DNA of 64,000 nt from an uncultured Bacteroidales bacterium. Its GTDB lineage: Bacteria > Bacteroidota > Bacteroidia > Bacteroidales > Bacteroidaceae. This document shows positions 1 to 64,000 of this stretch, in pieces. The notes beneath the pieces were generated by a model. That model was given only the letters and a program-made list of their open reading frames with translations. It ran no database searches and had not been told where the DNA came from. The DNA lies in contig CACWTR010000003.1 of assembly GCA_902763865.1 (NCBI GenBank), positions 1 to 64,000 on the forward strand, given 5' to 3'. Every line of letters starts with the position of its first letter. The stretch's first letter is position 1. The translations under genes were made by a program, and so were the position numbers.

Positions 1-44
1 AAGCTTGAAAATTGATTTTCAAAGTTTGAAAATAACTTTATGAC
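1..44. repeat. 21-bp-period TTTTC/GAAAA palindromic repeat, partial array
   Basis: The window opens inside a short array whose units have the form TTTTC-N7-GAAAA, repeating about every 21 bp. Related arrays lie at 11428-11511 and 42206-42250. The left end is cut by the window edge, so the full copy number is unknown. Confidence 0.6.
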
Positions 45-110
45 GCGAACCTCGGAGGTTCCTATTGCGGACCTCGAAAGTTCCTGACGCGGACCTCGGA
101 GAAAAGGAAA
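45..110. repeat. 22-bp tandem repeat, GCGGACCTCGGA type, 3 units
   Basis: Three consecutive 22-bp units (45-66, 67-88, 89-110) share the core GCGRACCTCGRA followed by a less conserved half. No spacers separate the units. It directly follows the 21-bp-period repeat and lies downstream of the secreted protein at 303-2447. Confidence 0.65.
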
Positions 111-152
111 AGGGACTGTGCCATAATAAACGTACATACCCTCTTATATGAT

Positions 153-243
153 TTAACCACGAATTGCACGAATTACACGAATTTATAATTAACTTACAAC
201 CTGCAGTTAAATCATTCGTGTAATTCGTGCAATTCGTGGTTAA
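153..243. repeat. Perfect 30-bp inverted repeat with 9-bp internal period
   Basis: Arms at 153-182 and 214-243 are exact reverse complements around a 31-nt loop. Each arm is a ladder of 9-bp units of the type CACGAATTR. It could form a strong cruciform or RNA hairpin and may end transcripts from the gene at 303-2447, although no clear U-tract follows. A sister element of different sequence but the same design is at 42025-42110. Confidence 0.75.
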
Positions 244-302
244 AAGCTATTGGTCGTATTATGCGCAGTACCTTTCCTGTTATGGTCGTGTGAAAGTGCC
301 CC

Positions 303-2447
303 CTATCGGAGCACTTTCTTTCCGTTCACGATGTTGATGCCCTTCTGCATCTTCTGCATGCGCTGGCCTGCGAGATTGTAGATGGCGGTCTCCTGCACAG
401 CATCCTGCACAGCAGCGGCGGGAGCGGCGATGGCGTCGATGATGGAGGTGTCAACGTAGGTGACGGTGATTGTCTGAATGCGGGCCTGCGAGGTGGCCTG
501 GTTGGTCAGGACGACCTTGCCCATGTCGCCGCTCCACGTGGCCGTGGGGCCATCCACTTCGGCTGCGGTGCCGAACTGGTCCTTCCACTCCTTGATGTAG
601 CTTTCGCCTGCTGCGGTGAGGACAATACTCTTGATGGCATATCCGTCGGCCACGGTGAGCTCGATGTAGCTGGGCTCGGTGAGTGTGGGTTCTTCACCCT
701 CGGCGCCCTTCTCTACCTTACTGCCATAAATCTTGATGTGGTTGTCGTTGGGATTGGCGTATGCTTTGTTGACGTGGAGCGTAACGACGTCGTTGCGGAC
801 GGCGGTGAACTCTCCGCCCGTGCTGGAGACGCCCTGGCCGGAGATGTCGGCATCGTTGTAAGCGAAGATGGCATCGGCATAGCCCTTCTCCTTGACAATG
901 AGGGTGAAGCTCTTGCTGTCGGCAAGGTAGGTGGCGGTCTCAGCCACGTTTGCCGTGATGACCGTTGTGCCGTAGGCTTTGGGAGTGATACGTCCGTCGG
1001 CGTCGATGGTGGCTACCTCGGGGTCGGAACTCTCGTAGGTCACGACACCGTCGGAGTTCGTGGTGAACTTGGCTGTAGGCTGGCCTTCGATATCCACGCT
1101 CTCGCTCTCTACGCTCCATGCGGAGACGGGAGCCACCTGCGAGGTCTTGAGCACGAACTCGTCGGCTGTGCGGGGTGCAATCTCCCAGACCTGGCTGTTC
1201 TTGTACCAGATGGCCACGCCGGTCACGTCATACGTCTTGCCCTCGTAGAGCTCGGGCAGCTTGATGAAGGTGCCGTAGGGGGTGATGCTGTTGTCGTCGT
1301 CATCCACGAAGACGCCGCCCGTGTAGGTGACTCCCTCGAGGCTGATGAGGCAGCCCTGCATATTCTTCTCGAGGTCGGCAACCATGACTTTCTGCGGTGT
1401 GGCTTCCCCGCCCTTGGTGACGGTGAGGCCCTCTGTGGTGGAGGTGAGGCCGACAATCTCGGCGCACTCGTTGTAGAGGGTCAGGGAGATTTGTGCCCGG
1501 CCCGTCAGTACGTCGCCCACAGCGAAGCCGTGTCCGTTCTGATAGAGCAGAATGCCGTTCCGTCCGTCGGTGAAGTAAGCGTTGCTGTTCTTCACGCCGG
1601 TGCAAATCCAGTTATTGAACTCCACGAGGACAGGCTCCTTCGCTTCAGTGGCAGCAGCGCAGAGGTCGGCAATGTTGGTGTAGGTCTTTGCAAACTGGAA
1701 CTCGACGGAAGCGACAGAGCTGGCATTGCCGGCGGCATCGTAGGCAACAGCCTTGACGGTGCAGTCGGTGCTCACCGTGAAGGGAGCGACGTAGGCGGTG
1801 CTCTCGTTGGTGGGGTCGGTGCCGTCGAGGGTGTAGTAGGCGGTCAGCCCCTCTTCAGTGCTGATTGTCACCTCCTGCGGCTCGGAGAAAGCTCCGCCTG
1901 CGGGAGAGATGACGGGCTTGGCTACAACGACGCCGCCTGTGGTGTATTCCACGGTTATCTTCTTGATGTAGAAGGCACCTTGTCCGCCAGTCATCGTCCA
2001 GGCAATGACAATCTCGCCGGAAGCGCCGCCCGTGTATTCGTAGGCGGCATTCGTGGTCTCCAGGGCCGTCGTAGCGCTGCCGTCGCCAAGGGTGTATTCA
2101 GTACCATTGACGCTGACAGCCATCGTGCCGACCAGATTCTTGCCGCGGCTGGCCTCCACCGTCACGCCGAGAATCGTGCCGGGAATGCCCTCGGTGGAAA
2201 TGCTCACGCTTTTGCAGGTTTTGGCATTCGTGCCGAAATGAGTACCCAGGTCGTTGCTGAATACGCTGACCACGCCTTCCTCCATCGCGAGGGTCCAGTC
2301 AACGCCGCTCAGCGTAAAGCTGGTTTCCGTCGTGCTCTGAGGAATGTCCGTTGCAACAAATGTGTGGGAATAAGTTTCTGCCCAGGCATTGCTCCCCATG
2401 AAGAGAAGGGACAGTACGGACAGGAAAAAGAAGGTAGTTTTTTTCAT
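303..2447 (-). CDS. Secreted multidomain surface protein with chitobiase-like, Ig-like and T9SS-like tail domains
   Basis: A 714-residue exported protein of unknown substrate. It has a clear signal peptide (residues 1-23, ending NAWA), then an N-terminal beta-sandwich-like region. Residues ~177-250 resemble the chitobiase/beta-hexosaminidase C-terminal domain (YYTLDGTDPT). Residues ~255-430 resemble an OB-fold-like module, and ~440-520 a bacterial Ig-like Big_2 domain (ATIDADGRITPKAYGTTVIT). The last ~30 residues (IYNLAGQRMQK, ending NGKKVLR) match the form of a type IX secretion sorting tail, so export through T9SS and surface display are inferred. No catalytic domain is recognisable. It is transcribed away from the regulator at 2600. 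Confidence 0.75.
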   Translation of the reverse strand: MKKTTFFFLSVLSLLFMGSNAWAETYSHTFVATDIPQSTTETSFTLSGVDWTLAMEEGVVSVFSNDLGTHFGTNAKTCKSVSISTEGIPGTILGVTVEASRGKNLVGTMAVSVNGTEYTLGDGSATTALETTNAAYEYTGGASGEIVIAWTMTGGQGAFYIKKITVEYTTGGVVVAKPVISPAGGAFSEPQEVTISTEEGLTAYYTLDGTDPTNESTAYVAPFTVSTDCTVKAVAYDAAGNASSVASVEFQFAKTYTNIADLCAAATEAKEPVLVEFNNWICTGVKNSNAYFTDGRNGILLYQNGHGFAVGDVLTGRAQISLTLYNECAEIVGLTSTTEGLTVTKGGEATPQKVMVADLEKNMQGCLISLEGVTYTGGVFVDDDDNSITPYGTFIKLPELYEGKTYDVTGVAIWYKNSQVWEIAPRTADEFVLKTSQVAPVSAWSVESESVDIEGQPTAKFTTNSDGVVTYESSDPEVATIDADGRITPKAYGTTVITANVAETATYLADSKSFTLIVKEKGYADAIFAYNDADISGQGVSSTGGEFTAVRNDVVTLHVNKAYANPNDNHIKIYGSKVEKGAEGEEPTLTEPSYIELTVADGYAIKSIVLTAAGESYIKEWKDQFGTAAEVDGPTATWSGDMGKVVLTNQATSQARIQTITVTYVDTSIIDAIAAPAAAVQDAVQETAIYNLAGQRMQKMQKGINIVNGKKVLR

Positions 2448-2487
2448 AAGCTTTGGTTTTTTGTTAGTTTGGTTTTCCTTTGATTTA

Positions 2488-2495
2488 CAAATATA
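2488..2495 (-). promoter_or_regulatory. Putative -7 element of the secreted protein gene
   Basis: TATATTTG on the minus strand fits the Bacteroidota -7 consensus TAnnTTTG, about 40 bp upstream of the start at 2447. I see no well-spaced -33 partner. Confidence 0.4.
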
Positions 2496-2548
2496 GCATT
2501 ATTTACACAAACGAAGCCACTTTAGCACAATAAAAAAACGCGAAAGGA

Positions 2549-2578
2549 TTGCATATTGGCTGAAAAGACATAACTTTG
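2549..2578 (+). promoter_or_regulatory. Putative promoter of the AraC-type membrane regulator
   Basis: TTG at 2549-2551 and TAACTTTG at 2571-2578 are 19 bp apart, fitting the Bacteroidota -33/-7 arrangement. It implies a very short leader before the ATG at 2600. It is divergent from the promoter of the secreted protein at 2447. Confidence 0.6.
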
Positions 2579-2599
2579 CAGGTATAAAACTCCCCAGAC

Positions 2600-3697
2600 A
2601 TGAGCGAAAACATACTTTTCCTGACCCTCGGCGGGTCTGCCGTAGCCCACCTCATCATAGCATCCGTGATGGCACTCTTCGCACGCCACCGCATACAGTA
2701 CCTTGCCCTGGCATGGGAGAACGGACTCTTCTTCCTGACGATGCTCGTGGCCTCCTTCTTCAGCCACACCATCGCCACGGCACATCCCGGCATCCTGCAC
2801 CCCGGAATGCTCCTGGCACTGCTCTGCGCCTGCTACCTGCAAAGCATCTATCCCCTGCACATCTCCATGCCAGGCTTCCTGCAATGGGAACGCATGATAC
2901 GCTATGCCAGCCCCACCCTCCTGATGCTTGCCATCTACATCGGAGCATCGCTCATGGGCAGCGAAATCGTCTATATCTACACTGCAAACGAACTGGTGGC
3001 AAACATCCTGACCAGCGACGTCCTGATGCGACTCTGCGCCCTCGCACTGAGCATCTGGTACATCGTGAACATCTTCCTGCTGCCACGACGCCTGGCCCGA
3101 CACGCCGACGTGCCGGGCTACCTGATCGGCTATTGCCTCGCCATGGGACTCTCGGTGGTCTTCTACACCTACATCGCCATCACCTACAACGTCACGCTGC
3201 TCGCCATCTACATCATACTCTTCACCATCCTCAACCTCTACCTCATGTTCCGGACCCTCGAGACGATAGCACTCCAGCTGCCGCGACCCGTCATCAAGGA
3301 AGTGGCAGAAGCACCTGCCGAAGAGAACAAAGAGGAGAAGTACTCGGAAGACTTCAACGAAGCCAACCTCTACCGCTTCCAGCGCATCAACTTCTGGATG
3401 CAGACGCATCGCGAAGAATGGAAGGACAGCACCTTCGGGCGCGACCGACTCTGCCAGGAGACGGGCTACAACCGCCACATCGTACTGCAAAGCATACGCA
3501 GCCAAGGCTTCAATAACATCCACGACTTCATCAGCAGCTTCCGCATAGCAGAACTGAAGCGCATGATAGCCCGCGGCGAAGTCAATTCAGCCAACGACGC
3601 GCTGGCTGCCGGCTTCGGCACCATCCAGACCGTCCGCGCCTGCTTCCTGAAACTGGAAGGAATCACCCTGGACGACTATCTCGGACATCCCGAATAA
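2600..3697 (+). CDS. Membrane-anchored AraC-type transcriptional regulator
   Basis: 365 residues. The first ~220 residues form about six or seven hydrophobic helices with little extramembrane sequence. A charged linker (~230-255) leads to a C-terminal AraC/XylS-type DNA-binding region (~265-365), with two helix-turn-helix stretches around GRDRLCQETGYNRHIVLQS and NDALAAGFGTIQTVRACFLK. The architecture suggests that a membrane signal is passed directly to DNA. It is divergent from the secreted protein at 303-2447 and convergent with the giant protein at 3879-10871, either of which could be a target, but no operator is visible. The regulator class is fairly sure; the signal is unknown. Confidence 0.75.
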   Translation: MSENILFLTLGGSAVAHLIIASVMALFARHRIQYLALAWENGLFFLTMLVASFFSHTIATAHPGILHPGMLLALLCACYLQSIYPLHISMPGFLQWERMIRYASPTLLMLAIYIGASLMGSEIVYIYTANELVANILTSDVLMRLCALALSIWYIVNIFLLPRRLARHADVPGYLIGYCLAMGLSVVFYTYIAITYNVTLLAIYIILFTILNLYLMFRTLETIALQLPRPVIKEVAEAPAEENKEEKYSEDFNEANLYRFQRINFWMQTHREEWKDSTFGRDRLCQETGYNRHIVLQSIRSQGFNNIHDFISSFRIAELKRMIARGEVNSANDALAAGFGTIQTVRACFLKLEGITLDDYLGHPE

Positions 3698-3700
3698 TCA

Positions 3701-3799
3701 AGTCAAATAGCTCATTGGGCCACATTAGACTCATTGGCCCATTTGACTCATCAGCCCCATTAACACCATTGGCCCCCATTAACACCATTGGTTCCATTA
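3701..3799. repeat. 9-bp-period intergenic array (CCATTRR type)
   Basis: About eleven imperfect 9-bp units built on a CTCATTGG/CCCATTAA theme fill the space from just after the stop codon at 3695-3697 to the terminator at 3806. One of six 9-bp ladders in this window. Confidence 0.6.
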
Positions 3800-3805
3800 A
3801 CCAAA

Positions 3806-3837
3806 AAGCCCCCTGCGGACCGTTCCGCAGGGGGCTT
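3806..3837. terminator. Bidirectional Rho-independent terminator
   Basis: A perfect 14-bp stem (AAGCCCCCTGCGGA and its complement) with a 4-nt loop, flanked by an A-run on the left and a T-rich run on the right. It can therefore serve both the convergent regulator (+) and the giant protein gene (-). The same hairpin recurs at 11614-11645 behind the paralogous giant gene. Confidence 0.85.
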
Positions 3838-3878
3838 CTTTTGTCCATCCCCTTACGGGGAGGTTAGGAGGGGTCTTC

Positions 3879-6800
3879 TTACTGCTGAGCCATCAGGTTC
3901 AGGACAGTCACGAAGTCAGCAATGTCAACCTTACCGTCGCCGTTCAGGTCGGCTGCTGCCTGATACTCGCTGGCTGCCATGATGTTCAGGACAGTCACTG
4001 CATCGGCAATGTCAACCTTACCGTCGCCGTTCAGGTCACCGCTCACACCGCCTGTACCGATGCCGTTGCCCGGGGTGACAACCACCTTAGGCATGCCGGG
4101 AATGGTATAGCGGCTGAAGGTCTCGGTGCCGCCGGATGCAACATAGAGGTTGTTGGCATAGTCGAATGCCAGACTCGTGATGCTGGTCTCGAGAACAGAG
4201 ATGTTGAACTTCGGGTTCAGGAAGATACGTCCATTCTCCATAGGCACGTAGTTGGTCTCGTAGAGGACAATCTTGCCGCTGCCCTGCGGGATGGCAATGT
4301 ACTGACCGTCGGTCGTGACAGCAATCCTGCCGCTGTTGGTCGTCAGGCTATTGTTGCCGTAGTCCTCCAGGCCCTCAGCATTGAAGTGCTTGATGGCAGG
4401 ATTCTCGGCAGAAGCTGTGACAGACTGGATGAACCAGAGGCCACCCTGACCGTCCTCGTGAATGCCGATATAGCTCGGAGTGAAGGAATATACACCGTCG
4501 AGAGGCTCGAAGTTGGCCGAGGGAGCAGCGCTCCATTCCTTAGCAGTGCCAAGGTCGTAGATAGAGCAGTTGAAGTCGGTAGAGTTGTTCTGACCGTTGC
4601 TGCGCTGTGCACCCAGAACGTACATCTTCAGGTCCTCGCCCTTGCCGTTGAAGGCTAAGCTGAGAGCCATGCGGTTCTGTTCATCTTCGCCGACATAGGT
4701 GATACCTGTAGCCTCGTCGAGTTCGCCGCCCGTGAAGACAGGCTTCCACGGTTCGTCAAGGTTGTCGGGATTGATCTCCCATACGGAGCTGTTGCTGGTG
4801 CCGGAAGAACGAGCCACGAAGAGACGACCGTCCTCGGTGAAGCGAAGATCCTTGAGGTCGAACTTGTAGCTGCCGGAGACAACGAGTGCAGAGCCTGCTG
4901 TAATCTCCTCGGGAATGGGCAGTCCGCCGTAGAAGCCGGGAGTGCCGTCGGCAGCATTGATGGGCTTGAAGTTCTGGTCGAAAGCGAAGAGTGCGCCGGA
5001 CTTCTCAGTGGAGATGTAGCCTTCGGGGTATTGTTCAGCCCACGACTCAGCGATGAGTACCTGGCCGAAGCCCTTGCTGGCAGGATTGTTGTTGACAGCC
5101 ATGCCGTAGGGAGCCCATACCTTATAGACATCGCCAACGCGGAGAACGTCGAGCGAGCCCTTGCCCGTTACGGATATCTCGAAGTTGAGAGCCTTCGGGT
5201 TGTCGCCAAGGTTGCTTGTCGGAACGGTAACAGTGTGCGTGCCAGCCGTAAGCTCTTCCTCAACAGGCTGTGCATAGCCGTTGCTGAACTTAACCTCGGC
5301 GCTTTCTGCCTCGGCATTGAGGTCGAAGCTTACGACCACGTTGCTTCCGGCAAGCTTAGCATCCAGATTGTAGGCAAAGGCATTGAGCTGCGGGTTGGGC
5401 TTCTCGTTGGTATATTTGCCTGCATAGAGATAGACAACGTCGCCGCCGAAGAGGTGAGGCGTTGCTTCCTGTCCGAGCGTCTGGAACCAGTGAGGATTGT
5501 CGCCGGTCTGTCCGTTGAGCTTCCAAGCCACTTCGCCGCTTGCGAGCTGTTCGGCTGTGACGAGTGTGCCCTGCTGACCACGGAAGAACTGAGAGACGAA
5601 GACATTGGTCGGGCTGGGAGTAGCACCGCGGGAAATCGTCTGAGAGTTGTCGCCTTCCACTCCGACATTGGTGTATTCGGAGAGGATGAGTGTGTTCTGA
5701 ATCTTGAGAGCTGCATCGGCCCAACCTGCAACGCCGCCTACGTACCAGTGCGGGTTGTCGCCCTCACCGATGATGTGAGTATTGACGATACAGTTGGTGA
5801 TGAGGCTGTTTGCACTGCCGTTGCGACCAATCAGGCCACCGGAGGAGGTGTCGCCCGAGAGGTTGGGAGCCAGGTACAGGGTGGTGGCTATCTCGCAGTT
5901 GTCGATGGTGGAAGCACCGGACATCCAGCGTGTGAGCGGACCTGTGAACTGGTGGCTGCTGTGGAACTCACCTGTCAGCTTGAAGTTCTTGACCGTTGCA
6001 TTCTGCAGTTCATAGAACAGCGTTGCGGGCTCGGCATATTCTCCAGCCGGGATGTTGGCGTCGTCGATATAGACATTGGCAAGGGTGTGGCCCTGTCCGT
6101 CGAGTGTGCCGGCAAAGATATGCACACCACCTTCGCCACGGTTGTGGCCGATGGGCTGCATGGCGATGCCTGACATGTCGATGTCGGCGGTGAGTTTGGC
6201 ACTGGCTTTCTTGTCGTGTTCACTGGCGATGGCACGATAGGCAACGAACTGCTTGGTCGTTCCGACGAGGTAGAATCCTTCTTCGTCCTTCGACGGGATG
6301 ATTTCAGCCACGTTCTGCAGTGCAGGGGGATTCTGAGCTTCCTCAAGCGTATAGTCGCCATTTTCGTAAGCGTCGTAGAGAGCGTCGGTAGCATCGTAGA
6401 GTGCTTCTATCTCGTTTTCGTCGAAGACTTCTTTACCGGTCTCTACCCAGCCGCCGGCCTCATCCTTTTCTACCAAGGCCAGGTTGTAGGATGCGATGGT
6501 TTCAATCATGTCGGAGGTGTTGTAGAGAGAGAGGTAAGCCTGCTTAGCCACGTAGATGTTCTCGAAAATAGCGGAGAACTTGGCTACGAGTTCAGCCTTG
6601 GCTTCCAGGGTCTCGGCTGCTTCGATGGCAGCAACAGCTTCCTGGAGCTCAGTCTTCAGAGCTGTGGGATAGTTGGGGGACTTGGCAAGTCCGTCGGCAT
6701 TCTTGATGGCTGTTTCCACTTCGAGTTGATATGCTCCGAGGATTGTTTCGGCACGCTTCTTCATGTTCTGGAGAACGACGTCGAATGCGGGAGCTGCTGT

Positions 6801-9800
6801 CTCGGCTTCCTCGCCGCAGTAAACCACCTTGAGTGCACCCCATCCTGCCCAGTCGCTGTTGTACTTAGTGCCGGGATTCTTGATGCCGATGGTGAGTTTG
6901 TGGTCCTCGCCTACATGTGCGATGGTGTAAACGGGGTAACGTCCTGCCTTGGCAGCGATGGCCATGCCTGTCTCGCCCTGGATGACGTAGCCCACGAGTG
7001 TTGCACCTTCGTCTTCGCTGGTGGAGAAGCCGTCGTCGAAGATAGGCATGTCGTATGCACCCTTGATGGAGAGGTTGCAGTTCACGCCGTCCTGTGCATC
7101 AGCCACGGCGACGGGGTCTTCGATGGCTGCGGGGAAGTAGTTGAAGATGCCGTTGGCGTAGAGTCCGGCTGCGTAGTTGGTGCCGTAGCGGTCGTTGCTG
7201 GGCCGGATTGCGCCGTTGGTGCTGATGAGATAGTAGCCGGGCTTCATTTCCTCGACGGTCTGGTACATGTCACCGTACTTGTTGAATGCTTCAACGCCGG
7301 TGAAGTTGTTGCCCTGTTCGTCCTGAGTCTGTGCATAGCTGTTGCAGAAGGCTCCGGTCCAATACTCGGCCTGCTTGGTGAAGTCGCTGTTGGGAATCAG
7401 GCTGCTGACGTCGGTGCCTGCCACGTAGCCGTCGGTGATAGCCTTGGCGAGGAGATTGGCAACGCGTTCTGTCTCGGCCTTGATTTCCTCGGCAGTAGCC
7501 GTGTGGTTGTAGATGATGTATTCGTAGGTACCAAGCGGATTGACGTCGTTGGGCTCTTCATCCTCGGAGAGGTAGTTCTCCAGGAGTGTGCGGAGCTCGC
7601 CAGCGAAGTCGTCGTGTGCTGCGAGATAGGCCTTGGCCTTTTCGCACTCTTCGATGTAGGCCTGATAGACCTTGGCGTTCTCCTGGACGGCTGCCTTCAG
7701 TTCATAAACCTTGTTGACAGCGTCGGCGAGTGCTGCGACATTCTCTGCCTCGGTCAGACTCTCGAGTGCTGTCTGCAGCTCGTCGAGCAGGCTCTGGGTG
7801 GCAACGATTTCGTCGATGGCATCGCTCTCGTAGGTCTGTATGTCGGCGGCTACGCTTTCGAGGTCAGCATCGGGGATGGAGAAGTACTGCTCGGCACCGT
7901 AGATGACTACGCCGTGGTTGTCATACGGATAGGGATGCTCGTCCTCTTCGAGTGTCTGGAACCATGTGGGCTCGCGGAACTGCTTTCCGTTGAGCTTGTA
8001 GCAGAGGGAGCCGCTGGCAAGTTCGTCGAGTGCGAGGGGATTGGCCCTGCGGTCCTCGGCCATCGGCCTTACGTGCTGCTGCTTGTTGGCATCGACGCCT
8101 TCGATGTCGGCTTCGTAGCAGTTGATGACCTTTGCCGTGCCGCGGGTGAAGGAGTCGCTGTCGTAGATGCCGGACTGGTTGATAGTAATGGTACTCCAGG
8201 AGTTGATGACCTCGGAGTTGGCGTTAGAGTAGCCGCACATGGCAGCGGACTCGGCACCGGCGGTGATGACGCCTGTTGCCCAGCAGTTGACGATGTGGAG
8301 GTTCATCGAGCCGCCCATGTCCACGCCGAGGATGCTGCAGATGTTGCGCGAGGTGCCGGAGACGTTGCCTTCGTTGCCGACGTTGGTGATGTAGATGTCG
8401 CCGCCGCCGCTGGTGGAGGCGATGAGGCCGACGTAGGCGTTACCGCTGATGAGGCAGGTCTCGTCGAGAATGAGGTTCTTGATGGTGGCTCCGCCGACGA
8501 TGGTGCTGAACATGCCAACGTAGTCCTCGGCCTTCTCGAGGATGAAGTTGCTGATGGTGTGTCCCTGTCCGTCGAAGGTGCCGGCGTAGAGCTGTACGGG
8601 AAGGTACTTCTCCATGTAGTCGGCCATGTCGATGTCTTCGGTCAGGCGTGCGTTGACTTCAGGATGCAGGTTGGCATAGTTGCTCCACCATGTAAGCTCG
8701 GCGCCGTTGCTGATTTCGAGCCAGCCATCGACGGGCGTGAGGAACGAATCGTCGAACGTTCCGCACTCGGTGCACCATCCGTCCTCGAAGTTGTGGGGCG
8801 GGATGACAGCTTCGCCGGAGGGGTTATTGCTGTAGGAGAAGCCGTCGCCGATGGGCTGTCCGTCGCAGCGGAACTGACCGGCGGAGGAATAGACGAGGGC
8901 GCCTTCCTTCTTGATGGGCAGCGGCTCGGGGTCGGTGCCGATGAGCTGATAGAAGCGTTCCAGTCCGTTCTGCTTGCCGTTCAGGAAGAATGCGAGTTCG
9001 CCGCTGGCGATGCCTTCCTCGTTCTCGTAGTGGGTATATTTGTCGTGGTCGGAAACGGCGTTACCGAAGATGGGGTTGACCACATAGACGTTCTCTGTAA
9101 CGACGTTACCGGGGTTGCGGGCGATGTTCTGCGAGTTCTCGGTGTTGGTGTCGAGCGTCTGGTTGCCGGCGCCGATGATGTTGCCGAGCATGGCGCAGTT
9201 GGTGTAGTAGGTCTTCGTAGCGGTCCAGCCGGAGAAGCCGCCCACGCGTGCGCAGTCGGCGCCGCCTTCAGCACCGGGCAGGGTGAAGGTGCCGGCATAG
9301 ATACAATTCTCGACGCGCTTCTCCTTGTCGCCTGTCCAGCCGAACATGCCGCCGGAGGTGTTGTCGCCAACCTTGGTGGAGGTGATATCTACGTCGGAAT
9401 AGACGTTGCGCACCAGGGCCATGCGTGCTTCGCCGCAAAGTGAGCCTGTGCGTCCGCCGTTGGTCTGGATGGAGCCGTGCAGGATGAGGTTCTGGATGTT
9501 GCCGGCCATTTCGGGGAACAGGGCGGCGTAGCCGTTTACTTCGCTTATGCCGATGGTCATGGCGTGGCCCTGTCCGTCGAAGTTACCGTCGATCCAGTCG
9601 CTGGAGTTGAAGATGTACTTGCCGGGTTCGGCAATGTAGGTAATGTCGTTAGCCATCTTCATGTTGAGCCTGAAGCCGTTTGCGATACGGTTCCAGCCCT
9701 CGGCCATGTCGATGTCTGCCGCGTCCTTCAGGATGACAGCGCGGTCTGCGCGGTCAAACTTGGCGGGGTCGTTGACGTCGAAGTAGTCAAAGTTGTAGCA

Positions 9801-10871
9801 GCCGCAGACGGAGCAGATGCCGAACTTGTCGAACACGTGCTTTGCAGCCTGGTCGCTGCCGTCGTTGCTGTAGGTCAGCGCTTCCTCGCTCTTGCCGTCG
9901 CAGTCGGTGGGGCCGGAGGCATAGACGCGGGCCGTGCCGAAGGCAGCGGGAACGGGGAAGGGGTCGGTACCGATCTGCTGAACCCAGTTGACCTTGCTTT
10001 GGTCGTTGTTCAGCTGATAGCAGATGCGTCCGTCGGCCAGCTCCTCGAGGGGCACGACCGTAGTGGCTACGTTGTCGCCCCACTGCTTGGTGACGTAGTT
10101 ATTGTAGCTGGCACCCTGCGGACGATTGGCGTCGATGTCCTGGTTGTAAGTCTCCAGATTGACAGCCCCCACGTTGACAACGTCACCGCTACCCTGGTTG
10201 CGGGCGATGTTGTAGCTGAGACCGTTGGAGACGTCGAACGTGCTGCCGTCGCTGACGACAAGGCAGTTGGCGATGTTGACGCGCTTCTCGGCCCATCCGA
10301 CAACGCCGCCGCAGTTCTGGGTCGTCTCGCCCAGGATGGTAAGCTTTGCCAGACAATCCACGATGGTCGTGCCGCCATAGCCCAAGGCAACAATACCGCC
10401 GTGGGTGGCATCGCCGGGCACGGAGCTGTTGATGGTGACGTCAACATAGCAGCCGCGGATGATACCGTAGTTGCGTGCCACAAGTCCGGCAGCGAACTTG
10501 CTGCCCGTGGTGATCGTGCCCGTCACCTTCAGGTTCTGGATGACGGCACCGAATCCAGTGTAGTGGAAAAGTGCGGCATCCTGTTCTTCCGGGTACATGT
10601 TAATTTTGATGGTGTGTCCCTGACCATCGAAGGTGCCCTGGTACTTGTTGTCAGCAGTACCAATCATCGTACCGTCGATGCCTCGGTCAATGTCGGCAGT
10701 CAGCACGGCATTGGCATAGACCTGACCATCATTAACGAGCGCAGCGAACTCCTCGAGCTCGGCTGCCGTACCAATCTGATAGACACCATCGACATCGGAA
10801 AGTGCCCATGCAGCTGTGGCGACAACGCTCAGCAGCGCAGTCAGACACAGATTCAGTAGTCTTTTTCTCAT
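3879..10871 (-). CDS. Giant secreted repeat protein with C-terminal dockerin-like domain (paralogue 1)
   Basis: 2330 residues with a signal peptide (1-23, ending AAWA). Four modules each contain an FDGQGHT-type motif (near residues 77, 430, 765 and 1587) followed by short glycine-rich strands, resembling GLUG-like or right-handed beta-helix repeats. CxxCG motifs occur near 354 (CSVCGC) and 702 (CTECG). Residues ~1040-1200 and ~1440-1560 are helical and charged. Residues ~1980-2250 contain repeated strand motifs suggestive of a propeller-like fold. The end (~2276-2330) holds two calcium-loop motifs, GDLNGDGKVDIAD and ADLNGDGKVDIAD, typical of a type I dockerin. No enzyme active site is recognised. 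Probably a surface or complex-bound adhesin or carbohydrate-binding scaffold component; no cohesin partner lies in the window. Confidence 0.8.
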   Translation of the reverse strand: MRKRLLNLCLTALLSVVATAAWALSDVDGVYQIGTAAELEEFAALVNDGQVYANAVLTADIDRGIDGTMIGTADNKYQGTFDGQGHTIKINMYPEEQDAALFHYTGFGAVIQNLKVTGTITTGSKFAAGLVARNYGIIRGCYVDVTINSSVPGDATHGGIVALGYGGTTIVDCLAKLTILGETTQNCGGVVGWAEKRVNIANCLVVSDGSTFDVSNGLSYNIARNQGSGDVVNVGAVNLETYNQDIDANRPQGASYNNYVTKQWGDNVATTVVPLEELADGRICYQLNNDQSKVNWVQQIGTDPFPVPAAFGTARVYASGPTDCDGKSEEALTYSNDGSDQAAKHVFDKFGICSVCGCYNFDYFDVNDPAKFDRADRAVILKDAADIDMAEGWNRIANGFRLNMKMANDITYIAEPGKYIFNSSDWIDGNFDGQGHAMTIGISEVNGYAALFPEMAGNIQNLILHGSIQTNGGRTGSLCGEARMALVRNVYSDVDITSTKVGDNTSGGMFGWTGDKEKRVENCIYAGTFTLPGAEGGADCARVGGFSGWTATKTYYTNCAMLGNIIGAGNQTLDTNTENSQNIARNPGNVVTENVYVVNPIFGNAVSDHDKYTHYENEEGIASGELAFFLNGKQNGLERFYQLIGTDPEPLPIKKEGALVYSSAGQFRCDGQPIGDGFSYSNNPSGEAVIPPHNFEDGWCTECGTFDDSFLTPVDGWLEISNGAELTWWSNYANLHPEVNARLTEDIDMADYMEKYLPVQLYAGTFDGQGHTISNFILEKAEDYVGMFSTIVGGATIKNLILDETCLISGNAYVGLIASTSGGGDIYITNVGNEGNVSGTSRNICSILGVDMGGSMNLHIVNCWATGVITAGAESAAMCGYSNANSEVINSWSTITINQSGIYDSDSFTRGTAKVINCYEADIEGVDANKQQHVRPMAEDRRANPLALDELASGSLCYKLNGKQFREPTWFQTLEEDEHPYPYDNHGVVIYGAEQYFSIPDADLESVAADIQTYESDAIDEIVATQSLLDELQTALESLTEAENVAALADAVNKVYELKAAVQENAKVYQAYIEECEKAKAYLAAHDDFAGELRTLLENYLSEDEEPNDVNPLGTYEYIIYNHTATAEEIKAETERVANLLAKAITDGYVAGTDVSSLIPNSDFTKQAEYWTGAFCNSYAQTQDEQGNNFTGVEAFNKYGDMYQTVEEMKPGYYLISTNGAIRPSNDRYGTNYAAGLYANGIFNYFPAAIEDPVAVADAQDGVNCNLSIKGAYDMPIFDDGFSTSEDEGATLVGYVIQGETGMAIAAKAGRYPVYTIAHVGEDHKLTIGIKNPGTKYNSDWAGWGALKVVYCGEEAETAAPAFDVVLQNMKKRAETILGAYQLEVETAIKNADGLAKSPNYPTALKTELQEAVAAIEAAETLEAKAELVAKFSAIFENIYVAKQAYLSLYNTSDMIETIASYNLALVEKDEAGGWVETGKEVFDENEIEALYDATDALYDAYENGDYTLEEAQNPPALQNVAEIIPSKDEEGFYLVGTTKQFVAYRAIASEHDKKASAKLTADIDMSGIAMQPIGHNRGEGGVHIFAGTLDGQGHTLANVYIDDANIPAGEYAEPATLFYELQNATVKNFKLTGEFHSSHQFTGPLTRWMSGASTIDNCEIATTLYLAPNLSGDTSSGGLIGRNGSANSLITNCIVNTHIIGEGDNPHWYVGGVAGWADAALKIQNTLILSEYTNVGVEGDNSQTISRGATPSPTNVFVSQFFRGQQGTLVTAEQLASGEVAWKLNGQTGDNPHWFQTLGQEATPHLFGGDVVYLYAGKYTNEKPNPQLNAFAYNLDAKLAGSNVVVSFDLNAEAESAEVKFSNGYAQPVEEELTAGTHTVTVPTSNLGDNPKALNFEISVTGKGSLDVLRVGDVYKVWAPYGMAVNNNPASKGFGQVLIAESWAEQYPEGYISTEKSGALFAFDQNFKPINAADGTPGFYGGLPIPEEITAGSALVVSGSYKFDLKDLRFTEDGRLFVARSSGTSNSSVWEINPDNLDEPWKPVFTGGELDEATGITYVGEDEQNRMALSLAFNGKGEDLKMYVLGAQRSNGQNNSTDFNCSIYDLGTAKEWSAAPSANFEPLDGVYSFTPSYIGIHEDGQGGLWFIQSVTASAENPAIKHFNAEGLEDYGNNSLTTNSGRIAVTTDGQYIAIPQGSGKIVLYETNYVPMENGRIFLNPKFNISVLETSITSLAFDYANNLYVASGGTETFSRYTIPGMPKVVVTPGNGIGTGGVSGDLNGDGKVDIADAVTVLNIMAASEYQAAADLNGDGKVDIADFVTVLNLMAQQ

Positions 10872-10947
10872 AGATGATTAGATTTAGGTTAATAAAAAAA
10901 GGTTGATTACTGGTTTTTCATGTATGCAAATAGTTGTTATCGTCTGG

Positions 10948-10978
10948 CAAATTTAATCTTTTTTTTCAGCGCTTCAAA
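10948..10978 (-). promoter_or_regulatory. Putative promoter of giant protein paralogue 1
   Basis: On the minus strand, TTTG (10978-10975) and TAAATTTG (10955-10948) are separated by 19 bp. The leader would be about 70 nt before the ATG at 10871. The same arrangement and spacing precedes the paralogue at 18562. Confidence 0.65.
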
Positions 10979-11079
10979 GCTTTTTAAGCTTTTTTTTGTG
11001 GATAACGCCCTTTTTTTACTGCGCCGCGCGGTAAGGCGGTCCTCGGGAGGCTGTTTGTTCCCGCCATATATACCATATT

Positions 11080-11337
11080 ATATATAATGAACATCCGCAG
11101 TCAACCGACAGTCGGCCTGCAAGGCCAGATAGCACTCAGCCCAGGGCATCGCCCTGGGTATGATGGCAGTAGTACCCTCGCCCTGAAGGGGCAAAAGAAT
11201 GCTCCCATGTAACGCTGTTGCCCCTACGGGGCGTGGGCTACGCCTCACAGGACCCAAGGCGATGCCCTGGGCTATGTTCTCATTGCCCCTTCGGGGCGCC
11301 ATCAGATAATTGCGGATATACATTATATATATATGGG
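11080..11337. repeat. Composite palindromic repeat element (~255 bp)
   Basis: A nested palindrome. The outer arms share ATTATATATAATG and ATCCGC near 11080-11100, with the complement near 11313-11337. Internally it has two CCCAGGGC...GCCCTGGG-type hairpins and two GCCCC..GGGGC hairpins in opposed orientation. It fills most of the 815-bp gap between the two giant genes. It encodes no convincing protein and looks like a dispersed non-coding repeat or REP/MITE-like unit. Confidence 0.6.
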
Positions 11338-11342
11338 CTCCC

Positions 11343-11408
11343 GGCTGCAAAAGCTTCTGCAACTGGCTGCAAAAGCTTCCGCCATTGGCTGCAAAAGCTT
11401 CCGCAACG
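11343..11408. repeat. 22-bp tandem repeat, GGCTGCAAAAGCTTCCGC type, 3 units
   Basis: Three adjacent 22-bp units (11343-11364, 11365-11386, 11387-11408) share GGCTGCAAAAGCTTCYGC plus a variable 4-nt tail. The core contains the palindrome AAGCTT. No spacers. Confidence 0.7.
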
Positions 11409-11427
11409 TGTTATAAAACTATTTTCA

Positions 11428-11511
11428 AAGCTTGAAAATTGATTTTCAAACTTTGAAAATTAATTTTCATGACGTGAAAATTAATTTTCACGTCATGAAA
11501 ATAGTTTTGCA
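11428..11511. repeat. 21-bp-period TTTTC-N7-GAAAA array, 4 units
   Basis: Four contiguous 21-bp units each have TTTTC and GAAAA arms around a variable 7-nt centre. The centres of units 3 and 4 (ATGACGT, ACGTCAT) are reverse complements of each other. The same unit design occurs at 1-44 and 42206-42250. Confidence 0.7.
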
Positions 11512-11558
11512 TCCCGTTGCTTGAGGCTTTACAAGGGGGCTGCGGAGGTTTTGGGGCT

Positions 11559-11603
11559 TATAGGACCTATAGGACTTATGAGTCCAATGGGACTTATGGG
11601 CCT
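11559..11603. repeat. 9-bp-period intergenic array (TATAGGACT type)
   Basis: Five 9-bp units on the theme TATAGGACY lie just downstream of the terminator of giant paralogue 2. The theme matches the array at 39113-39171. Confidence 0.6.
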
Positions 11604-11613
11604 AATAACCAAA

Positions 11614-11645
11614 AAGCCCCCTGCGGACCGTTCCGCAGGGGGCTT
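11614..11645 (-). terminator. Rho-independent terminator of giant paralogue 2
   Basis: Identical 14-bp stem and loop to the terminator at 3806-3837, with a T-run on the minus strand after the stem. It sits ~40 bp past the stop at 11687. The terminator and the adjoining dockerin-coding DNA are almost identical in the two paralogues. Confidence 0.85.
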
Positions 11646-11686
11646 CCTTTGTCCCTCCCCTTACGGGGAGGTTAGGAGGGGTCTTC

Positions 11687-14600
11687 TTACTGCTGAGCCA
11701 TCAGGTTCAGGACAGTCACGAAGTCGGCAATGTCAACCTTACCGTCGCCGTTCAGGTCGGCTGCTGCCTGATACTCGCTGGCTGCCATGATGTTCAGCAC
11801 AGTCACTGCATCGGCAATGTCAACCTTACCGTCGCCGTTCAGGTCACCGCTCACACCGGCAGTGCCGATGATGCCACCAGGAGTGACAGACTTGTTCTCG
11901 GTCCAGCTGGGGATGACGTAGCGGCTCAGGGTCTTGCTGGCGCTGGAGGCAGCATAGAGGTTGCCTGCATAGTCGAATGCCAGGCCCGTGACGTTGGTCT
12001 CGGTTGTGCTGATGTTGTACTTCGGGTCGAGGAAGATCTTGCCATTAGCCATAGGCACGTAGTTGGTCTCGTAAACGACCACCTTGCCGCTGCCCTGCGG
12101 GATGGCGATGTACTTGCCGTCGGCAGTAACGGCCATCTTGCCGCTGTTGGTGGAGAGCGTCGTGTTGCTGTAGTCCTCGTTGCCTTCAGCGTCGAAGTGC
12201 TTGACGGAGGGCAGCAGTTCGGTCGGGTTGGCACGATACTGAACGTACCAGAGGCCGCCCTGACCGTCCTCGTGGATGCCTACGTGGCCCGGAGCGATGG
12301 TATAGACACCGTTGAGGGGCTCGAAGTAAGCAGAGGGAGCAGTCTTCCACTCCTTGTCGATGCCGAGGTTGTAGATAGCGCAGTTGTAGTCGGTGGTGTT
12401 GTACTCGCCGTTGCTGCGCTGTGCGCCCAGGACGTACATCTTCAGGTCGGGGCCGTCGCCGTCGAAGGCCAGGCCTACTGCCATGCGGTTCTGTTCCTCG
12501 TCGCCTACATAGGTGATACCTGTAGCTTCGTCGAGCTCACCGTCGGTGAAGACGGGCTTCCAGGCCTCCTCGAGGTTGTCGGGGTTGATCTCATAGACAG
12601 AGCTGTTGCTGGTGCCGGAAGCACGACCCAGGAAGAGACGACCGTCCTGCGTGAAGCGGATGTCCTTGAAGTCGAACTTGTAGTCGCCGGCAATGGAGAT
12701 GGGTTCCTTGGCCATGACGTCGAGTCCGCCATAGAAGGCACCCTGGTACTCGTAGTCAGCACCGAAGGCATAGAGTGCACCGGGATTGCCGTAGGTGATC
12801 ATCTCCTCGTTGTCCTCGAGAGGACGAGCGTCGGTGACGAGAACCTGGCCGAAGCCCTTGCTCTTGGGATTGTTGTTGACAGCAAGTCCGTAGGGAGAGC
12901 TGATCTTGTAGCTGTCGCCAATCTTCAGGACGTCGAGAGAGCCCTTGCCGGTAACGGCAACTTCATAGCGCAGCGAAGTGGGATCGACTTCGAGCTTGCT
13001 TGCCGGGATGGTGACAGAGTGAGAGCCTGCAGTGAGAGCCTCGGCGGGAACTTCCTCGGAATAGATCTCGGGTTCGCCGTCGTAGAAGCGAATCTCGGCT
13101 GCCTCTGCGTCAGCATTGAGGTCGAACTTCACTACGACATTGCTGCCGACCACGTTAGCCTCGAGGTTGTAAGCGAAGGCATTGAGCTGAGGATTGGGCT
13201 TCTCGTTGATGTACTTGCCACCATAGAGATATACCACGTCGCCGCTGAAGAGGTGAGGAGTAGCGTCGCTGCCGAGGGTCTGGAACCATGCGGCATTCTC
13301 GCTCTTGCTGCCGTTCAGACGGTAAGCAATCTCACCGCTTGCCAGCTGCTCCTCGGTAGCCTTTGTGCCGCTGGCATCGCCAAGGGTAGCTACGTAGAAG
13401 ACGTTGCTGACGGTGGAGTTGTCGGTGTTGCGGCTTACGGTGTTGCAACCGCTGGTGCCGACAGTGTGGTTCTGAGAGAGAATCAGTGTGTTCTGGACAG
13501 TGAGTGCAGCACTTGCCCAGCCGCAGACATTACCGCAGCTGTTTGTCTCCTCGCCGAGCAGAGTGCTGTTGACCAGACAGTTGTCAACGATTGTGCCGGC
13601 ACCGTCGTTCAGGCCGATGACGCCGCCGTGGGTGCCGTCGCCACTAACTGAGCTGTGGAGGTTGACTGCAACCTCGCAGCTCTCGATGCGGGAGTTGTAG
13701 GCATAACCTGTGAGGCCGCCCATGTACTTGCTGTCGGTGTAGATGTCGCCGGTGAGCTTCAAGTTCTTGATGGTAGCCTGGTCGATGGTGTTGAAGAAGC
13801 CTGCACGCTCGGCATAGAAGGCAATGTAGAAATTGGTGATGGCGTGGCCCTGACCGTCGAAGACACCGCGGAAGCTGTAGTCGCTCTGGTTGATGGGCTG
13901 CATGCCGATGCCGGTCATGTCGATGTCGGCAGTGAGCTTAGCCTTCACTGTGTAATCTTCGAAGCTGGAGATGGCGCGGAAGGCAACCAGCTTCTTCGGA
14001 GAGTCAATCAGGTAGTAACCCTCTTCGTCCTGAGCAGGAAGGATGGCAGCAACCGTGGGGTTGTTAGCCACTTCGAGCTTCTGAGCTTCCTCAGTGCTGT
14101 AGGAACCCGAGTTGTAGGCATCGAACAGGGCAAGGGCAACGTCACCATAGAGGACGTCAATCTCCTCCTTAGAGAAGACATACTGGCCGGTCTCGTACCA
14201 TTCGCCGCTCTCCTCGTCCTTGGCAACCAAGGGCAGGTTGGCACCTTCGATGCACTCCAGGGCAGCTGCCACGTCGTGGAGGTGACGGTAAGCCTGCTTG
14301 CCTTCATAGATGTCCTGGAAGAGTTCAGAGTACTTGGCAGCAAGTGCAGCCTTGTCCTCGATGGTCTCGGCTGTTGTGGCAACAGCAGCCTCGAGAGCTT
14401 CCTTCAGGGCAGCGGGATAGTTGGGAGCTGCAGCAGCGTTCTCGGCATCGGGCTCGTAAGCCAGGATGCTCTCGGCACGCTTCTTCATGTTCTCGAGCGC
14501 TACGTCGAAGGCAGCATTGACTCTGTCTTCTTCTTCACCGCAGTAAGTCACCTTCAGGGCACTCCAGCCCGTCCAGTCGTTGCTGTACTTCGTGCCGGGG

Positions 14601-17600
14601 TTCTTGATGCCGATGGTGAGCTTCTCGTCCTCGCCTACGTAAGCGATGGTATAGACGGGATAGCGGTTCACCTTGGCTGCAATAGCCATACCGGTCTCGC
14701 CCTGAATGACGTAACCGAGGAGGCCTTCCTCGCCTTCGGTGCTGTAGCCGTCCTCATAGACAGGCAGGTCGTGAGCACCTGCGCCGCCCAGGTTGACGTT
14801 CTCCTGATCGACTGCATCGGCAACAAGAACGGGATCCTCGATAGCAGCGGGGAAGTAGTTGAAGATGCCGTTTGCATAGATACCGGCAGCATAGTTGGTG
14901 CTGTAGCGGTTGTTGCTGGGACGGAAGGCTGCATTCGTACCAATCAGGTAGTAGCCGGGCTTCATGCCCTCTACGGTCTGGTACTGGTCGCCCGTCACAT
15001 TCCAAGCCTCAACGCCCACGAAGGTCTTGCCTTCTGCGTTCTGAGTCTTGCCGTAGCCGGTGCTGAAAGCATCGGTCCAGCTCTCCTTCTGCTTGCTGAA
15101 GTCGCTATTGGGAATCAGGCTGCTGACGTCGGTGCCGGGAGCATAGTCCTCGGCAATGGCAGCGGACAGCCACTTGGCAACGCGGTCTGTCTCAGCCTTG
15201 ATCTCGTCGGCAGTAGCCGTGTGCTCCTCTACGATGTAGAGATATGTGCCCAGAGGATTCTCCTCGCTGGGCTCGTCGCTCTCGCTCAGGTAAGCTTCGA
15301 GAGACTCGCGCAGAGAACCCTGGAAGCTTTCGTCAGCTGCAAGCTGAGCCTTCACTTCCTCGCACTTCTTGATGTAAGCCTGGTAGGTGGCAGCATTGTC
15401 AGCAACCTCCTGCTTCTTGGCATTGACTGCATCGATGGCATCGGCAAACTCCAGGATGGTCGTTGCCTCGCTCATAGCCTCGAGAAGTGTCTGGTACTCG
15501 TCGAGCAAAGACTGAGTGGCAATGGTGCCCTCAACCTTTTCTTCCTCGTAACTCTGGATTTCAGTAGCCACTTCCTCAAGTTCCTCTTCGCTGGCAACAG
15601 AGAAGTACTTCTCAGCAGCATAGATGACGGTGCCGTGAGAGGGATCGGGGAAGGGATACATGTCATCGCCGATGTCCTGATACCAGTAACCCGTGCGGAA
15701 CTGTTCGCCGTTGGCACGCCAAGCCAGTGCACCGCTCTGGAAGTCCTCTTCGCTGACGATGCCTACGTGCTCCTGATTACCGAAGCGGGCGTAGCAGTTC
15801 TTGATGTTGTCGTTGACGCGGGCATTGCCGTAGCGGGCGAAGTAGCGTCCCTCGTTCTCGATTCCTTCTACGGAACCTACAGCGAAGCAGTTGGTGACTT
15901 CAGCCCAGTCGCCCAGCCAGCCAGAGAACGAACCGTTCTCCTTCGGGCCATAGACATTGCCGACCATGCCGCAGTTGTTGATGGTAACGTGGCAGGCAGA
16001 GCTCATGACGCAACCGAACACACCTGCTGCATTGGGGCCGCCGTTGGCTGTAACGTCGCCGCACATCATGACGCCCTCAATGTTGACGTGGCCTGCCCAG
16101 GGAGCTGTCATGCCGACAAGGGCAACATAGCCGCGGCCAATAAGCTGACAAGTCTCGTCGAGCACTACATTCTTAATATATACGCCTTCGGCTGCACGTG
16201 CGTCCTCAGCACTGATACCGCCAAAGCCGTTGGAAGGAAGGCTGTTCATGACAGCGATAAGGCCTACACCGTTGTCATTGGGATGATCCACGATGAGGTT
16301 GCTGATGGTGTGGAACTGTCCGTCGAAGTTGCCATAGAAGGGAGCACCTTCTGTGCCGACGTTAGCCCAGCGGTCGCAGTAGCCGTCCATGTCAATGTCC
16401 TCGGTCAGGCGGGCACTGACGTCAAGATGCTTGGCTGCATAGTTGGTCCACCAAACGAGCTCGGCACCGTTGCTGATGTTGAACCAGCCATCTACGGGAG
16501 TCAGGAAGTCTTCCTGCAGGCCGCCGCAGACGGAGCAGAAGCCTTCGTCGAAGTCGTGAGGAGGAATGACAGCCGAGCCGGAAGGAGTGTTGGTATAGAC
16601 CGTCTCACCCACAGGCTGACCGTCGCAACGATACTCGGAAGCAGAAACATAGACGAGCGCACCTTCCTTCTTGATAGGCATGGGGAAGAGGTCCTCGCCA
16701 ATCTTCTGGTAGAAGCGCTCAACGCCGCCTTCGTTGCCGTTCAGAGCGTATGCAAGGGCACCGCTCTCGATGTCGGCAGGATCCTCGATGAGAGTAGCCT
16801 TCGCCTCGTCCTCGTAGCCATAACTGTTGGCAATAAAGACGTTGGTGCAGCTGATGTTGGCCGGGTTACGGGAGAGGGTCTTCGAGTCGCCTATTGCACC
16901 GTTGAGCGTTCCGAGGAATGCACAGTTGGTGTAGTAAGTCTGGCCGCTGGACCATCCGGCAAAGCCTGCCAAGCATTCTGTCGTCTCGGGATTGCCGTTG
17001 ATGTTGCCTGCATAGATGGAGTTCTCCACCTGTGTCTTTTCCTCTACCACGCCGATGAAGCCGCCAGTGGTGTTGTCGCCAGCATGGGTGGTGTTGATTT
17101 CTATGTCGGAGAAGACGTTGCGGATCATCGTCTTGCCGCGGCGGGTATGAGACGTGATGGAACCTGCATACTGGCCGTCGGTGCTGATGGTACCGTGCAG
17201 GATGACGTTCTCGAACAAGTTACCGCCGAAGTTGGGGAACAGGGAGGCATTGCTGCCCATTTCGCTCATCTCGATGGTAAGGGCGTGGCCCTGTCCGTTG
17301 AAGTTGCCGTCGAACCAGTTGCCGCTGTTGAAGATGAAGCGTCCGGGTTCTGCGGTGTAGGCGATGTCGCCGGTCAGCTTGATGCTGAAATTACCGCCGT
17401 TCTGGATTCGGTTCATACCTTCGGCGAGGTCGATGTCCTCTGCGCTGCCCAGCATGTAGTAGCCGTCGGCGGAGTCACGCTCGAGTCCGTAGATGTTGTA
17501 GCAACCGCAGACTGAGCAGATGCCGAACTTGTCATACTGGTGTGGCGTTGTCACAGCATTGCTTGGAGTGTTGCCGAACGTCAGCTCATCCTCACTTTTG

Positions 17601-18562
17601 CCGTCGCAATCGGTGGGACCGGATGCATAGACCTGGCCGCTGCCGAATGCAGCAGGCACGGGGAAGGGATCTGTACCAATCTGCTGAACCCATGCGATGT
17701 GGCTCTGGTCGTTGTTCAGCTGATAGCAGATGCGACCGTCGGCGAGACCGTCGTAGGGAACGATGGTGACGCACTTGGTGTTGCCCCAGGCGTTGGTTGC
17801 ATAGTTGTTGGTGCTTGCGCCGCCGGGACGATTGTCGTACTCGTTGCCGATGTATTCGGCCAAGTTGACGCTTACGATGTTGCCATCGTTACGTCCGATG
17901 GTGCCGCTGTTGCCGTCAATCTGGAATTCGCTGCCGTCGTTGATGACAAGACAGTTGATGATGTTGGTACGTCCGTCGCACCAGCCGACGATACCGCCGC
18001 TGTTGGTGGATGTTGCACCCTTGATGGTGAACTTGGCGAGGCAGTTCTCGACCATTGCACCCTGATAGCCTACGCCGACGATACCGCCGTGAGTGGCATC
18101 GCCAGCTACGGCGCTGACCACGTTGACGTCAACGTAGCAGCCACGGATTGTGCCGCGGCTCCAAGCAGCGATGCCGCTGGCATACTTCTTGTCGGTGGTA
18201 ATAGTACCCTGCACCTTCAGGTTCTGGATGAGGGCGCGTGCACCGACGTTGCGGAACAATGCCACGCCGTCTGCGCCGGACGAGAAGGTGTTGATGGTGA
18301 TGGTGTGTCCCTGGCCGTCGAAGGTACCTTGGTAATCGACTCCGTCCTTACCAATCATGGTACCGTCGGTGCCTCGGTCAATGTCAGCCGTCAAGACAGC
18401 ATTGGCACCGGGGTTGCCACCATTCACGAGCTCGGCAAAGGCAATCAAGTCCTCTGCCGTACCGATCTGATAGACACCGTTCACTTCGGAGAGTGCCCAT
18501 GCAGCTGTGGCGACGAAGCTCAACAGAGCTGTCATACACAGATTCAGTAGTTTTTTACTCAT
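11687..18562 (-). CDS. Giant secreted repeat protein with C-terminal dockerin-like domain (paralogue 2)
   Basis: 2291 residues and the same plan as the protein at 3879-10871: signal peptide (ending AAWA), FDGQ.HT-type modules near residues 79, 420, 744 and 1567, CxxCG motifs (CSVCG), two charged helical segments, a strand-rich propeller-like region, and two dockerin-like calcium loops in the last ~55 residues. The N-terminal ~40 and C-terminal ~60 residues are nearly identical to paralogue 1, whereas the interior has diverged. This points to tandem duplication with later exchange at the ends. Module three has FDGQFHT instead of FDGQGHT. Surface localisation and protein or glycan binding are inferred; no catalytic motif is visible. 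Confidence 0.8.
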   Translation of the reverse strand: MSKKLLNLCMTALLSFVATAAWALSEVNGVYQIGTAEDLIAFAELVNGGNPGANAVLTADIDRGTDGTMIGKDGVDYQGTFDGQGHTITINTFSSGADGVALFRNVGARALIQNLKVQGTITTDKKYASGIAAWSRGTIRGCYVDVNVVSAVAGDATHGGIVGVGYQGAMVENCLAKFTIKGATSTNSGGIVGWCDGRTNIINCLVINDGSEFQIDGNSGTIGRNDGNIVSVNLAEYIGNEYDNRPGGASTNNYATNAWGNTKCVTIVPYDGLADGRICYQLNNDQSHIAWVQQIGTDPFPVPAAFGSGQVYASGPTDCDGKSEDELTFGNTPSNAVTTPHQYDKFGICSVCGCYNIYGLERDSADGYYMLGSAEDIDLAEGMNRIQNGGNFSIKLTGDIAYTAEPGRFIFNSGNWFDGNFNGQGHALTIEMSEMGSNASLFPNFGGNLFENVILHGTISTDGQYAGSITSHTRRGKTMIRNVFSDIEINTTHAGDNTTGGFIGVVEEKTQVENSIYAGNINGNPETTECLAGFAGWSSGQTYYTNCAFLGTLNGAIGDSKTLSRNPANISCTNVFIANSYGYEDEAKATLIEDPADIESGALAYALNGNEGGVERFYQKIGEDLFPMPIKKEGALVYVSASEYRCDGQPVGETVYTNTPSGSAVIPPHDFDEGFCSVCGGLQEDFLTPVDGWFNISNGAELVWWTNYAAKHLDVSARLTEDIDMDGYCDRWANVGTEGAPFYGNFDGQFHTISNLIVDHPNDNGVGLIAVMNSLPSNGFGGISAEDARAAEGVYIKNVVLDETCQLIGRGYVALVGMTAPWAGHVNIEGVMMCGDVTANGGPNAAGVFGCVMSSACHVTINNCGMVGNVYGPKENGSFSGWLGDWAEVTNCFAVGSVEGIENEGRYFARYGNARVNDNIKNCYARFGNQEHVGIVSEEDFQSGALAWRANGEQFRTGYWYQDIGDDMYPFPDPSHGTVIYAAEKYFSVASEEELEEVATEIQSYEEEKVEGTIATQSLLDEYQTLLEAMSEATTILEFADAIDAVNAKKQEVADNAATYQAYIKKCEEVKAQLAADESFQGSLRESLEAYLSESDEPSEENPLGTYLYIVEEHTATADEIKAETDRVAKWLSAAIAEDYAPGTDVSSLIPNSDFSKQKESWTDAFSTGYGKTQNAEGKTFVGVEAWNVTGDQYQTVEGMKPGYYLIGTNAAFRPSNNRYSTNYAAGIYANGIFNYFPAAIEDPVLVADAVDQENVNLGGAGAHDLPVYEDGYSTEGEEGLLGYVIQGETGMAIAAKVNRYPVYTIAYVGEDEKLTIGIKNPGTKYSNDWTGWSALKVTYCGEEEDRVNAAFDVALENMKKRAESILAYEPDAENAAAAPNYPAALKEALEAAVATTAETIEDKAALAAKYSELFQDIYEGKQAYRHLHDVAAALECIEGANLPLVAKDEESGEWYETGQYVFSKEEIDVLYGDVALALFDAYNSGSYSTEEAQKLEVANNPTVAAILPAQDEEGYYLIDSPKKLVAFRAISSFEDYTVKAKLTADIDMTGIGMQPINQSDYSFRGVFDGQGHAITNFYIAFYAERAGFFNTIDQATIKNLKLTGDIYTDSKYMGGLTGYAYNSRIESCEVAVNLHSSVSGDGTHGGVIGLNDGAGTIVDNCLVNSTLLGEETNSCGNVCGWASAALTVQNTLILSQNHTVGTSGCNTVSRNTDNSTVSNVFYVATLGDASGTKATEEQLASGEIAYRLNGSKSENAAWFQTLGSDATPHLFSGDVVYLYGGKYINEKPNPQLNAFAYNLEANVVGSNVVVKFDLNADAEAAEIRFYDGEPEIYSEEVPAEALTAGSHSVTIPASKLEVDPTSLRYEVAVTGKGSLDVLKIGDSYKISSPYGLAVNNNPKSKGFGQVLVTDARPLEDNEEMITYGNPGALYAFGADYEYQGAFYGGLDVMAKEPISIAGDYKFDFKDIRFTQDGRLFLGRASGTSNSSVYEINPDNLEEAWKPVFTDGELDEATGITYVGDEEQNRMAVGLAFDGDGPDLKMYVLGAQRSNGEYNTTDYNCAIYNLGIDKEWKTAPSAYFEPLNGVYTIAPGHVGIHEDGQGGLWYVQYRANPTELLPSVKHFDAEGNEDYSNTTLSTNSGKMAVTADGKYIAIPQGSGKVVVYETNYVPMANGKIFLDPKYNISTTETNVTGLAFDYAGNLYAASSASKTLSRYVIPSWTENKSVTPGGIIGTAGVSGDLNGDGKVDIADAVTVLNIMAASEYQAAADLNGDGKVDIADFVTVLNLMAQQ

Positions 18563-18638
18563 AAAAGTTTAATTTAAGTTAATAAATAAGGATTATATAT
18601 ACTGTCGTTTTGTTTGCTAAATTATGCATAGTGGCTTA

Positions 18639-18669
18639 CAAAGTTAGCATTTATTTTCTTTGCTTCAAA
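18639..18669 (-). promoter_or_regulatory. Putative promoter of giant protein paralogue 2
   Basis: Minus-strand TTTG (18669-18666) and TAACTTTG (18646-18639) with a 19-bp spacer, ~77 bp before the start at 18562. It is the counterpart of the promoter of paralogue 1. Confidence 0.65.
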
Positions 18670-18838
18670 ACTTTTTTGCTCATTTTTTTACTCAAAGGGT
18701 TAAATTTAACATTTTGGCACGGCTCTGCCCTCATGCTGCAGGGTCACGTTGCACGTGGCGTAGCGGCACGACGGTCACAACGCAAGAGAGCGCGCATACT
18801 GCCTAACGTACGCGCGCGTATATTATATATAATGTGTA

Positions 18839-19279
18839 TTACGGAAGGAGGGATGAGACGTCGCGTCCGAAGTGGGCAAGCTCGCGGACGATGGAGCTGC
18901 TGATGCTTGACAGCTGCGGGGAAGCGGGGAGCAGGATGGTCTCTATGCCGGCGAGCTGGCGGTTGACGTCGGCCATCTGCATCTCGTACTCGAAGTCGGC
19001 TGTGGTGCGAACTCCGCGGATGATGGCCGTGACGCCGTGTTCGCGTGCAAAATCGACGGTCAGGCCTGTGTAGCTTTCTACCGTGATGCGCGGTTCGTCG
19101 GCATACAGCTTGCTTATTGTGCGGACGCGTTCCTCGGGAGTCAGCCATCCTTTCTTGCTTTCGTTGTAGCCGACGGCGATGATGACTTCGTCGAAGAGCC
19201 CGAGGGCACGCTTCACGATGTCGGCATGTCCGCGGGTAAAAGGATCGAAGGATCCGGGGAAGAGCCCTTTCTTCGTCAT
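18839..19279 (-). CDS. coaD: Phosphopantetheine adenylyltransferase
   Basis: 146 residues, slightly short of the usual ~160. Transfers AMP from ATP to 4'-phosphopantetheine, the penultimate step of coenzyme A synthesis, in the cytoplasm. The nucleotidyltransferase signature [10 protein letters not shown] is at residues ~9-18 (the T/HxGH motif), IIRGVR is near 87, and the C-terminal [11 protein letters not shown] carries the ISSS-x-R nucleotide-binding motif. Its ATG overlaps the parE stop (ATGA), indicating one operon and translational coupling. Linkage of parE and coaD is, as I recall, common in Bacteroidales. Confidence 0.95.
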
Positions 19280-21264
19280 GACAGTTCCGTTTCTTCTTCT
19301 GCCAGGTCTTCTTCGATGACGAGGTTGTCGATGATGAAGTTCTGGCGGTCCATCGTGTTGTCGCCCATGTAGAAGTTGAGGAGTTCGGTGACTTGGTCGG
19401 ACTTGTGGAGCGTGACTTGGTCGATGCGGATGTCGGGTCCGATGAAGTTGCGGAACTCGTCGGGGCTGATTTCTCCCAGGCCTTTGAATCGTGTTATCTC
19501 GGGTTCGGGCCCGAGGTCGTCGATGGCTTGCTGCCGCTCGTCCTCTGAGTAGCAGTACTGCGTGACGAAGTCTTTCGAGACGGTGATGTGGCGCGGGCGC
19601 TTGCCGTCGCTGTAGGTGGGGTTTTCCTCGGTGTTCTCTCGTGCTGCAAGTTCTGCTTCTATTGCGGTGAGCTTCGATTTCCCTATCTTTGTCTTTCGTG
19701 CGCGGACGCGGAAGAGTGGCGTCTGGAGGACGAAGACGTGTCCTTTCTTGACCAGGTCGGGGAAGAACTTGAGGAAGAAGGTGAGCATGAGGAGGCGTAT
19801 GTGCATGCCGTCGTCGTCGGCATCGGTGGCGACGATGACTTTGTTGTAGCGTAGTCCGTCGAGTCCGTCTTCGATGTTGAGGGCTGCCTGCAGGAGGTTG
19901 AACTCTTCGTTCTCATAGACTACTTTCTTGGTAAGTTTCTGGCAGTTGAGTGGTTTTCCTCGCAGTGAGAAGACGGCTTGTGTGTTGACGTCGCGGCTCT
20001 TGGTTATGCTGCCGCTGGCGGAGTCTCCCTCTGTGATGAAGATGCTGCTTTCTTCCTTGAGTTCGCCTTTCGTGTCAGAGAGATGGACGCGGCAGTCGCG
20101 GAGCTTGCGGTTGTGGAGGCTGGCTTTCTTGGACATTTCGCGTGCTTTCTTTGCCACGCCTGCCATTTCCTTGCGTATCTTTTCGCTTTCTGCCACCTTC
20201 TGCAGGATGATGTCTGCCACGTCGGTGTTGCGATGGAGGTAGTTATCGACTTGTTCCTTGACGAAGTCGCCTATGAACTTGTCGATGCTGATGCCTCCTT
20301 CGGGTTCCGTTGTTGTGGAGCCGAGTTTTACCTTTGTCTGGCTTTCGAACATCGGTTCCTGTATGTTGATGCTGATGGCTGCTACGATGCCGTTGCGTAT
20401 GTCGGCGTATTCGTAGTTCTTTCCGCTGTAGTCCTTGATGACTTCGGCTATGTACTTTTTGAAGGCGGCCTGGTGTGTTCCTCCCAGGGTGGTGTTCTGT
20501 CCGTTGACGAAGGAGTAGTATTCTTCGCCGTTCTGCTTTGTGTGGGTGAAGGCTACCTCGATGTCTTCTCCGCGCAGGTGTATGATGGGATAGAGGGGCT
20601 CGTAGTCCATGCGGTCTGAGAGGAGGTCGGAGAGTCCTTCCCTGGAGAGTATTCTCCTGCCGTTGAACATGATGGTGAGTCCGGTGTTGAGGTAGGTGTA
20701 GTTGCGGAGCATGGTTTCGACGAACTCACCCCGGAAGGCGTAGTGCTTGAAGAGTGAGGCGTCGGGTTCGAAGAAGACGCGTGTGCCGTTCTCGTCCTGT
20801 GTGGGCTGTGTTGTGTCGTTTTGGAGGATGCCTTTGCTGAAGACGGCGTGCCGTGTCTCTCCGTCGCGGAAGCTTTGCACCTCGAAGCGTGTGCTCAGTG
20901 CGTTGACTGCCTTGAGTCCGACGCCGTTGAGTCCGACGCTTTTCTGGAAGGCTTTGGAGTCGTACTTGCCGCCGGTGTTGAGCATGGAGACGGCTTCCAC
21001 GAGTTTGCCGAGGGGTATGCCGCGTCCGTAGTCGCGGACGGTTACGCGCAGGTTGTCGTCGATATCGACTTCGATGCGTTTTCCGGCTCCCATCTTGAAT
21101 TCGTCGATGCTGTTGTCGATGACTTCCTTGAGGAGTACGTAGATGCCGTCCTCTGCCTGTGCGCCGTCGCCCAGGCGTCCGATGTACATGCCGGGCCTGG
21201 TGCGGATGTGCTCCATGTCGGAGAGGTGGCGGATATTACCTTCGTCGTATTGAGGGATGTTCAT
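19276..21264 (-). CDS. parE: DNA topoisomerase IV subunit B (GyrB/ParE type)
   Basis: 662 residues. ATPase subunit of a type IIA topoisomerase. The GHKL ATP-binding motifs are near the N-terminus ([33 protein letters not shown]). The Toprim domain carries [14 protein letters not shown] and [10 protein letters not shown], whose acidic residues bind the catalytic Mg ions. The length fits ParE/GyrB without a large insert. Assignment to topoisomerase IV rather than gyrase rests on the parE-coaD linkage and on similarity to Bacteroidota ParE proteins as recalled. The partner ParC is not in the window. A 9-bp repeat array lies immediately upstream, in the probable leader. Confidence 0.9.
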
Positions 21265-21291
21265 GATTGCTTATGAGCTTTCTTGAGAGAC

Positions 21292-21390
21292 TAGATAATC
21301 TAGATAATCTAGATAATCTAGATAGTCTAGAGTTTCTAGATAGTCTAGAGTTTCTAGATAGTCTAGAGTTTCTATGTAATCTAGATTATC
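21292..21390. repeat. 9-bp tandem array (TAGATAATC/TAGAGTTTC), 11 units
   Basis: Eleven consecutive 9-bp units run from 21292 to 21390. The first three are identical, then TAGATAGTC and TAGAGTTTC alternate. The array overlaps the stop codon of the GNAT-like gene (21389-21391) by two bases and ends ~27 bp before the parE start. On the sense strand it reads TAGATTATC, the same motif as the array before the U32 gene at 40669-40722. Confidence 0.85.
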
Positions 21391-22552
21391 ACTGGGGGGT
21401 TCCTATGTCCTTGGCGAAGACTGCCCGGCGCTTATGGATGCAGCAGTCGAGGTTTTTCCAAATCATCTGGCCGGCGAGGTTGTCTTCGAGCTGGGGGTTG
21501 GTCTCTGCATACTCGTAGCCGCCGCTGATGCCGCCGGGTATCATGTCGGCAAAGAAGAGGGCGTTGGCTCCCTTGTCCTGGTATTCGGGCAGGACGCCGA
21601 TGAGGAGCATGTCCAGTATCTTGTGCTTTCGCTTGAGCCAAAGCTCCTTGGCGATGTACCACCAGCCGAAGGGGAAGAGCTTTGCTTTTGCCTTCTGCAC
21701 GGCGCGGCTCAGGCTGATCATGCAGACTCCGATGCCGATGATTTCTCCTTCGGCGTTCTCCACGACGGAGAGGAACCTGCGGTCCAGCATCAGGAGGAAG
21801 CGGTCGGCGTACCAGTCCATCTGCTGTTCGTCGAGCTGGCTGAAGCCGTAGAGGTCAACGTAGGCGCGGTTGACGATGCCGAGCATTTTCTGCACGTAGC
21901 CTCCTTTCTTGATTTCGCGCCTGCTGCGGAAGTGGCGGAGCCGGAAGCCGTAGCGCTGCTTCACCATCTGTGCGATGCGGAAGTACTTGGCGTTGTTTGC
22001 TTCGTGCTGCCCCTTGGGGATGAAGACTTTGCGCTCCACCCATCCTGCTTCCTTGACGAGTCCCAGGCGGGCGATGTGCTCAGGGTAGTAGGGATAGTTA
22101 TAGATGCTGCAGAGGGTGGAGAGCTGGTCGAAGCCTTCGGTGAGCATGCCTTCGGGGTCGAGGTCGGTAAAGCCGAGGGGCCCCACCATGCGTGTCATGC
22201 CCCTTTCGCGCCCCCACTGCTCGACGGTGTCGAGCAGTGCGCGGCTCACCTCTATGTCGTCGATGAAGTCTATCCAGCCGAAGCGTACCTCCTGCTTGCC
22301 CCATCGCTCGTTGGCCCGCGTGTTGATGATGGCTGCCACGCGGCCCACGATGCGGCCTTCCCTGCGGGCCAGGAAGAAGGCTGCCTGGCAGAAGCGGAAG
22401 GCGGGATTGCGGCGCGCGTCGAACGTCTCGAGCGTATCCTCGAGCAGGTCGGGCACGGCATAGGGACAGTCCTTGTACAGCTCGTAGTTGAAGCGGACGA
22501 AGGCCCGCATTTCCTTGGATGTGCTTATCTGGCTGACGCTGACTGTTTGCAT
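21389..22552 (-). CDS. GNAT-like N-acetyltransferase-fold protein
   Basis: 387 residues, soluble, with no signal peptide. The N-terminal half (~60-200) and the C-terminal part (~250-370) show the strand-helix pattern of GNAT folds (FFLARREGRIVGRVAAI; VENAEGEIIGIGVCMISL), so it may be a tandem GNAT or FemAB-like protein. The substrate cannot be told from the sequence. It lies upstream of parE and coaD on the same strand, separated from parE only by the 9-bp array, and has its own promoter-like element upstream. Confidence 0.6.
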   Translation of the reverse strand: MQTVSVSQISTSKEMRAFVRFNYELYKDCPYAVPDLLEDTLETFDARRNPAFRFCQAAFFLARREGRIVGRVAAIINTRANERWGKQEVRFGWIDFIDDIEVSRALLDTVEQWGRERGMTRMVGPLGFTDLDPEGMLTEGFDQLSTLCSIYNYPYYPEHIARLGLVKEAGWVERKVFIPKGQHEANNAKYFRIAQMVKQRYGFRLRHFRSRREIKKGGYVQKMLGIVNRAYVDLYGFSQLDEQQMDWYADRFLLMLDRRFLSVVENAEGEIIGIGVCMISLSRAVQKAKAKLFPFGWWYIAKELWLKRKHKILDMLLIGVLPEYQDKGANALFFADMIPGGISGGYEYAETNPQLEDNLAGQMIWKNLDCCIHKRRAVFAKDIGTPQ

Positions 22553-22589
22553 ATTTGCTTCTGTTCTTTCTTTTGGCTTTATAATTGTG

Positions 22590-22597
22590 CAAAGATA
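22590..22597 (-). promoter_or_regulatory. Putative -7 element of the GNAT-like gene
   Basis: TATCTTTG on the minus strand, ~38 bp before the start at 22552. A -33 element at the right distance is not evident. Confidence 0.45.
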
Positions 22598-22735
22598 CTA
22601 ATAATTATTGGGATTCCGGCTCTCCGCGACTCAAAAATCTGCAAAAAACAACATTTTTTAATTCTTTGAGGGAACATCGGGGAGAATCGCCGTGAAAGTG
22701 ACCTCGGGGAAGCCTTACCGCGAGGTGCAGGAAAA

Positions 22736-22844
22736 CGACTCACGAGTCATCGGCCTTCGGCTCACGTGTCATTGGCCTTCGGCTCGTGAGTCATTGGCCA
22801 ACGACTCACGAGTCGCAAGCCAATGACTCACGTGTCGTTTTCAG
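22736..22844. repeat. 22-bp tandem array, ACTCACGAGTCATTGGCC type, 5 units
   Basis: Four full 22-bp units and a fifth partial one end four bases before the stop of the beta-galactosidase gene. The core alternates between CTCACGAGTC, CTCACGTGTC and CTCGTGAGTC, each followed by an R-T-TGGCC-like half. The same unit, in the same orientation, forms the array at 31983-32135. Confidence 0.8.
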
Positions 22845-22847
22845 TCG

Positions 22848-25800
22848 CTACTCGGCAAGGACGCTGAATTCTGCTCCGCTGGCGAAGTCCGCGCCGTTCT
22901 GGCTGGACAGGGCCGTGAAGCGGAGGTAGCGCGCACGCTGCGGCTGCGGCAGGAGGACTTTCTTTTCGTTGGCCGAGCGGTCGAAGTCGCCTTCGCAGAC
23001 GGGGTCCGTCCATGTCTGTCCGTCCTGGCTGAGCTGTACGCGGTACGCCTTGATGTTGCCGTTGGCCGAACCGTCCTGTCGGGGCAGATAGCTGAAGCCC
23101 TTGATGAGTTTCTCTTCGCCGCAGTCGAAATCGACCCAGTGCGGGTACTTCGGCACGGTGATGCTGTACATGGTGTGCCAAATGGTCTGCGGGTCGCCAT
23201 CGACGAGGTTCTTGCCGTACTCGCCGCCCGGACCTTCCTCGCTGCTCACGTAGACAACCTCGACGGGCACTTTCTCGATCTTCTCGAAGGTTGCCGACGT
23301 CTTTACTTCCTCACCGCCGTCGTACCAGGCATAGAGTGTTCCGCCCTGCTTCAGGTCGAAGGGTTCGGTGTACTTCTGCACTTTGCCCTTGCCCACACGA
23401 TAGCAGACAGGAACAGCCTCGCCGTCGGAGCGTGTATCGCCGACAATGGTGACCTTGCCCGCCTTGTCGCGCAAGATGGCAACAGGACAGAGGAAGTCTC
23501 TCCTTTTGCCAAAGCCCGACGGCTCTTCCTTATCAAAGAAAGGACAAATGACGAGCTTCATCTGATGCAGTTCGCCAAGGACTCTGTCCTGCTTCAACGG
23601 GCCGCCTTGTCCGCAGCTGTTGCCGCCCATACCGTTCACGGCGCAGTCAAGGTGGAGATACGTGCCGTCGCTCGCAGGAAGCTCGTGCGGATGCTGTGCA
23701 AGCGTCATCTGCAAGGCGCTCCAAGGAAGTGCAGAGGTACTGATTGTGCCCATCTCGCTTGAGAATGCCAAGCCGTTGCCCTCCGCATCTTGCAATGCAC
23801 ACCACCGCACATCCTCGCGATTGCCCATGCTCTGGGGCTTCGGGAAGTTCACGAACTGCTCCTGCACCGTACTGTGGTAAAGCCCGACGAAAGAGCCGGT
23901 CTTGCGGTCGTTGTAGTTGTTCAAAGGCCCGCGTCCGTAGTAAGTATATTGGTCGAATCGGCTGGGGAGCTTCACCTCGTAGCCCAAACGGGGCAGCGGC
24001 AGGTCGGGATCGCTCGTGATAATGCTGCTCGTAAGCAGAACAACACCATCAGGATAGACATTGTAGAACTGTGTTGTCGTAAAGGAAACCGTTTCGCCGT
24101 CGCCCGTCGCGTCGGCAACACTCTCGTAGGGCTGACCTGCCTTGCCTGCACGATACTTCACGCCACCCTTGCCCTTGGCTTGGCTTACAACGGTATAGGC
24201 GATGAGCACCGTCTGGCCGTTCACATCGGTGATGACAGGCTTGCCCTGCACTTTATGCTTCAAGTCGTAAAGTCCTTGCTGGAACCATTGATTCCTTGCC
24301 CAGTTGTCGTTATCTACAGGAGCACGGAAGGCGGACAGCAGCAGCGGCGAGTCTTCGAGGATGGTCTTGCCTTCGAACTGTATCCCGCACAGGCTGCCGG
24401 TCTCGTTGTCAAAGGTGAATTTGAAGTCCTTGCCGCTCACGATTGTCTTGCCGCCACTGTCCGTCACATTCAAAGGACCTTTCTTCATTGAGTAAAGAGG
24501 CACCCAAGTGTTCCCGAGGAACAACTGCTCGGCCATCTGCACATAACCCTTCTTTGCCCAAGGCATGTCCTTCTTCAGCCTGAACTCGATGTTCAGGAAG
24601 TACTCGCCCTCATAGAACATGTTCACGGGGAAGGAGCATTGCAAGTCCATACGCGGCAGGATGTCCTCCTGCAAAGCAACGAGTTCCCCTCCTTCGTGTG
24701 TTATGTGTCCGTCATGGACGACGAACGCCACAATGTCGTAAGTGTCTTTGGTTATCGGCTCGAAGTAATTCTTATTGAAGATGGTGAAGTGTGCCACCGC
24801 ATCATTCTCTTCGCCCGATATCGAGTCGAGCTTCACGCTGACGTTCTGATAGACCTTCTTCACCTCATAGTACTGCGGCTTCGGGGTGAGGTCGGGCAGC
24901 ATGATGCCGTTCATGCAGAACATGCCGTCGTTGGGCCAGTCGCCGTGGTCGCCACCGTAGCCCAGGTACTTCGTGCCGTCCGGCGTATAGGTATCGATGG
25001 CCTGATCCACCCAGTCCCATATCGCCGCACCGCAGAAGAAGTTGGTGCTCTCTATGGCCTGCCAGTAATCGGCAAGGTTGCCCAGGGAGTTGCCCATCGA
25101 GTGGGCGTACTCCGAGATGTGATAAGGGTACTTGATGCCCCTGCCGGTGCCTTTCACGGCCTGGCGGACCCATTCTACCGACGGATACTGGTTCGAGCCC
25201 ATATCGACAATGTCGTTGTTGCGCTCGTACTGGACGGGGCGCGTCGTGTCGAAAGCTTTGATGGCTTTGTAGGCCGCCACGAAGTTCTCGCCGGGTCCGG
25301 CCTCGTTGCCGAGGCTCCAGATGACGATGCTGGGATGGTTCACGTGGGCCTGCACCATCTCCATGTTGCGGGCAACGTGGGCCGCACGCCACTCCGACGG
25401 GTGCGACAGGGAGGCTTCGCCGTAGTAGTACTCATGGCTCTCGATGTTGGCCTCGTCCTCAAGGTAGAGGCCATACTTGTCGGCCAGATAGTAGAAATAA
25501 GGGTCGTTGCTGTAGTGCGAGAGGCGGACGTGGTTGATGTTGCCCTGCTTCATGAGCATCACCTCGCGGGTCATCTGCTCGCGGGTAATGGCATGACCCG
25601 TTGCGGGATTCGTCTCGTGGCGGTTCACACCCTTCAACTTCACGGGCTGTCCGTTGACATAGAAGTAGCGGCCTGCCAGCCCGAACTCGTCGTCGGCAGC
25701 CTGCGTGTCGCGAATCTCGACGGTGCGGATGCCGAAGTAGGTCGAGGTGCAGTCCAGCAGCTGACCCTTCCTGTCCTTCAGCTCTGCCACAAGGACGTAG

Positions 25801-26897
25801 CGGTTCGGCGCTTCGGCACTCCACAGCTGCGGCTGTCTGATGTTCACGTATGTCTGGGTCAGGGAGAAGTCGCCTCCCTCTATCGGCACGACATTGACCG
25901 TGACGCTGCGCACCGAGTCGGTCGTCTCGTCGGAATAGAGCTTGACGGGATAGACGCTGTACGTCAGCCTCAGCCCCTTCTGCACTTTGCCTGTGAGGTT
26001 GCAGATGCGGCGGTCAATGCGGATGACGGCACCGCTGCCGCCGTCAAGCTCCGTCGTGCGCACGGCCAGGTCGCCTACCTGCACCTTCGGCATAGCGGTG
26101 AGATAGGTGCTGCGGAAGATGCCCGGCAGACGGAACATGTCCTGCGCCTCGAGGAACGAGCCGTCGCTGCTGCGATAGACTTCCACGGCAAGGACGTTCT
26201 CGCCTTCCTTCAGGCAGTCGGTAATGTCGAAGCGGGCCGTGTTGCGGCTGTTCTTGCTGAAGCCGACGTACTTTCCGTTGACCCACAGGTAGAAGAAACT
26301 ATCTACGCCGTCGAAGTTGAGGATGATCTGTCGGCCCTTCCAGTCGGCAGGCACGGTAAAGTTGCGCCGGTAGCTGCCCACCTCGTTGCGATACTTGTAG
26401 GTAGTCCAGCGCTGGTCCTTCGGCTCGCGCATCACGCCTTCACGCCAGTCATCGGGTTTCACCTCATGGTAGAAGATGACAGGTTGGTTGACATAGACGG
26501 GCACACCGTACTTCATCTCACCATGCCCCCCCAGGCCCTGCACGTTCCAGCAGCCCGGCACGCGTATGTCGTCCCAGGCGGAAACATCGTACGAGGCTTT
26601 GGCAAAGCCCTTTGGCCTCTGGTCGGGATGAGCACACCAATGGAACTTCCATGTGCCGTCCAGGCTCAGGAAGTAGCGGCTGCCTTCGGGCAAGACGCGT
26701 CGCGCAGCATCGGCATCGGCAAAGGGGAAGACGTGGGCACGGGGCTGCAGCTTGTTGAGCGACAGCTTCTCGGGGCTCTGCCACTCCGTGCCGTCGGGTG
26801 CCGACACCTGTCCGTACAGGAAACCTGAAAGCGGCTCTTCGGCGCTGACACCAAGGGAAAGGAGAGAAAGAACGAGTGCAGTAAGGATATGCTTCAT
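22848..26897 (-). CDS. Exported GH2 beta-galactosidase with C-terminal discoidin-like domain
   Basis: 1349 residues with a signal peptide (1-19, ending VSA), so it acts in the periplasm or at the surface. GH2 order: N-terminal sugar-binding jelly roll (~70-270), Ig-like domain (~275-390), TIM barrel (~395-700) and a beta-galactosidase small-chain domain (~840-1130). The acid/base is probably Glu532 in SLGNEAGPG and the nucleophile Glu596 in ISEYAHSMGN, as in LacZ. About 1210-1349 resembles an F5/8 type C carbohydrate-binding domain, which explains the extra length over ~1020-residue LacZ. It starts 11 bp after the PfkB kinase gene, so the pair likely releases and phosphorylates sugars. The natural substrate may be a glycan rather than lactose. 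Confidence 0.9.
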   Translation of the reverse strand: MKHILTALVLSLLSLGVSAEEPLSGFLYGQVSAPDGTEWQSPEKLSLNKLQPRAHVFPFADADAARRVLPEGSRYFLSLDGTWKFHWCAHPDQRPKGFAKASYDVSAWDDIRVPGCWNVQGLGGHGEMKYGVPVYVNQPVIFYHEVKPDDWREGVMREPKDQRWTTYKYRNEVGSYRRNFTVPADWKGRQIILNFDGVDSFFYLWVNGKYVGFSKNSRNTARFDITDCLKEGENVLAVEVYRSSDGSFLEAQDMFRLPGIFRSTYLTAMPKVQVGDLAVRTTELDGGSGAVIRIDRRICNLTGKVQKGLRLTYSVYPVKLYSDETTDSVRSVTVNVVPIEGGDFSLTQTYVNIRQPQLWSAEAPNRYVLVAELKDRKGQLLDCTSTYFGIRTVEIRDTQAADDEFGLAGRYFYVNGQPVKLKGVNRHETNPATGHAITREQMTREVMLMKQGNINHVRLSHYSNDPYFYYLADKYGLYLEDEANIESHEYYYGEASLSHPSEWRAAHVARNMEMVQAHVNHPSIVIWSLGNEAGPGENFVAAYKAIKAFDTTRPVQYERNNDIVDMGSNQYPSVEWVRQAVKGTGRGIKYPYHISEYAHSMGNSLGNLADYWQAIESTNFFCGAAIWDWVDQAIDTYTPDGTKYLGYGGDHGDWPNDGMFCMNGIMLPDLTPKPQYYEVKKVYQNVSVKLDSISGEENDAVAHFTIFNKNYFEPITKDTYDIVAFVVHDGHITHEGGELVALQEDILPRMDLQCSFPVNMFYEGEYFLNIEFRLKKDMPWAKKGYVQMAEQLFLGNTWVPLYSMKKGPLNVTDSGGKTIVSGKDFKFTFDNETGSLCGIQFEGKTILEDSPLLLSAFRAPVDNDNWARNQWFQQGLYDLKHKVQGKPVITDVNGQTVLIAYTVVSQAKGKGGVKYRAGKAGQPYESVADATGDGETVSFTTTQFYNVYPDGVVLLTSSIITSDPDLPLPRLGYEVKLPSRFDQYTYYGRGPLNNYNDRKTGSFVGLYHSTVQEQFVNFPKPQSMGNREDVRWCALQDAEGNGLAFSSEMGTISTSALPWSALQMTLAQHPHELPASDGTYLHLDCAVNGMGGNSCGQGGPLKQDRVLGELHQMKLVICPFFDKEEPSGFGKRRDFLCPVAILRDKAGKVTIVGDTRSDGEAVPVCYRVGKGKVQKYTEPFDLKQGGTLYAWYDGGEEVKTSATFEKIEKVPVEVVYVSSEEGPGGEYGKNLVDGDPQTIWHTMYSITVPKYPHWVDFDCGEEKLIKGFSYLPRQDGSANGNIKAYRVQLSQDGQTWTDPVCEGDFDRSANEKKVLLPQPQRARYLRFTALSSQNGADFASGAEFSVLAE

Positions 26898-26908
26898 GGC
26901 GGAAAGAT

Positions 26909-27856
26909 TTAGGCGTTAAAATTATCGGCAACAGACTTTGCGAACTCACGGCTGACGTAATTCTCCGTGCTGCGGCATGCCTGCCCTGCAAAGCTGCATG
27001 CAATTTCGACGAGCCGCTGCCAGCCATCGCGGTCGAGCCCGAGCAGGTCGGCAGGCATGATGCCCAGCCAGATGAGCGCACAGCAAAAGCCTGCGTTGAA
27101 GTTGTCGCCGGCACCGACAGTGCTCACCACGTCGGCAATGAGCGGTGCCTGGAAGTCATAGCTGCCGGTAGGGGTGCAGATGGTAATGAGGCCGGCACCT
27201 GCCGTGCAGATGAAGAAAGGACAGCAGGGACTGACATACCTATTATATATATCGCGCGCGTCGCGCGAACCGTACATCACGTCGAAGTCGTCGGCACTGC
27301 CGCGCACGATGGTGCTCTGCCGGAAGTTCTGCAGGATGGCAGGCATCAGGGCTTCAAGCTCGGCCTGATGGTTGCGGCGAAAGTTGAGGTCGTAATAGAC
27401 GATGGCACCGTCGCGGGCAGCCTGCACCTGCAACTGCTCCACCTGCGGGCGCATGCCCGGGCAGACGGCGTAATAGGAGCCATAGAGCAACACGTCGCCC
27501 GGCAGCATTTCGGGCAACGTCCAGGAGGAAGCCACGTGAGGCGGTTCGCTGTAGAAGGAGTAGGTGGCGTCGCCTGCTTCGGAGAGGAAGGCCAGGCTGA
27601 TGGCACTCTTCTCGCCCTGCCTCATCTGAAAGTGCCCGGTGCCTACGCCGTTGTCGCGAAGGAAGTCCATTACCTGCCTTCCGACGATGTCGTCTCCCGT
27701 ATATCCGACAAAGGAGCAAGGCAGTCCGGTCCTGCCTACACTGATGATGCTGTTGAAGGTGCTGCCTCCGGGCACTGCCGCCACGGGCTGTCCGCCGCGG
27801 AAAAGAATGTCGAGGATGGTCTCGCCCATCCCCACTATTTTACGTGTATTGTTCAT
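26909..27856 (-). CDS. PfkB-family sugar kinase (fructokinase-like)
   Basis: 315 residues, cytoplasmic. Phosphorylates a sugar with ATP. The N-terminal PfkB signature (GGSTFNSIISVGRTGLPCSF) and the C-terminal motif STVGAGDNFNAG, with the catalytic Asp in GAGD, are both present, and the length is normal. First gene of an operon with the beta-galactosidase. Fructose is a reasonable guess for the substrate, but other hexoses or ribose cannot be excluded. Near 27253-27268 the coding DNA holds a run of CG dinucleotides next to TA repeats, unusual within a gene. Confidence 0.85.
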   Translation of the reverse strand: MNNTRKIVGMGETILDILFRGGQPVAAVPGGSTFNSIISVGRTGLPCSFVGYTGDDIVGRQVMDFLRDNGVGTGHFQMRQGEKSAISLAFLSEAGDATYSFYSEPPHVASSWTLPEMLPGDVLLYGSYYAVCPGMRPQVEQLQVQAARDGAIVYYDLNFRRNHQAELEALMPAILQNFRQSTIVRGSADDFDVMYGSRDARDIYNRYVSPCCPFFICTAGAGLITICTPTGSYDFQAPLIADVVSTVGAGDNFNAGFCCALIWLGIMPADLLGLDRDGWQRLVEIACSFAGQACRSTENYVSREFAKSVADNFNA

Positions 27857-27877
27857 AGGTTGTCAGTTTAGTGTGCA

Positions 27878-27908
27878 CAAAGTTAGCAATAAATGACGAG
27901 AAGAGCAA
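27878..27908 (-). promoter_or_regulatory. Putative promoter of the kinase/beta-galactosidase operon
   Basis: Minus-strand TTG (27908-27906) and TAACTTTG (27885-27878) with a 20-bp spacer; the -7 element ends ~22 bp before the start at 27856. It is close to the divergent promoter of the S24 regulator. Confidence 0.6.
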
Positions 27909-27989
27909 GCAAGAGGACATTTTTCTGCTTTTGTTTTGTTTTACGACATGTGTCTTCGCACCTTTTGTGTAAAAAACTGTGCTTTTTTC

Positions 27990-28020
27990 TTGTATGTTTT
28001 GTGTTTTTGTTTTAACTTTG
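27990..28020 (+). promoter_or_regulatory. Putative promoter of the S24 regulator
   Basis: TTG at 27990-27992 and TAACTTTG at 28013-28020, 20 bp apart. The predicted transcript starts just before the ATG at 28045, which supports that start over the upstream in-frame one at 27979. Confidence 0.6.
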
Positions 28021-28044
28021 CACTCAGAAGCAAAACGACAAGAC

Positions 28045-28734
28045 ATGACAGTAGAAGAAAAAATCAGTATTCTTGTGGAGCGTTACTGCAGAAACCGTTC
28101 TCACTTTGCCGACATGATTGGCATCTCGCCGCAAGCCGTCAACAACTGGGTTTACCGCGGTCATATTCCGCGTCGCGGCATAGAGGCCATCATTGCACGT
28201 TTCCCGATGGTAGATCAGGAATGGCTGCGCGGAGGAAGTACGCCTCTCCCCTCCGGACCGTTGCCGTTGCCCGAGGATGAGGATGACGGGGAGGAAGATG
28301 ACCGACGCAGGGACAGCACGGTGCCGAGCAAGATGTCGGCCATGTTGGTAACCGGCCTGCAGCCTACGCTGGGCGATACCTCGCAACCGGAGAGCAGGGA
28401 GGGGCTCATTCCGATACAGATGCCTCGGCGCGACATCAAATATGTCTTTCAGTGCCACGGCGACAGCATGCTGCCACGCATTCAGGACGGTGACTACGTC
28501 GGAGTGGGCGAGGCACTTGGGCGCTACGAGGAGTTCCGCCCCGGGGATCCTTACCTTGTCCAGACCACCGACGGACGCCTCATGGTGAAGATGGTGCAGG
28601 ACCCCGGACCCACTTCGCCCTTCCTGCTGCTCTCCACGGAAAACCCCAACTATCAGCTTGCCGACGGAGGCAGGCTTGCCAAAAGCGAATTCCGAACAGC
28701 CTACCGCGTCATCATGGTGATGAGGGACCTGTAG
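28045..28734 (+). CDS. HTH/S24 (LexA-like) repressor
   Basis: 229 residues from the chosen ATG at 28045. The upstream in-frame ATG at 27979 would lie before the promoter -7 element. Residues ~5-50 form a short helix-turn-helix (ADMIGISPQAVNNWVYRGHI). A hydrophilic acidic linker follows (~65-95), then an S24 peptidase-like domain with the serine motif CHGDSMLPRIQDGDYVGVGE and a lysine in GRLMVKMV. This is the layout of phage CI- and LexA-type regulators that self-cleave after DNA damage. A canonical Ala-Gly cleavage site is not obvious. It sits next to a HIRAN-like gene and recQ/recJ, so a damage-response role is plausible but inferred. Confidence 0.85.
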   Translation: MTVEEKISILVERYCRNRSHFADMIGISPQAVNNWVYRGHIPRRGIEAIIARFPMVDQEWLRGGSTPLPSGPLPLPEDEDDGEEDDRRRDSTVPSKMSAMLVTGLQPTLGDTSQPESREGLIPIQMPRRDIKYVFQCHGDSMLPRIQDGDYVGVGEALGRYEEFRPGDPYLVQTTDGRLMVKMVQDPGPTSPFLLLSTENPNYQLADGGRLAKSEFRTAYRVIMVMRDL

Positions 28735-28798
28735 GACCTACAAGACTTACGTGACCCATAGGACCTATGAGCCTAATGTGACCTATGAGCCTAATCAG
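28727..28798. repeat. 9-bp tandem array (ACCTATGAG type), 8 units
   Basis: Eight 9-bp units on the theme ACCTATRRG begin across the stop codon of the S24 regulator (28732-28734) and end 8 bp before the ATG at 28807, so the array makes up the entire intercistronic spacer. Confidence 0.75.
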
Positions 28799-28806
28799 CC
28801 ACAGTT

Positions 28807-30048
28807 ATGGAAACACTCATTCAGATTACCGGCGTGCAATATACTTGCGCAGAAGCGGACTTGCGCTCTGTCATGACAGGAATGCAGCAGCAGAAGCCCG
28901 AGGTGCTGCTCGTCACGGAACAGACGCACGACTTCGGCATCATTGTCCGTGCCCTGGTCGGCACCGAGTACCGAGGTGTGGTGAGCCGCTTCGACTTGAA
29001 GTCCGTGCTGCGCATGATGCAGTACGGCAATACGTCCGTGATTGTGGGGAAGGTGGAAGACACGGACAGCGACGGGGGCTGCTATGACATCAGGGTTTGC
29101 GAGAACTATCCTACCGACGATGACTCTCCCGACGCCCTGCCCGATATCTGGGCCGACTGGCACTGGACAGGTGCGCCGCTCATGGACAACAGCCCTGAGG
29201 ACTGCCGGCTCGACATCAGCCTGAAGGTGGTGCTGACGGAACTGCAGCGCAGCGGAAGCATGAACAAACAGACGCTGCTTGAGCACCTGGCCCTCATCAT
29301 GGAGCTGGCCCGATGGGACGTGAGCCGCGAGACACAGCAGCAGCTCAGCCTGACGCGCCGCCTGGTGAGCCGCCACACGGACCCCGACATACGCTCGCTG
29401 GCTCCCCGCCTGTGCCGCACGCTCACCGCTATGGGAAGCGGGAAGCGCACCCGCCTGTTCCAGGAGCAATACCTGCCGATGCTCTGCGAGAGCGAGGCAG
29501 CGAAGCGCATGTACCGGCAATGGTGCACCATTCACAAGCCGGAGCTGTGCGACGTGAAGCTGTGGGAGGCAACGGTCAGGAGGCAGCTGGATGCCGTCGA
29601 GGAATGTCTGACCCTGTTGCCTGCCGACCTCTGCTACCAGAAGGACCAGTTCGGAGCTCTCATGCACCGGCTTCTCTACCTCAATGTGCCGCGGCAGAAG
29701 CTACTCATGCTGCTCTCTGCCTTCGTGCTGAGGAGGCAGCTGCGGAAACAGCTCGGCCTGGACGAGGAGGAATCGGGCCATGCCGACGAAGAAGAGCGCA
29801 GGCTGGCGCTGAAGCTGGCTCCCATTTTCCACGGCGACACGGAGAGCGTGCGCGAGTTTCTCTTGCTGACGAGGGACCAGAAGCCAACCGACATCACGCA
29901 CATCGTGAACCTTTGGGTCAGGGAGAAGCGCATCAGCTCCATCCACTGCCGACGTCCGCTCTGGACGGTGCTCCACGAGACGGGCATCTACAAGCCGACG
30001 GAATCGAATTGGAACACGCAGATCATCGTCAGGAGAAACGGCGGCTAA
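28807..30048 (+). CDS. HIRAN-like N-terminal domain protein of unknown function
   Basis: 413 residues, no signal peptide or membrane segment. Residues ~1-90 resemble a HIRAN fold: a hydrophobic first strand (ITGVQY), EVLLVTEQTHDFGIIVRAL, a (R)GVV strand and a helix DLKSVLRMMQYG. HIRAN domains bind DNA ends or 3' termini in repair helicases. The rest (~130-413) is helical and charged with no domain I recognise; conserved-looking stretches include LLYLNVPRQKLL and WVREKRISS. It is probably co-transcribed with the S24 regulator across the 9-bp array, and it is convergent with recQ, the stop codons overlapping by 4 bp. The HIRAN assignment is tentative. Confidence 0.5.
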   Translation: METLIQITGVQYTCAEADLRSVMTGMQQQKPEVLLVTEQTHDFGIIVRALVGTEYRGVVSRFDLKSVLRMMQYGNTSVIVGKVEDTDSDGGCYDIRVCENYPTDDDSPDALPDIWADWHWTGAPLMDNSPEDCRLDISLKVVLTELQRSGSMNKQTLLEHLALIMELARWDVSRETQQQLSLTRRLVSRHTDPDIRSLAPRLCRTLTAMGSGKRTRLFQEQYLPMLCESEAAKRMYRQWCTIHKPELCDVKLWEATVRRQLDAVEECLTLLPADLCYQKDQFGALMHRLLYLNVPRQKLLMLLSAFVLRRQLRKQLGLDEEESGHADEEERRLALKLAPIFHGDTESVREFLLLTRDQKPTDITHIVNLWVREKRISSIHCRRPLWTVLHETGIYKPTESNWNTQIIVRRNGG

Positions 30049-31940
30049 GGCCGGGGTAAGGCTCGCAGGAGCATTCCGTCGGAGGCGATTTCCCCTTCTG
30101 CACGCATGCGGTCTATGACTGCCTCAAGGTGTTCCGCTCTGAAGCCGGCAAGGTCGAGTTCGTAAGCCAGGAGGGGTCCCTGCTGAAGCTGTGCAAGGAT
30201 GTGCCTGCGCATGGCATCGTAGGCCCCGACCGATGGTGTCTGCTCCTGCCTGCGCCTGCAAACGTCGCAGATGCCGCAGTCCTGTTCGGCTTCCTCTCCA
30301 AAGTAGTGCAGTAGCATGCGGCTGCGACAGCAGTCGTCCGCGGCGGCGTACTGCAACATTGCCTCGACGCGCTCTTCCTGCCGCTTCCTGCGTTCTCCGT
30401 AGATGCGGGGAGGAAGGCTGACCTCTTCCCTATCGACACGGCGGCGGCGGAAGGTGACGAGGGGTATGTGCTTGCGCGGTATGAAGGAGACGAGGCGCAG
30501 CTGGGACAGCCTGAGCAGGACCTGGTAGATGTCCTCGACGGACAGGCCAGCCTCGCTGCTCAGGAAGGACTCGTCGATATAGACGTAGTCAACGAAGATG
30601 CCGCCGTAGTTGCGGAGCACGGACAGGATGAGCCGTTCCTCGGCGGGGAAGAGGGCACGGAACAGTTCGTTGCGCGAGACGTCGATGCGCAGGCGGCTGG
30701 AGGCATCGTCCTCGCTGCAGTATTCGATGTAGCCGGCCTTGTCGAGCAAGTCGAGGGCACCGGCGAGCATTGTCGGGTAATAGCCGTAGGTGCGGCAGAA
30801 CTGTTCGACATTGAATTCACGGGTGACGCGCAGGCCGTCGCCGATGGCGATGTTGAGGAAACAGCACAGGAGTTCATAGACGCCCTGCACGTAGTCGAGC
30901 GCGGGGAACTGCTGCGCGATGCGCTGCGAGGCCCGCTGCCGCTCCTTGCCGTCGGTCAGGAGGATGGCGTAGGACTGTTTGCCGTCGCGCCCGGCGCGTC
31001 CTGCCTCCTGGAAGTATGCCTCGATGGAGTCCGGCATGTCGGCATGGAGCACCAGGCGGACGTCGGGCTTGTCTATGCCCATGCCGAAGGCGTTGGTTGC
31101 CACCATGATGCGCACTTCTCCGCGATACCAGCGCTCCTGGCGCTCGTTCTTCTGCACGACGTTCAGGCCAGCATGGTAGAAGGTGGCGGTGAACCCGGAC
31201 TCGGTGAGTTGTGCGGCAAGTTCCTGACTCTTCCTCCGGCTGCGTGTATAGACGATGCAGGAGCCGGGGATGTTCTGCAGAGCCCGGATGATGCCGCCAA
31301 GCATCTCGTCTGCCGGCTGCACGATGTATGCGAGGTTCCGGCGGGCGAAACTCATCCTCAGCACATTCTTCTCGCGGAATCCGAGCTGCTGCTGTATGTC
31401 GTCCACGACTGCCGGTGTTGCCGTTGCCGTCAGGGCCAGCACCGGACACTGCGGAAAGAACTTGCGGATGTTGGCTATGTCAAGGTAGGAGGGCCGGAAG
31501 TCGTAGCCCCACTGACAGATGCAGTGTGCCTCATCGACCGTGATGAAGCAGACATTCATGCGGCTCAGCTTGTTCAGGAACAGTTCGTTGGAGAGTCGCT
31601 CGGGGGAGATGTAGAGGAACTTGCAGGCTTCGAAGATGCAGTTGTCCAGGACGGTCAGTACCTGTTCGTGCTGCATGCTGCTGTTGATGTAGGCAGCCTT
31701 GATGCCTCGTCTGCGGAGGGCTTCCACCTGGTCCTTCATCAGTGAGATGAGCGGGGTGAAGACGATGCAGATACCCTTCATGGCGAGGGCGGGCACCTGG
31801 AAGGTGATGCTCTTGCCGCCGCCGGTAGGCATGAGGCCGAGGGTGTCGCGTCCTGCCCCGATGCTCTCGATGACCTGCAGCTGTATGCCGCGAAAATCAT
31901 CGTAGCCCCAATACTTGCGAAGGATAGAAAGATACTCCAT
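30045..31940 (-). CDS. recQ: ATP-dependent DNA helicase RecQ
   Basis: 631 residues. A 3'-5' DNA helicase of recombination and repair. Helicase motifs in order: GLMPTGGGKS (Walker A, ~35), VDEAHCICQWGYDFRP (DEAH box with the RecQ aromatic loop, ~135), TATATP, IATNAFGMGIDKPDVR and QEAGRAGRDG. A zinc-binding RQC part ends in CGICDVCRRR with an upstream cysteine (CCRSRMLLHYFGE). The last ~70 residues could be a reduced HRDC-like domain. It lies downstream of recJ on the same strand, separated by the 22-bp array. RecQ and RecJ act together in the RecF pathway, which fits this order. Confidence 0.95.
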   Translation of the reverse strand: MEYLSILRKYWGYDDFRGIQLQVIESIGAGRDTLGLMPTGGGKSITFQVPALAMKGICIVFTPLISLMKDQVEALRRRGIKAAYINSSMQHEQVLTVLDNCIFEACKFLYISPERLSNELFLNKLSRMNVCFITVDEAHCICQWGYDFRPSYLDIANIRKFFPQCPVLALTATATPAVVDDIQQQLGFREKNVLRMSFARRNLAYIVQPADEMLGGIIRALQNIPGSCIVYTRSRRKSQELAAQLTESGFTATFYHAGLNVVQKNERQERWYRGEVRIMVATNAFGMGIDKPDVRLVLHADMPDSIEAYFQEAGRAGRDGKQSYAILLTDGKERQRASQRIAQQFPALDYVQGVYELLCCFLNIAIGDGLRVTREFNVEQFCRTYGYYPTMLAGALDLLDKAGYIEYCSEDDASSRLRIDVSRNELFRALFPAEERLILSVLRNYGGIFVDYVYIDESFLSSEAGLSVEDIYQVLLRLSQLRLVSFIPRKHIPLVTFRRRRVDREEVSLPPRIYGERRKRQEERVEAMLQYAAADDCCRSRMLLHYFGEEAEQDCGICDVCRRRQEQTPSVGAYDAMRRHILAQLQQGPLLAYELDLAGFRAEHLEAVIDRMRAEGEIASDGMLLRALPRP

Positions 31941-31982
31941 TCCCTGTCGTTGAATATGAAAGATGACGTTCCGGGCTCCGAC

Positions 31983-32135
31983 GGCTCGTGAGTCGTTGGC
32001 CAGAAGCTCGTGAGTCGATGGCCTTAAGCTCGTGAGTCGTTGGCCTTAAACTCGTGAGTCGATGGCCAGAAGCTCGTGAGTCGTTGGCCAGAAGCTCGTG
32101 AGTCGTTGGCCAGAAGCTCGTGAGTCGTTTTCTGG
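31983..32135. repeat. 22-bp tandem array, AGCTCGTGAGTCGTTGGCC type, 7 units
   Basis: Six full 22-bp units (31983-32114) and a seventh partial unit. They are highly uniform: CTCGTGAGTCGWTGGCC followed by AGA or TTA. There are no spacers. It is located between the recJ stop (32157) and the recQ start (31940). The same unit type, in the same orientation, occurs behind the beta-galactosidase at 22736-22844, ~9 kb away. Confidence 0.9.
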
Positions 32136-32156
32136 CGGGACGGCTTCTGCTGTCAG

Positions 32157-33887
32157 TCAGGCATTCTGCTCGATGGGCTTTATGTCCTCAATCTGCAGCT
32201 GCACCTCCCCGCGCTTGTGGGTGTTTTCCTCGATGTGATAGACGATGTCGAAGGCACGCTTCGTCTTGATGTAGCGGGCCTGCGAGCTTTGTCCGAAGGC
32301 GATGCCGTTCATGACGTTGCTGCTCTTCGAGTCCACGAGCTCCAGCTTGATGTGCTCCTGGTCGCGCCCCACGACCTTGCTGGTGCCGTAGTCATAGACC
32401 TGCCGTGTGCGGAAGAGGGGCTTCGAGTTGTCGGGTCCGTAGGGGGCGAAGCGCTTGATGTCGGCAGCCATGCGGCGGTTGATGTCGCGGAAGTCGATGT
32501 CGGCATCGATGTGGAGTATGGCGTTGACCTGCTCGGGCTGTATGTGCTCCTTGACGTACTGCTCGAAGCGGTGGCGGAAGGCCGGTATGTTCTGTGCCGG
32601 CAGGCTCAGGCCGGCGGCGTAGGTGTGACCGCCGAAGTTCTCGAGCAGGTCTGCACAGCTCTCGATGGCCTTATAGACGTCGAACCCTGGCACGCTGCGG
32701 GCCGAACCGGTAGCCATGCCGTCGTCGTTGCAGGTGAGAACCACGCTGGGCTTGTAGAAGACCTCCGTCAGGCGCGAGGCCACAATGCCGATGATGCCGC
32801 GGTGCCACTCTTCGTTGAAGAGGACGATGGACTTGTGCTCGTGGCGGTGCTCCAGTGTCATGACGATGCGGTTGGCTTCCTCCGTCATGGACTTGTCCAG
32901 GTCCTTGCGCTGCTCGTTGTACTCGTTGATTTGCTCGGCCAGCTTCATGGCCTTCTGCTGGTCCCTTTCGATGAGGAGTGCTACGGCCTCGCCGCCTGTC
33001 TGCATACGTCCGGATGCGTTGATGCGCGGCCCTATCTTGAAGATGATGTCCCCCAGGGAAATCTCCCTGCTCCCGAGTCCGCACACCTCCATGAGCGCCT
33101 TGACGCCGGTGCTGGGTCCGCTGTTGAGCTGGCGCAGGCCGTGGTAGGCCAGGATGCGGTTCTCGCCCATGATGGGCACGATGTCGGCAGCGATGCTGAT
33201 GGCACAGAGGTCGAGCAGGGGGATGAGTTGCGAGAACTCGATGCCGTTGTTCAGGGCAAAAGCCTGAATCAGCTTGAAGCCTACGCCGCAGCCGCAGAGG
33301 TGCTCGTAGGGATAGGTGTTGTCGAAGCGCTTGGCATTGAGCACAGCCACAGCCGGCGGCAACTCCGCGCCCGGCACGTGATGATCGCAGATGATGAAGT
33401 CGATGCCCTTCTCCTTGGCGTAGGCAATCTCATCGGTAGCCTTGATGCCACAGTCGAGCACGATGACAAGGCCTACGCCCGTCTCGCAGGCATAATCGAC
33501 ACCCTTGCGCGAGACGCCGTAGCCGTCGTCGTTGCGGTCGGGAATGTAATAGTCTATGTTGCTGGAGAACTGCTGCAGGAAGCGATACACGAGTGCCACT
33601 GCCGTGCAACCATCCACATCGTAGTCGCCATAGACGAGGATGCGCTCCTTGCGTCCGAGGGCTTCGTTGAGGCGGTTCACGGCCTTCTGCATGTCCTGAA
33701 AGAGGAACGGGTCGTGCAGGTCGGTGAGCTGAGGACGGAAGAACTTACGCGCATCCTGCACGTTGTCTATGCCACGACCTATCAGCACACGGGCCAGCAC
33801 AGGGCTGATCTTCAGCTCTGCTGCCATCTTACCCGCAAGCTCCAGTTCTGCTTCAGAAGGCGGAATATAGCTCCACTCGTAGTTCAC
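32157..33887 (-). CDS. recJ: Single-stranded-DNA-specific exonuclease RecJ
   Basis: 576 residues, the typical length. Degrades single-stranded DNA 5'-3' in recombination, mismatch and base-excision repair. DHH-superfamily motifs: YGDYDVDGCTAVAL (~80), LDCGIK and ICDHHVPGAELP (~155, the DHH signature), then a DHHA1 domain with GGHTYAAGLSL (~415). The C-terminal ~130 residues match the RecJ OB-like domain. Upstream (33888-34021) are two copies of a TTCTTTCTTAATTCACAATT repeat. It probably shares a transcript with recQ. Confidence 0.95.
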   Translation of the reverse strand: MNYEWSYIPPSEAELELAGKMAAELKISPVLARVLIGRGIDNVQDARKFFRPQLTDLHDPFLFQDMQKAVNRLNEALGRKERILVYGDYDVDGCTAVALVYRFLQQFSSNIDYYIPDRNDDGYGVSRKGVDYACETGVGLVIVLDCGIKATDEIAYAKEKGIDFIICDHHVPGAELPPAVAVLNAKRFDNTYPYEHLCGCGVGFKLIQAFALNNGIEFSQLIPLLDLCAISIAADIVPIMGENRILAYHGLRQLNSGPSTGVKALMEVCGLGSREISLGDIIFKIGPRINASGRMQTGGEAVALLIERDQQKAMKLAEQINEYNEQRKDLDKSMTEEANRIVMTLEHRHEHKSIVLFNEEWHRGIIGIVASRLTEVFYKPSVVLTCNDDGMATGSARSVPGFDVYKAIESCADLLENFGGHTYAAGLSLPAQNIPAFRHRFEQYVKEHIQPEQVNAILHIDADIDFRDINRRMAADIKRFAPYGPDNSKPLFRTRQVYDYGTSKVVGRDQEHIKLELVDSKSSNVMNGIAFGQSSQARYIKTKRAFDIVYHIEENTHKRGEVQLQIEDIKPIEQNA

Positions 33888-33976
33888 TGTTTAAGTAAAT
33901 TAAGAATTGAGAATTAAGAAAGAATAATGGCAACTTCTGGGTGCCTGCTTTCTCCTTACGTTTCTGTCTGGGTCTT

Positions 33977-34019
33977 GCTTCTTTCTTAATTCACAATTCT
34001 TCTTTCTTAATTCACAATT
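33977..34019. repeat. Tandem TTCTTTCTTAATTCACAATT repeat, 2 copies
   Basis: Two ~21-bp copies lie directly behind the stop of the CoA-transferase gene. The segment 33898-33928 is a partial inverse of them, so a hairpin is possible. Related AATTCATAATTC-type repeats are at 36486-36518, 40592-40620 and 60318-60350. Confidence 0.55.
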
Positions 34020-34021
34020 TT

Positions 34022-35536
34022 CTACTTGATGTACTCAGCCAGGTCAGTCAGGCGCATGTCTCCCTTGCGCAGGAAGGTGTCGTGCATGGCAAAGGCAGCA
34101 GAAAGCTCGTGGTGAGTGTGTCCGCCGCGCCTCTCGGCATACTTCAGGTAGTCCTGCAGCATGGGGCGGTAGTCGGGGTGCGCCACCTTGATGAGCTCTT
34201 CTGCCTTCTGCAGGTCGCTCTTGTGGCGCAGGTCGGCCACGCCGTACTCCGTGATGACGGCATCGATATAGTGGTTCGTGTGGTCGATGTGGCTGGCAAA
34301 GGGCACGATGCTGGAGATGGCCCCGCCCTTCGTTGTCGAGCCGCAGGTGAAGATGGTCAGGTAGGCGTTGGCTGCAAAGTCTGCAGAACCGCCGATGCCG
34401 TTCATCATCTTGGTGCCGCAAATTTTCGTGCTGTTCACATGGCCGTAGAGGTCGCACTCGATGGCCGTATTGAGGGCACAGACTCCGATGCGGGCAATGA
34501 CCTCCGGACAGTTGCTGATCTCGGACGGACGCAGCACGAGCTTGTCCTTGAAGAAGTCGATATTGTCGTAGATGTCGAGCAGGCACTCGTTGGTGACGGT
34601 CAGCGAGCAGGCCGAAGCCGACAGCACACGTCCCTGCTTCATCAAGCCGACGGGTGCATCCTGCAGCACCTCGGTGTAGATGTTGAAGTTGGGCACCTCG
34701 GGACACTGGCCCAGCGCACCGAGCACGGCATTGGCACCGCTGCCCACACCGCTCTGCAGGTTGAGGAACGACTTCGGGATGAGGCCCTGCTTGAGGTTGT
34801 GAAGCAGGAAGTCGGCCACGTTCTGCCCAATCTGGGTCGTAATGGGATCGGCATCCTTGAAGCTGCGGGCCTCGTCGGGCACGTTGCACTCCACAATGCC
34901 CACGATGCGGTCGGCATCAACCTCCACGTAGGGCTTGCCGATGCGGTCGCTGGCCTTCGTTATCATGATGGGCTTGCGGAAAGGATGGTCCTCTATCTCA
35001 TAGACATCATGGATGCCCTTGCTGTTGGGACTGTGGAATGCATTGAGCTCTACGATGATGCCCTCGGTGGCGAGTCGGCATATCGTGGGACTGATGCCGC
35101 CTGCCGCAGTCAGGTAGATGTGCGCCTTGCTGCCCACTTTCTCGATGGCACAAGCCTCGATGATGGCCCAGTTCACCTCCCCGAGGTAGCCCTGGCGAAT
35201 CTGCGTTGCCATGTTCGAGAGGTTCAGGTCGGAATAGTGCAGGTGCGTATTGCGGTTGACGTTCTTGCGGAAGTCGGGGTTGGTGGTGTAGGGTGCACGG
35301 AAATCGATGGCATCGACGTCGGAGAGCTCGCCGTCGCAGCTCTGGCCCGTGCTGGCACCGGTGAAGACACTGATCTTGAAGGGACGGCCTGCAGCATGCT
35401 CTGCCTCTGCCTTCTTCGCAATTTCGGCAGGAGTACACTTGGCAACGCCTGCAGGCGTAAATCCACTCAAGCCAATAGTCTGTCCGTTCTGAATAAGCGC
35501 TGCAGCCTCTGCAGCAGTAAGTTTATTGAATTCCAT
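34022..35536 (-). CDS. Acetyl-CoA hydrolase/transferase (succinate CoA-transferase type)
   Basis: 504 residues, the full length for class I CoA-transferases of the cat1/AarC group. Moves CoA between carboxylic acids such as succinate, acetate and propionate; in fermenting Bacteroidales this fits succinate/propionate metabolism. The N-terminal motif LSGFTPAGVAKCTP and the CoA-site stretch QSGVGSGANAVLG are present. The segment IYTEVLQDAP probably carries the catalytic glutamate that forms the glutamyl-CoA intermediate. GGSADFAANAYL and EYGVADLR complete the family pattern. A monocistronic gene with its own -7 element. The exact acyl pair is inferred. Confidence 0.9.
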   Translation of the reverse strand: MEFNKLTAAEAAALIQNGQTIGLSGFTPAGVAKCTPAEIAKKAEAEHAAGRPFKISVFTGASTGQSCDGELSDVDAIDFRAPYTTNPDFRKNVNRNTHLHYSDLNLSNMATQIRQGYLGEVNWAIIEACAIEKVGSKAHIYLTAAGGISPTICRLATEGIIVELNAFHSPNSKGIHDVYEIEDHPFRKPIMITKASDRIGKPYVEVDADRIVGIVECNVPDEARSFKDADPITTQIGQNVADFLLHNLKQGLIPKSFLNLQSGVGSGANAVLGALGQCPEVPNFNIYTEVLQDAPVGLMKQGRVLSASACSLTVTNECLLDIYDNIDFFKDKLVLRPSEISNCPEVIARIGVCALNTAIECDLYGHVNSTKICGTKMMNGIGGSADFAANAYLTIFTCGSTTKGGAISSIVPFASHIDHTNHYIDAVITEYGVADLRHKSDLQKAEELIKVAHPDYRPMLQDYLKYAERRGGHTHHELSAAFAMHDTFLRKGDMRLTDLAEYIK

Positions 35537-35561
35537 GATGTATTATTTTGTTTTTTGCGCA

Positions 35562-35569
35562 CAAAGATA
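35562..35569 (-). promoter_or_regulatory. Putative -7 element of the CoA-transferase gene
   Basis: TATCTTTG on the minus strand, ~26 bp before the start at 35536; no clear -33 partner. Confidence 0.5.
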
Positions 35570-35650
35570 CAAAATAATCTTGAATTACGCCCCATGAAGC
35601 GCTAATTATTTCCCACCTTTGAACCTCTTTTAACATACATCATTGGAGAT

Positions 35651-36241
35651 TCATGTCTGAAAGGGCTTCTTTTGGAAAAACGAGAGGTAGTTTTCTGCCA
35701 TTGCAGAGCACAGGAAAGGCAGACTTATGCCCCGCAATTCGGCCACATTATTATATAGGTCGGCAATCGGACGCTTCTCGTCGTCCGTCTCCAGCATCAG
35801 GCGGTCCAAAGGACACAGGCGCAGACTCTCCGCATTGTGGCGCAAGCCGAAACTGACGTAGAATCCGGCACCGAGCAACGACATCAGCTGCTGCGGCTTG
35901 CCGCGGAAGCCGTGGAGCATCCACGGCATTGTGGGATGCTGCTCGCGACGCAGGCGCAGCAGGCGGTCTATGGCCCTGACACAGTGTATCACGAGCGGCT
36001 TCCTCTCCTGTTCGCTCAGCGCTATGTGCTGCCGGAAGACCGCTTCCTGCCTCTCCATAGCAGCACCGCGCACGGCATCCAGTCCGCATTCCCCCAAGGC
36101 TATTCTGCCGGAAAGGTCGGGCACGGAAAATGGTTCGTCTGCCCTCCAGGGATGAATGCCCCAAGTGTCGCAACCGTCAACGACAGCCACGACACCCGTC
36201 TCTGCAGGAACATGATGCGTATGGAAATCAATGAAGGTCAT
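35651..36241 (-). CDS. TatD-family metal-dependent hydrolase (short form)
   Basis: 196 residues, shorter than the ~260 of TatD but still with the metal-site order of the amidohydrolase family: FIDFHTHH at the N-terminus, [22 protein letters not shown] and LETDDEKRP. TatD proteins are 3'-5' nucleases or D-aminoacyl-tRNA deacylase-like enzymes; which applies here is unknown. The ATG overlaps the yidD stop (ATGA). Last gene of the LOG-DUF4271-hemD-rnpA-yidD-tatD series. Confidence 0.85.
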
Positions 36242-36468
36242 GGCACGGGATCATAGCCGCTTCCACCCCAGGGATGGCAACGCAGCAGACGTCGCAGGGC
36301 AAGCCACGAGCCCCTGAACGGCCCATGCTTGCGCAGCGCTTCCACGGCATACTGACTGCAAGTGGGCGTGAAGCGGCACGAGGGTGGCGTCAGCGGAGAG
36401 ATGAACCGCTGATAGAAACGGATGGGCAGGATGAGCACCCCTGCCAATAATCGACTTGCAGCTTTCAC
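36238..36468 (-). CDS. yidD: Membrane protein insertion efficiency factor YidD
   Basis: 76 residues. Small membrane-associated helper of YidC-dependent insertion. The family signature is complete: a hydrophobic N-terminal helix, [20 protein letters not shown] with its paired cysteines, [12 protein letters not shown], and the [20 protein letters not shown] end. It follows rnpA with a 51-bp gap holding short A/T repeats, the usual rnpA-yidD order. Confidence 0.95.
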
Positions 36469-36519
36469 CTGAGGACTCTGAACTCGAAATTATGAATTAT
36501 GAACTATAAATTATGAAAT

Positions 36520-36894
36520 CTATGCTAAGGACTCGTGGATGCGCTGAAGGATATTGCGCATCTTCTGGAACACTTTCTCTGTGGGCAGCAACTCGGCAGA
36601 CGTCCAGAGGAAGGCAATGTCGAGGCCGCCGCCGAGAGGCTGAAGCAGTCCCTTCTGCAGGCGGTAGGCTTCGCGAAGCTGTCGCTTGACGCGGTTACGC
36701 TTGACGGCTCGCTTGAAGTAGCGCTTGGAGACCGACACCATGATGCGCACGCCTGGCTCGTCGCTTGGCATGAAGACTGCCCTGACGGGGAAAGCCGACA
36801 CCGACTGATGTCCGCCGCTGAACATCTCCTCGAGCACCTTGCGGCTGCAAAGGCGCTCTTCCTTGCCGAGGGTGTGGGGGACGACGTTATCCAT
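36520..36894 (-). CDS. rnpA: Ribonuclease P protein component
   Basis: 124 residues from the ATG at 36894 (MDNVVPHTLGKEERLC). A longer in-frame start at 37026 lies deep inside hemD and is rejected. Protein subunit of RNase P, which matures the 5' ends of tRNAs. The RNR signature KRNRVKRQLREAYR is at ~65-80, and the N-terminal LGKEERLCSRK is typical. The start overlaps the hemD stop by 8 bp, suggesting translational coupling. Confidence 0.92.
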   Translation of the reverse strand: MDNVVPHTLGKEERLCSRKVLEEMFSGGHQSVSAFPVRAVFMPSDEPGVRIMVSVSKRYFKRAVKRNRVKRQLREAYRLQKGLLQPLGGGLDIAFLWTSAELLPTEKVFQKMRNILQRIHESLA

Positions 36895-37630
36895 TTGCCT
36901 TGCGCAAGTGGTCGTCGATGGCGGCTGAGATGCTGGGATACTGGGGAGAGGGGGCTTCGATGTCGAGACGAAGGCCGGCATCGCGGACAGCCTTGGCTGT
37001 GGCGGGGCCGAGCGTGCCGATGACAATGTCGCCTTGCTTGAAATCGGGGAAGTTCTTCTTCAGCGACTGGACTCCGCTGGGACTGAAGAAGATGAGCATA
37101 TCGTAGTCGAAGGGTTCGCCTTCGGCAAAGTCATTGCTCACGGTGCGATACATGATGGCATCCGAATGGAAAAGGTTCTTGCTGTCGAGCATATCGCTGA
37201 AGAGCGGATTGTGGACGTCGCTCAGGGGAATGAAGTACCGCTCGTTCTTGTGCTTCAGCATCGTCGGCAGCAGGTCGTCGATCTTTCCTGTCGTGCCGAA
37301 GAACACTTTGCGCTTGCGGTACTGCACGTACCTCTGTATGTACTGTGCTACCGTCTCGGTAATGCAGAAGTACTTCATGTCCTCGGGAATAGGGACGCGC
37401 ATCTCCTTGGCAAGGAGGAAGAAGTTGTCGATGGACAAGCGCGACGTAAAAACAACAGCAGTGTGGTCCAGAATCGATATCTTCTGGGCACGGAATTCCT
37501 TTGGCGTGAGCGGTTCTACCTTAATAAAGGGACGAAACACAATCTCCACGTTATGACGCTTTGCAATGTCATAGTATGGAGAGTTCGCCGAGGTTGGTTC
37601 GGGCTGGGAGATGAGTATCTTCTTTATCAT
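36887..37630 (-). CDS. hemD: Uroporphyrinogen-III synthase
   Basis: 247 residues from the ATG at 37630 (MIKKILISQPEPTS). The in-frame start at 37675 would overlap the preceding gene and is less likely. Closes and isomerises hydroxymethylbilane to uroporphyrinogen III in tetrapyrrole synthesis. Two-domain HemD pattern, with VVFTSRLSIDNF in the first half and FFSPSGVQSLKKNFP and IGTLGPATAKAVRDAGL in the second; the last is the best-conserved family motif. It follows the DUF4271 gene by 20 bp and overlaps rnpA. No other heme genes are nearby. Confidence 0.9.
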   Translation of the reverse strand: MIKKILISQPEPTSANSPYYDIAKRHNVEIVFRPFIKVEPLTPKEFRAQKISILDHTAVVFTSRLSIDNFFLLAKEMRVPIPEDMKYFCITETVAQYIQRYVQYRKRKVFFGTTGKIDDLLPTMLKHKNERYFIPLSDVHNPLFSDMLDSKNLFHSDAIMYRTVSNDFAEGEPFDYDMLIFFSPSGVQSLKKNFPDFKQGDIVIGTLGPATAKAVRDAGLRLDIEAPSPQYPSISAAIDDHLRKANG

Positions 37631-37650
37631 TGCCGTGTCGTTATTTTTTC

Positions 37651-38496
37651 CTATAGTTGAACTGTCGAAAGCCACGCGACATTTGTCAGTACTTGCTGAA
37701 GCGCAAGCAGAGGAACCAGTTCAAGAGTGCAAAAGTACACAAATAAATGCAAAGTGCCATACATTTTTGGGAAAAATATCTGATAAGTCTTGAAAAGAAG
37801 CAGTATCTTGACTATTACGACAAGAATAAGCGACATTATCAGCACCTCCTCTGCAGGGATTGGCAAATATTCTACAACCAGTGCCAGGACGAGGAAAAAC
37901 ATGGCTTCCATTGTAATGAGAAACGTGTCTGCTCTTTGCCATGTAAAGGTTTTTTCCTTTTGGAAGAAGATCCAGTTGATGAAGCTGCTCGTCATTCTTT
38001 TCACCAGGAAATAGGCAAGCATGAGGACGAAGAAGGCTGCCAGCAGGATGTAGGGCGTCTCGGGAAAGAGATAGTAGCCGGCTTCGTGTTGCGTATAGAT
38101 AAAGATGTCTATTGCTCCGGCGAGCGACAGGAGGCATACGGCCAGCAGACGCGTTGAGGGGCGAAGTGGGTCGCCCGTGGCGGGCTTGTCGGCCTTGCCG
38201 GGTATGGGAAAGAAGACGGCACGCAGCAGCTGGCTGAACTTTTTCCTGAGGCGGACCACCAGGCTTGCTGCAAGGAGCAGGCACAGGAGCAGCGGCACGA
38301 AGCTCCACCCGTCGTGGCGCAGGCGGAAGGGTGCGGCTGTCCCCGTGAAGCCGAAGGGCCGGTAGGGTACTTCGGCGTGGAGCAGTGTGTCGCCCTTGAA
38401 GTAGCTGCAGCTGTCGAAGGAGGTCATGTCTATGACCTTGGCGGGTTCTGCTGCAGGCAATTCGAGGAAACCGAGCGTGTCGAGTTCGTTGGTCAT
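37651..38496 (-). CDS. DUF4271 membrane protein
   Basis: 281 residues from the ATG at 38496, whose ATGA overlaps the stop of the LOG-family gene. A hydrophilic N-terminal ~75 residues, then about seven hydrophobic helices (~78-275). It matches the DUF4271 family of Bacteroidota, which commonly lies directly before hemD. Function unknown; a role linked to heme or membrane-protein biogenesis is only suggested by position. Confidence 0.8.
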   Translation of the reverse strand: MTNELDTLGFLELPAAEPAKVIDMTSFDSCSYFKGDTLLHAEVPYRPFGFTGTAAPFRLRHDGWSFVPLLLCLLLAASLVVRLRKKFSQLLRAVFFPIPGKADKPATGDPLRPSTRLLAVCLLSLAGAIDIFIYTQHEAGYYLFPETPYILLAAFFVLMLAYFLVKRMTSSFINWIFFQKEKTFTWQRADTFLITMEAMFFLVLALVVEYLPIPAEEVLIMSLILVVIVKILLLFKTYQIFFPKMYGTLHLFVYFCTLELVPLLALQQVLTNVAWLSTVQL

Positions 38497-39080
38497 ATCT
38501 TGGCGAAGCGACGGATGCTCGTGTCCCAAAGTGGTGTCTCAAGGGCCATCTTCAATGCTTCCTCCGGTGTAGGTGCCACGCGCCAGATGTCGGCATGCAC
38601 CGGTCGCATGAAGTTCTGTGAGATGGCCTGGTGGAGCGTGTTGAGCAGGGAATCGAAGTATCCGCACGTGTTGAGCAGGATGATGGGTTTGAGGTAGAGT
38701 CCGAGCTGTTTCCACGTGATGAGCTCCATGAGTTCGGCAAAGGTGCCGCAGCCGCCGGGCAGGACGATGCCTGCATCGCTCATCTCGGCCATTTTAGCCT
38801 GCCGCTCGTGCATGTCTGCTGTCTCGATGATTTGGGTCATGCCGTCGTGGCACCAGCCTTCCCTTATCATGAAGGTTGGGATGATGCCGATGGCCTTTCC
38901 TCCGTTCTCGAGGCATCCGTTGGCGCTTTCGGCCATGAGGCCCATGTTGCCGGCGCCGTTCAGGAGCGTTACGCCCTGTGCTGCCATCAGCTGTCCGAGG
39001 CGACGGGCATCGGTGAAGTATTGGTTGTCTATCTGTGTGCTGCTGGCACAATAGACGGCTATCATTTTCTGAGTGTTCAT
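38493..39080 (-). CDS. LOG-family (TIGR00730) nucleotide phosphoribohydrolase-like protein
   Basis: 195 residues, Rossmann-like fold. The family signature PGGCGTFAELME (PGGxGTxxE) is near residues 106-117, with GLMAESANGCLENGG upstream. Members cleave the N-glycosidic bond of cytokinin-riboside or purine monophosphates; they were once annotated as lysine decarboxylases. The C-terminal half is normal. First gene of the chain of overlapping genes down to tatD, separated from metK upstream by the 9-bp array at 39113-39171. Confidence 0.88.
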   Translation of the reverse strand: MNTQKMIAVYCASSTQIDNQYFTDARRLGQLMAAQGVTLLNGAGNMGLMAESANGCLENGGKAIGIIPTFMIREGWCHDGMTQIIETADMHERQAKMAEMSDAGIVLPGGCGTFAELMELITWKQLGLYLKPIILLNTCGYFDSLLNTLHQAISQNFMRPVHADIWRVAPTPEEALKMALETPLWDTSIRRFAKI

Positions 39081-39112
39081 TGTCTGAGGGGATTGTTGGG
39101 GGGTGTAGGTTT

Positions 39113-39171
39113 TATAGGACCTATAGGACTTATAAGACTTATAGGTCTTATAGGACTTATAGGACTTATAG
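39113..39171. repeat. 9-bp tandem array (TATAGGACT type), ~6.5 units
   Basis: Six uniform 9-bp units plus a partial one. The metK stop codon (39166-39168) lies inside the array, which then extends toward the LOG-family gene. Confidence 0.8.
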
Positions 39172-40422
39172 CCCGAAGGCTTTCTTTATTTTCTCTACGT
39201 AGTCGAGCTTTTCCCACGTGAAGAGCTCGACGGTAACTTCGCGTGTCTCCTGATAGAGCGACTCGTAGCGCTTGGTGACGGTGCGTGGCTCGCGGCCCAT
39301 GTGTCCGTAGGCTGCCGTCTCTTCGTAGATGGGGTTGCGCAGCTTGAGCCGCTGTTCGATGGCATAGGGGGTGAGGGTGAAGAGGTCCTTTATCTTCCGG
39401 GCTATCTCGCCGTCGGTGAGGCTGACGTGGCTCTTGCCGTAGGTATCAACGAAGATGCTGACGGGGTCTGCCACTCCGATGGCATAGCTGAGCTGTACGA
39501 GCATCTCGTCGGCCACGCCTGCTGCCACCATGTTCTTGGCGATGTGACGTGCGGCGTATGCAGCCGAGCGATCTACCTTCGAGGGGTCCTTGCCGCTGAA
39601 GGCTCCGCCGCCGTGTGCTCCCTTGCCGCCGTAGGTATCGACGATTATCTTGCGCCCGGTGAGTCCTGTGTCGCCGTGAGGTCCGCCGATGACGAACTTG
39701 CCGGTGGGGTTGACGAGGTACTTGATGCGGTCGTCGAAGAGGCTGCGGACGCGCTCGGAGCGGATGTCCTGAAGCATTCGTGGCACGAGAATCTCGCGGA
39801 CGTCGCGGGCTATGCGCTGCTGCATGGCCTGGTCGGTGTCGAACTCGTCGTGCTGGGTGCTGATGACGATGGTGTCTATGCGCTGCGGCACTCCCTGGTC
39901 GCTGTATTCGATGGTGACCTGGCTCTTGGCGTCGGGCCTGAGGTAGGTCATCTGCTTGCCTTCGCGCCGTATGTCGGCCAGCGAGCGGAGGAGGCGATGG
40001 GCCAGGTCGAGGCTGAGGGGCATGTAGTTGTCGGTCTCGTTGGTGGCATAGCCGAACATCATGCCCTGGTCGCCTGCGCCCTGCATGGTGCGGTCGCTGC
40101 GATCCACGCCCCGGTTGATGTCGGCGCTCTGCTCGTGGATGGCAGAGAACACGCCGCAGCTGTTGCCCTCGAACATGTATTCGCTCTTGGTGTAGCCGAT
40201 GCGGTTGATGACTTCGCGTGCTATGCGCTGCAAATCGACGTATGCCTTCGTCTTGATTTCGCCCGCCAGCACAACCTGTCCGGTAGTGACGAGCGTTTCG
40301 CATGCCACCTTCGAGTCGGGGTCGAAGGCAAGCAGCTTGTCGAGCACGGCATCGCTGATCTGGTCGGCCACCTTGTCGGGATGACCTTCGGAGACTGACT
40401 CCGATGTGAACAAATAACCCAT
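39166..40422 (-). CDS. metK: S-adenosylmethionine synthetase
   Basis: 418 residues. Makes S-adenosylmethionine from methionine and ATP. Motifs: [18 protein letters not shown] at the N-terminus (ATP and Mg site), the hexapeptide-type [16 protein letters not shown] near 115, and the P-loop-like [19 protein letters not shown] near 270. Slightly longer than the E. coli enzyme (384), as usual in Bacteroidota. Transcribed from a promoter ~155 bp upstream that is divergent to the U32 gene; the leader of ~145 nt contains hairpins, but no SAM riboswitch class could be recognised by eye. Confidence 0.96.
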
Positions 40423-40574
40423 AGTAGATTTACTCCTTACTTATATATATTAATAATGTATAGGGAAAGAAGTGGGTACAAATGCGTGAGGAACCCGTGA
40501 CGGTCCTCGTTTTAGCATTTTTTTCTGTGGTTGCAAGCAGCCCAAATCTATCCACATGTATTGTTTTGCGGCTG

Positions 40575-40606
40575 CAAAGGTACAACTTTTAATTCATAAT
40601 TCACAA
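40575..40606 (-). promoter_or_regulatory. Putative metK promoter
   Basis: Minus-strand TTG (40606-40604) and TACCTTTG (40582-40575), 21-bp spacer. It predicts an unusually long leader of about 145 nt before the start at 40422. Confidence 0.55.
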
Positions 40607-40622
40607 TTCGCGATTCATAATT

Positions 40623-40653
40623 TTTGCCCAAAGCAGGAAAAGTCGTAACTTTG
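40623..40653 (+). promoter_or_regulatory. Putative promoter of the U32-family gene
   Basis: TTTG at 40623-40626 and TAACTTTG at 40646-40653 with a 19-bp spacer. The resulting ~70-nt leader would consist almost wholly of the 9-bp array at 40669-40722. Confidence 0.65.
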
Positions 40654-40668
40654 CAGCCGCAAACAAGC

Positions 40669-40722
40669 TAGTCTGTCTAGGTTATCTAGATTATCTAGAC
40701 CATCTAGTTTCTCTAGACTCTC
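40669..40722. repeat. 9-bp tandem array (TAGATTATC type), 6 units in a 5' leader
   Basis: Six 9-bp units of the form TAGNNNNTC fill the leader of the U32 gene and end 8 bp before its ATG. The sense-strand motif TAGATTATC matches the array upstream of parE. Confidence 0.75.
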
Positions 40723-40730
40723 TAAGAACT

Positions 40731-41993
40731 ATGAATAATGACTTTGAGATAATGGCGCCGGTGGGGTCGCCCGAATGCTTGGCGGCTGCCATACGCGCCG
40801 GTGCCGACAGCATCTACTTCGGCATCGAGAACCTGAACATGCGTGCCCACTCGGCCAGCACGTTCTCCATCGACGACCTGCAGCGCATTGCCGAGGAGAC
40901 GCGGCGCTTCGGCATCAAGAGCTACCTGACGGTCAACACCATCATCTACGGCGAGGACCTGGAGCTGATGCGCCGCATCCTGGATGCCGCAAAGCAGGCA
41001 GGCATCTCGGCTGTCATAGCGAGCGACGTGGCCGTCATGCTCTACTGCCGCCGCATAGGGCTGGAGGTGCACTTGAGCACACAGCTGAACATCAGTAACA
41101 TAGAAGCCCTAAGCTTCTACGCACAGTTTGCCGACGTCGTGGTGCTGGCACGTGAGCTGAACATGGAGCAGGTGGCCGAGATTCACCGCGGCATCCGGGA
41201 GCGGAACATCTGCGGCCCCTCGGGGAAACCCGTCCGCATCGAGATGTTCTGCCACGGGGCGCTCTGCATGGCCGTCAGCGGCAAGTGCTACCTGAGCCAG
41301 AGCAACTGGGGCCGCTCCGCCAACCGCGGCGAGTGCATGCAGCTGTGCCGCCGCCGCTACACGGTACGCGACGTGGAGACCGGCACCGAGCTCGACATCG
41401 AGAACAAGTACATCATGTCGCCGCGCGACCTGAAGACCATCCGCTTCCTGGACAAGATGATAGATTCCGGCGTGCGCGTCTTCAAGATAGAGGGACGTGC
41501 CAGAGGGCCGGAGTACGTCGATACCGTCGTGCGCTGCTACCGCGAGGCCGTCGATGCGCTCACCCTCCCCGGGCAGGGCAAGGAGGTGTTCCTGGCGCGC
41601 CTCGACGAATGGGACGAGCGGCTGGCACGCGTCTTCAACCGAGGTTTCTGGGACGGCTACTACCTGGGCCGCACCATGATGGAGTGGAACGACTGTCACG
41701 GCTCGAAAGCCACCGAGCGCAAAGTCTATTGCGGACGCGCCGTGCGCTACTACTCGCGACTGCAGGTGGCTGAATTCAAGATAGAAGCCTGCGAGCTCAG
41801 CGTAGGCGACAGCATCCTGGTGACAGGCCCCACAACCGGAGCCCTGCGTGCAACCGTCAGCGAGATACGCTACGACCTCCAGCCCGTGCAGGTCGCCCGA
41901 CAGGGCTGGCACATCAGCTTCCCCCTGCCGACCAAGGTGCGGCACAACGACAAGCTGTTCATCATCACCCAACAGGAAGACAGCAAGAACTGA
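40731..41993 (+). CDS. Peptidase U32-family protein (RlhA/TrhP-like)
   Basis: 420 residues. An N-terminal TIM-barrel-like region (APVGSPECLAAAIRAGADSIYFG) leads to the cysteine-rich U32 signature EMFCHGALCMAVSGKCYLS and RGECMQLCRRRY. The four spaced cysteines are those proposed to hold an iron-sulfur cluster. Family members TrhP and RlhA hydroxylate tRNA uridine 34 or 23S rRNA, and older annotation calls them collagenase-like proteases. Which RNA this protein modifies is not decidable by eye. The C-terminal ~90 residues form a small strand-rich domain. Confidence 0.85.
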   Translation: MNNDFEIMAPVGSPECLAAAIRAGADSIYFGIENLNMRAHSASTFSIDDLQRIAEETRRFGIKSYLTVNTIIYGEDLELMRRILDAAKQAGISAVIASDVAVMLYCRRIGLEVHLSTQLNISNIEALSFYAQFADVVVLARELNMEQVAEIHRGIRERNICGPSGKPVRIEMFCHGALCMAVSGKCYLSQSNWGRSANRGECMQLCRRRYTVRDVETGTELDIENKYIMSPRDLKTIRFLDKMIDSGVRVFKIEGRARGPEYVDTVVRCYREAVDALTLPGQGKEVFLARLDEWDERLARVFNRGFWDGYYLGRTMMEWNDCHGSKATERKVYCGRAVRYYSRLQVAEFKIEACELSVGDSILVTGPTTGALRATVSEIRYDLQPVQVARQGWHISFPLPTKVRHNDKLFIITQQEDSKN

Positions 41994-42024
41994 ACCACAA
42001 AGAAAAGGAGTGTCATAATTGACA

Positions 42025-42110
42025 ACAACGGATTTAACGGATTATACGGATTGCCTTACATGTTGATTATCAGCGTAACGTCAATCTGTATAATCCGTTA
42101 AATCCGTTGT
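42025..42110. repeat. 28-bp inverted repeat with 9-bp internal period
   Basis: Arms 42025-42052 and 42083-42110 match at 27 of 28 positions around a 30-nt loop. Each arm is a ladder of ACGGATTWA-like 9-bp units. Same design as 153-243 with another sequence. It follows the U32 gene stop by ~30 bp and could act as its transcript end. Confidence 0.75.
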
Positions 42111-42183
42111 CTTTATATATATAATGTGGTATTTTGATCCCTTTCTTTTTGTAAACACCGGACCGATGCGGCATAAAAACCTT

Positions 42184-42263
42184 GCCGACGCGATGCAAAA
42201 GTTATTTTCATGACGTGAAAATATATTTTCAAACTTTGAAAATAACTTTTATGCCGCGTCGGG
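42184..42263. repeat. Large palindrome enclosing two TTTTC-N7-GAAAA units
   Basis: Arms beginning CCGACGCG and AGTTATTTTC on the left are mirrored on the right around position ~42223. The centre holds two 21-bp TTTTC-N7-GAAAA units with the same core sequences seen in the 11428-11511 array. Confidence 0.6.
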
Positions 42264-42354
42264 AAGACTTTTCCGCCGTCTGACACCGGATTTGTGCAAG
42301 CCGCACAAAAGCTTGCACAGCTTGTAAACCCTTCCCCCGACGGGAATCCCGCCG

Positions 42355-42362
42355 TACCTTTG
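42355..42362 (+). promoter_or_regulatory. Putative -7 element of the sigma factor gene
   Basis: TACCTTTG, ~70 bp before the ATG at 42432. The -33 region is not convincing; a CCCCGACGGG-type dyad lies just upstream. Confidence 0.4.
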
Positions 42363-42431
42363 CCTGCGAATTCACAGACAACAAAGGACAGCCGGCTGTC
42401 TCATTTCCCAACTCCACTAAAGAAAAAGAAA

Positions 42432-42992
42432 ATGAGACAAGACATTCAGAACACAGCAAAGAGAGAACTCACGGAGGCGCAGCGCCAGCTCGTCAGCAAC
42501 CACCTGCCCCTGGCCTACGCCATCGCGTGGCGGATGAAGGACTGCGGCGTCTGCCTGGACGACCTGCGGCAAGAGGGATGCCTCGGCCTGTGCGAAGCCG
42601 CCATGCGCTTCGGAGAGGACGCGGGCAACAGCTTCGCCACCTACGCCAGCCACTGGTGCCGCAAGATGATGCTCAGTGCCATCCACCACAACACCGCCAC
42701 AGACAGCCTGGACGACAACACCGCACACGAGCCCGAGGACGACGACCTGCTGCGCTCGGGGCAACTGCGGCGCATCGACAACGCCATGCGCTGCCTCGAC
42801 CCCGTCGAGCGGCAAATCATCGGACAGTTCTACGGCATCAACACCGAGCGCCTCAGCCTTACGGAGATAGCAGCAGGACTCGGATTCAGCAGAGCCAGGG
42901 CATCGAGCCTGCACCAGCGCGCACTCCGCAGGCTCGAAACGGAACTCCGCAAGCACCCCCTCGCGGACTACCTCACCCCCTGGCTCTGCTGA
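42432..42992 (+). CDS. Sigma-70 family RNA polymerase sigma factor (small)
   Basis: 186 residues from the ATG at 42432. A longer in-frame start at 42294 precedes the promoter element and gives a low-complexity extension. Region 2 is intact: DDLRQEGCLGLCEAAMRF (region 2.2) and FATYASHWCRKMM (2.3-2.4). After a short acidic linker comes region 4 (LDPVERQIIGQFYGI, SLTEIAAGLGFSRARAS). No regions 1 or 3 are evident. Its region 2 resembles group-3 sigma factors, but the size is that of ECF factors. It is followed by the glycolipid locus, so it may control surface synthesis, although no anti-sigma gene is beside it. Confidence 0.85.
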   Translation: MRQDIQNTAKRELTEAQRQLVSNHLPLAYAIAWRMKDCGVCLDDLRQEGCLGLCEAAMRFGEDAGNSFATYASHWCRKMMLSAIHHNTATDSLDDNTAHEPEDDDLLRSGQLRRIDNAMRCLDPVERQIIGQFYGINTERLSLTEIAAGLGFSRARASSLHQRALRRLETELRKHPLADYLTPWLC

Positions 42993-42999
42993 CGCAAAA

Positions 43000-43031
43000 C
43001 GGGGCTGCCCGACCCGTGCCGGACAGCCCCG
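43000..43031 (+). terminator. Hairpin terminator after the sigma factor gene
   Basis: A 12-bp stem with one mismatch (CGGGGCTGCCCG against CGGACAGCCCCG) begins 8 bp after the stop. There is no long U-tract, so termination is probable but not certain. Confidence 0.55.
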
Positions 43032-43144
43032 CTCGCTTCGTCACACATACCCTCATCCGTCACTTTCTGTGCATAGCAGACATAATTCTTCACCCTTCAT
43101 TGATTTTATCGAGCCAAAGCTTCTTCATTCTTCATTTATTTTCG

Positions 43145-43152
43145 TACCTTTG
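43145..43152 (+). promoter_or_regulatory. Putative -7 element of the acyltransferase gene
   Basis: TACCTTTG lies only 8 bp before the ATG at 43160. The transcript would be nearly leaderless for that start, or have a ~40-nt leader if translation begins at the in-frame ATG at 43196. Confidence 0.5.
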
Positions 43153-43159
43153 CAGAACG

Positions 43160-44044
43160 ATGAACAAGAACGGGACCAAGAAAAAACACAGATTCATGCG
43201 GCTCCTGGCGGGACTGCCCCTCGGCGTACTCTACCTTCTGAGCGACCTGGCCTACCCCATCCTATATTATATAATAAGGTACAGGCGCAGACTCGTGCGC
43301 GAGAATCTCCGCTGCTCCTTCCCCGAGAAGAGCCCGGAAGAAATCCTGCGCATCGAGAAAAAGTTCTACCGGAACCTGTGCGACGTCTTCATCGAAGCCT
43401 TCAAATGCCTCAACATCTCCGACCGGGAGATGCGCCGCCGCGTGGAGGTCGTGAACTGCCAGCTGCCCGAAAGCATCGCCGCCCGCGGCAAGAACGTCTT
43501 CATGCTGCTGGGGCACATCGGCTGCTGGGAATGGTGCCAGGAAGTCAGCGTCCGCTACAAGGCACCCCGCCACAGCGCCGAAATCTACAAGCACATCGAG
43601 AGCCCCTACTTCGCCTCCCTCATGCACGAAATCCGCAGCCGCTGGGACACCGAACAAATCGAGATGCGGCAAACCGTCCGCACCCTGCTCCGCTGGGCCG
43701 CCGAGGGCGAACCCTTCCTTTGCGGCTTCATCATGGACCAGCGCCCGGACGCAAAGGTGAAGGATAACGTCACCTTCCTCAGCCAGCAGACATGGTTCGC
43801 CCCCGGCGCAGAGGAGATAGCCGGGAAAGCCAATGCAGAGCTCGTCTATCTCGACGTGGAAAAGACAAGCCGCGGACACTACCGGCTCACGTTCACCAGA
43901 ATGGAACCCACCGAAGAAGAGACGAACAGCACATACCCGCTGTCGCAATGCTTCTGGCGCCTCATCGAACAGAACATCCGCCGGCAGCCGGAAACATGGC
44001 TCTGGTCGCACAACCGCTGGCAGAAATGGGAACTTACCGAATAA
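43160..44044 (+). CDS. Lipid A late acyltransferase (LpxL/HtrB family)
   Basis: 294 residues from the ATG at 43160; an alternative start is Met13 at 43196. Adds a secondary acyl chain to lipid A at the inner membrane. An N-terminal hydrophobic anchor (~13-35) is followed by the catalytic HX4E motif in LLGHIGCWEWC and by FIMDQRPDAK, typical of LpxL/LpxM. The length is normal. It opens a run of three glycosyltransferases on the same strand, the first starting 11 bp later, so this operon probably builds LPS or lipooligosaccharide. Acyl donor and position are unknown. Confidence 0.88.
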   Translation: MNKNGTKKKHRFMRLLAGLPLGVLYLLSDLAYPILYYIIRYRRRLVRENLRCSFPEKSPEEILRIEKKFYRNLCDVFIEAFKCLNISDREMRRRVEVVNCQLPESIAARGKNVFMLLGHIGCWEWCQEVSVRYKAPRHSAEIYKHIESPYFASLMHEIRSRWDTEQIEMRQTVRTLLRWAAEGEPFLCGFIMDQRPDAKVKDNVTFLSQQTWFAPGAEEIAGKANAELVYLDVEKTSRGHYRLTFTRMEPTEEETNSTYPLSQCFWRLIEQNIRRQPETWLWSHNRWQKWELTE

Positions 44045-44055
44045 ACAGAAGCACC

Positions 44056-44928
44056 ATGATCTCCGTCGTCGTACCGATTTATAACGTAGAGCGCTTCCTG
44101 CCCCGCGCCCTGGACAGCATCCTCAGCCAGACACACAAGGATTGGGAAGCCATCCTCGTAGATGACGGCAGCACGGATGCCAGCGGACGCATCGCGGATG
44201 ACTATGCAGCAAGAGACAACAGATTCAAAGTGATACACAAGGAGAACGGCGGCCTTTCCGATGCACGCAACGCAGGCATGAAGCTCATCCGGGGAGAATA
44301 CCTCGTCTTCCTCGATGCCGACGACTTCCTGCACCCGCAGCTCATGGCCCTCTGCCTTGAAGCAACGCTTCGGGACAACTCCGACATAGTCTGCTTCACC
44401 TACGACCGCCGCTATCGGACCATCGGACTCATCCGCCACTTCCTCCACCTCGGCGACCCTACACCGCACTACCGTTTCTACAGCAATCCGCCCTACCTCA
44501 CTACGGACAACATCTTCCAATACGCCACCGAATACTCCCGCCCCCGCGACATAGACCGCCGCTGGGCCGTGAAGCACTGCCAGGTCTGGCGCTGCATGTA
44601 CAAGACGTATGCCGTGCGCGACGTGCAGTTCATTCCCGGCATCAACTACGAGGACTTCCCCTGGTGGAGCGAAGTGATGCTCCGCATAGGCCGCTGCACC
44701 ATCCTCAACCTCCCCCTCTACTTCTACTATCCCAATCCGCAGAGCTACCTCTTCTCGGCCAACACGTCGCACAAGGCCGAGAGCCTGCACCGTGGCATCG
44801 AAGCCGCACAGCGCATCTACGCCACAGCACCAGCGGACAAACGGCAGGCCTGGGAGCGCAACTTCCTTGCCCCCTTCGAGCAGAAGCTCAGGAAGAAACT
44901 CGGCAACAAGCAGCAGAAAGAGACATGA
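44056..44928 (+). CDS. Family 2 glycosyltransferase (tandem copy 1)
   Basis: 290 residues from the ATG at 44056. GT-A fold: SVVVPIYNVERFLPRALDS at the N-terminus, LVDDGSTD, the DxD-type metal site FLDADD near residue 93, and the acceptor-side motif NYEDFPWWSE. Transfers a sugar from a nucleotide-sugar to a growing glycan, probably LPS. The start is 11 bp past the acyltransferase stop. Similar in plan and partly at DNA level to the next gene (both contain GGAAGCCATCCTCGTAGATG), so the two arose by duplication. Confidence 0.88.
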   Translation: MISVVVPIYNVERFLPRALDSILSQTHKDWEAILVDDGSTDASGRIADDYAARDNRFKVIHKENGGLSDARNAGMKLIRGEYLVFLDADDFLHPQLMALCLEATLRDNSDIVCFTYDRRYRTIGLIRHFLHLGDPTPHYRFYSNPPYLTTDNIFQYATEYSRPRDIDRRWAVKHCQVWRCMYKTYAVRDVQFIPGINYEDFPWWSEVMLRIGRCTILNLPLYFYYPNPQSYLFSANTSHKAESLHRGIEAAQRIYATAPADKRQAWERNFLAPFEQKLRKKLGNKQQKET

Positions 44929-45788
44929 ACAAGGTTTCCGTCATCATACCCATCTACAACGTGGAGAAGTATCTCCGTCGCGCCCTGGACAGCCTGCTGG
45001 CTCAAACCCACCAGGACTGGGAAGCCATCCTCGTAGATGACGGCAGCACGGACGGCAGCGGACGCATCGCCCGCCACTACTGCGACAAGGACAAGAGATT
45101 CGTCCTCGTCAGGCAGGAGAACCAAGGCCAGGGCGCAGCCAGAAACAATGCGCTGAAGTCAGCCAGCGGCGACTACGTCATGTACATGGACCCGGACGAC
45201 TCGCTCCACCCGCAGGCAATGGAGCTCTGCGTGGCAGCAGCCCTGCGCGACGGCTCCGACATGGTCACCTTCACCTACGACCACCTCTACCGCTTCCTCA
45301 ACAAGTGCTCGCACTGGCTCGGCCTGGGCGACGTCAAGCCACGCCCCAGGCACTATCGCGACTACCCATACCATGTGACGGACAACATCTTCCTCCACGC
45401 CACGGAAAGCAGCCACCCGCAAGGCATCGACCGGCGGTGGAGGGTGAAACACTGCCAGGCATGGCGCTGCCTGCTCCGGGCCGACCTTGCCAGGAAGGCA
45501 CGCTTCGCGGAAGGACTGAAATACGAGGACGTACCCTGGTGGGGCGAGATACTTCTGAACGTCAGGCGGACCACCATCACGCGCCTCCCACTCTACTACT
45601 ATTATCCCAACCCCGGCAGTTTCATCATGTCGGCAGGCAGGGAGGAACACATCCGCAGCCTTCAGGCTATCCTGAAGCAGACCGATGAACTCTACGGGAA
45701 GGCCACGACAGCGCAGCGCAACGCATGGAACGCAAACTTCAGGAACTCCTATAACAGATATCTACAGAAGAAACAGCATCGGGCATGA
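44925..45788 (+). CDS. Family 2 glycosyltransferase (tandem copy 2)
   Basis: 287 residues. The ATG overlaps the preceding stop (ATGA). Same GT-A pattern as its neighbour: SVIIPIYNVEKYLRRALDS, LVDDGSTDGSGR, MYMDPDD as the DxD-type site, and KYEDVPWWGE. Paralogue of the gene at 44056-44928, diverged enough that a different donor or acceptor is likely. Part of the acyltransferase-glycosyltransferase operon. Confidence 0.88.
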   Translation: MNKVSVIIPIYNVEKYLRRALDSLLAQTHQDWEAILVDDGSTDGSGRIARHYCDKDKRFVLVRQENQGQGAARNNALKSASGDYVMYMDPDDSLHPQAMELCVAAALRDGSDMVTFTYDHLYRFLNKCSHWLGLGDVKPRPRHYRDYPYHVTDNIFLHATESSHPQGIDRRWRVKHCQAWRCLLRADLARKARFAEGLKYEDVPWWGEILLNVRRTTITRLPLYYYYPNPGSFIMSAGREEHIRSLQAILKQTDELYGKATTAQRNAWNANFRNSYNRYLQKKQHRA

Positions 45789-46585
45789 AGAGACTCAGCA
45801 TTATCACCGTCAGTTACAATGACATCGCCGGTCTGCGCCGGACTCGCGACAGCATCCGCTCGCAAACGTTCCGGGACTTCGAATGGATTGTCGTGGACGG
45901 AGGAAGCACCGACGGCAGCAAGGACTTCCTGTCCGAGCATCAGGCGGAAACAGCATGGTGGTGCTCGGAACGGGACAGCGGCATCTTCAATGCCATGAAC
46001 AAGGGCATCGGACATGCTGAGGGCGAATACACCCTGTTCCTCAATTCGGGCGACACACTATATGCCCCGGACACCCTGAAGGAGGTGTTCGGCAGGACGC
46101 CAAGTGCCGACATCGTCTATGGCGACTGGACAGAAGCGCTGCCCAGGCACCCGGCAAAGCGCTGCCATTCCCCGGAAAAGGTGAACTGCTACACTTTCGC
46201 CGTCCGGCCTTTGTGTCACCAGACGGCATTCGTCCGTACCAATCTGCTGAAACAAAGTCCTTACGACGAAAGCTACCGCATCTGTGCGGACTGGGCAAAG
46301 TGGATTGAGCTGAGCAAGCGTGGCTGCACCTTCGAGCACGTCCCTGTCATCGTCTGCCACTTCGTGCTCGGCGGCTTGAGCTATCGCTCGGTGAAAGAAA
46401 GGAGGCGGGAACAGGAGCGCTTGCTCATGGAGTCCTATCCGGAAGACCTGGCCGAAGTCCTCATTGGCCTGACGGGAAAGGTGGCCAGGAGGCTGACCGT
46501 GATAAGAAGGCTCGTCTGGCTCTGCGTCATATTGTTGCTCGCAGTGATTGCCCTCGCCGTCTGGGCGGTCATCGTATGCCGATAG
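45785..46585 (+). CDS. Family 2 glycosyltransferase with C-terminal membrane anchor
   Basis: 266 residues, start overlapping the preceding stop (ATGA). N-terminal LSIITVSYNDIAGLRRT, VVDGGSTDGS and FLNSGDTL mark a WcaA/PGL3-like GT2. The last ~25 residues form a hydrophobic helix (VILLLAVIALAVWAVIV), suggesting membrane attachment. It ends the plus-strand operon and overlaps the convergent gene at 46569 by 17 bp. Confidence 0.85.
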   Translation: MKRLSIITVSYNDIAGLRRTRDSIRSQTFRDFEWIVVDGGSTDGSKDFLSEHQAETAWWCSERDSGIFNAMNKGIGHAEGEYTLFLNSGDTLYAPDTLKEVFGRTPSADIVYGDWTEALPRHPAKRCHSPEKVNCYTFAVRPLCHQTAFVRTNLLKQSPYDESYRICADWAKWIELSKRGCTFEHVPVIVCHFVLGGLSYRSVKERRREQERLLMESYPEDLAEVLIGLTGKVARRLTVIRRLVWLCVILLLAVIALAVWAVIVCR

Positions 46586-47459
46586 GGCCGTTGACGACGT
46601 AGTCCGCAAAGGTTCCTGGGCGTGGAGTCTGTGCAGACAACGAATTGTACTCGAGCTTCTGGAAGGCTCCTTCGGCTGTGACTTCGCAAAAGAGCTTCCC
46701 GTCAAAAGGCTCGTCGCGGTACTTCTCCCAAAAGATTTGAGTAACGTCGTGGCAAATCTTTGGCATCTGGCTGAAGAGGTCGACTACCCGAGCATTGCTG
46801 AGCACCATGTGGCGGAACAGTCTGTGGGGCAGGAAATAGTCGAATGCACGGGTGTGCTGCGCCCAGTAGTCGCGGATAATCTGCCGCCACGCACCCATGA
46901 CGGGATGGTGCGCATAGGCCCGGATGAAGCAATTCTGTATGTAGAAGTTCCATTCCTCGTCGCTCATGTACATGAAGAACGGCTCGTGGTCGATGAAATC
47001 CGGCATCGGGTGGCACATGTAGTCAGTGGCATCCATCCAATAGCCTCCGTACTTCCACAGGAGTTCGACGCGACAGAGGTCGGCAACGTGGCATGACTTG
47101 ATTCTTCCCTTCCGCCACCGGTCGAGGAAACCTGGCGGCAGGTCCACCCACTTCCCGATGCTTTCTGCGTCCAGAACGACCAGCTCCTTTCCGCTGTGCC
47201 TGCGGATGCTTTCCCAGCACGACTTCACAATCCGGGGAGCTTTGTCCTGGCCTTGCAGCCACATCGAGAAGACAAACTCGCGGGGCAAGCGCTGGGGAAT
47301 GCTCTCAGGAACGACGACGGGCATATCCCGCAGATACTGCTCGCTCAGCTCTGCTATTATCCTGTTCCGCCTGACCCAGCGTTCCCTCCTGCTCTTCCAG
47401 AACGGGACAAAGATGCGGTTGCGGCAAATCTTCTTCAGCTTGTAGCAGATGTAGTTCAT
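46569..47459 (-). CDS. Capsular-polysaccharide-type glycosyltransferase (GT32-like)
   Basis: 296 residues from the ATG at 47459, whose first base is also the last base of the preceding stop (TGATG); a GTG three bases earlier is possible. The central motif HVADLCRVELLWKYGGYWMD with ATDY is the DxD-bearing signature of GT32 and Caps_synth proteins. The N-terminus is basic without a clear membrane helix. Second gene of a two-gene minus-strand operon with the gene at 47459-48295, tail-to-tail with the previous operon. Confidence 0.8.
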   Translation of the reverse strand: MNYICYKLKKICRNRIFVPFWKSRRERWVRRNRIIAELSEQYLRDMPVVVPESIPQRLPREFVFSMWLQGQDKAPRIVKSCWESIRRHSGKELVVLDAESIGKWVDLPPGFLDRWRKGRIKSCHVADLCRVELLWKYGGYWMDATDYMCHPMPDFIDHEPFFMYMSDEEWNFYIQNCFIRAYAHHPVMGAWRQIIRDYWAQHTRAFDYFLPHRLFRHMVLSNARVVDLFSQMPKICHDVTQIFWEKYRDEPFDGKLFCEVTAEGAFQKLEYNSLSAQTPRPGTFADYVVNGPIGIR

Positions 47460-48295
47460 CACAGTATTCCCTTGAACCTTTCAGGCATCCTGACCACAAT
47501 TATCAGCTCGAACATGGCGGGTTTGTTGAGGGCGTATGGCGGACGGCACCACGTCTGGCAGATGCGGGCCAGCCGTGTCCAGCGGTCGAAGCTGCGGGCC
47601 TTCTTCTCGGTGGCAAAGCGTATAGTCCGGCTGCGCTTGTAGATGTGTTTCTGCCACCCCTGTGCCATGCGGTCCACGTCGCCCAGCCGGTCTTCCAGTA
47701 TCTGCCGGTCTGCATAGCCGAAGTGCAGGAGGTAGAGGTCGGGGGCGATGTGGAAGTTGTGCCCCTTGACGCGGTGGAACCCGCTGCCCCACCGGCAAGG
47801 CTTTGCGATGACGGATGCCTTGGTGTATCGTGTACCTATCTGCGCATAGTGACGTTGGCGGAGGAATGTCTCGTCAAAGGACAGGTCTCCCTCCTCGCCC
47901 AGCTTCTGTCCGAAGTCGAGCCCCAAGGGGGAGAGGCAGACGTCAATCTTCTGGTTCGACAGGAACTCGCGGAGCCCGATGCCCAGCCGAGGGTCAACAA
48001 CAACGTACTCGTCAGCATCCACGCCGATGACCAGGTCGTATCCTTGGGCAAGGAGTTCGGCAGCCCGTTCCGAGAGGAACTTCAGCCTGGCCTTCTCTGC
48101 CGCCACAACCTGGGTACCTATCTTGGGGTGCACGTAGGTATTTGTCCCCCGACAGAAGTCGCCGGGCACCTGGTCCTCCCCATCATAATAGATGTAGAGA
48201 TTCTCCTTGCCCAGTTCCCGCCCGTAGTATTCCACCCACTTGCGCAGGAAGAAATCGTCGTTGCGGACCATCGTCAGCACTGCTATGCGTTTCAT
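47459..48295 (-). CDS. Glycosyltransferase (GT2/GT92-like)
   Basis: 278 residues. Begins MKRIAVLTMVRNDDFFLRKW, followed by EYYG and a metal-site candidate IGVDADEYVV near residue 92; later VKGHNFHIAPDLYLLHFGY fits the Glyco_tranf_2_4/GT92-like group that acts on cell-surface sugars. A damaged copy of its first ~28 codons is found at 49084-49170. It has a well-formed promoter upstream and heads the operon with the GT32-like gene. Confidence 0.8.
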   Translation of the reverse strand: MKRIAVLTMVRNDDFFLRKWVEYYGRELGKENLYIYYDGEDQVPGDFCRGTNTYVHPKIGTQVVAAEKARLKFLSERAAELLAQGYDLVIGVDADEYVVVDPRLGIGLREFLSNQKIDVCLSPLGLDFGQKLGEEGDLSFDETFLRQRHYAQIGTRYTKASVIAKPCRWGSGFHRVKGHNFHIAPDLYLLHFGYADRQILEDRLGDVDRMAQGWQKHIYKRSRTIRFATEKKARSFDRWTRLARICQTWCRPPYALNKPAMFELIIVVRMPERFKGIL

Positions 48296-48313
48296 CTTTT
48301 ATGTTTATTTATG

Positions 48314-48345
48314 CAAAGGTACAACTTTTTCTCGCTAAACACAAA
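48314..48345 (-). promoter_or_regulatory. Putative promoter of the GT2/GT92-like gene
   Basis: Minus-strand TTTG (48345-48342) and TACCTTTG (48321-48314) with a 20-bp spacer; the -7 element is ~19 bp from the start at 48295. Confidence 0.65.
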
Positions 48346-48434
48346 TTAATTTCTGTTTTTCGTACCCTGCTCTCTTTTACCTCTGCAGGATTTGGGCAAT
48401 TTCATATAGCCAAATAATAAAAAATGTAGAAATA

Positions 48435-48466
48435 CTTGCAGGTGTAAGCACAAACCCTTAACTTTG
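48435..48466 (+). promoter_or_regulatory. Putative promoter of the small ORF at 48546
   Basis: CTTG at 48435-48438 and TAACTTTG at 48459-48466, spaced 20 bp. It points toward the 52-residue ORF starting at 48546, leaving an A/T-rich leader of ~75 nt with imperfect direct repeats (TACGGAA and TCCATAT/TCCACAT motifs). Confidence 0.55.
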
Positions 48467-48545
48467 CATTGGAATTTACGGAACACAATTCCATATTTTA
48501 CAAGAAAATACGGAATACATATCCACATATTCACACAAAAGACGA

Positions 48546-48704
48546 ATGAGTAGAATGGTAGAACGTATCCTGCAAGAAGAGCACTCCGGTGCAAAACTCA
48601 TAATCGTTTCTCTTGACGAGACCTACAGGGTTTTCAATGACGTGAAAGTGATGCCCGCCACCTATTTCCTGCATGAACTCTGGAAAGGAAACATCTATGG
48701 ATAA
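48546..48704 (+). CDS. Small hypothetical protein (52 residues)
   Basis: An uninterrupted frame from the ATG at 48546 to the TAA at 48702-48704. The product has a balanced, protein-like composition: a charged start (MSRMVERILQEEHSG), a hydrophobic strand (AKLIIVSLDETYRVF) and an aromatic end (TYFLHELWKGNIYG). There is no signal peptide. It lies in an otherwise gene-free gap inside the glycosyltransferase locus, behind a good promoter-like sequence. It could be a real small protein or the remnant of a larger gene. I do not recognise the family. Confidence 0.4.
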   Translation: MSRMVERILQEEHSGAKLIIVSLDETYRVFNDVKVMPATYFLHELWKGNIYG

Positions 48705-48779
48705 CACTTTCTTGCTATACACAAATTAATTTGCCGGTCCGTCTGCTGCAAGTCTCTTCAATACTCCACGTTGATTTTG

Positions 48780-48845
48780 TTGCACGTACATGTATGTGCA
48801 ATTGCACGTACATGTATGTGTAATTGCATCTACATGTACGTGCAA
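48780..48845. repeat. 22-bp tandem palindrome array (TGCACGTACATGTATGTGCA), 3 units
   Basis: Three contiguous 22-bp units (48780-48801, 48802-48823, 48824-48845). Each is close to a perfect palindrome centred on ACATGT. Unit three differs slightly. No spacer. Confidence 0.85.
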
Positions 48846-49083
48846 CGATGTACGCCGCACGAAGAAAGGGAATGTGTCATAATGAATGACCTATAGGTCA
48901 AAGTCTAGAAGAGACGACAGGCTACAGGCTACAGGCGGAGTTCACCCCCGTCTGTGTTCTTTCACACCATGACATCCGTCCACCTTTGTTTCGGTGCTTT
49001 TCCTCGGACACTAATAATTTATCACGCCGTTTTTTCGCTGCATCATCAGGATAAAGACGAGAGGAATCGGCACAGTCCCGTTC

Positions 49084-49170
49084 TTACCCGTAATACCCCA
49101 CCCACTTGCACAGGAAGGAATCGTCGTTGAGGACCATCGTCAGCGCTGCTATATGCTTGTGGATAGACAT
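49084..49170 (-). pseudogene. Remnant of the GT2/GT92-like gene 5' end
   Basis: The minus strand reads MSIHKHIAALTMVLNDDSFL, then CKWVGYYG and a TAA. This clearly matches the start of the intact protein at 47459-48295 (LTMVRNDDFFLRKWVEYYG). After the stop the similarity ends. The DNA match to 48225-48298 is also evident. It sits 16 bp behind the GT4 gene. A recombination or deletion scar is the simplest explanation. Confidence 0.8.
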
Positions 49171-49186
49171 TTCAGATAATACTTTA

Positions 49187-50398
49187 TTATGTGTTATTGT
49201 GTTCCCACGCTACTCTTCTATATACATTAGCCAACTCTTGGGCGGCTTTTTCCCAACTGTATAGACGTAGTCGCTCACGTTGAATGGTTAAGAGTTTCTC
49301 TTTCTGTTCTGGAGTCCAAGACAAAAGTTCTTCTAATTTATACTGAAGGCCTTGTCTTCTGCTGTCAAAATCAAAGAATACGGCTGCATCACCGGCTATC
49401 TCCGGGAAACAACTGGAACGATTTAACATTACGGGGCATCCTGCTCTATAAGCTTCAAGAATGGGGATTCCAAAACCTTCGCACTCTGAAGGATAAACGA
49501 AGGCCTGGGCATAGTGATAGAGATTCATTATTTCTGCATCAGAGTGTACGAATTTATGAATAAACCTTCCTCGAACCCCATTGCGTCTAAGAAACGAATC
49601 TTCCTCCGCACTAAACGGATCGCTTGTACAAATGACCGAAAGCTCTGGATGATTATTAAGAACAGAAGTCACTTCGAGGACAAAACGATGAAAATTCTTG
49701 TATGTTCCCCTCTGCCCGACGTAGAGCAGATAGTTCCCGTAACCATTTCCATCGGGAATAGGAACATAAGGAGTCTGATCTATACCATGATGTATAACGC
49801 TAATCTTTTCTGGTGCTATTCCCAACAAATTGACAATATCATTTTTAGTATGTTCGCTAACGGCAATGACATGTGAAGCCAAGGGAATAAGTTTTCTTTT
49901 ATTTTTCAGTTGATGGTCACTGAATGTATAGATACCGGCATATCGCTCAGGAATCATATCATGAACAGTAAGGACAAAAGGCTTATTACCTATCTTGCGG
50001 AGGAAATATGTGTCATAATATGTTGGATGAAACACATCGAAGTCTCCTTGGGCAAGCAGATGCTCCGTTTCATTCTGGCTGAGTCGTGGCATCCTATCCC
50101 ACTGTTTCCAGTGTCCTTCCTTTATGTTTGTGCTTAGTTTGTACCAAAACCTTTTTATCGGTGTGGGGTGTCCGTTGCAGTACTCTAGGTAGGAGTCTCT
50201 GTCTGACACCAGCCCCTTCTCCCTCAGATAGACATTTTGACTCTCGATAATGGGAAGGCACAAGCTGACATCTTCGGGCATACGAGTTATCAGCTCGGCA
50301 AAGCACCGAGATATGCCTCCGTGGGTCTGCATATCAAAAGCCTGAGAGTCCATCAAGACTCTGATCTTTTTGTTTGAAGGGTATGACTTATCTGTCAT
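49187..50398 (-). CDS. Family 4 glycosyltransferase (GT-B)
   Basis: 403 residues. N-terminal MDSQAFDMQTHGGISRCFAE fits the glycine-rich acceptor region of GT4. The C-terminal half has YLLYVGQRGTYKNF and the E-x7-E donor motif SECEGFGIPILEAYRAGCPV near residue 310. A retaining transferase using a nucleotide sugar, probably a mannosyl- or glucosyltransferase of the surface glycan. The start overlaps the stop of the gene at 50395 (ATGA). Confidence 0.9.
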   Translation of the reverse strand: MTDKSYPSNKKIRVLMDSQAFDMQTHGGISRCFAELITRMPEDVSLCLPIIESQNVYLREKGLVSDRDSYLEYCNGHPTPIKRFWYKLSTNIKEGHWKQWDRMPRLSQNETEHLLAQGDFDVFHPTYYDTYFLRKIGNKPFVLTVHDMIPERYAGIYTFSDHQLKNKRKLIPLASHVIAVSEHTKNDIVNLLGIAPEKISVIHHGIDQTPYVPIPDGNGYGNYLLYVGQRGTYKNFHRFVLEVTSVLNNHPELSVICTSDPFSAEEDSFLRRNGVRGRFIHKFVHSDAEIMNLYHYAQAFVYPSECEGFGIPILEAYRAGCPVMLNRSSCFPEIAGDAAVFFDFDSRRQGLQYKLEELLSWTPEQKEKLLTIQRERLRLYSWEKAAQELANVYRRVAWEHNNT

Positions 50399-51213
50399 CT
50401 TCGTTTGAATAAGTCTCTGATTAGAAATTTAAATCCATATCGAATCAGGTTTAAGTCACGCTGGATAGCAGGTCTTGCCATCGTTTGGAGTATTCTCCTT
50501 TGTTCGTAGCTTTCCTGTGAATTCTCCTGTTTTTGATTTCCTTTATAAGAACCATCTAAAATTCTCTGAGGAAGCAGCTTCTGCATAAACTCCTTTCGCT
50601 CTTTGGATATTAAATCCTGATGTACGAAACTGAACCCTCCAAGATAATAGTTGGAGACGAAGAAATCCAGCTTCTGATAAGTACTCCCATTCAGCCATCG
50701 CTCGAAGAAGAACTCCCAGTCGGAGACTACCTTATGTTCTTCGTTATAGGGATGTTTCAGCAACAGTTCTCTGCGAATGAATGTGGACTGGTGATATATG
50801 GACGTTCGCATCAAGTAGTCGAGGGTCAACGGGTCGGGAGCCATCCCCTTTAGTATTTGCTTTCCAATCTCGTTGGTATGCCCGACATAGAAGTCGCACG
50901 CCCCAATGGCTGTTTCAGCCTTGGCCAACACGTTCTTATCGCAGAAAGTGTCGCCAGCGTTTAGGAAGAGGCAGTATTCTCCGCTTGCTAAGACAACAGC
51001 ATTGTTCATTGCATTATAGATGCCTTTATCTGACGCTTTTTGCTTAATACCGCGGAATTTCAAGGAATCTATATACTCCCAACTGCCATCGGACGACCCA
51101 CCATCCAGAACCACATATTCGTAATCAGCCCCTTCTTGGGAGAGGACTGATTTGGCAGTTCTCTTAAGGCCTTCCAAGTCATTCAGAACAACCGTAATGA
51201 TGGATATTTTCAT
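50395..51213 (-). CDS. Family 2 glycosyltransferase
   Basis: 272 residues from the ATG at 51213 (MKISIITVVLNDLEGLKRT). A start 10 codons upstream (51243) is less typical. GT2 motifs: LDGGSSDGSWEYI, KASDKGIYNAMNNAV and LFLNAGDTF. Same group as the genes at 45785 and 52776. First gene of a two-gene operon with the GT4 gene; a TAACTTTG element is upstream. Base composition is A+T-richer than the operon at 43-46 kb. Confidence 0.87.
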   Translation of the reverse strand: MKISIITVVLNDLEGLKRTAKSVLSQEGADYEYVVLDGGSSDGSWEYIDSLKFRGIKQKASDKGIYNAMNNAVVLASGEYCLFLNAGDTFCDKNVLAKAETAIGACDFYVGHTNEIGKQILKGMAPDPLTLDYLMRTSIYHQSTFIRRELLLKHPYNEEHKVVSDWEFFFERWLNGSTYQKLDFFVSNYYLGGFSFVHQDLISKERKEFMQKLLPQRILDGSYKGNQKQENSQESYEQRRILQTMARPAIQRDLNLIRYGFKFLIRDLFKRR

Positions 51214-51278
51214 TTTAATGAGTTTTTGACGGGAATGGGGCAAAGCCGTTGTCGTGTCGCTATTCCTTTTTATTGTGT

Positions 51279-51286
51279 CAAAGTTA
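51279..51286 (-). promoter_or_regulatory. Putative -7 element of the GT2/GT4 operon
   Basis: TAACTTTG on the minus strand, ~66 bp before the start at 51213. Divergent from the element at 51349-51356. Confidence 0.5.
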
Positions 51287-51348
51287 CAAATAATTGTCCG
51301 TTTTTTAAAACATTAGCGAATTATTATTAGCTTTTACAAAAAAAATCG

Positions 51349-51356
51349 TATCTTTG
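51349..51356 (+). promoter_or_regulatory. Putative -7 element of the plus-strand acyltransferase
   Basis: TATCTTTG, 25 bp before the ATG at 51381; the -33 region is A/T rich without a clear TTG. Confidence 0.5.
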
Positions 51357-51380
51357 TGGCTGGTTTATGACATTTGAGTT

Positions 51381-52058
51381 ATGGGATTGAGAACTTTCTT
51401 CAGAAGGAAAAGAAGAAAATGGCTGTTGAAGATATTCCCCGAATTAAGTGCCTTTATAGAACAGGGAACGTACTACTTCAATCACAGCTGTTCGACCGTT
51501 CTATCTAAGAAATGCAATGTCGCTACGCCATATCATATCTACGACAGCACTGTGGATGACTACACATATATTGCCGCAAACTCCAGAATATCAATGACAG
51601 ACGTCGGTAAGTTCTGCTCCATTGGTCCCAACCTCCTCTGCGGTTATGGAATACATCCGACTGATGGCGTCAGCACCTCGCCCATGTTCTATTCTACCCT
51701 CAAGCAAAACGGCACGACGCTCTCGAAGGAAGATAAAATTATCGAACGAAAGCGAATTATCATTGGAAACGACGTGTTCATTGGAATGAATGTTACCGTA
51801 CTCGATGGGGTAACTATTGGCGACGGTGCCATCATTGGAGCAGGAGCCGTCGTGTCGAAGGATATTCCGCCCTACGCCATTGCTGTTGGCTGCCCCATCC
51901 GCATCATCCGATACCGTTTCAATGAGGAGACCGTACAGCGGTTCTTGCACTTGAAATGGTGGGACAAGGATGAAGACTGTCTGCGCCTGGTGGAAAAACA
52001 ATTCTTCAACCCTGAGCTTTTTTTAGAGGAAGCCTCTAAATGCTGTCAGTCCTCTTAA
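51381..52058 (+). CDS. Hexapeptide-repeat O-acetyltransferase (CatB/LbH family), plus copy
   Basis: 225 residues. Left-handed beta-helix acyltransferase with repeats such as [19 protein letters not shown] (the His is the likely catalytic residue) and [29 protein letters not shown]-type ending: [17 protein letters not shown]. Probably O-acetylates a sugar of the surface glycan. It is a paralogue of the next gene, arranged tail-to-tail with stops overlapping in CTTAAG. Confidence 0.88.
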
Positions 52059-52759
52059 GAGTTGTCTTGAAGGAATGCTTCCACATCAAAGAAATGCTTT
52101 TCAACATCTTTTAGCCGATTATCGCTCCAGTTCCACCATGCCAGCTTAACAAGGCGATTTATCACTTCTTCGTCAAAACGATATTTCACTATTTTTATCG
52201 GACATCCTACAGCCACGGCGTATGGAGGAATATCCTTGCTTACCACAGCACCGGCTCCGATTACAGCTCCGTCACCTATAGTTACACCGTCCAGAACTGT
52301 CACATTCGCCCCAATAAAGACATCATTGCCAATATTTATTTCTTTCCTTTCCTCTATCTTGTTTGTCTTCGACAAAGAAATGCCGTTCTGCTTTGCCTTA
52401 GAATAAAACATCGGACTCGTGCTTATAGTATTTAGTGGGTGTATTCCCCAACCGCACAAGAAATTAGGACCAATAGAACAAAATTTCCCAATACTTGCCA
52501 TTGAAATGTATGAGTTCATTGATACGTATGTGTATTCTCCTATCTTTGAATCCGTAATATGATAGGGTTCATATAGCCGTGCCTTTTCAGAAATATCATT
52601 GTTTTGACTATTGTTTCTTATGAACCAACTGGCATCAAGTGTTTGGCGCAACATGTCTTGACACCAGATGATTATATTTAGTTCTGGCAAGGTATTCAAT
52701 ATCTCTTGACGACTAATCCTACTAATTATCTTTTTTCTGAACTTTCCCCAAAACGACAT
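52055..52759 (-). CDS. Hexapeptide-repeat O-acetyltransferase (CatB/LbH family), minus copy
   Basis: 234 residues from the ATG at 52759 ([10 protein letters not shown]); an upstream start at 52825 would run into the neighbouring gene. The same fold and motifs as the plus-strand copy: [48 protein letters not shown]. The two products share long identical stretches but differ strongly in base composition, this one being A+T rich. Possible substrates are sugars added by the neighbouring GT2 enzymes. Confidence 0.87.
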
Positions 52760-52775
52760 GGCGACATACTTAATA

Positions 52776-53702
52776 TCAGTTGATAAATTTAAAATTTTCA
52801 GGATGCAATGCATCGTACCTTTCATCTGTGTATTTTATTCTGTGCTTTTTGCTATAGAAACACTTGTCAAACAGACTTCCCAGTGATATCATTAACTGCA
52901 TGTTTTTTCTAACGAACCAGTTGTTACGACTCAACACAATACTTGCACGAATAAGCGGCTTGCTCAAGAACTGTGCATGGAGCTTTTTTACATAATGCTC
53001 CAGAGCTCTATTATATGTTTCGTTAAAAAGAAGCGGCTTAACATATTCAGGCAGTAGTTCCTCGAACACTTTCTCCCTCTCCTCCTTGGCCTCCTGAAGC
53101 TTTGTACTACCTATACCGTCAAGCATGAAGATACACATAACTATCGACTTATGGACAAATAATTTCCCTTGCATTATCCATACTATCCACGCTCTCCAAT
53201 CAGAAACAATCTTGTAGTCTGTGCTGTACCCGTTAGATTCGGTAAGAAGTTGTCGTTTAATAAATGTAGCTTGATGACAAATACTTCTTTCTACAAAGAA
53301 ATCTAACGTTAGTTTATCTGGATAGGTCATATCAAAAGATTTGCCAGTCCCTCTAAAAACAGCATCGCAATATACGATGTCCGCTTCTGGCATTTCAGAA
53401 AAGAGGCGTGTCAGTACATCATCTTCATATAAAGAATCTCCGCTGTTTAAGAAAAGACACCACCTTCCACAAGCATGAGACAAACCCTTATTCATGGCAT
53501 CATAAATTCCACTGTCCGGCTCACTGCACCAGAAATCCGGCTGTCGTTTCAACGATTTCAGGTATTCACTAGTGCCATCGTTACTGCCACCGTCTATAAC
53601 AATCCACTCGTAATCCGAAAAGTTCTGCCTCTGAATGCTACGTGTCGTTCGCTTTAATCCATTTAGATTTTTATACGTTATCGTAATAATAGATAGTGTC
53701 AT
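52776..53702 (-). CDS. Family 2 glycosyltransferase
   Basis: 308 residues. N-terminal [48 protein letters not shown] and [13 protein letters not shown] are the WcaA-type GT2 pattern. The C-terminal ~90 residues are basic and helical, possibly membrane-associating. It lies 16 bp before the minus-strand acetyltransferase on the same strand, so the two are likely co-expressed. A+T-rich coding sequence. Confidence 0.87.
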
Positions 53703-53746
53703 CGTTCCAGTTTTTTTATATTATGATTCTCCTGTTCCTTTACTTA

Positions 53747-54586
53747 TTACGCCCATTTCATCGCTTTCAGTATTCGTACAAGCATTCCTATTCCCCAAAA
53801 TTTTCTTCGGTTGAACATGCCATTTCCATACAGTCTTTTCATGTCGTTAGGATATAGTTGCAATCCTTGTTTGTAAAGCATATAGATTGCATATTGTTCC
53901 ATCAGGCTTTTTCCTTCTATTGATAGATGTCCTATAAAATCTTCTGAAATATCCTTGCAAGGTGCGCTCGCGGATAAAGTTGATATGTTATAAGACATTA
54001 CAGGTGCTGGATCGCGGTAACATTTTGTTGTGCGCATAATATCAAACAGGCTTTCCGCATCCTCATATCTTCTTAGACTTTCATTAAATGGGTACTTTTT
54101 TATTAGCGTTTTTCTAAATATGGCAGCTCCCGCACGCGGCATTAGTACTTTCGAGTTCCATGCCAAAAAATTATCATGCACAACACCTCGTTTATAAGCA
54201 GAAGAATACAGAAATTTCTGTTCTCCGTTATATAAGTAATGATTACAGCAGAAGAAGGAATACTGGGGGTTGTTTTCTATGAGATATGCAAAATGACGAA
54301 TGGCGTATGGTTCCAAGAAATCATCTGCGTCCAAAAAAACAATCCAATCTCCTGTAGAAAAGTTGACTCCATAATTTCTGGCAGACGCTGGTCCACCATT
54401 ATGTTTTGACACAAGATGAATCTTTTCTGATTTTACATCGAGAACTTTGCTGGAACTAGAATCTGTTGACCCATCATCAACTACAATAACTTCAAAACTT
54501 TCATAGTCTTGGTTTAATACCGAATCTATGGTCTTGAGGATGATGTTTTCCTTGTTAAATAAGGGAATAATAACTGATATCTTCAT
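53747..54586 (-). CDS. Family 2 glycosyltransferase
   Basis: 279 residues. MKISVIIPLFNKENIILKT, VVDDGSTDSS, GGPASARNYGVNFSTGDWIV and FLDADDFLEPYAI show the GT2 GT-A fold and DxD-type metal site. Belongs to the A+T-rich run of genes; 44 bp upstream of the next gene on the same strand. Confidence 0.88.
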   Translation of the reverse strand: MKISVIIPLFNKENIILKTIDSVLNQDYESFEVIVVDDGSTDSSSSKVLDVKSEKIHLVSKHNGGPASARNYGVNFSTGDWIVFLDADDFLEPYAIRHFAYLIENNPQYSFFCCNHYLYNGEQKFLYSSAYKRGVVHDNFLAWNSKVLMPRAGAAIFRKTLIKKYPFNESLRRYEDAESLFDIMRTTKCYRDPAPVMSYNISTLSASAPCKDISEDFIGHLSIEGKSLMEQYAIYMLYKQGLQLYPNDMKRLYGNGMFNRRKFWGIGMLVRILKAMKWA

Positions 54587-54626
54587 TTTAATTGTAGTTA
54601 TTGGTGCCGAAATATAATCCCATTTA

Positions 54627-55901
54627 CTAATGTAGCAGCAGGATGGAAATTAGAATAATTATCAAAAAAGCCACTATTGTTCCACGTTTCCAATAAATCA
54701 GTTTTTTTTGTAGAATGGAGATTGTATGTAACTGACCTTGTATTGTTTGCTCCAAACTCGATATTGTTTTCTTTTGGCTCAAGTTTGATTGTTTGTAGAT
54801 TTCTATCTCGCCTTCCAGAGATTTTTTATCTATATACTGTGTTCCATATAGATAAAAGAATTGGCGATTGCGGTATTCTTCAGAAAATACCACCTCTTCT
54901 TGTTGTTCTGTATCGTAAAGAAACAAGTCATTACCTGCGACTGAATATCTTATATTTAGTTCATAAGGACGAAGCTGCAAGCCAAAGGACTTGACAACCT
55001 TAAACGGCAACAACAGCCTTGAAAGCCAGTAGCGACATGCTTTCCTGTTCCCGCTATCACCGTAGTAATCAATGCACAATTCGTCATGAGACATCCCAAG
55101 CCACTCATAAATTCTTTGATTCTCAAAATAGGTATCATACTTAACTGTTGGGTGAAAATGTGACCGTATCTCAATTTCTAAGGACATTGGAGTTTGGAAC
55201 AAAGGTGTTGAATCCTTCACATGTTCGCCGACATCCGAAAAACATGAAGTATAGGAAATGTACGGATAGATAAAGTACTTGTCCTTTTCTATGCAATACC
55301 TTGTATGGTATTTGAGCCATGATTTGTTGGACCAACCGCAGATTGAACTTGGAAGATGAGGCATCATACCAAATTCACCACTGTTTTCGTCATACCATAC
55401 TTTGAATTCGTTCCATGCCTCTCGCATCCATACTTGTCCCCATGACTGTGCGTTTTGCATCATAAAGACATCGCTGTCTTCCTTAAGTGGAATAAAAGGT
55501 TGCGTACTATGATAATTAATATGAAAACTATAGAGACTGATACCTGCAATTTCTTTTCTGTTAGCATACTCTTCGACTGCTGCACGGGCAAACAGCATGA
55601 ATCCTGGAGCAACAATAATATCATCTTCTAGCATAATAACTGCATCATGCTTCTTCAGTAGGTTACCACAATTAATAACATGTTTCCTTAAACCGAGGTT
55701 TTCTTCATGCAAGATTACTTCCTTGTCACCAAACTTCCATATATATTCTTCAGCACATTTTTCAACTGCATTTGTATCGCTCTTGTCAACACTGATGTAC
55801 AATTTCACCGCACAAGGATACACTGCATTATCTAAAGAAGACAGCAATCTTTTTAGAGAGGCAAGGCGATTAAATGCAATTACACAAATAGCTATGTCCA
55901 T
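54627..55901 (-). CDS. Glycosyltransferase with C-terminal coiled coil and membrane anchor
   Basis: 424 residues. The N-terminal MDIAICVIAFNRLASLKRLL, YISVDKSD and VIMLEDDIIVAPGFM (metal site EDD) resemble GNT-I-like or GT2 enzymes of Bacteroidota. After residue ~300 a linker leads to a predicted coiled coil (~360-395) and a terminal hydrophobic helix (GTIVAFLIIILISILLLH), which suggests anchoring to the inner membrane by its tail, an uncommon layout. First gene of the A+T-rich minus-strand run. TATCTTTG is upstream. Confidence 0.82.
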   Translation of the reverse strand: MDIAICVIAFNRLASLKRLLSSLDNAVYPCAVKLYISVDKSDTNAVEKCAEEYIWKFGDKEVILHEENLGLRKHVINCGNLLKKHDAVIMLEDDIIVAPGFMLFARAAVEEYANRKEIAGISLYSFHINYHSTQPFIPLKEDSDVFMMQNAQSWGQVWMREAWNEFKVWYDENSGEFGMMPHLPSSICGWSNKSWLKYHTRYCIEKDKYFIYPYISYTSCFSDVGEHVKDSTPLFQTPMSLEIEIRSHFHPTVKYDTYFENQRIYEWLGMSHDELCIDYYGDSGNRKACRYWLSRLLLPFKVVKSFGLQLRPYELNIRYSVAGNDLFLYDTEQQEEVVFSEEYRNRQFFYLYGTQYIDKKSLEGEIEIYKQSNLSQKKTISSLEQTIQGQLHTISILQKKLIYWKRGTIVAFLIIILISILLLH

Positions 55902-55927
55902 GTGTTTTTATAGTTGAAAAGTGTTTA

Positions 55928-55935
55928 CAAAGATA
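55928..55935 (-). promoter_or_regulatory. Putative -7 element of the A+T-rich glycosyltransferase run
   Basis: TATCTTTG on the minus strand, ~27 bp before the start at 55901; no convincing -33 partner. Confidence 0.45.
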
Positions 55936-56242
55936 TGAATAATATCTGAAAGAGAAAAACTATTAAGCATTAAATACTAATTTTTTCAAAAGCAGTTGGA
56001 TTCTTATTGCATATATGGTTTGATTGTTTTAATGATTATCTTTTTTACCACCTTTGCTCTTGTGTTTCCGTGTAACGTACCTATATTCCCTCATGGACGA
56101 TGGGTTTATAATTAAACAATTCCTATTTCCGGAGGTTGCTTTTTCGCTCTTTTCTTATTTTCCTTTACCTGATATCTTACTTTTTCTATGTTAAATTCAT
56201 CCGCAAGCTTATAGCCAAAATGTCAAGGATCAGTTGGGATGG
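55936..56242. other. A+T-rich gene-free stretch
   Basis: About 300 bp without a credible reading frame, repeat array or hairpin terminator. It lies between the ABC exporter stop and the start of the glycosyltransferase run and marks the change from A+T-rich back to G+C-rich DNA. Confidence 0.4.
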
Positions 56243-58078
56243 CTACAATTGCTGCATGTCGTAGAGGCGTTTGTAGTAGCCGTTTTTGGCGATGAGGTCA
56301 TCGTGGGTGCCGCTTTCGACGATCTGGCCTTCGTGGAGGACGTGGATGATGTCGGCGTTCTTGATGGTTGAGAGGCGGTGCGCGATGGCTATGGTGGTGC
56401 GCGACTTCATGAGGCGGTCGAGGGCTTCCTGCACAAGGTGCTCGCTTTCGGTGTCGAGGGCTGAGGTGGCTTCGTCGAGGATGAGGATGGGCGGGTTCTT
56501 GAGGATGGCCCGTGCGATGCTGACACGCTGCCGCTGTCCGCCGGAGAGCCTGCCGCCGCGGTCACCTATCATGGTGTCGTAGCCCTTTTCGGTTTCCATG
56601 ATGAAGTCGTGTGCGTTGGCTATCTTGGCAGCTTCGATGACTTGCTCCATGGTGGCGTTCTCTACGCCGAAGGTGATGTTATTATAGAAGGTGTCGTTGA
56701 AGAGGATGGCTTCCTGATTGACGTTGCCGATGAGGGAGCGGAGGTCATGGATGCGGACGTCGCGAATATCTTTGCCGTCGATGAATATCTGTCCCTGGCA
56801 TACATCGTGGTAGCGGGGGATGAGATCGACGAGGGTAGATTTTCCTGAGCCTGACTGTCCGACGAGGGCGACGGTCTTGCCCTTCGGTATGGTGAGGTTG
56901 ATGTGCTTGAGGACGTCGCGCCCTTCGTTGTAATAGAACGAGACGTCGCACAGCTCTACTTTCTCTTCGAATCCGTTCAACGGCTTTGGTTCGGCTTTCT
57001 CCTTGATGGGGTTTTCGGCTTTGAGAACGTAGTCGATACGCTCCATCGAGGCAAGTCCCATAGGTATCATGTAGGCCTGGCGCGTGAGGTCCTTGATGGG
57101 GTTGATGACGCTGTAGAGGATGACCATGTAGAAGATGAAGGTGGAGGCGTCGATGAAGCCATCGCCTGTCAGGATGAGCCACCCGCCGAAGAGCAGTACG
57201 ATGACGATGATGAGTGTGCCCATCGTCTCGGAGACGGGGTGTGCGGCGTTGATACGCATCATCATACCTATCATGCCTCGGCGGAACTCATTATTTATAT
57301 AGTTGAAGCGGCGGGCCATCTTGTCTTCGGCGATGAAGGCCTTGACGATGCGCAGTCCGCTGAGCGTCTCTTCTATCTGAGCCATGATTTCGGAGAGTCC
57401 TGCCTGGACGCTTGCCGACTGGTTCTTGAGACGCTTGGTGACGCTTCCCATGAGCCATGCGGCGGGCGGTGTGACGATGAGGACGAAGACGGTGAGCTGC
57501 CAGCTGACGGAGAAGAGGGTGATGAAGCAGATGATGATGGCTATGGGCTGCTGGATGAGGGTGGAGATGGCGGAGGTGACGGAGCTCTCCACTATCTGTA
57601 TGTCGGTGCTCATGCGGACGATGATGTCGCCCTTCCTTTCAGCGGAGAAGAAGCTGAGGGGCAGACGCATGATTTTATTGTACATGTCCATGCGTATGTC
57701 GCGGACCACGCCGGTTGAAAGTGGCAGCATGATGTTGGCGGCCCCCCAGTAGCCGATGCACTTCAGGGCGGTCATGAAGACGAGTATGCCTCCCATGAGA
57801 CAGAGGGTGAGGAATGCGCCGTGGAGGGAGATGAGTTCCTGCACCCAGGCGTAGGCGTTGTTGACGATGAGGTCCTTGTTGAGGGTCTGCCAGGTCCAGG
57901 GCTGATAGGTATAAACGTTCTGGTCTATCTTGAAGAGGATATTCAGAATGGGGATGAGCACTACGAAGGAGAAGACGTTGAGCCACTGTGCCACGATGTT
58001 GAGCACGATGGACCAGAGGATGTACATCTTGTAGGGCTGGAAGTAGCGCCGGACTATATCGAGGAATTGTTTTATCAT
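56243..58078 (-). CDS. ABC exporter, fused permease and ATPase (MsbA-like)
   Basis: 611 residues, the usual size of half-transporters. The N-terminal ABC-transporter membrane domain (~15-330) has six helices. The ATPase domain has Walker A GQSGSGKSTLVDL (~405), signature LSGGQRQRVSIARAI (~510) and Walker B ILILDEATSALD (~530). It probably works as a dimer flipping a lipid-linked molecule; its place between the glycosyltransferases and the sulfatase-fold transferase suggests lipid A/LPS. Starts 7 bp after the transferase stop, so one operon. Confidence 0.92.
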   Translation of the reverse strand: MIKQFLDIVRRYFQPYKMYILWSIVLNIVAQWLNVFSFVVLIPILNILFKIDQNVYTYQPWTWQTLNKDLIVNNAYAWVQELISLHGAFLTLCLMGGILVFMTALKCIGYWGAANIMLPLSTGVVRDIRMDMYNKIMRLPLSFFSAERKGDIIVRMSTDIQIVESSVTSAISTLIQQPIAIIICFITLFSVSWQLTVFVLIVTPPAAWLMGSVTKRLKNQSASVQAGLSEIMAQIEETLSGLRIVKAFIAEDKMARRFNYINNEFRRGMIGMMMRINAAHPVSETMGTLIIVIVLLFGGWLILTGDGFIDASTFIFYMVILYSVINPIKDLTRQAYMIPMGLASMERIDYVLKAENPIKEKAEPKPLNGFEEKVELCDVSFYYNEGRDVLKHINLTIPKGKTVALVGQSGSGKSTLVDLIPRYHDVCQGQIFIDGKDIRDVRIHDLRSLIGNVNQEAILFNDTFYNNITFGVENATMEQVIEAAKIANAHDFIMETEKGYDTMIGDRGGRLSGGQRQRVSIARAILKNPPILILDEATSALDTESEHLVQEALDRLMKSRTTIAIAHRLSTIKNADIIHVLHEGQIVESGTHDDLIAKNGYYKRLYDMQQL

Positions 58079-58085
58079 GTCGGGT

Positions 58086-59903
58086 TTATTGGGCTAATAG
58101 GTTGCCGAGGTGGTCGTAGCTGGTCTGCAGGATGGCTTTGGCGCGGAGGATGCGAAGGCCGTCGTCTGCAGGTTGCTCTGTCAATGCATTGTCTGCGCCC
58201 AGCTCGCAAATGCTGGTTCCTGTGCTGTCGGCAAAGAGGATGCCGTCGGGCCAGTTGCAATAGACGAAGGGATAGGTGTAGGTACGGCTCAGCACGTTGC
58301 GGCTCCAGGGGAAGTCATCGTGGGGGATGCCCATCTGCGAGAGCAGCGTAGCGGGCAGGTCGCTTTGGTTCATGAGGATGTCCATGCGTCGGGGCTTGCG
58401 TATGGCACCGCCCGTCCAGAGCATGGGGGCATGGAAGAAGCCGGGGTCGTCGTAGCTCTGCCTGTAGAGATAGCCGTGGTCGGGCAGCATGATGACGAGC
58501 AGGTTCTGCCATTGCGGGAGCCGTCTGAGACTATCTACCATGCAGGCGACGCTGTAGTCGGTATAGGCAAAGGCATTGAGAATCTTGTCGTCCAGACGAT
58601 GGTAGGGCACGTTCCACGGCTCGTGGCTGGAGATGGTCTGCACTGCCATGAAGTGGTGTCCTTCCTTCCATTGGGAGACGAGTTCCACGGCTTTCTGGCA
58701 GGAGATGCTGTCGTAGATGCCCCAGCTGTTCCTCTCGGCTTCGGCGGGAAAGGCGGTGTCGTCGAAGAGATGGCGGAAGCTCATGTCCTCGAGGTACTGA
58801 CGCTTGCCCATGTTGCTCATCCGTCCGGCATAGATGTAGGCCGTCCTGTAGCCTTCACTTTCCAGGGAGCGGGCGATGGAGGGGAGTGCCGGATGAAATT
58901 TAGTCTGCCTCATGAGGCCGACGTCGGGGTAGCTCAGCCATCCGCTGTAGGCAGACACTGTTCCCCGGTCCGTCCGGAAGGAGTTGCTGTAGAAGTTCTG
59001 CCAGAAGATGCCTTCGGGGATGAGGCGGCTCCATCCGGGTGCAACGCCGGGCAGTCCTCCGAGCTCCTGGACGAAGCGGCTGCCGAAGCTTTCAATGAAG
59101 ACTATCAGGATGTCGGGGCGCTGCGAAAGGAGCAGCGTGTCCTGTATGTCGTCGGCAGGCTCAGGGTAGAGTCCGCGGAAGAGGTCTTCGCGGTCAGGCT
59201 CGGAAAGGAGGTCATAGCGCTTGGCATAGTCCAGGCTGAAGCGGACGCTTTGGGCGAAGGCATAGACGGGATTGACGGCGGCATGGTTTGCAAGCATCCG
59301 ACGCGGATGGCCTTGGCTGTAGGCATCGCCCTGCTGCATGAAGCAGACAGCCGAGACGAGCAGGAAGGTCCAGATGATGCTGACGTTGCGCATCCAGAGG
59401 CGCTCGCTGCGGCCTGCCGGGAGCCGCTTGGGGGTGAGCAGGATGCAGGGAACTGTGGTCCAGAGAGCCAGCGCGATGAAGAAGGCGATTCGCACCAGGA
59501 TGTATGCGATGCTGACGCTGTTGGTGGTGCCTTCGGGCGAGGCGGCATAGCTGAGTACCACCATGCCGAGCTTGAAGTGCCAGTACTCGTACATCACGGC
59601 ATCGCCCACGATGATGGCTGCCAGGGACAGCCCCATGACTACATAGTACGGCGCGAGCCAGGCCCTGACATTCATCCGGGGTCGGCGCATGGCGAGCAGC
59701 CCCACGAGCCAGGGCACGACGAGCAACACGGCTGCCACCATAAGGTCGTGCCCCACGAAGCCACGCCAGCAGGCTGCGGCAGCGTCGGTGAATGACAGCT
59801 GCTCCACACTGCTGTTGTTCAGGATGAACCCCACCCTTCCCATCAGGAAGATGAGGAGCAGATGGCAGTATAGGTACTCCAGATAGTGTATGTCTCGCTT
59901 CAT
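58086..59903 (-). CDS. LTA-synthase/phosphoethanolamine-transferase family membrane protein
   Basis: 605 residues from the ATG at 59903, which overlaps the RNase H stop (ATGA). Five hydrophobic helices fill residues ~1-185, followed by a sulfatase-fold extracytoplasmic domain. Key motifs: VFIESFGSRF (metal-binding Glu), RTDRGTVSAYSGW (the Thr that takes the phospho group), ISSHEPWNVPY and MLPDHGYLY. Such enzymes transfer phosphoethanolamine or phosphoglycerol to lipid A or glycans in the periplasm. The exact donor is not clear. It may alter surface charge. Confidence 0.87.
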   Translation of the reverse strand: MKRDIHYLEYLYCHLLLIFLMGRVGFILNNSSVEQLSFTDAAAACWRGFVGHDLMVAAVLLVVPWLVGLLAMRRPRMNVRAWLAPYYVVMGLSLAAIIVGDAVMYEYWHFKLGMVVLSYAASPEGTTNSVSIAYILVRIAFFIALALWTTVPCILLTPKRLPAGRSERLWMRNVSIIWTFLLVSAVCFMQQGDAYSQGHPRRMLANHAAVNPVYAFAQSVRFSLDYAKRYDLLSEPDREDLFRGLYPEPADDIQDTLLLSQRPDILIVFIESFGSRFVQELGGLPGVAPGWSRLIPEGIFWQNFYSNSFRTDRGTVSAYSGWLSYPDVGLMRQTKFHPALPSIARSLESEGYRTAYIYAGRMSNMGKRQYLEDMSFRHLFDDTAFPAEAERNSWGIYDSISCQKAVELVSQWKEGHHFMAVQTISSHEPWNVPYHRLDDKILNAFAYTDYSVACMVDSLRRLPQWQNLLVIMLPDHGYLYRQSYDDPGFFHAPMLWTGGAIRKPRRMDILMNQSDLPATLLSQMGIPHDDFPWSRNVLSRTYTYPFVYCNWPDGILFADSTGTSICELGADNALTEQPADDGLRILRAKAILQTSYDHLGNLLAQ

Positions 59904-60331
59904 TTCTTTCTTCCAAAGTCGGCGGGTATCTCGCCCCACTCTTCCGTGTTCCACTTCAGCACCTGGGCATGACGCGGGTTCTGCCAGAGCCAGTTCTCGG
60001 CACGGACGACGAGGTCGAGCACCTGAGCCGTCTGCGGGTTGCGTTGCAGGGTGGTCTTTGCCTTCTTGTTCCTGACCCAGGCCATGCCGCTGACGCTATC
60101 GCTATAGACTTTCATCTGCCAGCCGTTCTTCTTGATGAGCGCGAGGGCATGGACGATAGCCAGGAACTCGCCTATGTTGTTCGTGCCGGGGACAGGACCG
60201 AAGTGGAAGAGGCGCTGCTCGTTGCCGAGATAGACGCCCTGATACTCCATTGCGCCGGGATTGCCGCTGCACCCGGCATCGACGGCTATGGCGTTGAAAT
60301 CGACCTTGTCCTTCAGTAATTCATAATCCAT
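59900..60331 (-). CDS. Ribonuclease H
   Basis: 143 residues. Degrades RNA in RNA-DNA hybrids. The RNase H acidic residues are visible: Asp in AIAVDAGCSGNPG, Glu in NNIGEFLAIVHAL, Asp in MKVYSDSVSGMAWV, and a final Asp in EIPADFG. The basic handle loop of E. coli RNase HI is not evident. Overlaps the sulfatase-fold gene by 4 bp and likely shares its transcript. Confidence 0.88.
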   Translation of the reverse strand: MDYELLKDKVDFNAIAVDAGCSGNPGAMEYQGVYLGNEQRLFHFGPVPGTNNIGEFLAIVHALALIKKNGWQMKVYSDSVSGMAWVRNKKAKTTLQRNPQTAQVLDLVVRAENWLWQNPRHAQVLKWNTEEWGEIPADFGRKK

Positions 60332-60410
60332 ATTTCACAATTCATAATTTCGCGGCGAGGAACTCCTTCCTCCCCGGGGCTGTTCCCCTCTTCCCGGAGA
60401 GGGGTGAGGC
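60318..60410. repeat. A/T repeat plus G/C-rich palindromic element behind argS
   Basis: An AATTCATAATCC/AATTCATAATTT repeat is followed by a G/C-rich hairpin (60385-60404, CCCCTCTTCCCGGAGAGGGG). The G/C part belongs to the same family as the element within argS (60672-60780) and the CCCCTTACGGGGAGG stretches at 3847 and 11657. Confidence 0.6.
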
Positions 60411-60416
60411 TGTTCT

Positions 60417-62258
60417 TTACATCCTTTCCGGCACTTCGATGCCGAGCAGTCCCATGCCGTTCTTGATGACCTGACCGACGGCTGCGGAGAGGGCGATGCG
60501 GAACTGGCGCTTCCGGGCATCCTCTTCGCGGAGCACGCTGAAGTCGTGGTAGAAACGGTTGTACTCGCTGGCCAGCTCGTAGCAGTAGTTGGCTATGCAG
60601 GAGGGGTTGTAGTCCTGCCCGGCCTGACGGACCGTGGTCTGGAAGTCCTGCAGCTTCTGTATGAGGCTGATTTCCCTTTCGGCAAGGGAAGCCCCCTCCC
60701 GACCTCCCCCAAGGGGGAGGAGATTGGCGGCCTTGCCGTTCCCCCCTCCTTGGGAGGGGACGGGGGAGGCCTCTTCCCACTTCCTCAGGATGCTGCGGAT
60801 GCGGGCGTAAGTATATTGGATGAAGGGGCCTGTGTTGCCGTTGAAGTCGATACTCTCCTCGGGATTGAAGAGCATGTTCTTGCGGGCATCAACCTTGAGG
60901 ATGAAGTACTTCAAAGCTCCCATACCCACGATGCGGGCTATCTCCTGCGCTTCCTCGTCGGTGATGCCTTCCAGCTTGTTCACCTTGTCGGCGCTCATCT
61001 GTCGGGCATCGGCCACCATCGTCTGGATGAGGTCGTCGGCATCGACCACGGTGCCTTCCCTGCTCTTCATCTTGCCGTTGGGCAGCTCCACCATACCGTA
61101 GGAGAAGTGGACGAGGTCCTTGCCCCACTTGAAGCCGAGCTTGTCGAGCAGGATGGAGAGGACCTGGAAGTGGTAGTTCTGTTCGTTGCCTACAACGTAG
61201 ATCATCTTGTCGATGGGATAGTCCTGGAAGCGGAGCTTGGCCGTGCCGATGTCCTGCGTCATATAGACACTGGTGCCGTCGGAGCGGAGCAGCAGCTTCT
61301 CGTCGAGCCCTTCCTTGGTGAGGTCGGCCCAGACACTGCCGTCGTCGCGACGATAGAAGAGGCCTTTCTCGAGGCCTTCCTCCACTTTCTCCTTGCCTTC
61401 CAGGTATGTCTCGCTCTCGTAGTATATCTTGTCGAAGCTGACGCCGAGGGCCTTGTAGGTCTCGTCGAAGCCGGCATAGACCCATTCGTTCATTTTGCGC
61501 CAAAGAGAGCGCACCTCGGGGTCGTTCTGTTCCCAGCGGACGAGCATCTCGTGGGCTTCCTTGATGAGAGGTGCTTCCTGCTTGGCCTGCTCCTCGTCCA
61601 TGCCTTGTGCCACGAGTTCGCGCACCTCCTCGCGGTAGTGCTTGTCGAAGGCCACGTAGTAGTCGCCGATGAGGTGGTCGCCCTTCTTGCCTGAGCTTTC
61701 CGGTGTCTCGCCGTTGCCCCATTTGAGCCAGGCGAGCATCGACTTGCAGATGTGTATGCCGCGGTCGTTGACGATGTTGGTCTTGACGACGCGGTTGCCG
61801 TTGGCCTCCATCACCTTTGCCAAGGCCCAACCCAGCAGGTTGTTGCGGACGTGGCCGAGGTGGAGGGGCTTGTTCGTGTTGGGGCTGGAGTACTCAATCA
61901 TCACCAAGGGACTGTCCTCGGTGACGGGTGTGAAGCCATAGCGCGGATTCTCGTATATTTCGCGGAGCACGTCTATCCATTGTTCGGAGCTGATGCTGAG
62001 GTTGAGGAAGCCTTTCACGGCATTGTATTTGCTGACCACTTCGGGCAGTTTCTCCTTCAGTGCCTCGCCTATCTCCTGTGCCGTCTGCTCCGGTGCCTTG
62101 TGGCTCATCTTCGTAAAGGGGAAGACGACGAGGGTGATTTGTCCCTCGAACTCGGGGCGTGTCTGCTGCAGCTGCACCATCTTCTCGGGCACAGGCTGGC
62201 CGTAGAGTTCCTCTGTAATCTGCATTACAGCCTCTGTTATCTTGTTCTCAATCTTCAT
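60417..62258 (-). CDS. argS: Arginyl-tRNA synthetase with an inserted repeat-encoded segment
   Basis: 613 residues. Charges tRNA-Arg with arginine. Class I motifs: the HIGH equivalent in SSPNTNKPLHLGHVRNN (~130) and the KMSKS equivalent GKMKSREGTVV (~395). The N-terminal additional domain and C-terminal DALR anticodon-binding domain (QDYNPSCIANYCYELASEYN) are present. Between RKWEEA and LIQKLQDF a G/P-rich segment of ~30 residues (near 493-525) is encoded by the palindromic element at 60672-60780 and looks inserted in frame at the edge of the DALR domain. It starts 21 bp past the toxin gene. Confidence 0.95.
   Translation of the reverse strand: MKIENKITEAVMQITEELYGQPVPEKMVQLQQTRPEFEGQITLVVFPFTKMSHKAPEQTAQEIGEALKEKLPEVVSKYNAVKGFLNLSISSEQWIDVLREIYENPRYGFTPVTEDSPLVMIEYSSPNTNKPLHLGHVRNNLLGWALAKVMEANGNRVVKTNIVNDRGIHICKSMLAWLKWGNGETPESSGKKGDHLIGDYYVAFDKHYREEVRELVAQGMDEEQAKQEAPLIKEAHEMLVRWEQNDPEVRSLWRKMNEWVYAGFDETYKALGVSFDKIYYESETYLEGKEKVEEGLEKGLFYRRDDGSVWADLTKEGLDEKLLLRSDGTSVYMTQDIGTAKLRFQDYPIDKMIYVVGNEQNYHFQVLSILLDKLGFKWGKDLVHFSYGMVELPNGKMKSREGTVVDADDLIQTMVADARQMSADKVNKLEGITDEEAQEIARIVGMGALKYFILKVDARKNMLFNPEESIDFNGNTGPFIQYTYARIRSILRKWEEASPVPSQGGGNGKAANLLPLGGGREGASLAEREISLIQKLQDFQTTVRQAGQDYNPSCIANYCYELASEYNRFYHDFSVLREEDARKRQFRIALSAAVGQVIKNGMGLLGIEVPERM
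60672..60780. repeat. G/C-rich palindromic element inserted in frame in argS
   Basis: Outer arms GGGAAGCCCCCTCCCG and CGGGGGAGGCCTCTTCCC enclose two perfect short hairpins (60703-60720 and 60743-60759, CCTCCCCCAAGGGGGAGG type). The same sequence style occurs in non-coding gaps nearby, so this copy appears to be a mobile or dispersed repeat that keeps the reading frame open. Confidence 0.75.
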
Positions 62259-62279
62259 GTCTGTTTTTATGTTTTTTTA

Positions 62280-62552
62280 TTATTCAAACAATTCTGAATG
62301 TGTACCGAGTCGTACCAGCTCGATGATGTTTCTTTCCTCGTCGAGCCATATCAGCAGGAAGTTGCCTTGCACATGACATTCCATGCATCCTTTGTACTGG
62401 CCGAGAAGCATGTGGGGCTTGTACCGGGCAGGAATGGGCTGTTCGTTAGCCAACATGTCAATTATCTGCCCTAAGGCTTCCAATTTTGCCGGTTGATGGA
62501 GATATCGCTTGAGGTCTTTCTTATACTGCCCCGACGGAAATATCTTCTTCAT
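62280..62552 (-). CDS. YafQ-type toxin (RelE superfamily mRNA interferase)
   Basis: 90 residues, normal for the family. YafQ cleaves mRNA on the ribosome. Visible motifs are SGQYKKDLKRYL, the short basic stretch ARYKPHMLLGQYKG, ECHVQGNFLLIW and the end LVRLGTHSELF with the likely catalytic histidine. The position that is Asp in E. coli YafQ (HxxxD) appears to be Asn here. The start lies inside the antitoxin gene (32-bp overlap), typical of a toxin-antitoxin operon. Confidence 0.9.
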   Translation of the reverse strand: MKKIFPSGQYKKDLKRYLHQPAKLEALGQIIDMLANEQPIPARYKPHMLLGQYKGCMECHVQGNFLLIWLDEERNIIELVRLGTHSELFE

Positions 62553-62808
62553 TTTCCTTCAATATAGCTTCAAACATTTCCTTTGCGCTGCCGTACAATT
62601 CGCTTTCGGGGTAGTCCTTTCTGTTCCTTGCTTCCTCGATGGCGGCCTTTGTCACCTGGTTGGGTTCGTCATAGACGACGTCGAGCAGGACGTTCTCCAC
62701 ATAGCTGTTCAGCGTGCAGTTCTCGCGTGCAGCTTTCCGCTTCAGCCCTTCGACGAGGTCGGTCCTGAGGCGGAACGATGTCGGCCTCCTTCTTACTGTC
62801 GTTGCCAT
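62521..62808 (-). CDS. Ribbon-helix-helix antitoxin (RelB/DinJ-like)
   Basis: 95 residues. The N-terminal RRRPTSFRLRTDLVEGLKRK looks like a ribbon-helix-helix DNA-binding strand and helix, followed by LNSYVENVLLDVV. The acidic C-terminal tail (KEMFEAILKENEED) would cover the toxin. Expected to neutralise the YafQ-type toxin and repress the operon. First gene behind the promoter at 62841-62871. Confidence 0.85.
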   Translation of the reverse strand: MATTVRRRPTSFRLRTDLVEGLKRKAARENCTLNSYVENVLLDVVYDEPNQVTKAAIEEARNRKDYPESELYGSAKEMFEAILKENEEDISVGAV

Positions 62809-62840
62809 ACCTTATTCTACATTATTTATAATACGCGCTG

Positions 62841-62871
62841 CAAAGGTAACAAAAAAAAAGCGAAGGACAAA
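62841..62871 (-). promoter_or_regulatory. Putative promoter of the toxin-antitoxin (and possibly argS) operon
   Basis: Minus-strand TTTG (62871-62868) and TACCTTTG (62848-62841) with a 19-bp spacer, ~33 bp before the antitoxin start. No other promoter-like sequence is obvious before argS. Confidence 0.65.
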
Positions 62872-63220
62872 GAAACTCGGGCACAAAAGAGGCGAGCGGC
62901 GGCAAAAGCAAAGGGAAACGCAGGGATAAGCAGATAATTTTTCACTTTTAATGCTTGCCGTGCGACCGCCTCCTGCTCGTCGGCATCAGCTACGACTGCC
63001 AGACAAAGCAGCACACTTGCAGGGTAGAACGCACGTAGCAGCAGGCAGAAAAGTTCCGCCCCGCGGCTCTTCCGGAATAAGTGCGAGGCATGATACAACA
63101 AAGGGGGGCGATGTCAAAACGAAGGAAGAAGAAAACACTGTGCCTTCTCCTCTCCTCTTTTTGACACCGCCCCCTTGAAATAAACTTCTATCGTCAGCTT
63201 TTTATGTCGCTGTATTCTTT
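62872..63220. other. Gene-free stretch with an imperfect inverted repeat
   Basis: About 350 bp with no credible gene. Arms at 63101-63119 and 63159-63177 match at 16 of 19 positions (GGCGATGTCAAAA against TTTTGACACCGCC) around a 39-nt loop. It may end the transcript of the barrel protein at 63221-63928 or be a repeat. Confidence 0.5.
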
Positions 63221-63928
63221 TTAGAACAGGAGAGAGAGTCTTGCCATGTGTGTCTTCGCCTGGTCAGGAGCTGTGAAGTTCAGATTGTAGCCGATAGCAA
63301 AACGCTTGTGCAGCTGGATACCGACACTGAAGTCAAGGCCGAAGTTGTGGGAGGTTCCTGTGCTTTTATACACTTTATAATATCCCAATGTATAGCCGAG
63401 GTTGAGGTCTGCATATCCTCTTATCCATTTCCAGGAAGGAGTGTAGCCGCGTGCTCCAAGCAACTTGAAGTTTACTACGCCGGACTCTTCCGGGCTATGG
63501 AAGCCGGACATGTAGGACACACCGATGATGTTCCATGCGATATAGGGATTGAACACCTTGCGGAGCTGCCAGCCAAGTCCCCAGCCATCGCCGATATAGA
63601 AGCTGAGTTCGTTGACGAACTTCTTCTCCTTGCCGTAACCTTCGTAGTAGGCATAGTCGCTACCGCCTCCACCAGCGGAGATGCCGGCGGCGCTGTCGCT
63701 GAATTTCTGCACCTCGCCGTTCTCGTACTTTACGGATATCAGGTTGGAGCGCCGTTCTGTGAATGTCGGTCCTTCCTGATTGTTGAACTTCTTGTACTTC
63801 ACCTCTGTGGGAGTTACCTCCAGCACCTTCACGTTTTCCACGTCACCGCCTCTGCGCACCAGGATGTCCTGGGCATTCACAGAGAGAGAGCTTGCTGCCA
63901 AGACAGCCATAAAGAGAAACTTTTTCAT
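63221..63928 (-). CDS. Outer membrane beta-barrel protein
   Basis: 235 residues with a signal peptide (1-20, ending SVNA, next QD). The first ~80 residues after cleavage carry a short soluble part with VRRGGDVENVKVLEVTPTEVKYKKF, seen in many Bacteroidota exported proteins. From ~100 on there are alternating amphipathic strands (NELSFYIGDGWGLGWQLRK, YADLNLGYTLGYYKVY, IGYNLNFTAP) ending in a strand with terminal Phe (MARLSLLF), the usual barrel-assembly signal. Cargo or role unknown. Confidence 0.8.
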   Translation of the reverse strand: MKKFLFMAVLAASSLSVNAQDILVRRGGDVENVKVLEVTPTEVKYKKFNNQEGPTFTERRSNLISVKYENGEVQKFSDSAAGISAGGGGSDYAYYEGYGKEKKFVNELSFYIGDGWGLGWQLRKVFNPYIAWNIIGVSYMSGFHSPEESGVVNFKLLGARGYTPSWKWIRGYADLNLGYTLGYYKVYKSTGTSHNFGLDFSVGIQLHKRFAIGYNLNFTAPDQAKTHMARLSLLF

Positions 63929-64000
63929 AATGATAAATAATTAGTAAAAAAATTAAACGTTAATGGTTTGTTGCTTGTCTGAATTGTCTGTACTTGTTCT

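What the first reader, a model, noticed from the sequence alone, without database searches (positions are those of the whole stretch)
1..48845. A class of intergenic tandem arrays with a 21-22 bp period and mostly dyad-symmetric units, at seven or more loci
Arrays at 1-44, 45-110, 11343-11408, 11428-11511, 22736-22844, 31983-32135, 42206-42250 and 48780-48845 have the same period (two turns of B-DNA) but largely different unit sequences; most units carry a palindromic core. None has spacers and none is coding. A shared period with unrelated sequences suggests a common generating or binding mechanism rather than spread of one element, for example sites for a dimeric DNA-binding protein arranged on one face of the helix.
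Basis: partly seen in the sequence, partly recalled or inferred. Interest (0 to 1): 0.8.

Follow-up and report, generated by a model that had tools for sequence, protein, structure and literature searches.

The report
Species-specific 22-bp palindromic intergenic arrays
Gut bacteria of one Prevotella-like group carry many short DNA arrays between their genes, built on the same 22-base spacing but usually with a different palindrome in each species; the pattern looks like rows of docking sites for an unknown DNA-binding protein whose target sequence keeps changing.

Summary
The arrays are real and not confined to the window. In stretches of 11 genomes of this Prevotellaceae genus, intergenic TRF arrays number 117 at period 22, against 4 at 20, 15 at 21 and 4 at 23. 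Ten shuffles give one period-22 array in total; 250 kb of E. coli none. The eight listed arrays fall into about five families. The families tested are species-specific: the F1 dimer has 201 sites here, none in 60 other genomes. Relatives carry other palindromes, often at the same gene junctions. In nine arrays aligned between two sister species the 8-bp dyad core changed at 4 of 249 sites, spacers at 64 of 421, with no gap inside an array. I read this as purifying selection on dyads and spacing. No RNA strand bias was seen; RAYT/REP and BrickBuilt-MITE hallmarks were not met. Best reading: phased operator arrays for an unidentified dimeric DNA-binding protein at transcription-unit boundaries, probably insulators or roadblocks. 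Binding and function are inferred; the one candidate compared, Lrp2, has a nearly invariant recognition helix. Selfish elements remain the main rival.

The parts
1..33 (.). F1 array (TTTTCA-N5-TGAAAA, 21 bp), cut by the contig start
   Evidence: sequence; window is G000:C3:1-64000
43..98 (.). 22-bp array ACGCGGACCTCGAAAGTTCCTA x2.5, next to F1
   Evidence: TRF; dyad not significant
11343..11407 (.). 22-bp array GGCTGCAAAAGCTTCCGCAACT x3.0, next to F1
   Evidence: TRF; dyad not significant
11421..11502 (.). F1 array, four 21-bp modules
   Evidence: TRF; exact dimer matches
22739..22840 (.). F2 array at the LacZ|GNAT junction (TRF 22739-22814, further dyads read by eye to 22840); relatives carry arrays here too
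   Evidence: TRF; sequence; orthologous gap g06
31984..32129 (.). F2 array x6.6 between recJ and recQ; five near relatives with both genes found have a 49-56-bp gap and no array
   Evidence: TRF
42204..42243 (.). F1 array, two modules, between the U32 peptidase and a sigma-70-type gene; relatives carry other arrays here
48780..48845 (.). F3 array TTGCACGTACATGTATGTGCAA, three palindromic 22-bp modules
   Evidence: TRF; 47 sites genome-wide

Best explanation
The arrays are operator arrays. Each 21-22-bp unit holds one dyad (core about 8 bp, conserved stretch about 14-16 bp) for a dimeric DNA-binding protein; typically 3-5 dyads (up to about 8) sit about two helical turns apart, so that bound dimers face one side and can join cooperatively. 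Many arrays lie between a stop codon and the next promoter, at transcription-unit boundaries, where a bound array would act as an insulator or roadblock to read-through. The recognised palindrome is shared by many arrays of a genome and differs between most species, so binder and sites would change together. Shown: arrays, sharp period, species specificity of the families tested, shared sites in one syntenic region, and unequal substitution of core and spacer in one sister pair. Inferred: the protein, cooperativity and boundary function.
For: Period 22: 117 arrays vs 4 (20 bp), 15 (21) and 4 (23) in stretches of 11 genomes. By register in nine G012/G023 arrays: core 4/249 substitutions, spacer 64/421, Fisher p=6e-10; 0-3% within 3.5 bp of the dyad, 19% at 4.5, 5-9% at 5.5-7.5, 31% at 10.5; 0 gap columns in the nine arrays vs 49 in flanks. 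Dyad words are concentrated in arrays of their own species (GGTTAACC in G012: 29 in arrays, 5 elsewhere, about 1 expected; CCGCACGCGG in G026: 24 in arrays, 8 in called genes, 0.1 expected). Arms covary: 2.66 of 5 paired vs 1.42+-0.14 with arms from other genomes. Sense and antisense RNA folding do not differ (38 vs 51 of 89; p=0.19). Shared sites: 18 of 19 vs 0 of 16 gap-genome cells, P=0.0002 without the window genome, 0.0014 with it. 86 tandem-gap arrays: median 56 bp after the upstream stop, 183 bp before the next start.
Against: No binder identified. Lrp2 has an array upstream in 5 of the 11 genomes where the script found it (a sixth, the window genome, has a 1.9-copy one), but its recognition helix is identical in seven relatives with different palindromes. 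Selection was measured in one sister pair only, on 9 of 16 arrays. The window genome has no clear array at three shared sites (g09, g14, g35), so a given array is dispensable. Terminator-like hairpins are commoner, not rarer, in tandem gaps with arrays (relatives 26 of 57 vs 46 of 194, p=0.002; window genome 6 of 17 vs 18 of 114, p=0.09), so arrays do not replace terminators. The whole-unit dyad test reaches p<=0.05 in only 39 of 148 arrays. 22 bp is not an exact multiple of 10.5. Two of the four array-free comparison gaps are divergent promoter regions.
Confidence: 0.5

Rival explanations
1. Selfish interspersed elements (REPIN- or BrickBuilt-like): each family bursts in a lineage by copying, is tolerated mainly between transcription units, then decays and is replaced by the next family.
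For: The families tested are species-specific and numerous; an F2 array lies between recJ and recQ only in the window genome among six compared; G034 keeps one and two CCCTATAGGG units where G005 has four and three; a Y1 transposase gene lies about 280 bp from an F2 array in the window genome.
Against: Dyad cores changed less than coding DNA between sisters (4/249 vs 441/7108) and arrays have no gaps; no shared flank sequence among 36 flanks of 18 G012 arrays (in other genomes some flanks are shared, the five best pairs printed being mostly neighbouring arrays); Y1_Tnp over the cut-off in 11 of 41 genus genomes (most of them incomplete) while all 11 genomes sampled have arrays; the repeats nearest that Y1 gene are CCCAGGGCRATGCCCTGGG, not array units.
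Confidence: 0.27
2. RNA-level 3' UTR hairpins (terminators or stabilisers) whose stems are free to change as long as they pair.
For: Many arrays lie soon after stop codons; arms covary; strong hairpins can form.
Against: No sense-strand folding advantage; one family occurs in either orientation to the gene in G005 and G012; a fixed 22-bp spacing is not needed by RNA; in the window genome's sample 11 TRF rows lie in seven divergent gaps; Rfam at gathering threshold found only a SAM-II riboswitch in the window.
Confidence: 0.12
3. Neutral tandem duplication by replication slippage, with a mechanistic preference for 22 bp.
For: Short, head-to-tail, intergenic.
Against: Unit sequence is shared among distant loci of a genome; modules of different palindromes (F3/F4) mix in register; no gaps and conserved cores; no period-22 array in 250 kb of E. 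coli.
Confidence: 0.04

Closest known systems
BrickBuilt MITE/minisatellite of Porphyromonas gingivalis (PMC4596501: abstract, passages, section 5 and part 1 of 2 of section 7 seen)
   Same: Same order; tandem short units without spacers (23 nt), intergenic, species-restricted, 19 loci. The paper also mentions 22- and 23-nt tandem repeats reported in strain W83.
   Different: BrickBuilt has leader and tail segments, IS5-type inverted ends, up to 22.8 copies and copy-number change between strains. Here those ends are absent (0 of GAGACCTTYGCA in 1.48 Mb), G012 arrays share no flanks, 3-5 units are typical, there is no gap between sister species in nine arrays, and there are many families.
REP elements (GTAG- and CGTC-tagged; PMC3733652, passages seen)
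   Same: Extragenic palindromes, many copies, mostly between unidirectional or convergent genes.
   Different: Strict 21-22-bp phasing and no consistent RAYT here; end tags were not looked for.
Mycobacteriophage stoperators (PMC6550527, passages seen; PMC9283540, search listing only)
   Same: Dispersed repressor sites that block elongation; the site sequence changes with the repressor between relatives.
   Different: Phage genomes, single asymmetric 13-bp sites mostly in one orientation; here chromosomal palindromic arrays.
Clusters of Lrp-family sites (PMC2995911, passages seen)
   Same: 13-17-bp imperfect inverted repeats in clusters, centre to centre two or three helical turns; about 100 bp wrapped on three dimers.
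   Different: The passages seen speak of clusters at single control regions; here there are many loci, and the Lrp2 recognition helix does not vary with the palindrome.

Membership tests
BrickBuilt MITE | IS5-like terminal inverted repeats GAGACCTTYGCA | tested here: not met
   0 exact occurrences, both strands, in 1,479,040 bases
BrickBuilt MITE | common leader and tail segments around the repeats | tested here: not met
   no flank sharing among 18 arrays of G012; elsewhere 1-22 sharing pairs per genome or none, only the five best printed, mostly neighbouring arrays, with other pairs in G026 and G035
BrickBuilt MITE | short tandem units without spacers, intergenic | tested here: met
REP/RAYT system | cognate RAYT transposase flanked by the repeats | tested here: not met
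   Y1_Tnp over the cut-off in 11 of 41 genomes; G005, G008, G012, G023 and G035 (72-89% complete) have arrays and no hit; one F2 array lies about 280 bp from the window genome's Y1 gene, whose closer repeats are of another kind
REP/RAYT system | GTAG or CGTC end tag | not tested
   no systematic search for tags was made
Phased operator array of a dimeric protein | dyad core conserved, spacer free in sequence but fixed in length | tested here: met
   (one sister pair, 9 of 16 arrays)
Phased operator array of a dimeric protein | a protein binds the dyads | not testable with these tools
   no binding data
Lrp/AsnC operator cluster | regulator specificity fits the operator of each species | tested here: not met
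   Lrp2 recognition helix identical in seven relatives with different palindromes, one change in the window genome; other Lrp/AsnC paralogues not examined for this
Intrinsic terminator | hairpin followed by a T tract on the sense strand | tested here: not met
   no sense-strand bias of the arrays; by a strict rule terminator-like hairpins lie outside the array in 9 of 86 tandem gaps; a looser rule that includes the array finds 26 of 57
Phage-borne repressor sites | arrays present in phage genomes | tested here: inconclusive
   0 IMG/VR contigs for three exact patterns, 2 for the fourth, which were not examined

The most novel reading that the evidence does not exclude
A chromosome-wide system of phased operator arrays at transcription-unit boundaries, kept at the same places and the same 22-bp pitch across a genus while the recognised palindrome is replaced in concert between species: a bacterial counterpart of fast-evolving DNA-binder/site pairs, possibly acting as chromosomal insulators.
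Probability: 0.38. Interest if true: 0.88.

Novelty: new variant of a known kind. Interest (0 to 1): 0.74.

Why it matters
If the arrays bind a protein, a chromosomal DNA-binding protein with roughly 200 array loci per genome (extrapolated from 34 merged loci in 464 kb, some of them low-complexity) has switched target sequence between closely related species while keeping many of its sites. That would make the evolution of a global binder's specificity directly testable, and could show how Bacteroidales separate neighbouring transcription units. If instead they are selfish, they are a palindromic element class with an unusual constraint on pitch.

Tried and rejected
RAYT/REP as driver: rejected. 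Phage origin: four viral scans, three empty; two contigs matched the fourth pattern and were not examined. Lrp1 (gene next to an F1 array): arrays in only 3 of the 26 loci L314-L339, the window genome's included, and G005, G012, G023 and G026 have only 27-31% matches. Lrp2: helix nearly invariant; the script did not find it in G026. A Bcp/AhpC-type gene with an array upstream in three species is not a regulator. Arrays as substitutes for intrinsic terminators: rejected. Regular spacing along the chromosome: CV below the null mean in 7 of 8 segments, individually significant in one; the segments are syntenic, so not used. Whole-unit dyad test: 39 of 148 arrays at p<=0.05, control 5 of 67; F1 5 of 11, F3/F4 5 of 5, the window's two F2 arrays not. 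The F1 logo failed (the seed matched AT-rich DNA) and was discarded. G029/G030 as a second sister pair had too few arrays. In one search, 7 of 16 G012 arrays had no spanning alignment and were dropped, and the core there was defined by match in one species (5/234 vs 50/372); one search repeats it by register. One search dropped sisters G023 and G034; its choice of gaps is one syntenic region. Literature: ten full-text searches of open papers listed nothing that describes these arrays; only BrickBuilt is close. Listings, not papers, were seen for the rest.
Full report
Setting. The window is the first 64 kb of contig C3 of a 2.91-Mb, 75-contig genome. The product of its type II topoisomerase B-subunit gene (GyrB/ParE-like; NCBIfam hits below the curated cut-offs) is 90% identical to that of a yak-cecum Bacteroidaceae MAG. 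That MAG's contig has the same length as contig C1 of G012, which I therefore take to be the same genome. Other genes include a lacZ-type glycosidase, recJ, recQ and SAM synthetase.

Observation. TRF and direct reading confirm the arrays. They form families: F1 (21 bp, TTTTCA-N5-TGAAAA), F2 (22 bp, CTCACGAG plus TTGGCC), F3 (TTGCACGTACATGTATGTGCAA) and two others. F4 (TTGCTTCATCGCGATGAAGCAA) is frequent elsewhere in the genome, and F3 and F4 modules mix in one array in register. Genome-wide with up to 3 mismatches: F3 pattern 47 forward sites, F4 135, 0 for the backwards controls.

Period. In 464 kb of this genome and 76-140 kb of each of ten relatives, intergenic periods are 20: 4, 21: 15, 22: 117, 23: 4, beside short ones such as 7: 62 and 9: 27. 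Ten dinucleotide shuffles of the intergenic DNA give one period-22 array in total; 250 kb of E. coli K-12 give none (one each of 19, 20 and 21); 20 stretches (259 kb) from other families of the order give one, plus three of 23. Among the 80 loci fetched with the topoisomerase gene, period 22 (36 arrays) follows 7 and 8 bp, and includes cultured Xylanibacter, Bacteroides and Prevotella strains; coding and intergenic were not separated there. Genes were called by my own simple script, so 'intergenic' is approximate.

Species specificity. F4 with up to 2 mismatches: 91 sites here, one each in two of 60 other genomes. F1 dimer: 201 here, 0 in 60. F2 was not searched in other genomes. Other species have their own palindromes: GGTTAACC (sisters G012, G023), CCCTATAGGG (G005, traces in G034), CCGCACGCGG (G026), CCCACGTGA (G035), AACACGTTAA (G008). 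In the sequence held these words are concentrated in arrays of their own species (G012 29 of 34, G023 22 of 29, G005 12 of 13, G035 22 of 23, G008 7 of 7), with an exception in G026, where 8 of 32 fall in called genes. Some kinship exists: a unit with CACG and TTGGCCAA cores recurs, by a loose template, in 56 of 127 arrays of eight genomes (some, such as F3, by chance resemblance); their arms pair at 2.66 of 5 positions against 1.42+-0.14 when arms come from other genomes. G034 has an F3-like family. G005 and G026 share the spacer AATGACCAACG around different cores.

Position. Downstream of the U32 peptidase gene I read an array of about 22 bp by eye in 8 of 8 near relatives, with several different units. 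In the syntenic region, five junctions carry arrays in nearly all relatives examined: g06 (lacZ|GNAT), g09, g14 (after yidD), g20 (U32|sigma-70) and g35 (ABC transporter|sulfatase); g08, g13, g19 and g21 do not. For five relatives after dropping two sisters: 18 of 19 cells vs 0 of 16, permutation P=0.0002; with the window genome added, P=0.0014. Caveats: this is one region; g08 and g19 are divergent promoter regions, g13 and g21 are shorter, and arrays lengthen their own gaps, so part of this is simply that permissive gaps are filled. The window genome has no clear array at g09, g14 and g35, and has an F2 array between recJ and recQ, where the five near relatives with both genes found have 49-56 bp and none. 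In 86 tandem gaps arrays lie a median 56 bp after the stop and 183 bp before the next start. In relatives, gaps of at least 100 bp number 48 convergent, 173 tandem and 79 divergent, with 24, 69 and 15 arrays; in the window genome 17, 92 and 37 with 6, 20 and 11.

Selection. Nine of 16 G012 arrays could be aligned with G023. Core substitutions by register 4/249, spacer 64/421 (Fisher p=6e-10). The profile is symmetric around the dyad but not smooth: 0-3% to 3.5 bp, 19% at 4.5, 5-9% at 5.5-7.5, rising to 31% at 10.5. Flanks 225/1197, coding 441/7108; no gap columns in the arrays against 49 in flanks. This is what a dimer footprint under purifying selection would leave. It rests on one sister pair.

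RNA or DNA. Sense and antisense RNA of 89 arrays fold equally well (38 vs 51, p=0.19), and one family can occur in either orientation. At Rfam's gathering thresholds no window array matches a family. DNA is the more likely level.

Mechanism. A dimer per dyad, dimers about two turns apart on one face, is the simplest reading. Clusters of Lrp-family sites behave that way (PMC2995911, passages), but Lrp2 here has the same recognition helix in seven relatives with different palindromes. The role as boundary insulator or roadblock is inferred from position only; mycobacteriophage stoperators show that dispersed repressor sites can stop elongation and change specificity (PMC6550527, passages). Terminator-like hairpins are commoner in relatives' tandem gaps with arrays (26/57 vs 46/194, p=0.002), which marks boundaries and does not show termination by the array.

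Known systems. BrickBuilt (PMC4596501) is nearest in appearance, but its ends and common flanks are not met. A RAYT-like Y1 gene exists in this genome beside CCCAGGGCRATGCCCTGGG repeats, which are distinct from the arrays. Ten searches of open papers, listed under Tried and rejected, gave no description of the arrays; subscription papers are not covered.

Verdict. A real and unusual feature, with evidence for constraint on dyads and pitch; the binder and the function are open.

Noticed in passing
window 155-244: About 90-bp inverted-repeat element with a 9-bp sub-repeat (CACGAATTA), dispersed in many copies in the genome, the best at 92-93% identity.
   Followed up: no
window 21299-21390, 39112-39171, 40668-40724: Other arrays of 9/18-bp period (TCTAGA-containing and TTATAGGAC) of a different pitch.
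   Followed up: no
window 40502-40561 (-): SAM-II riboswitch upstream of SAM synthetase 39166-40422 (-).
   Followed up: no
window 11130-11300; L013 17560-18380 (G000:C4): CCCAGGGCRATGCCCTGGG / GCCCCTTCGGGGC repeats; at C4 they lie on both sides of a Y1 (RAYT-like) transposase gene.
   Followed up: partly
window 48000-56000: Low-GC stretch (0.44 and 0.38 per 4 kb, most of the window 0.54-0.60) holding a glycosyltransferase gene at 49187-50398: possibly acquired.
   Followed up: no
window 36238-36468 (-): yidD gene (PF01809) missed by my gene caller; in relatives an array follows it, in the window genome none does.
   Followed up: partly
L301 8231-8298 and 9647-9736 (another family of the order): Two 23-bp arrays with ACAAGYTTGT, a possible distant counterpart.
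   Followed up: no
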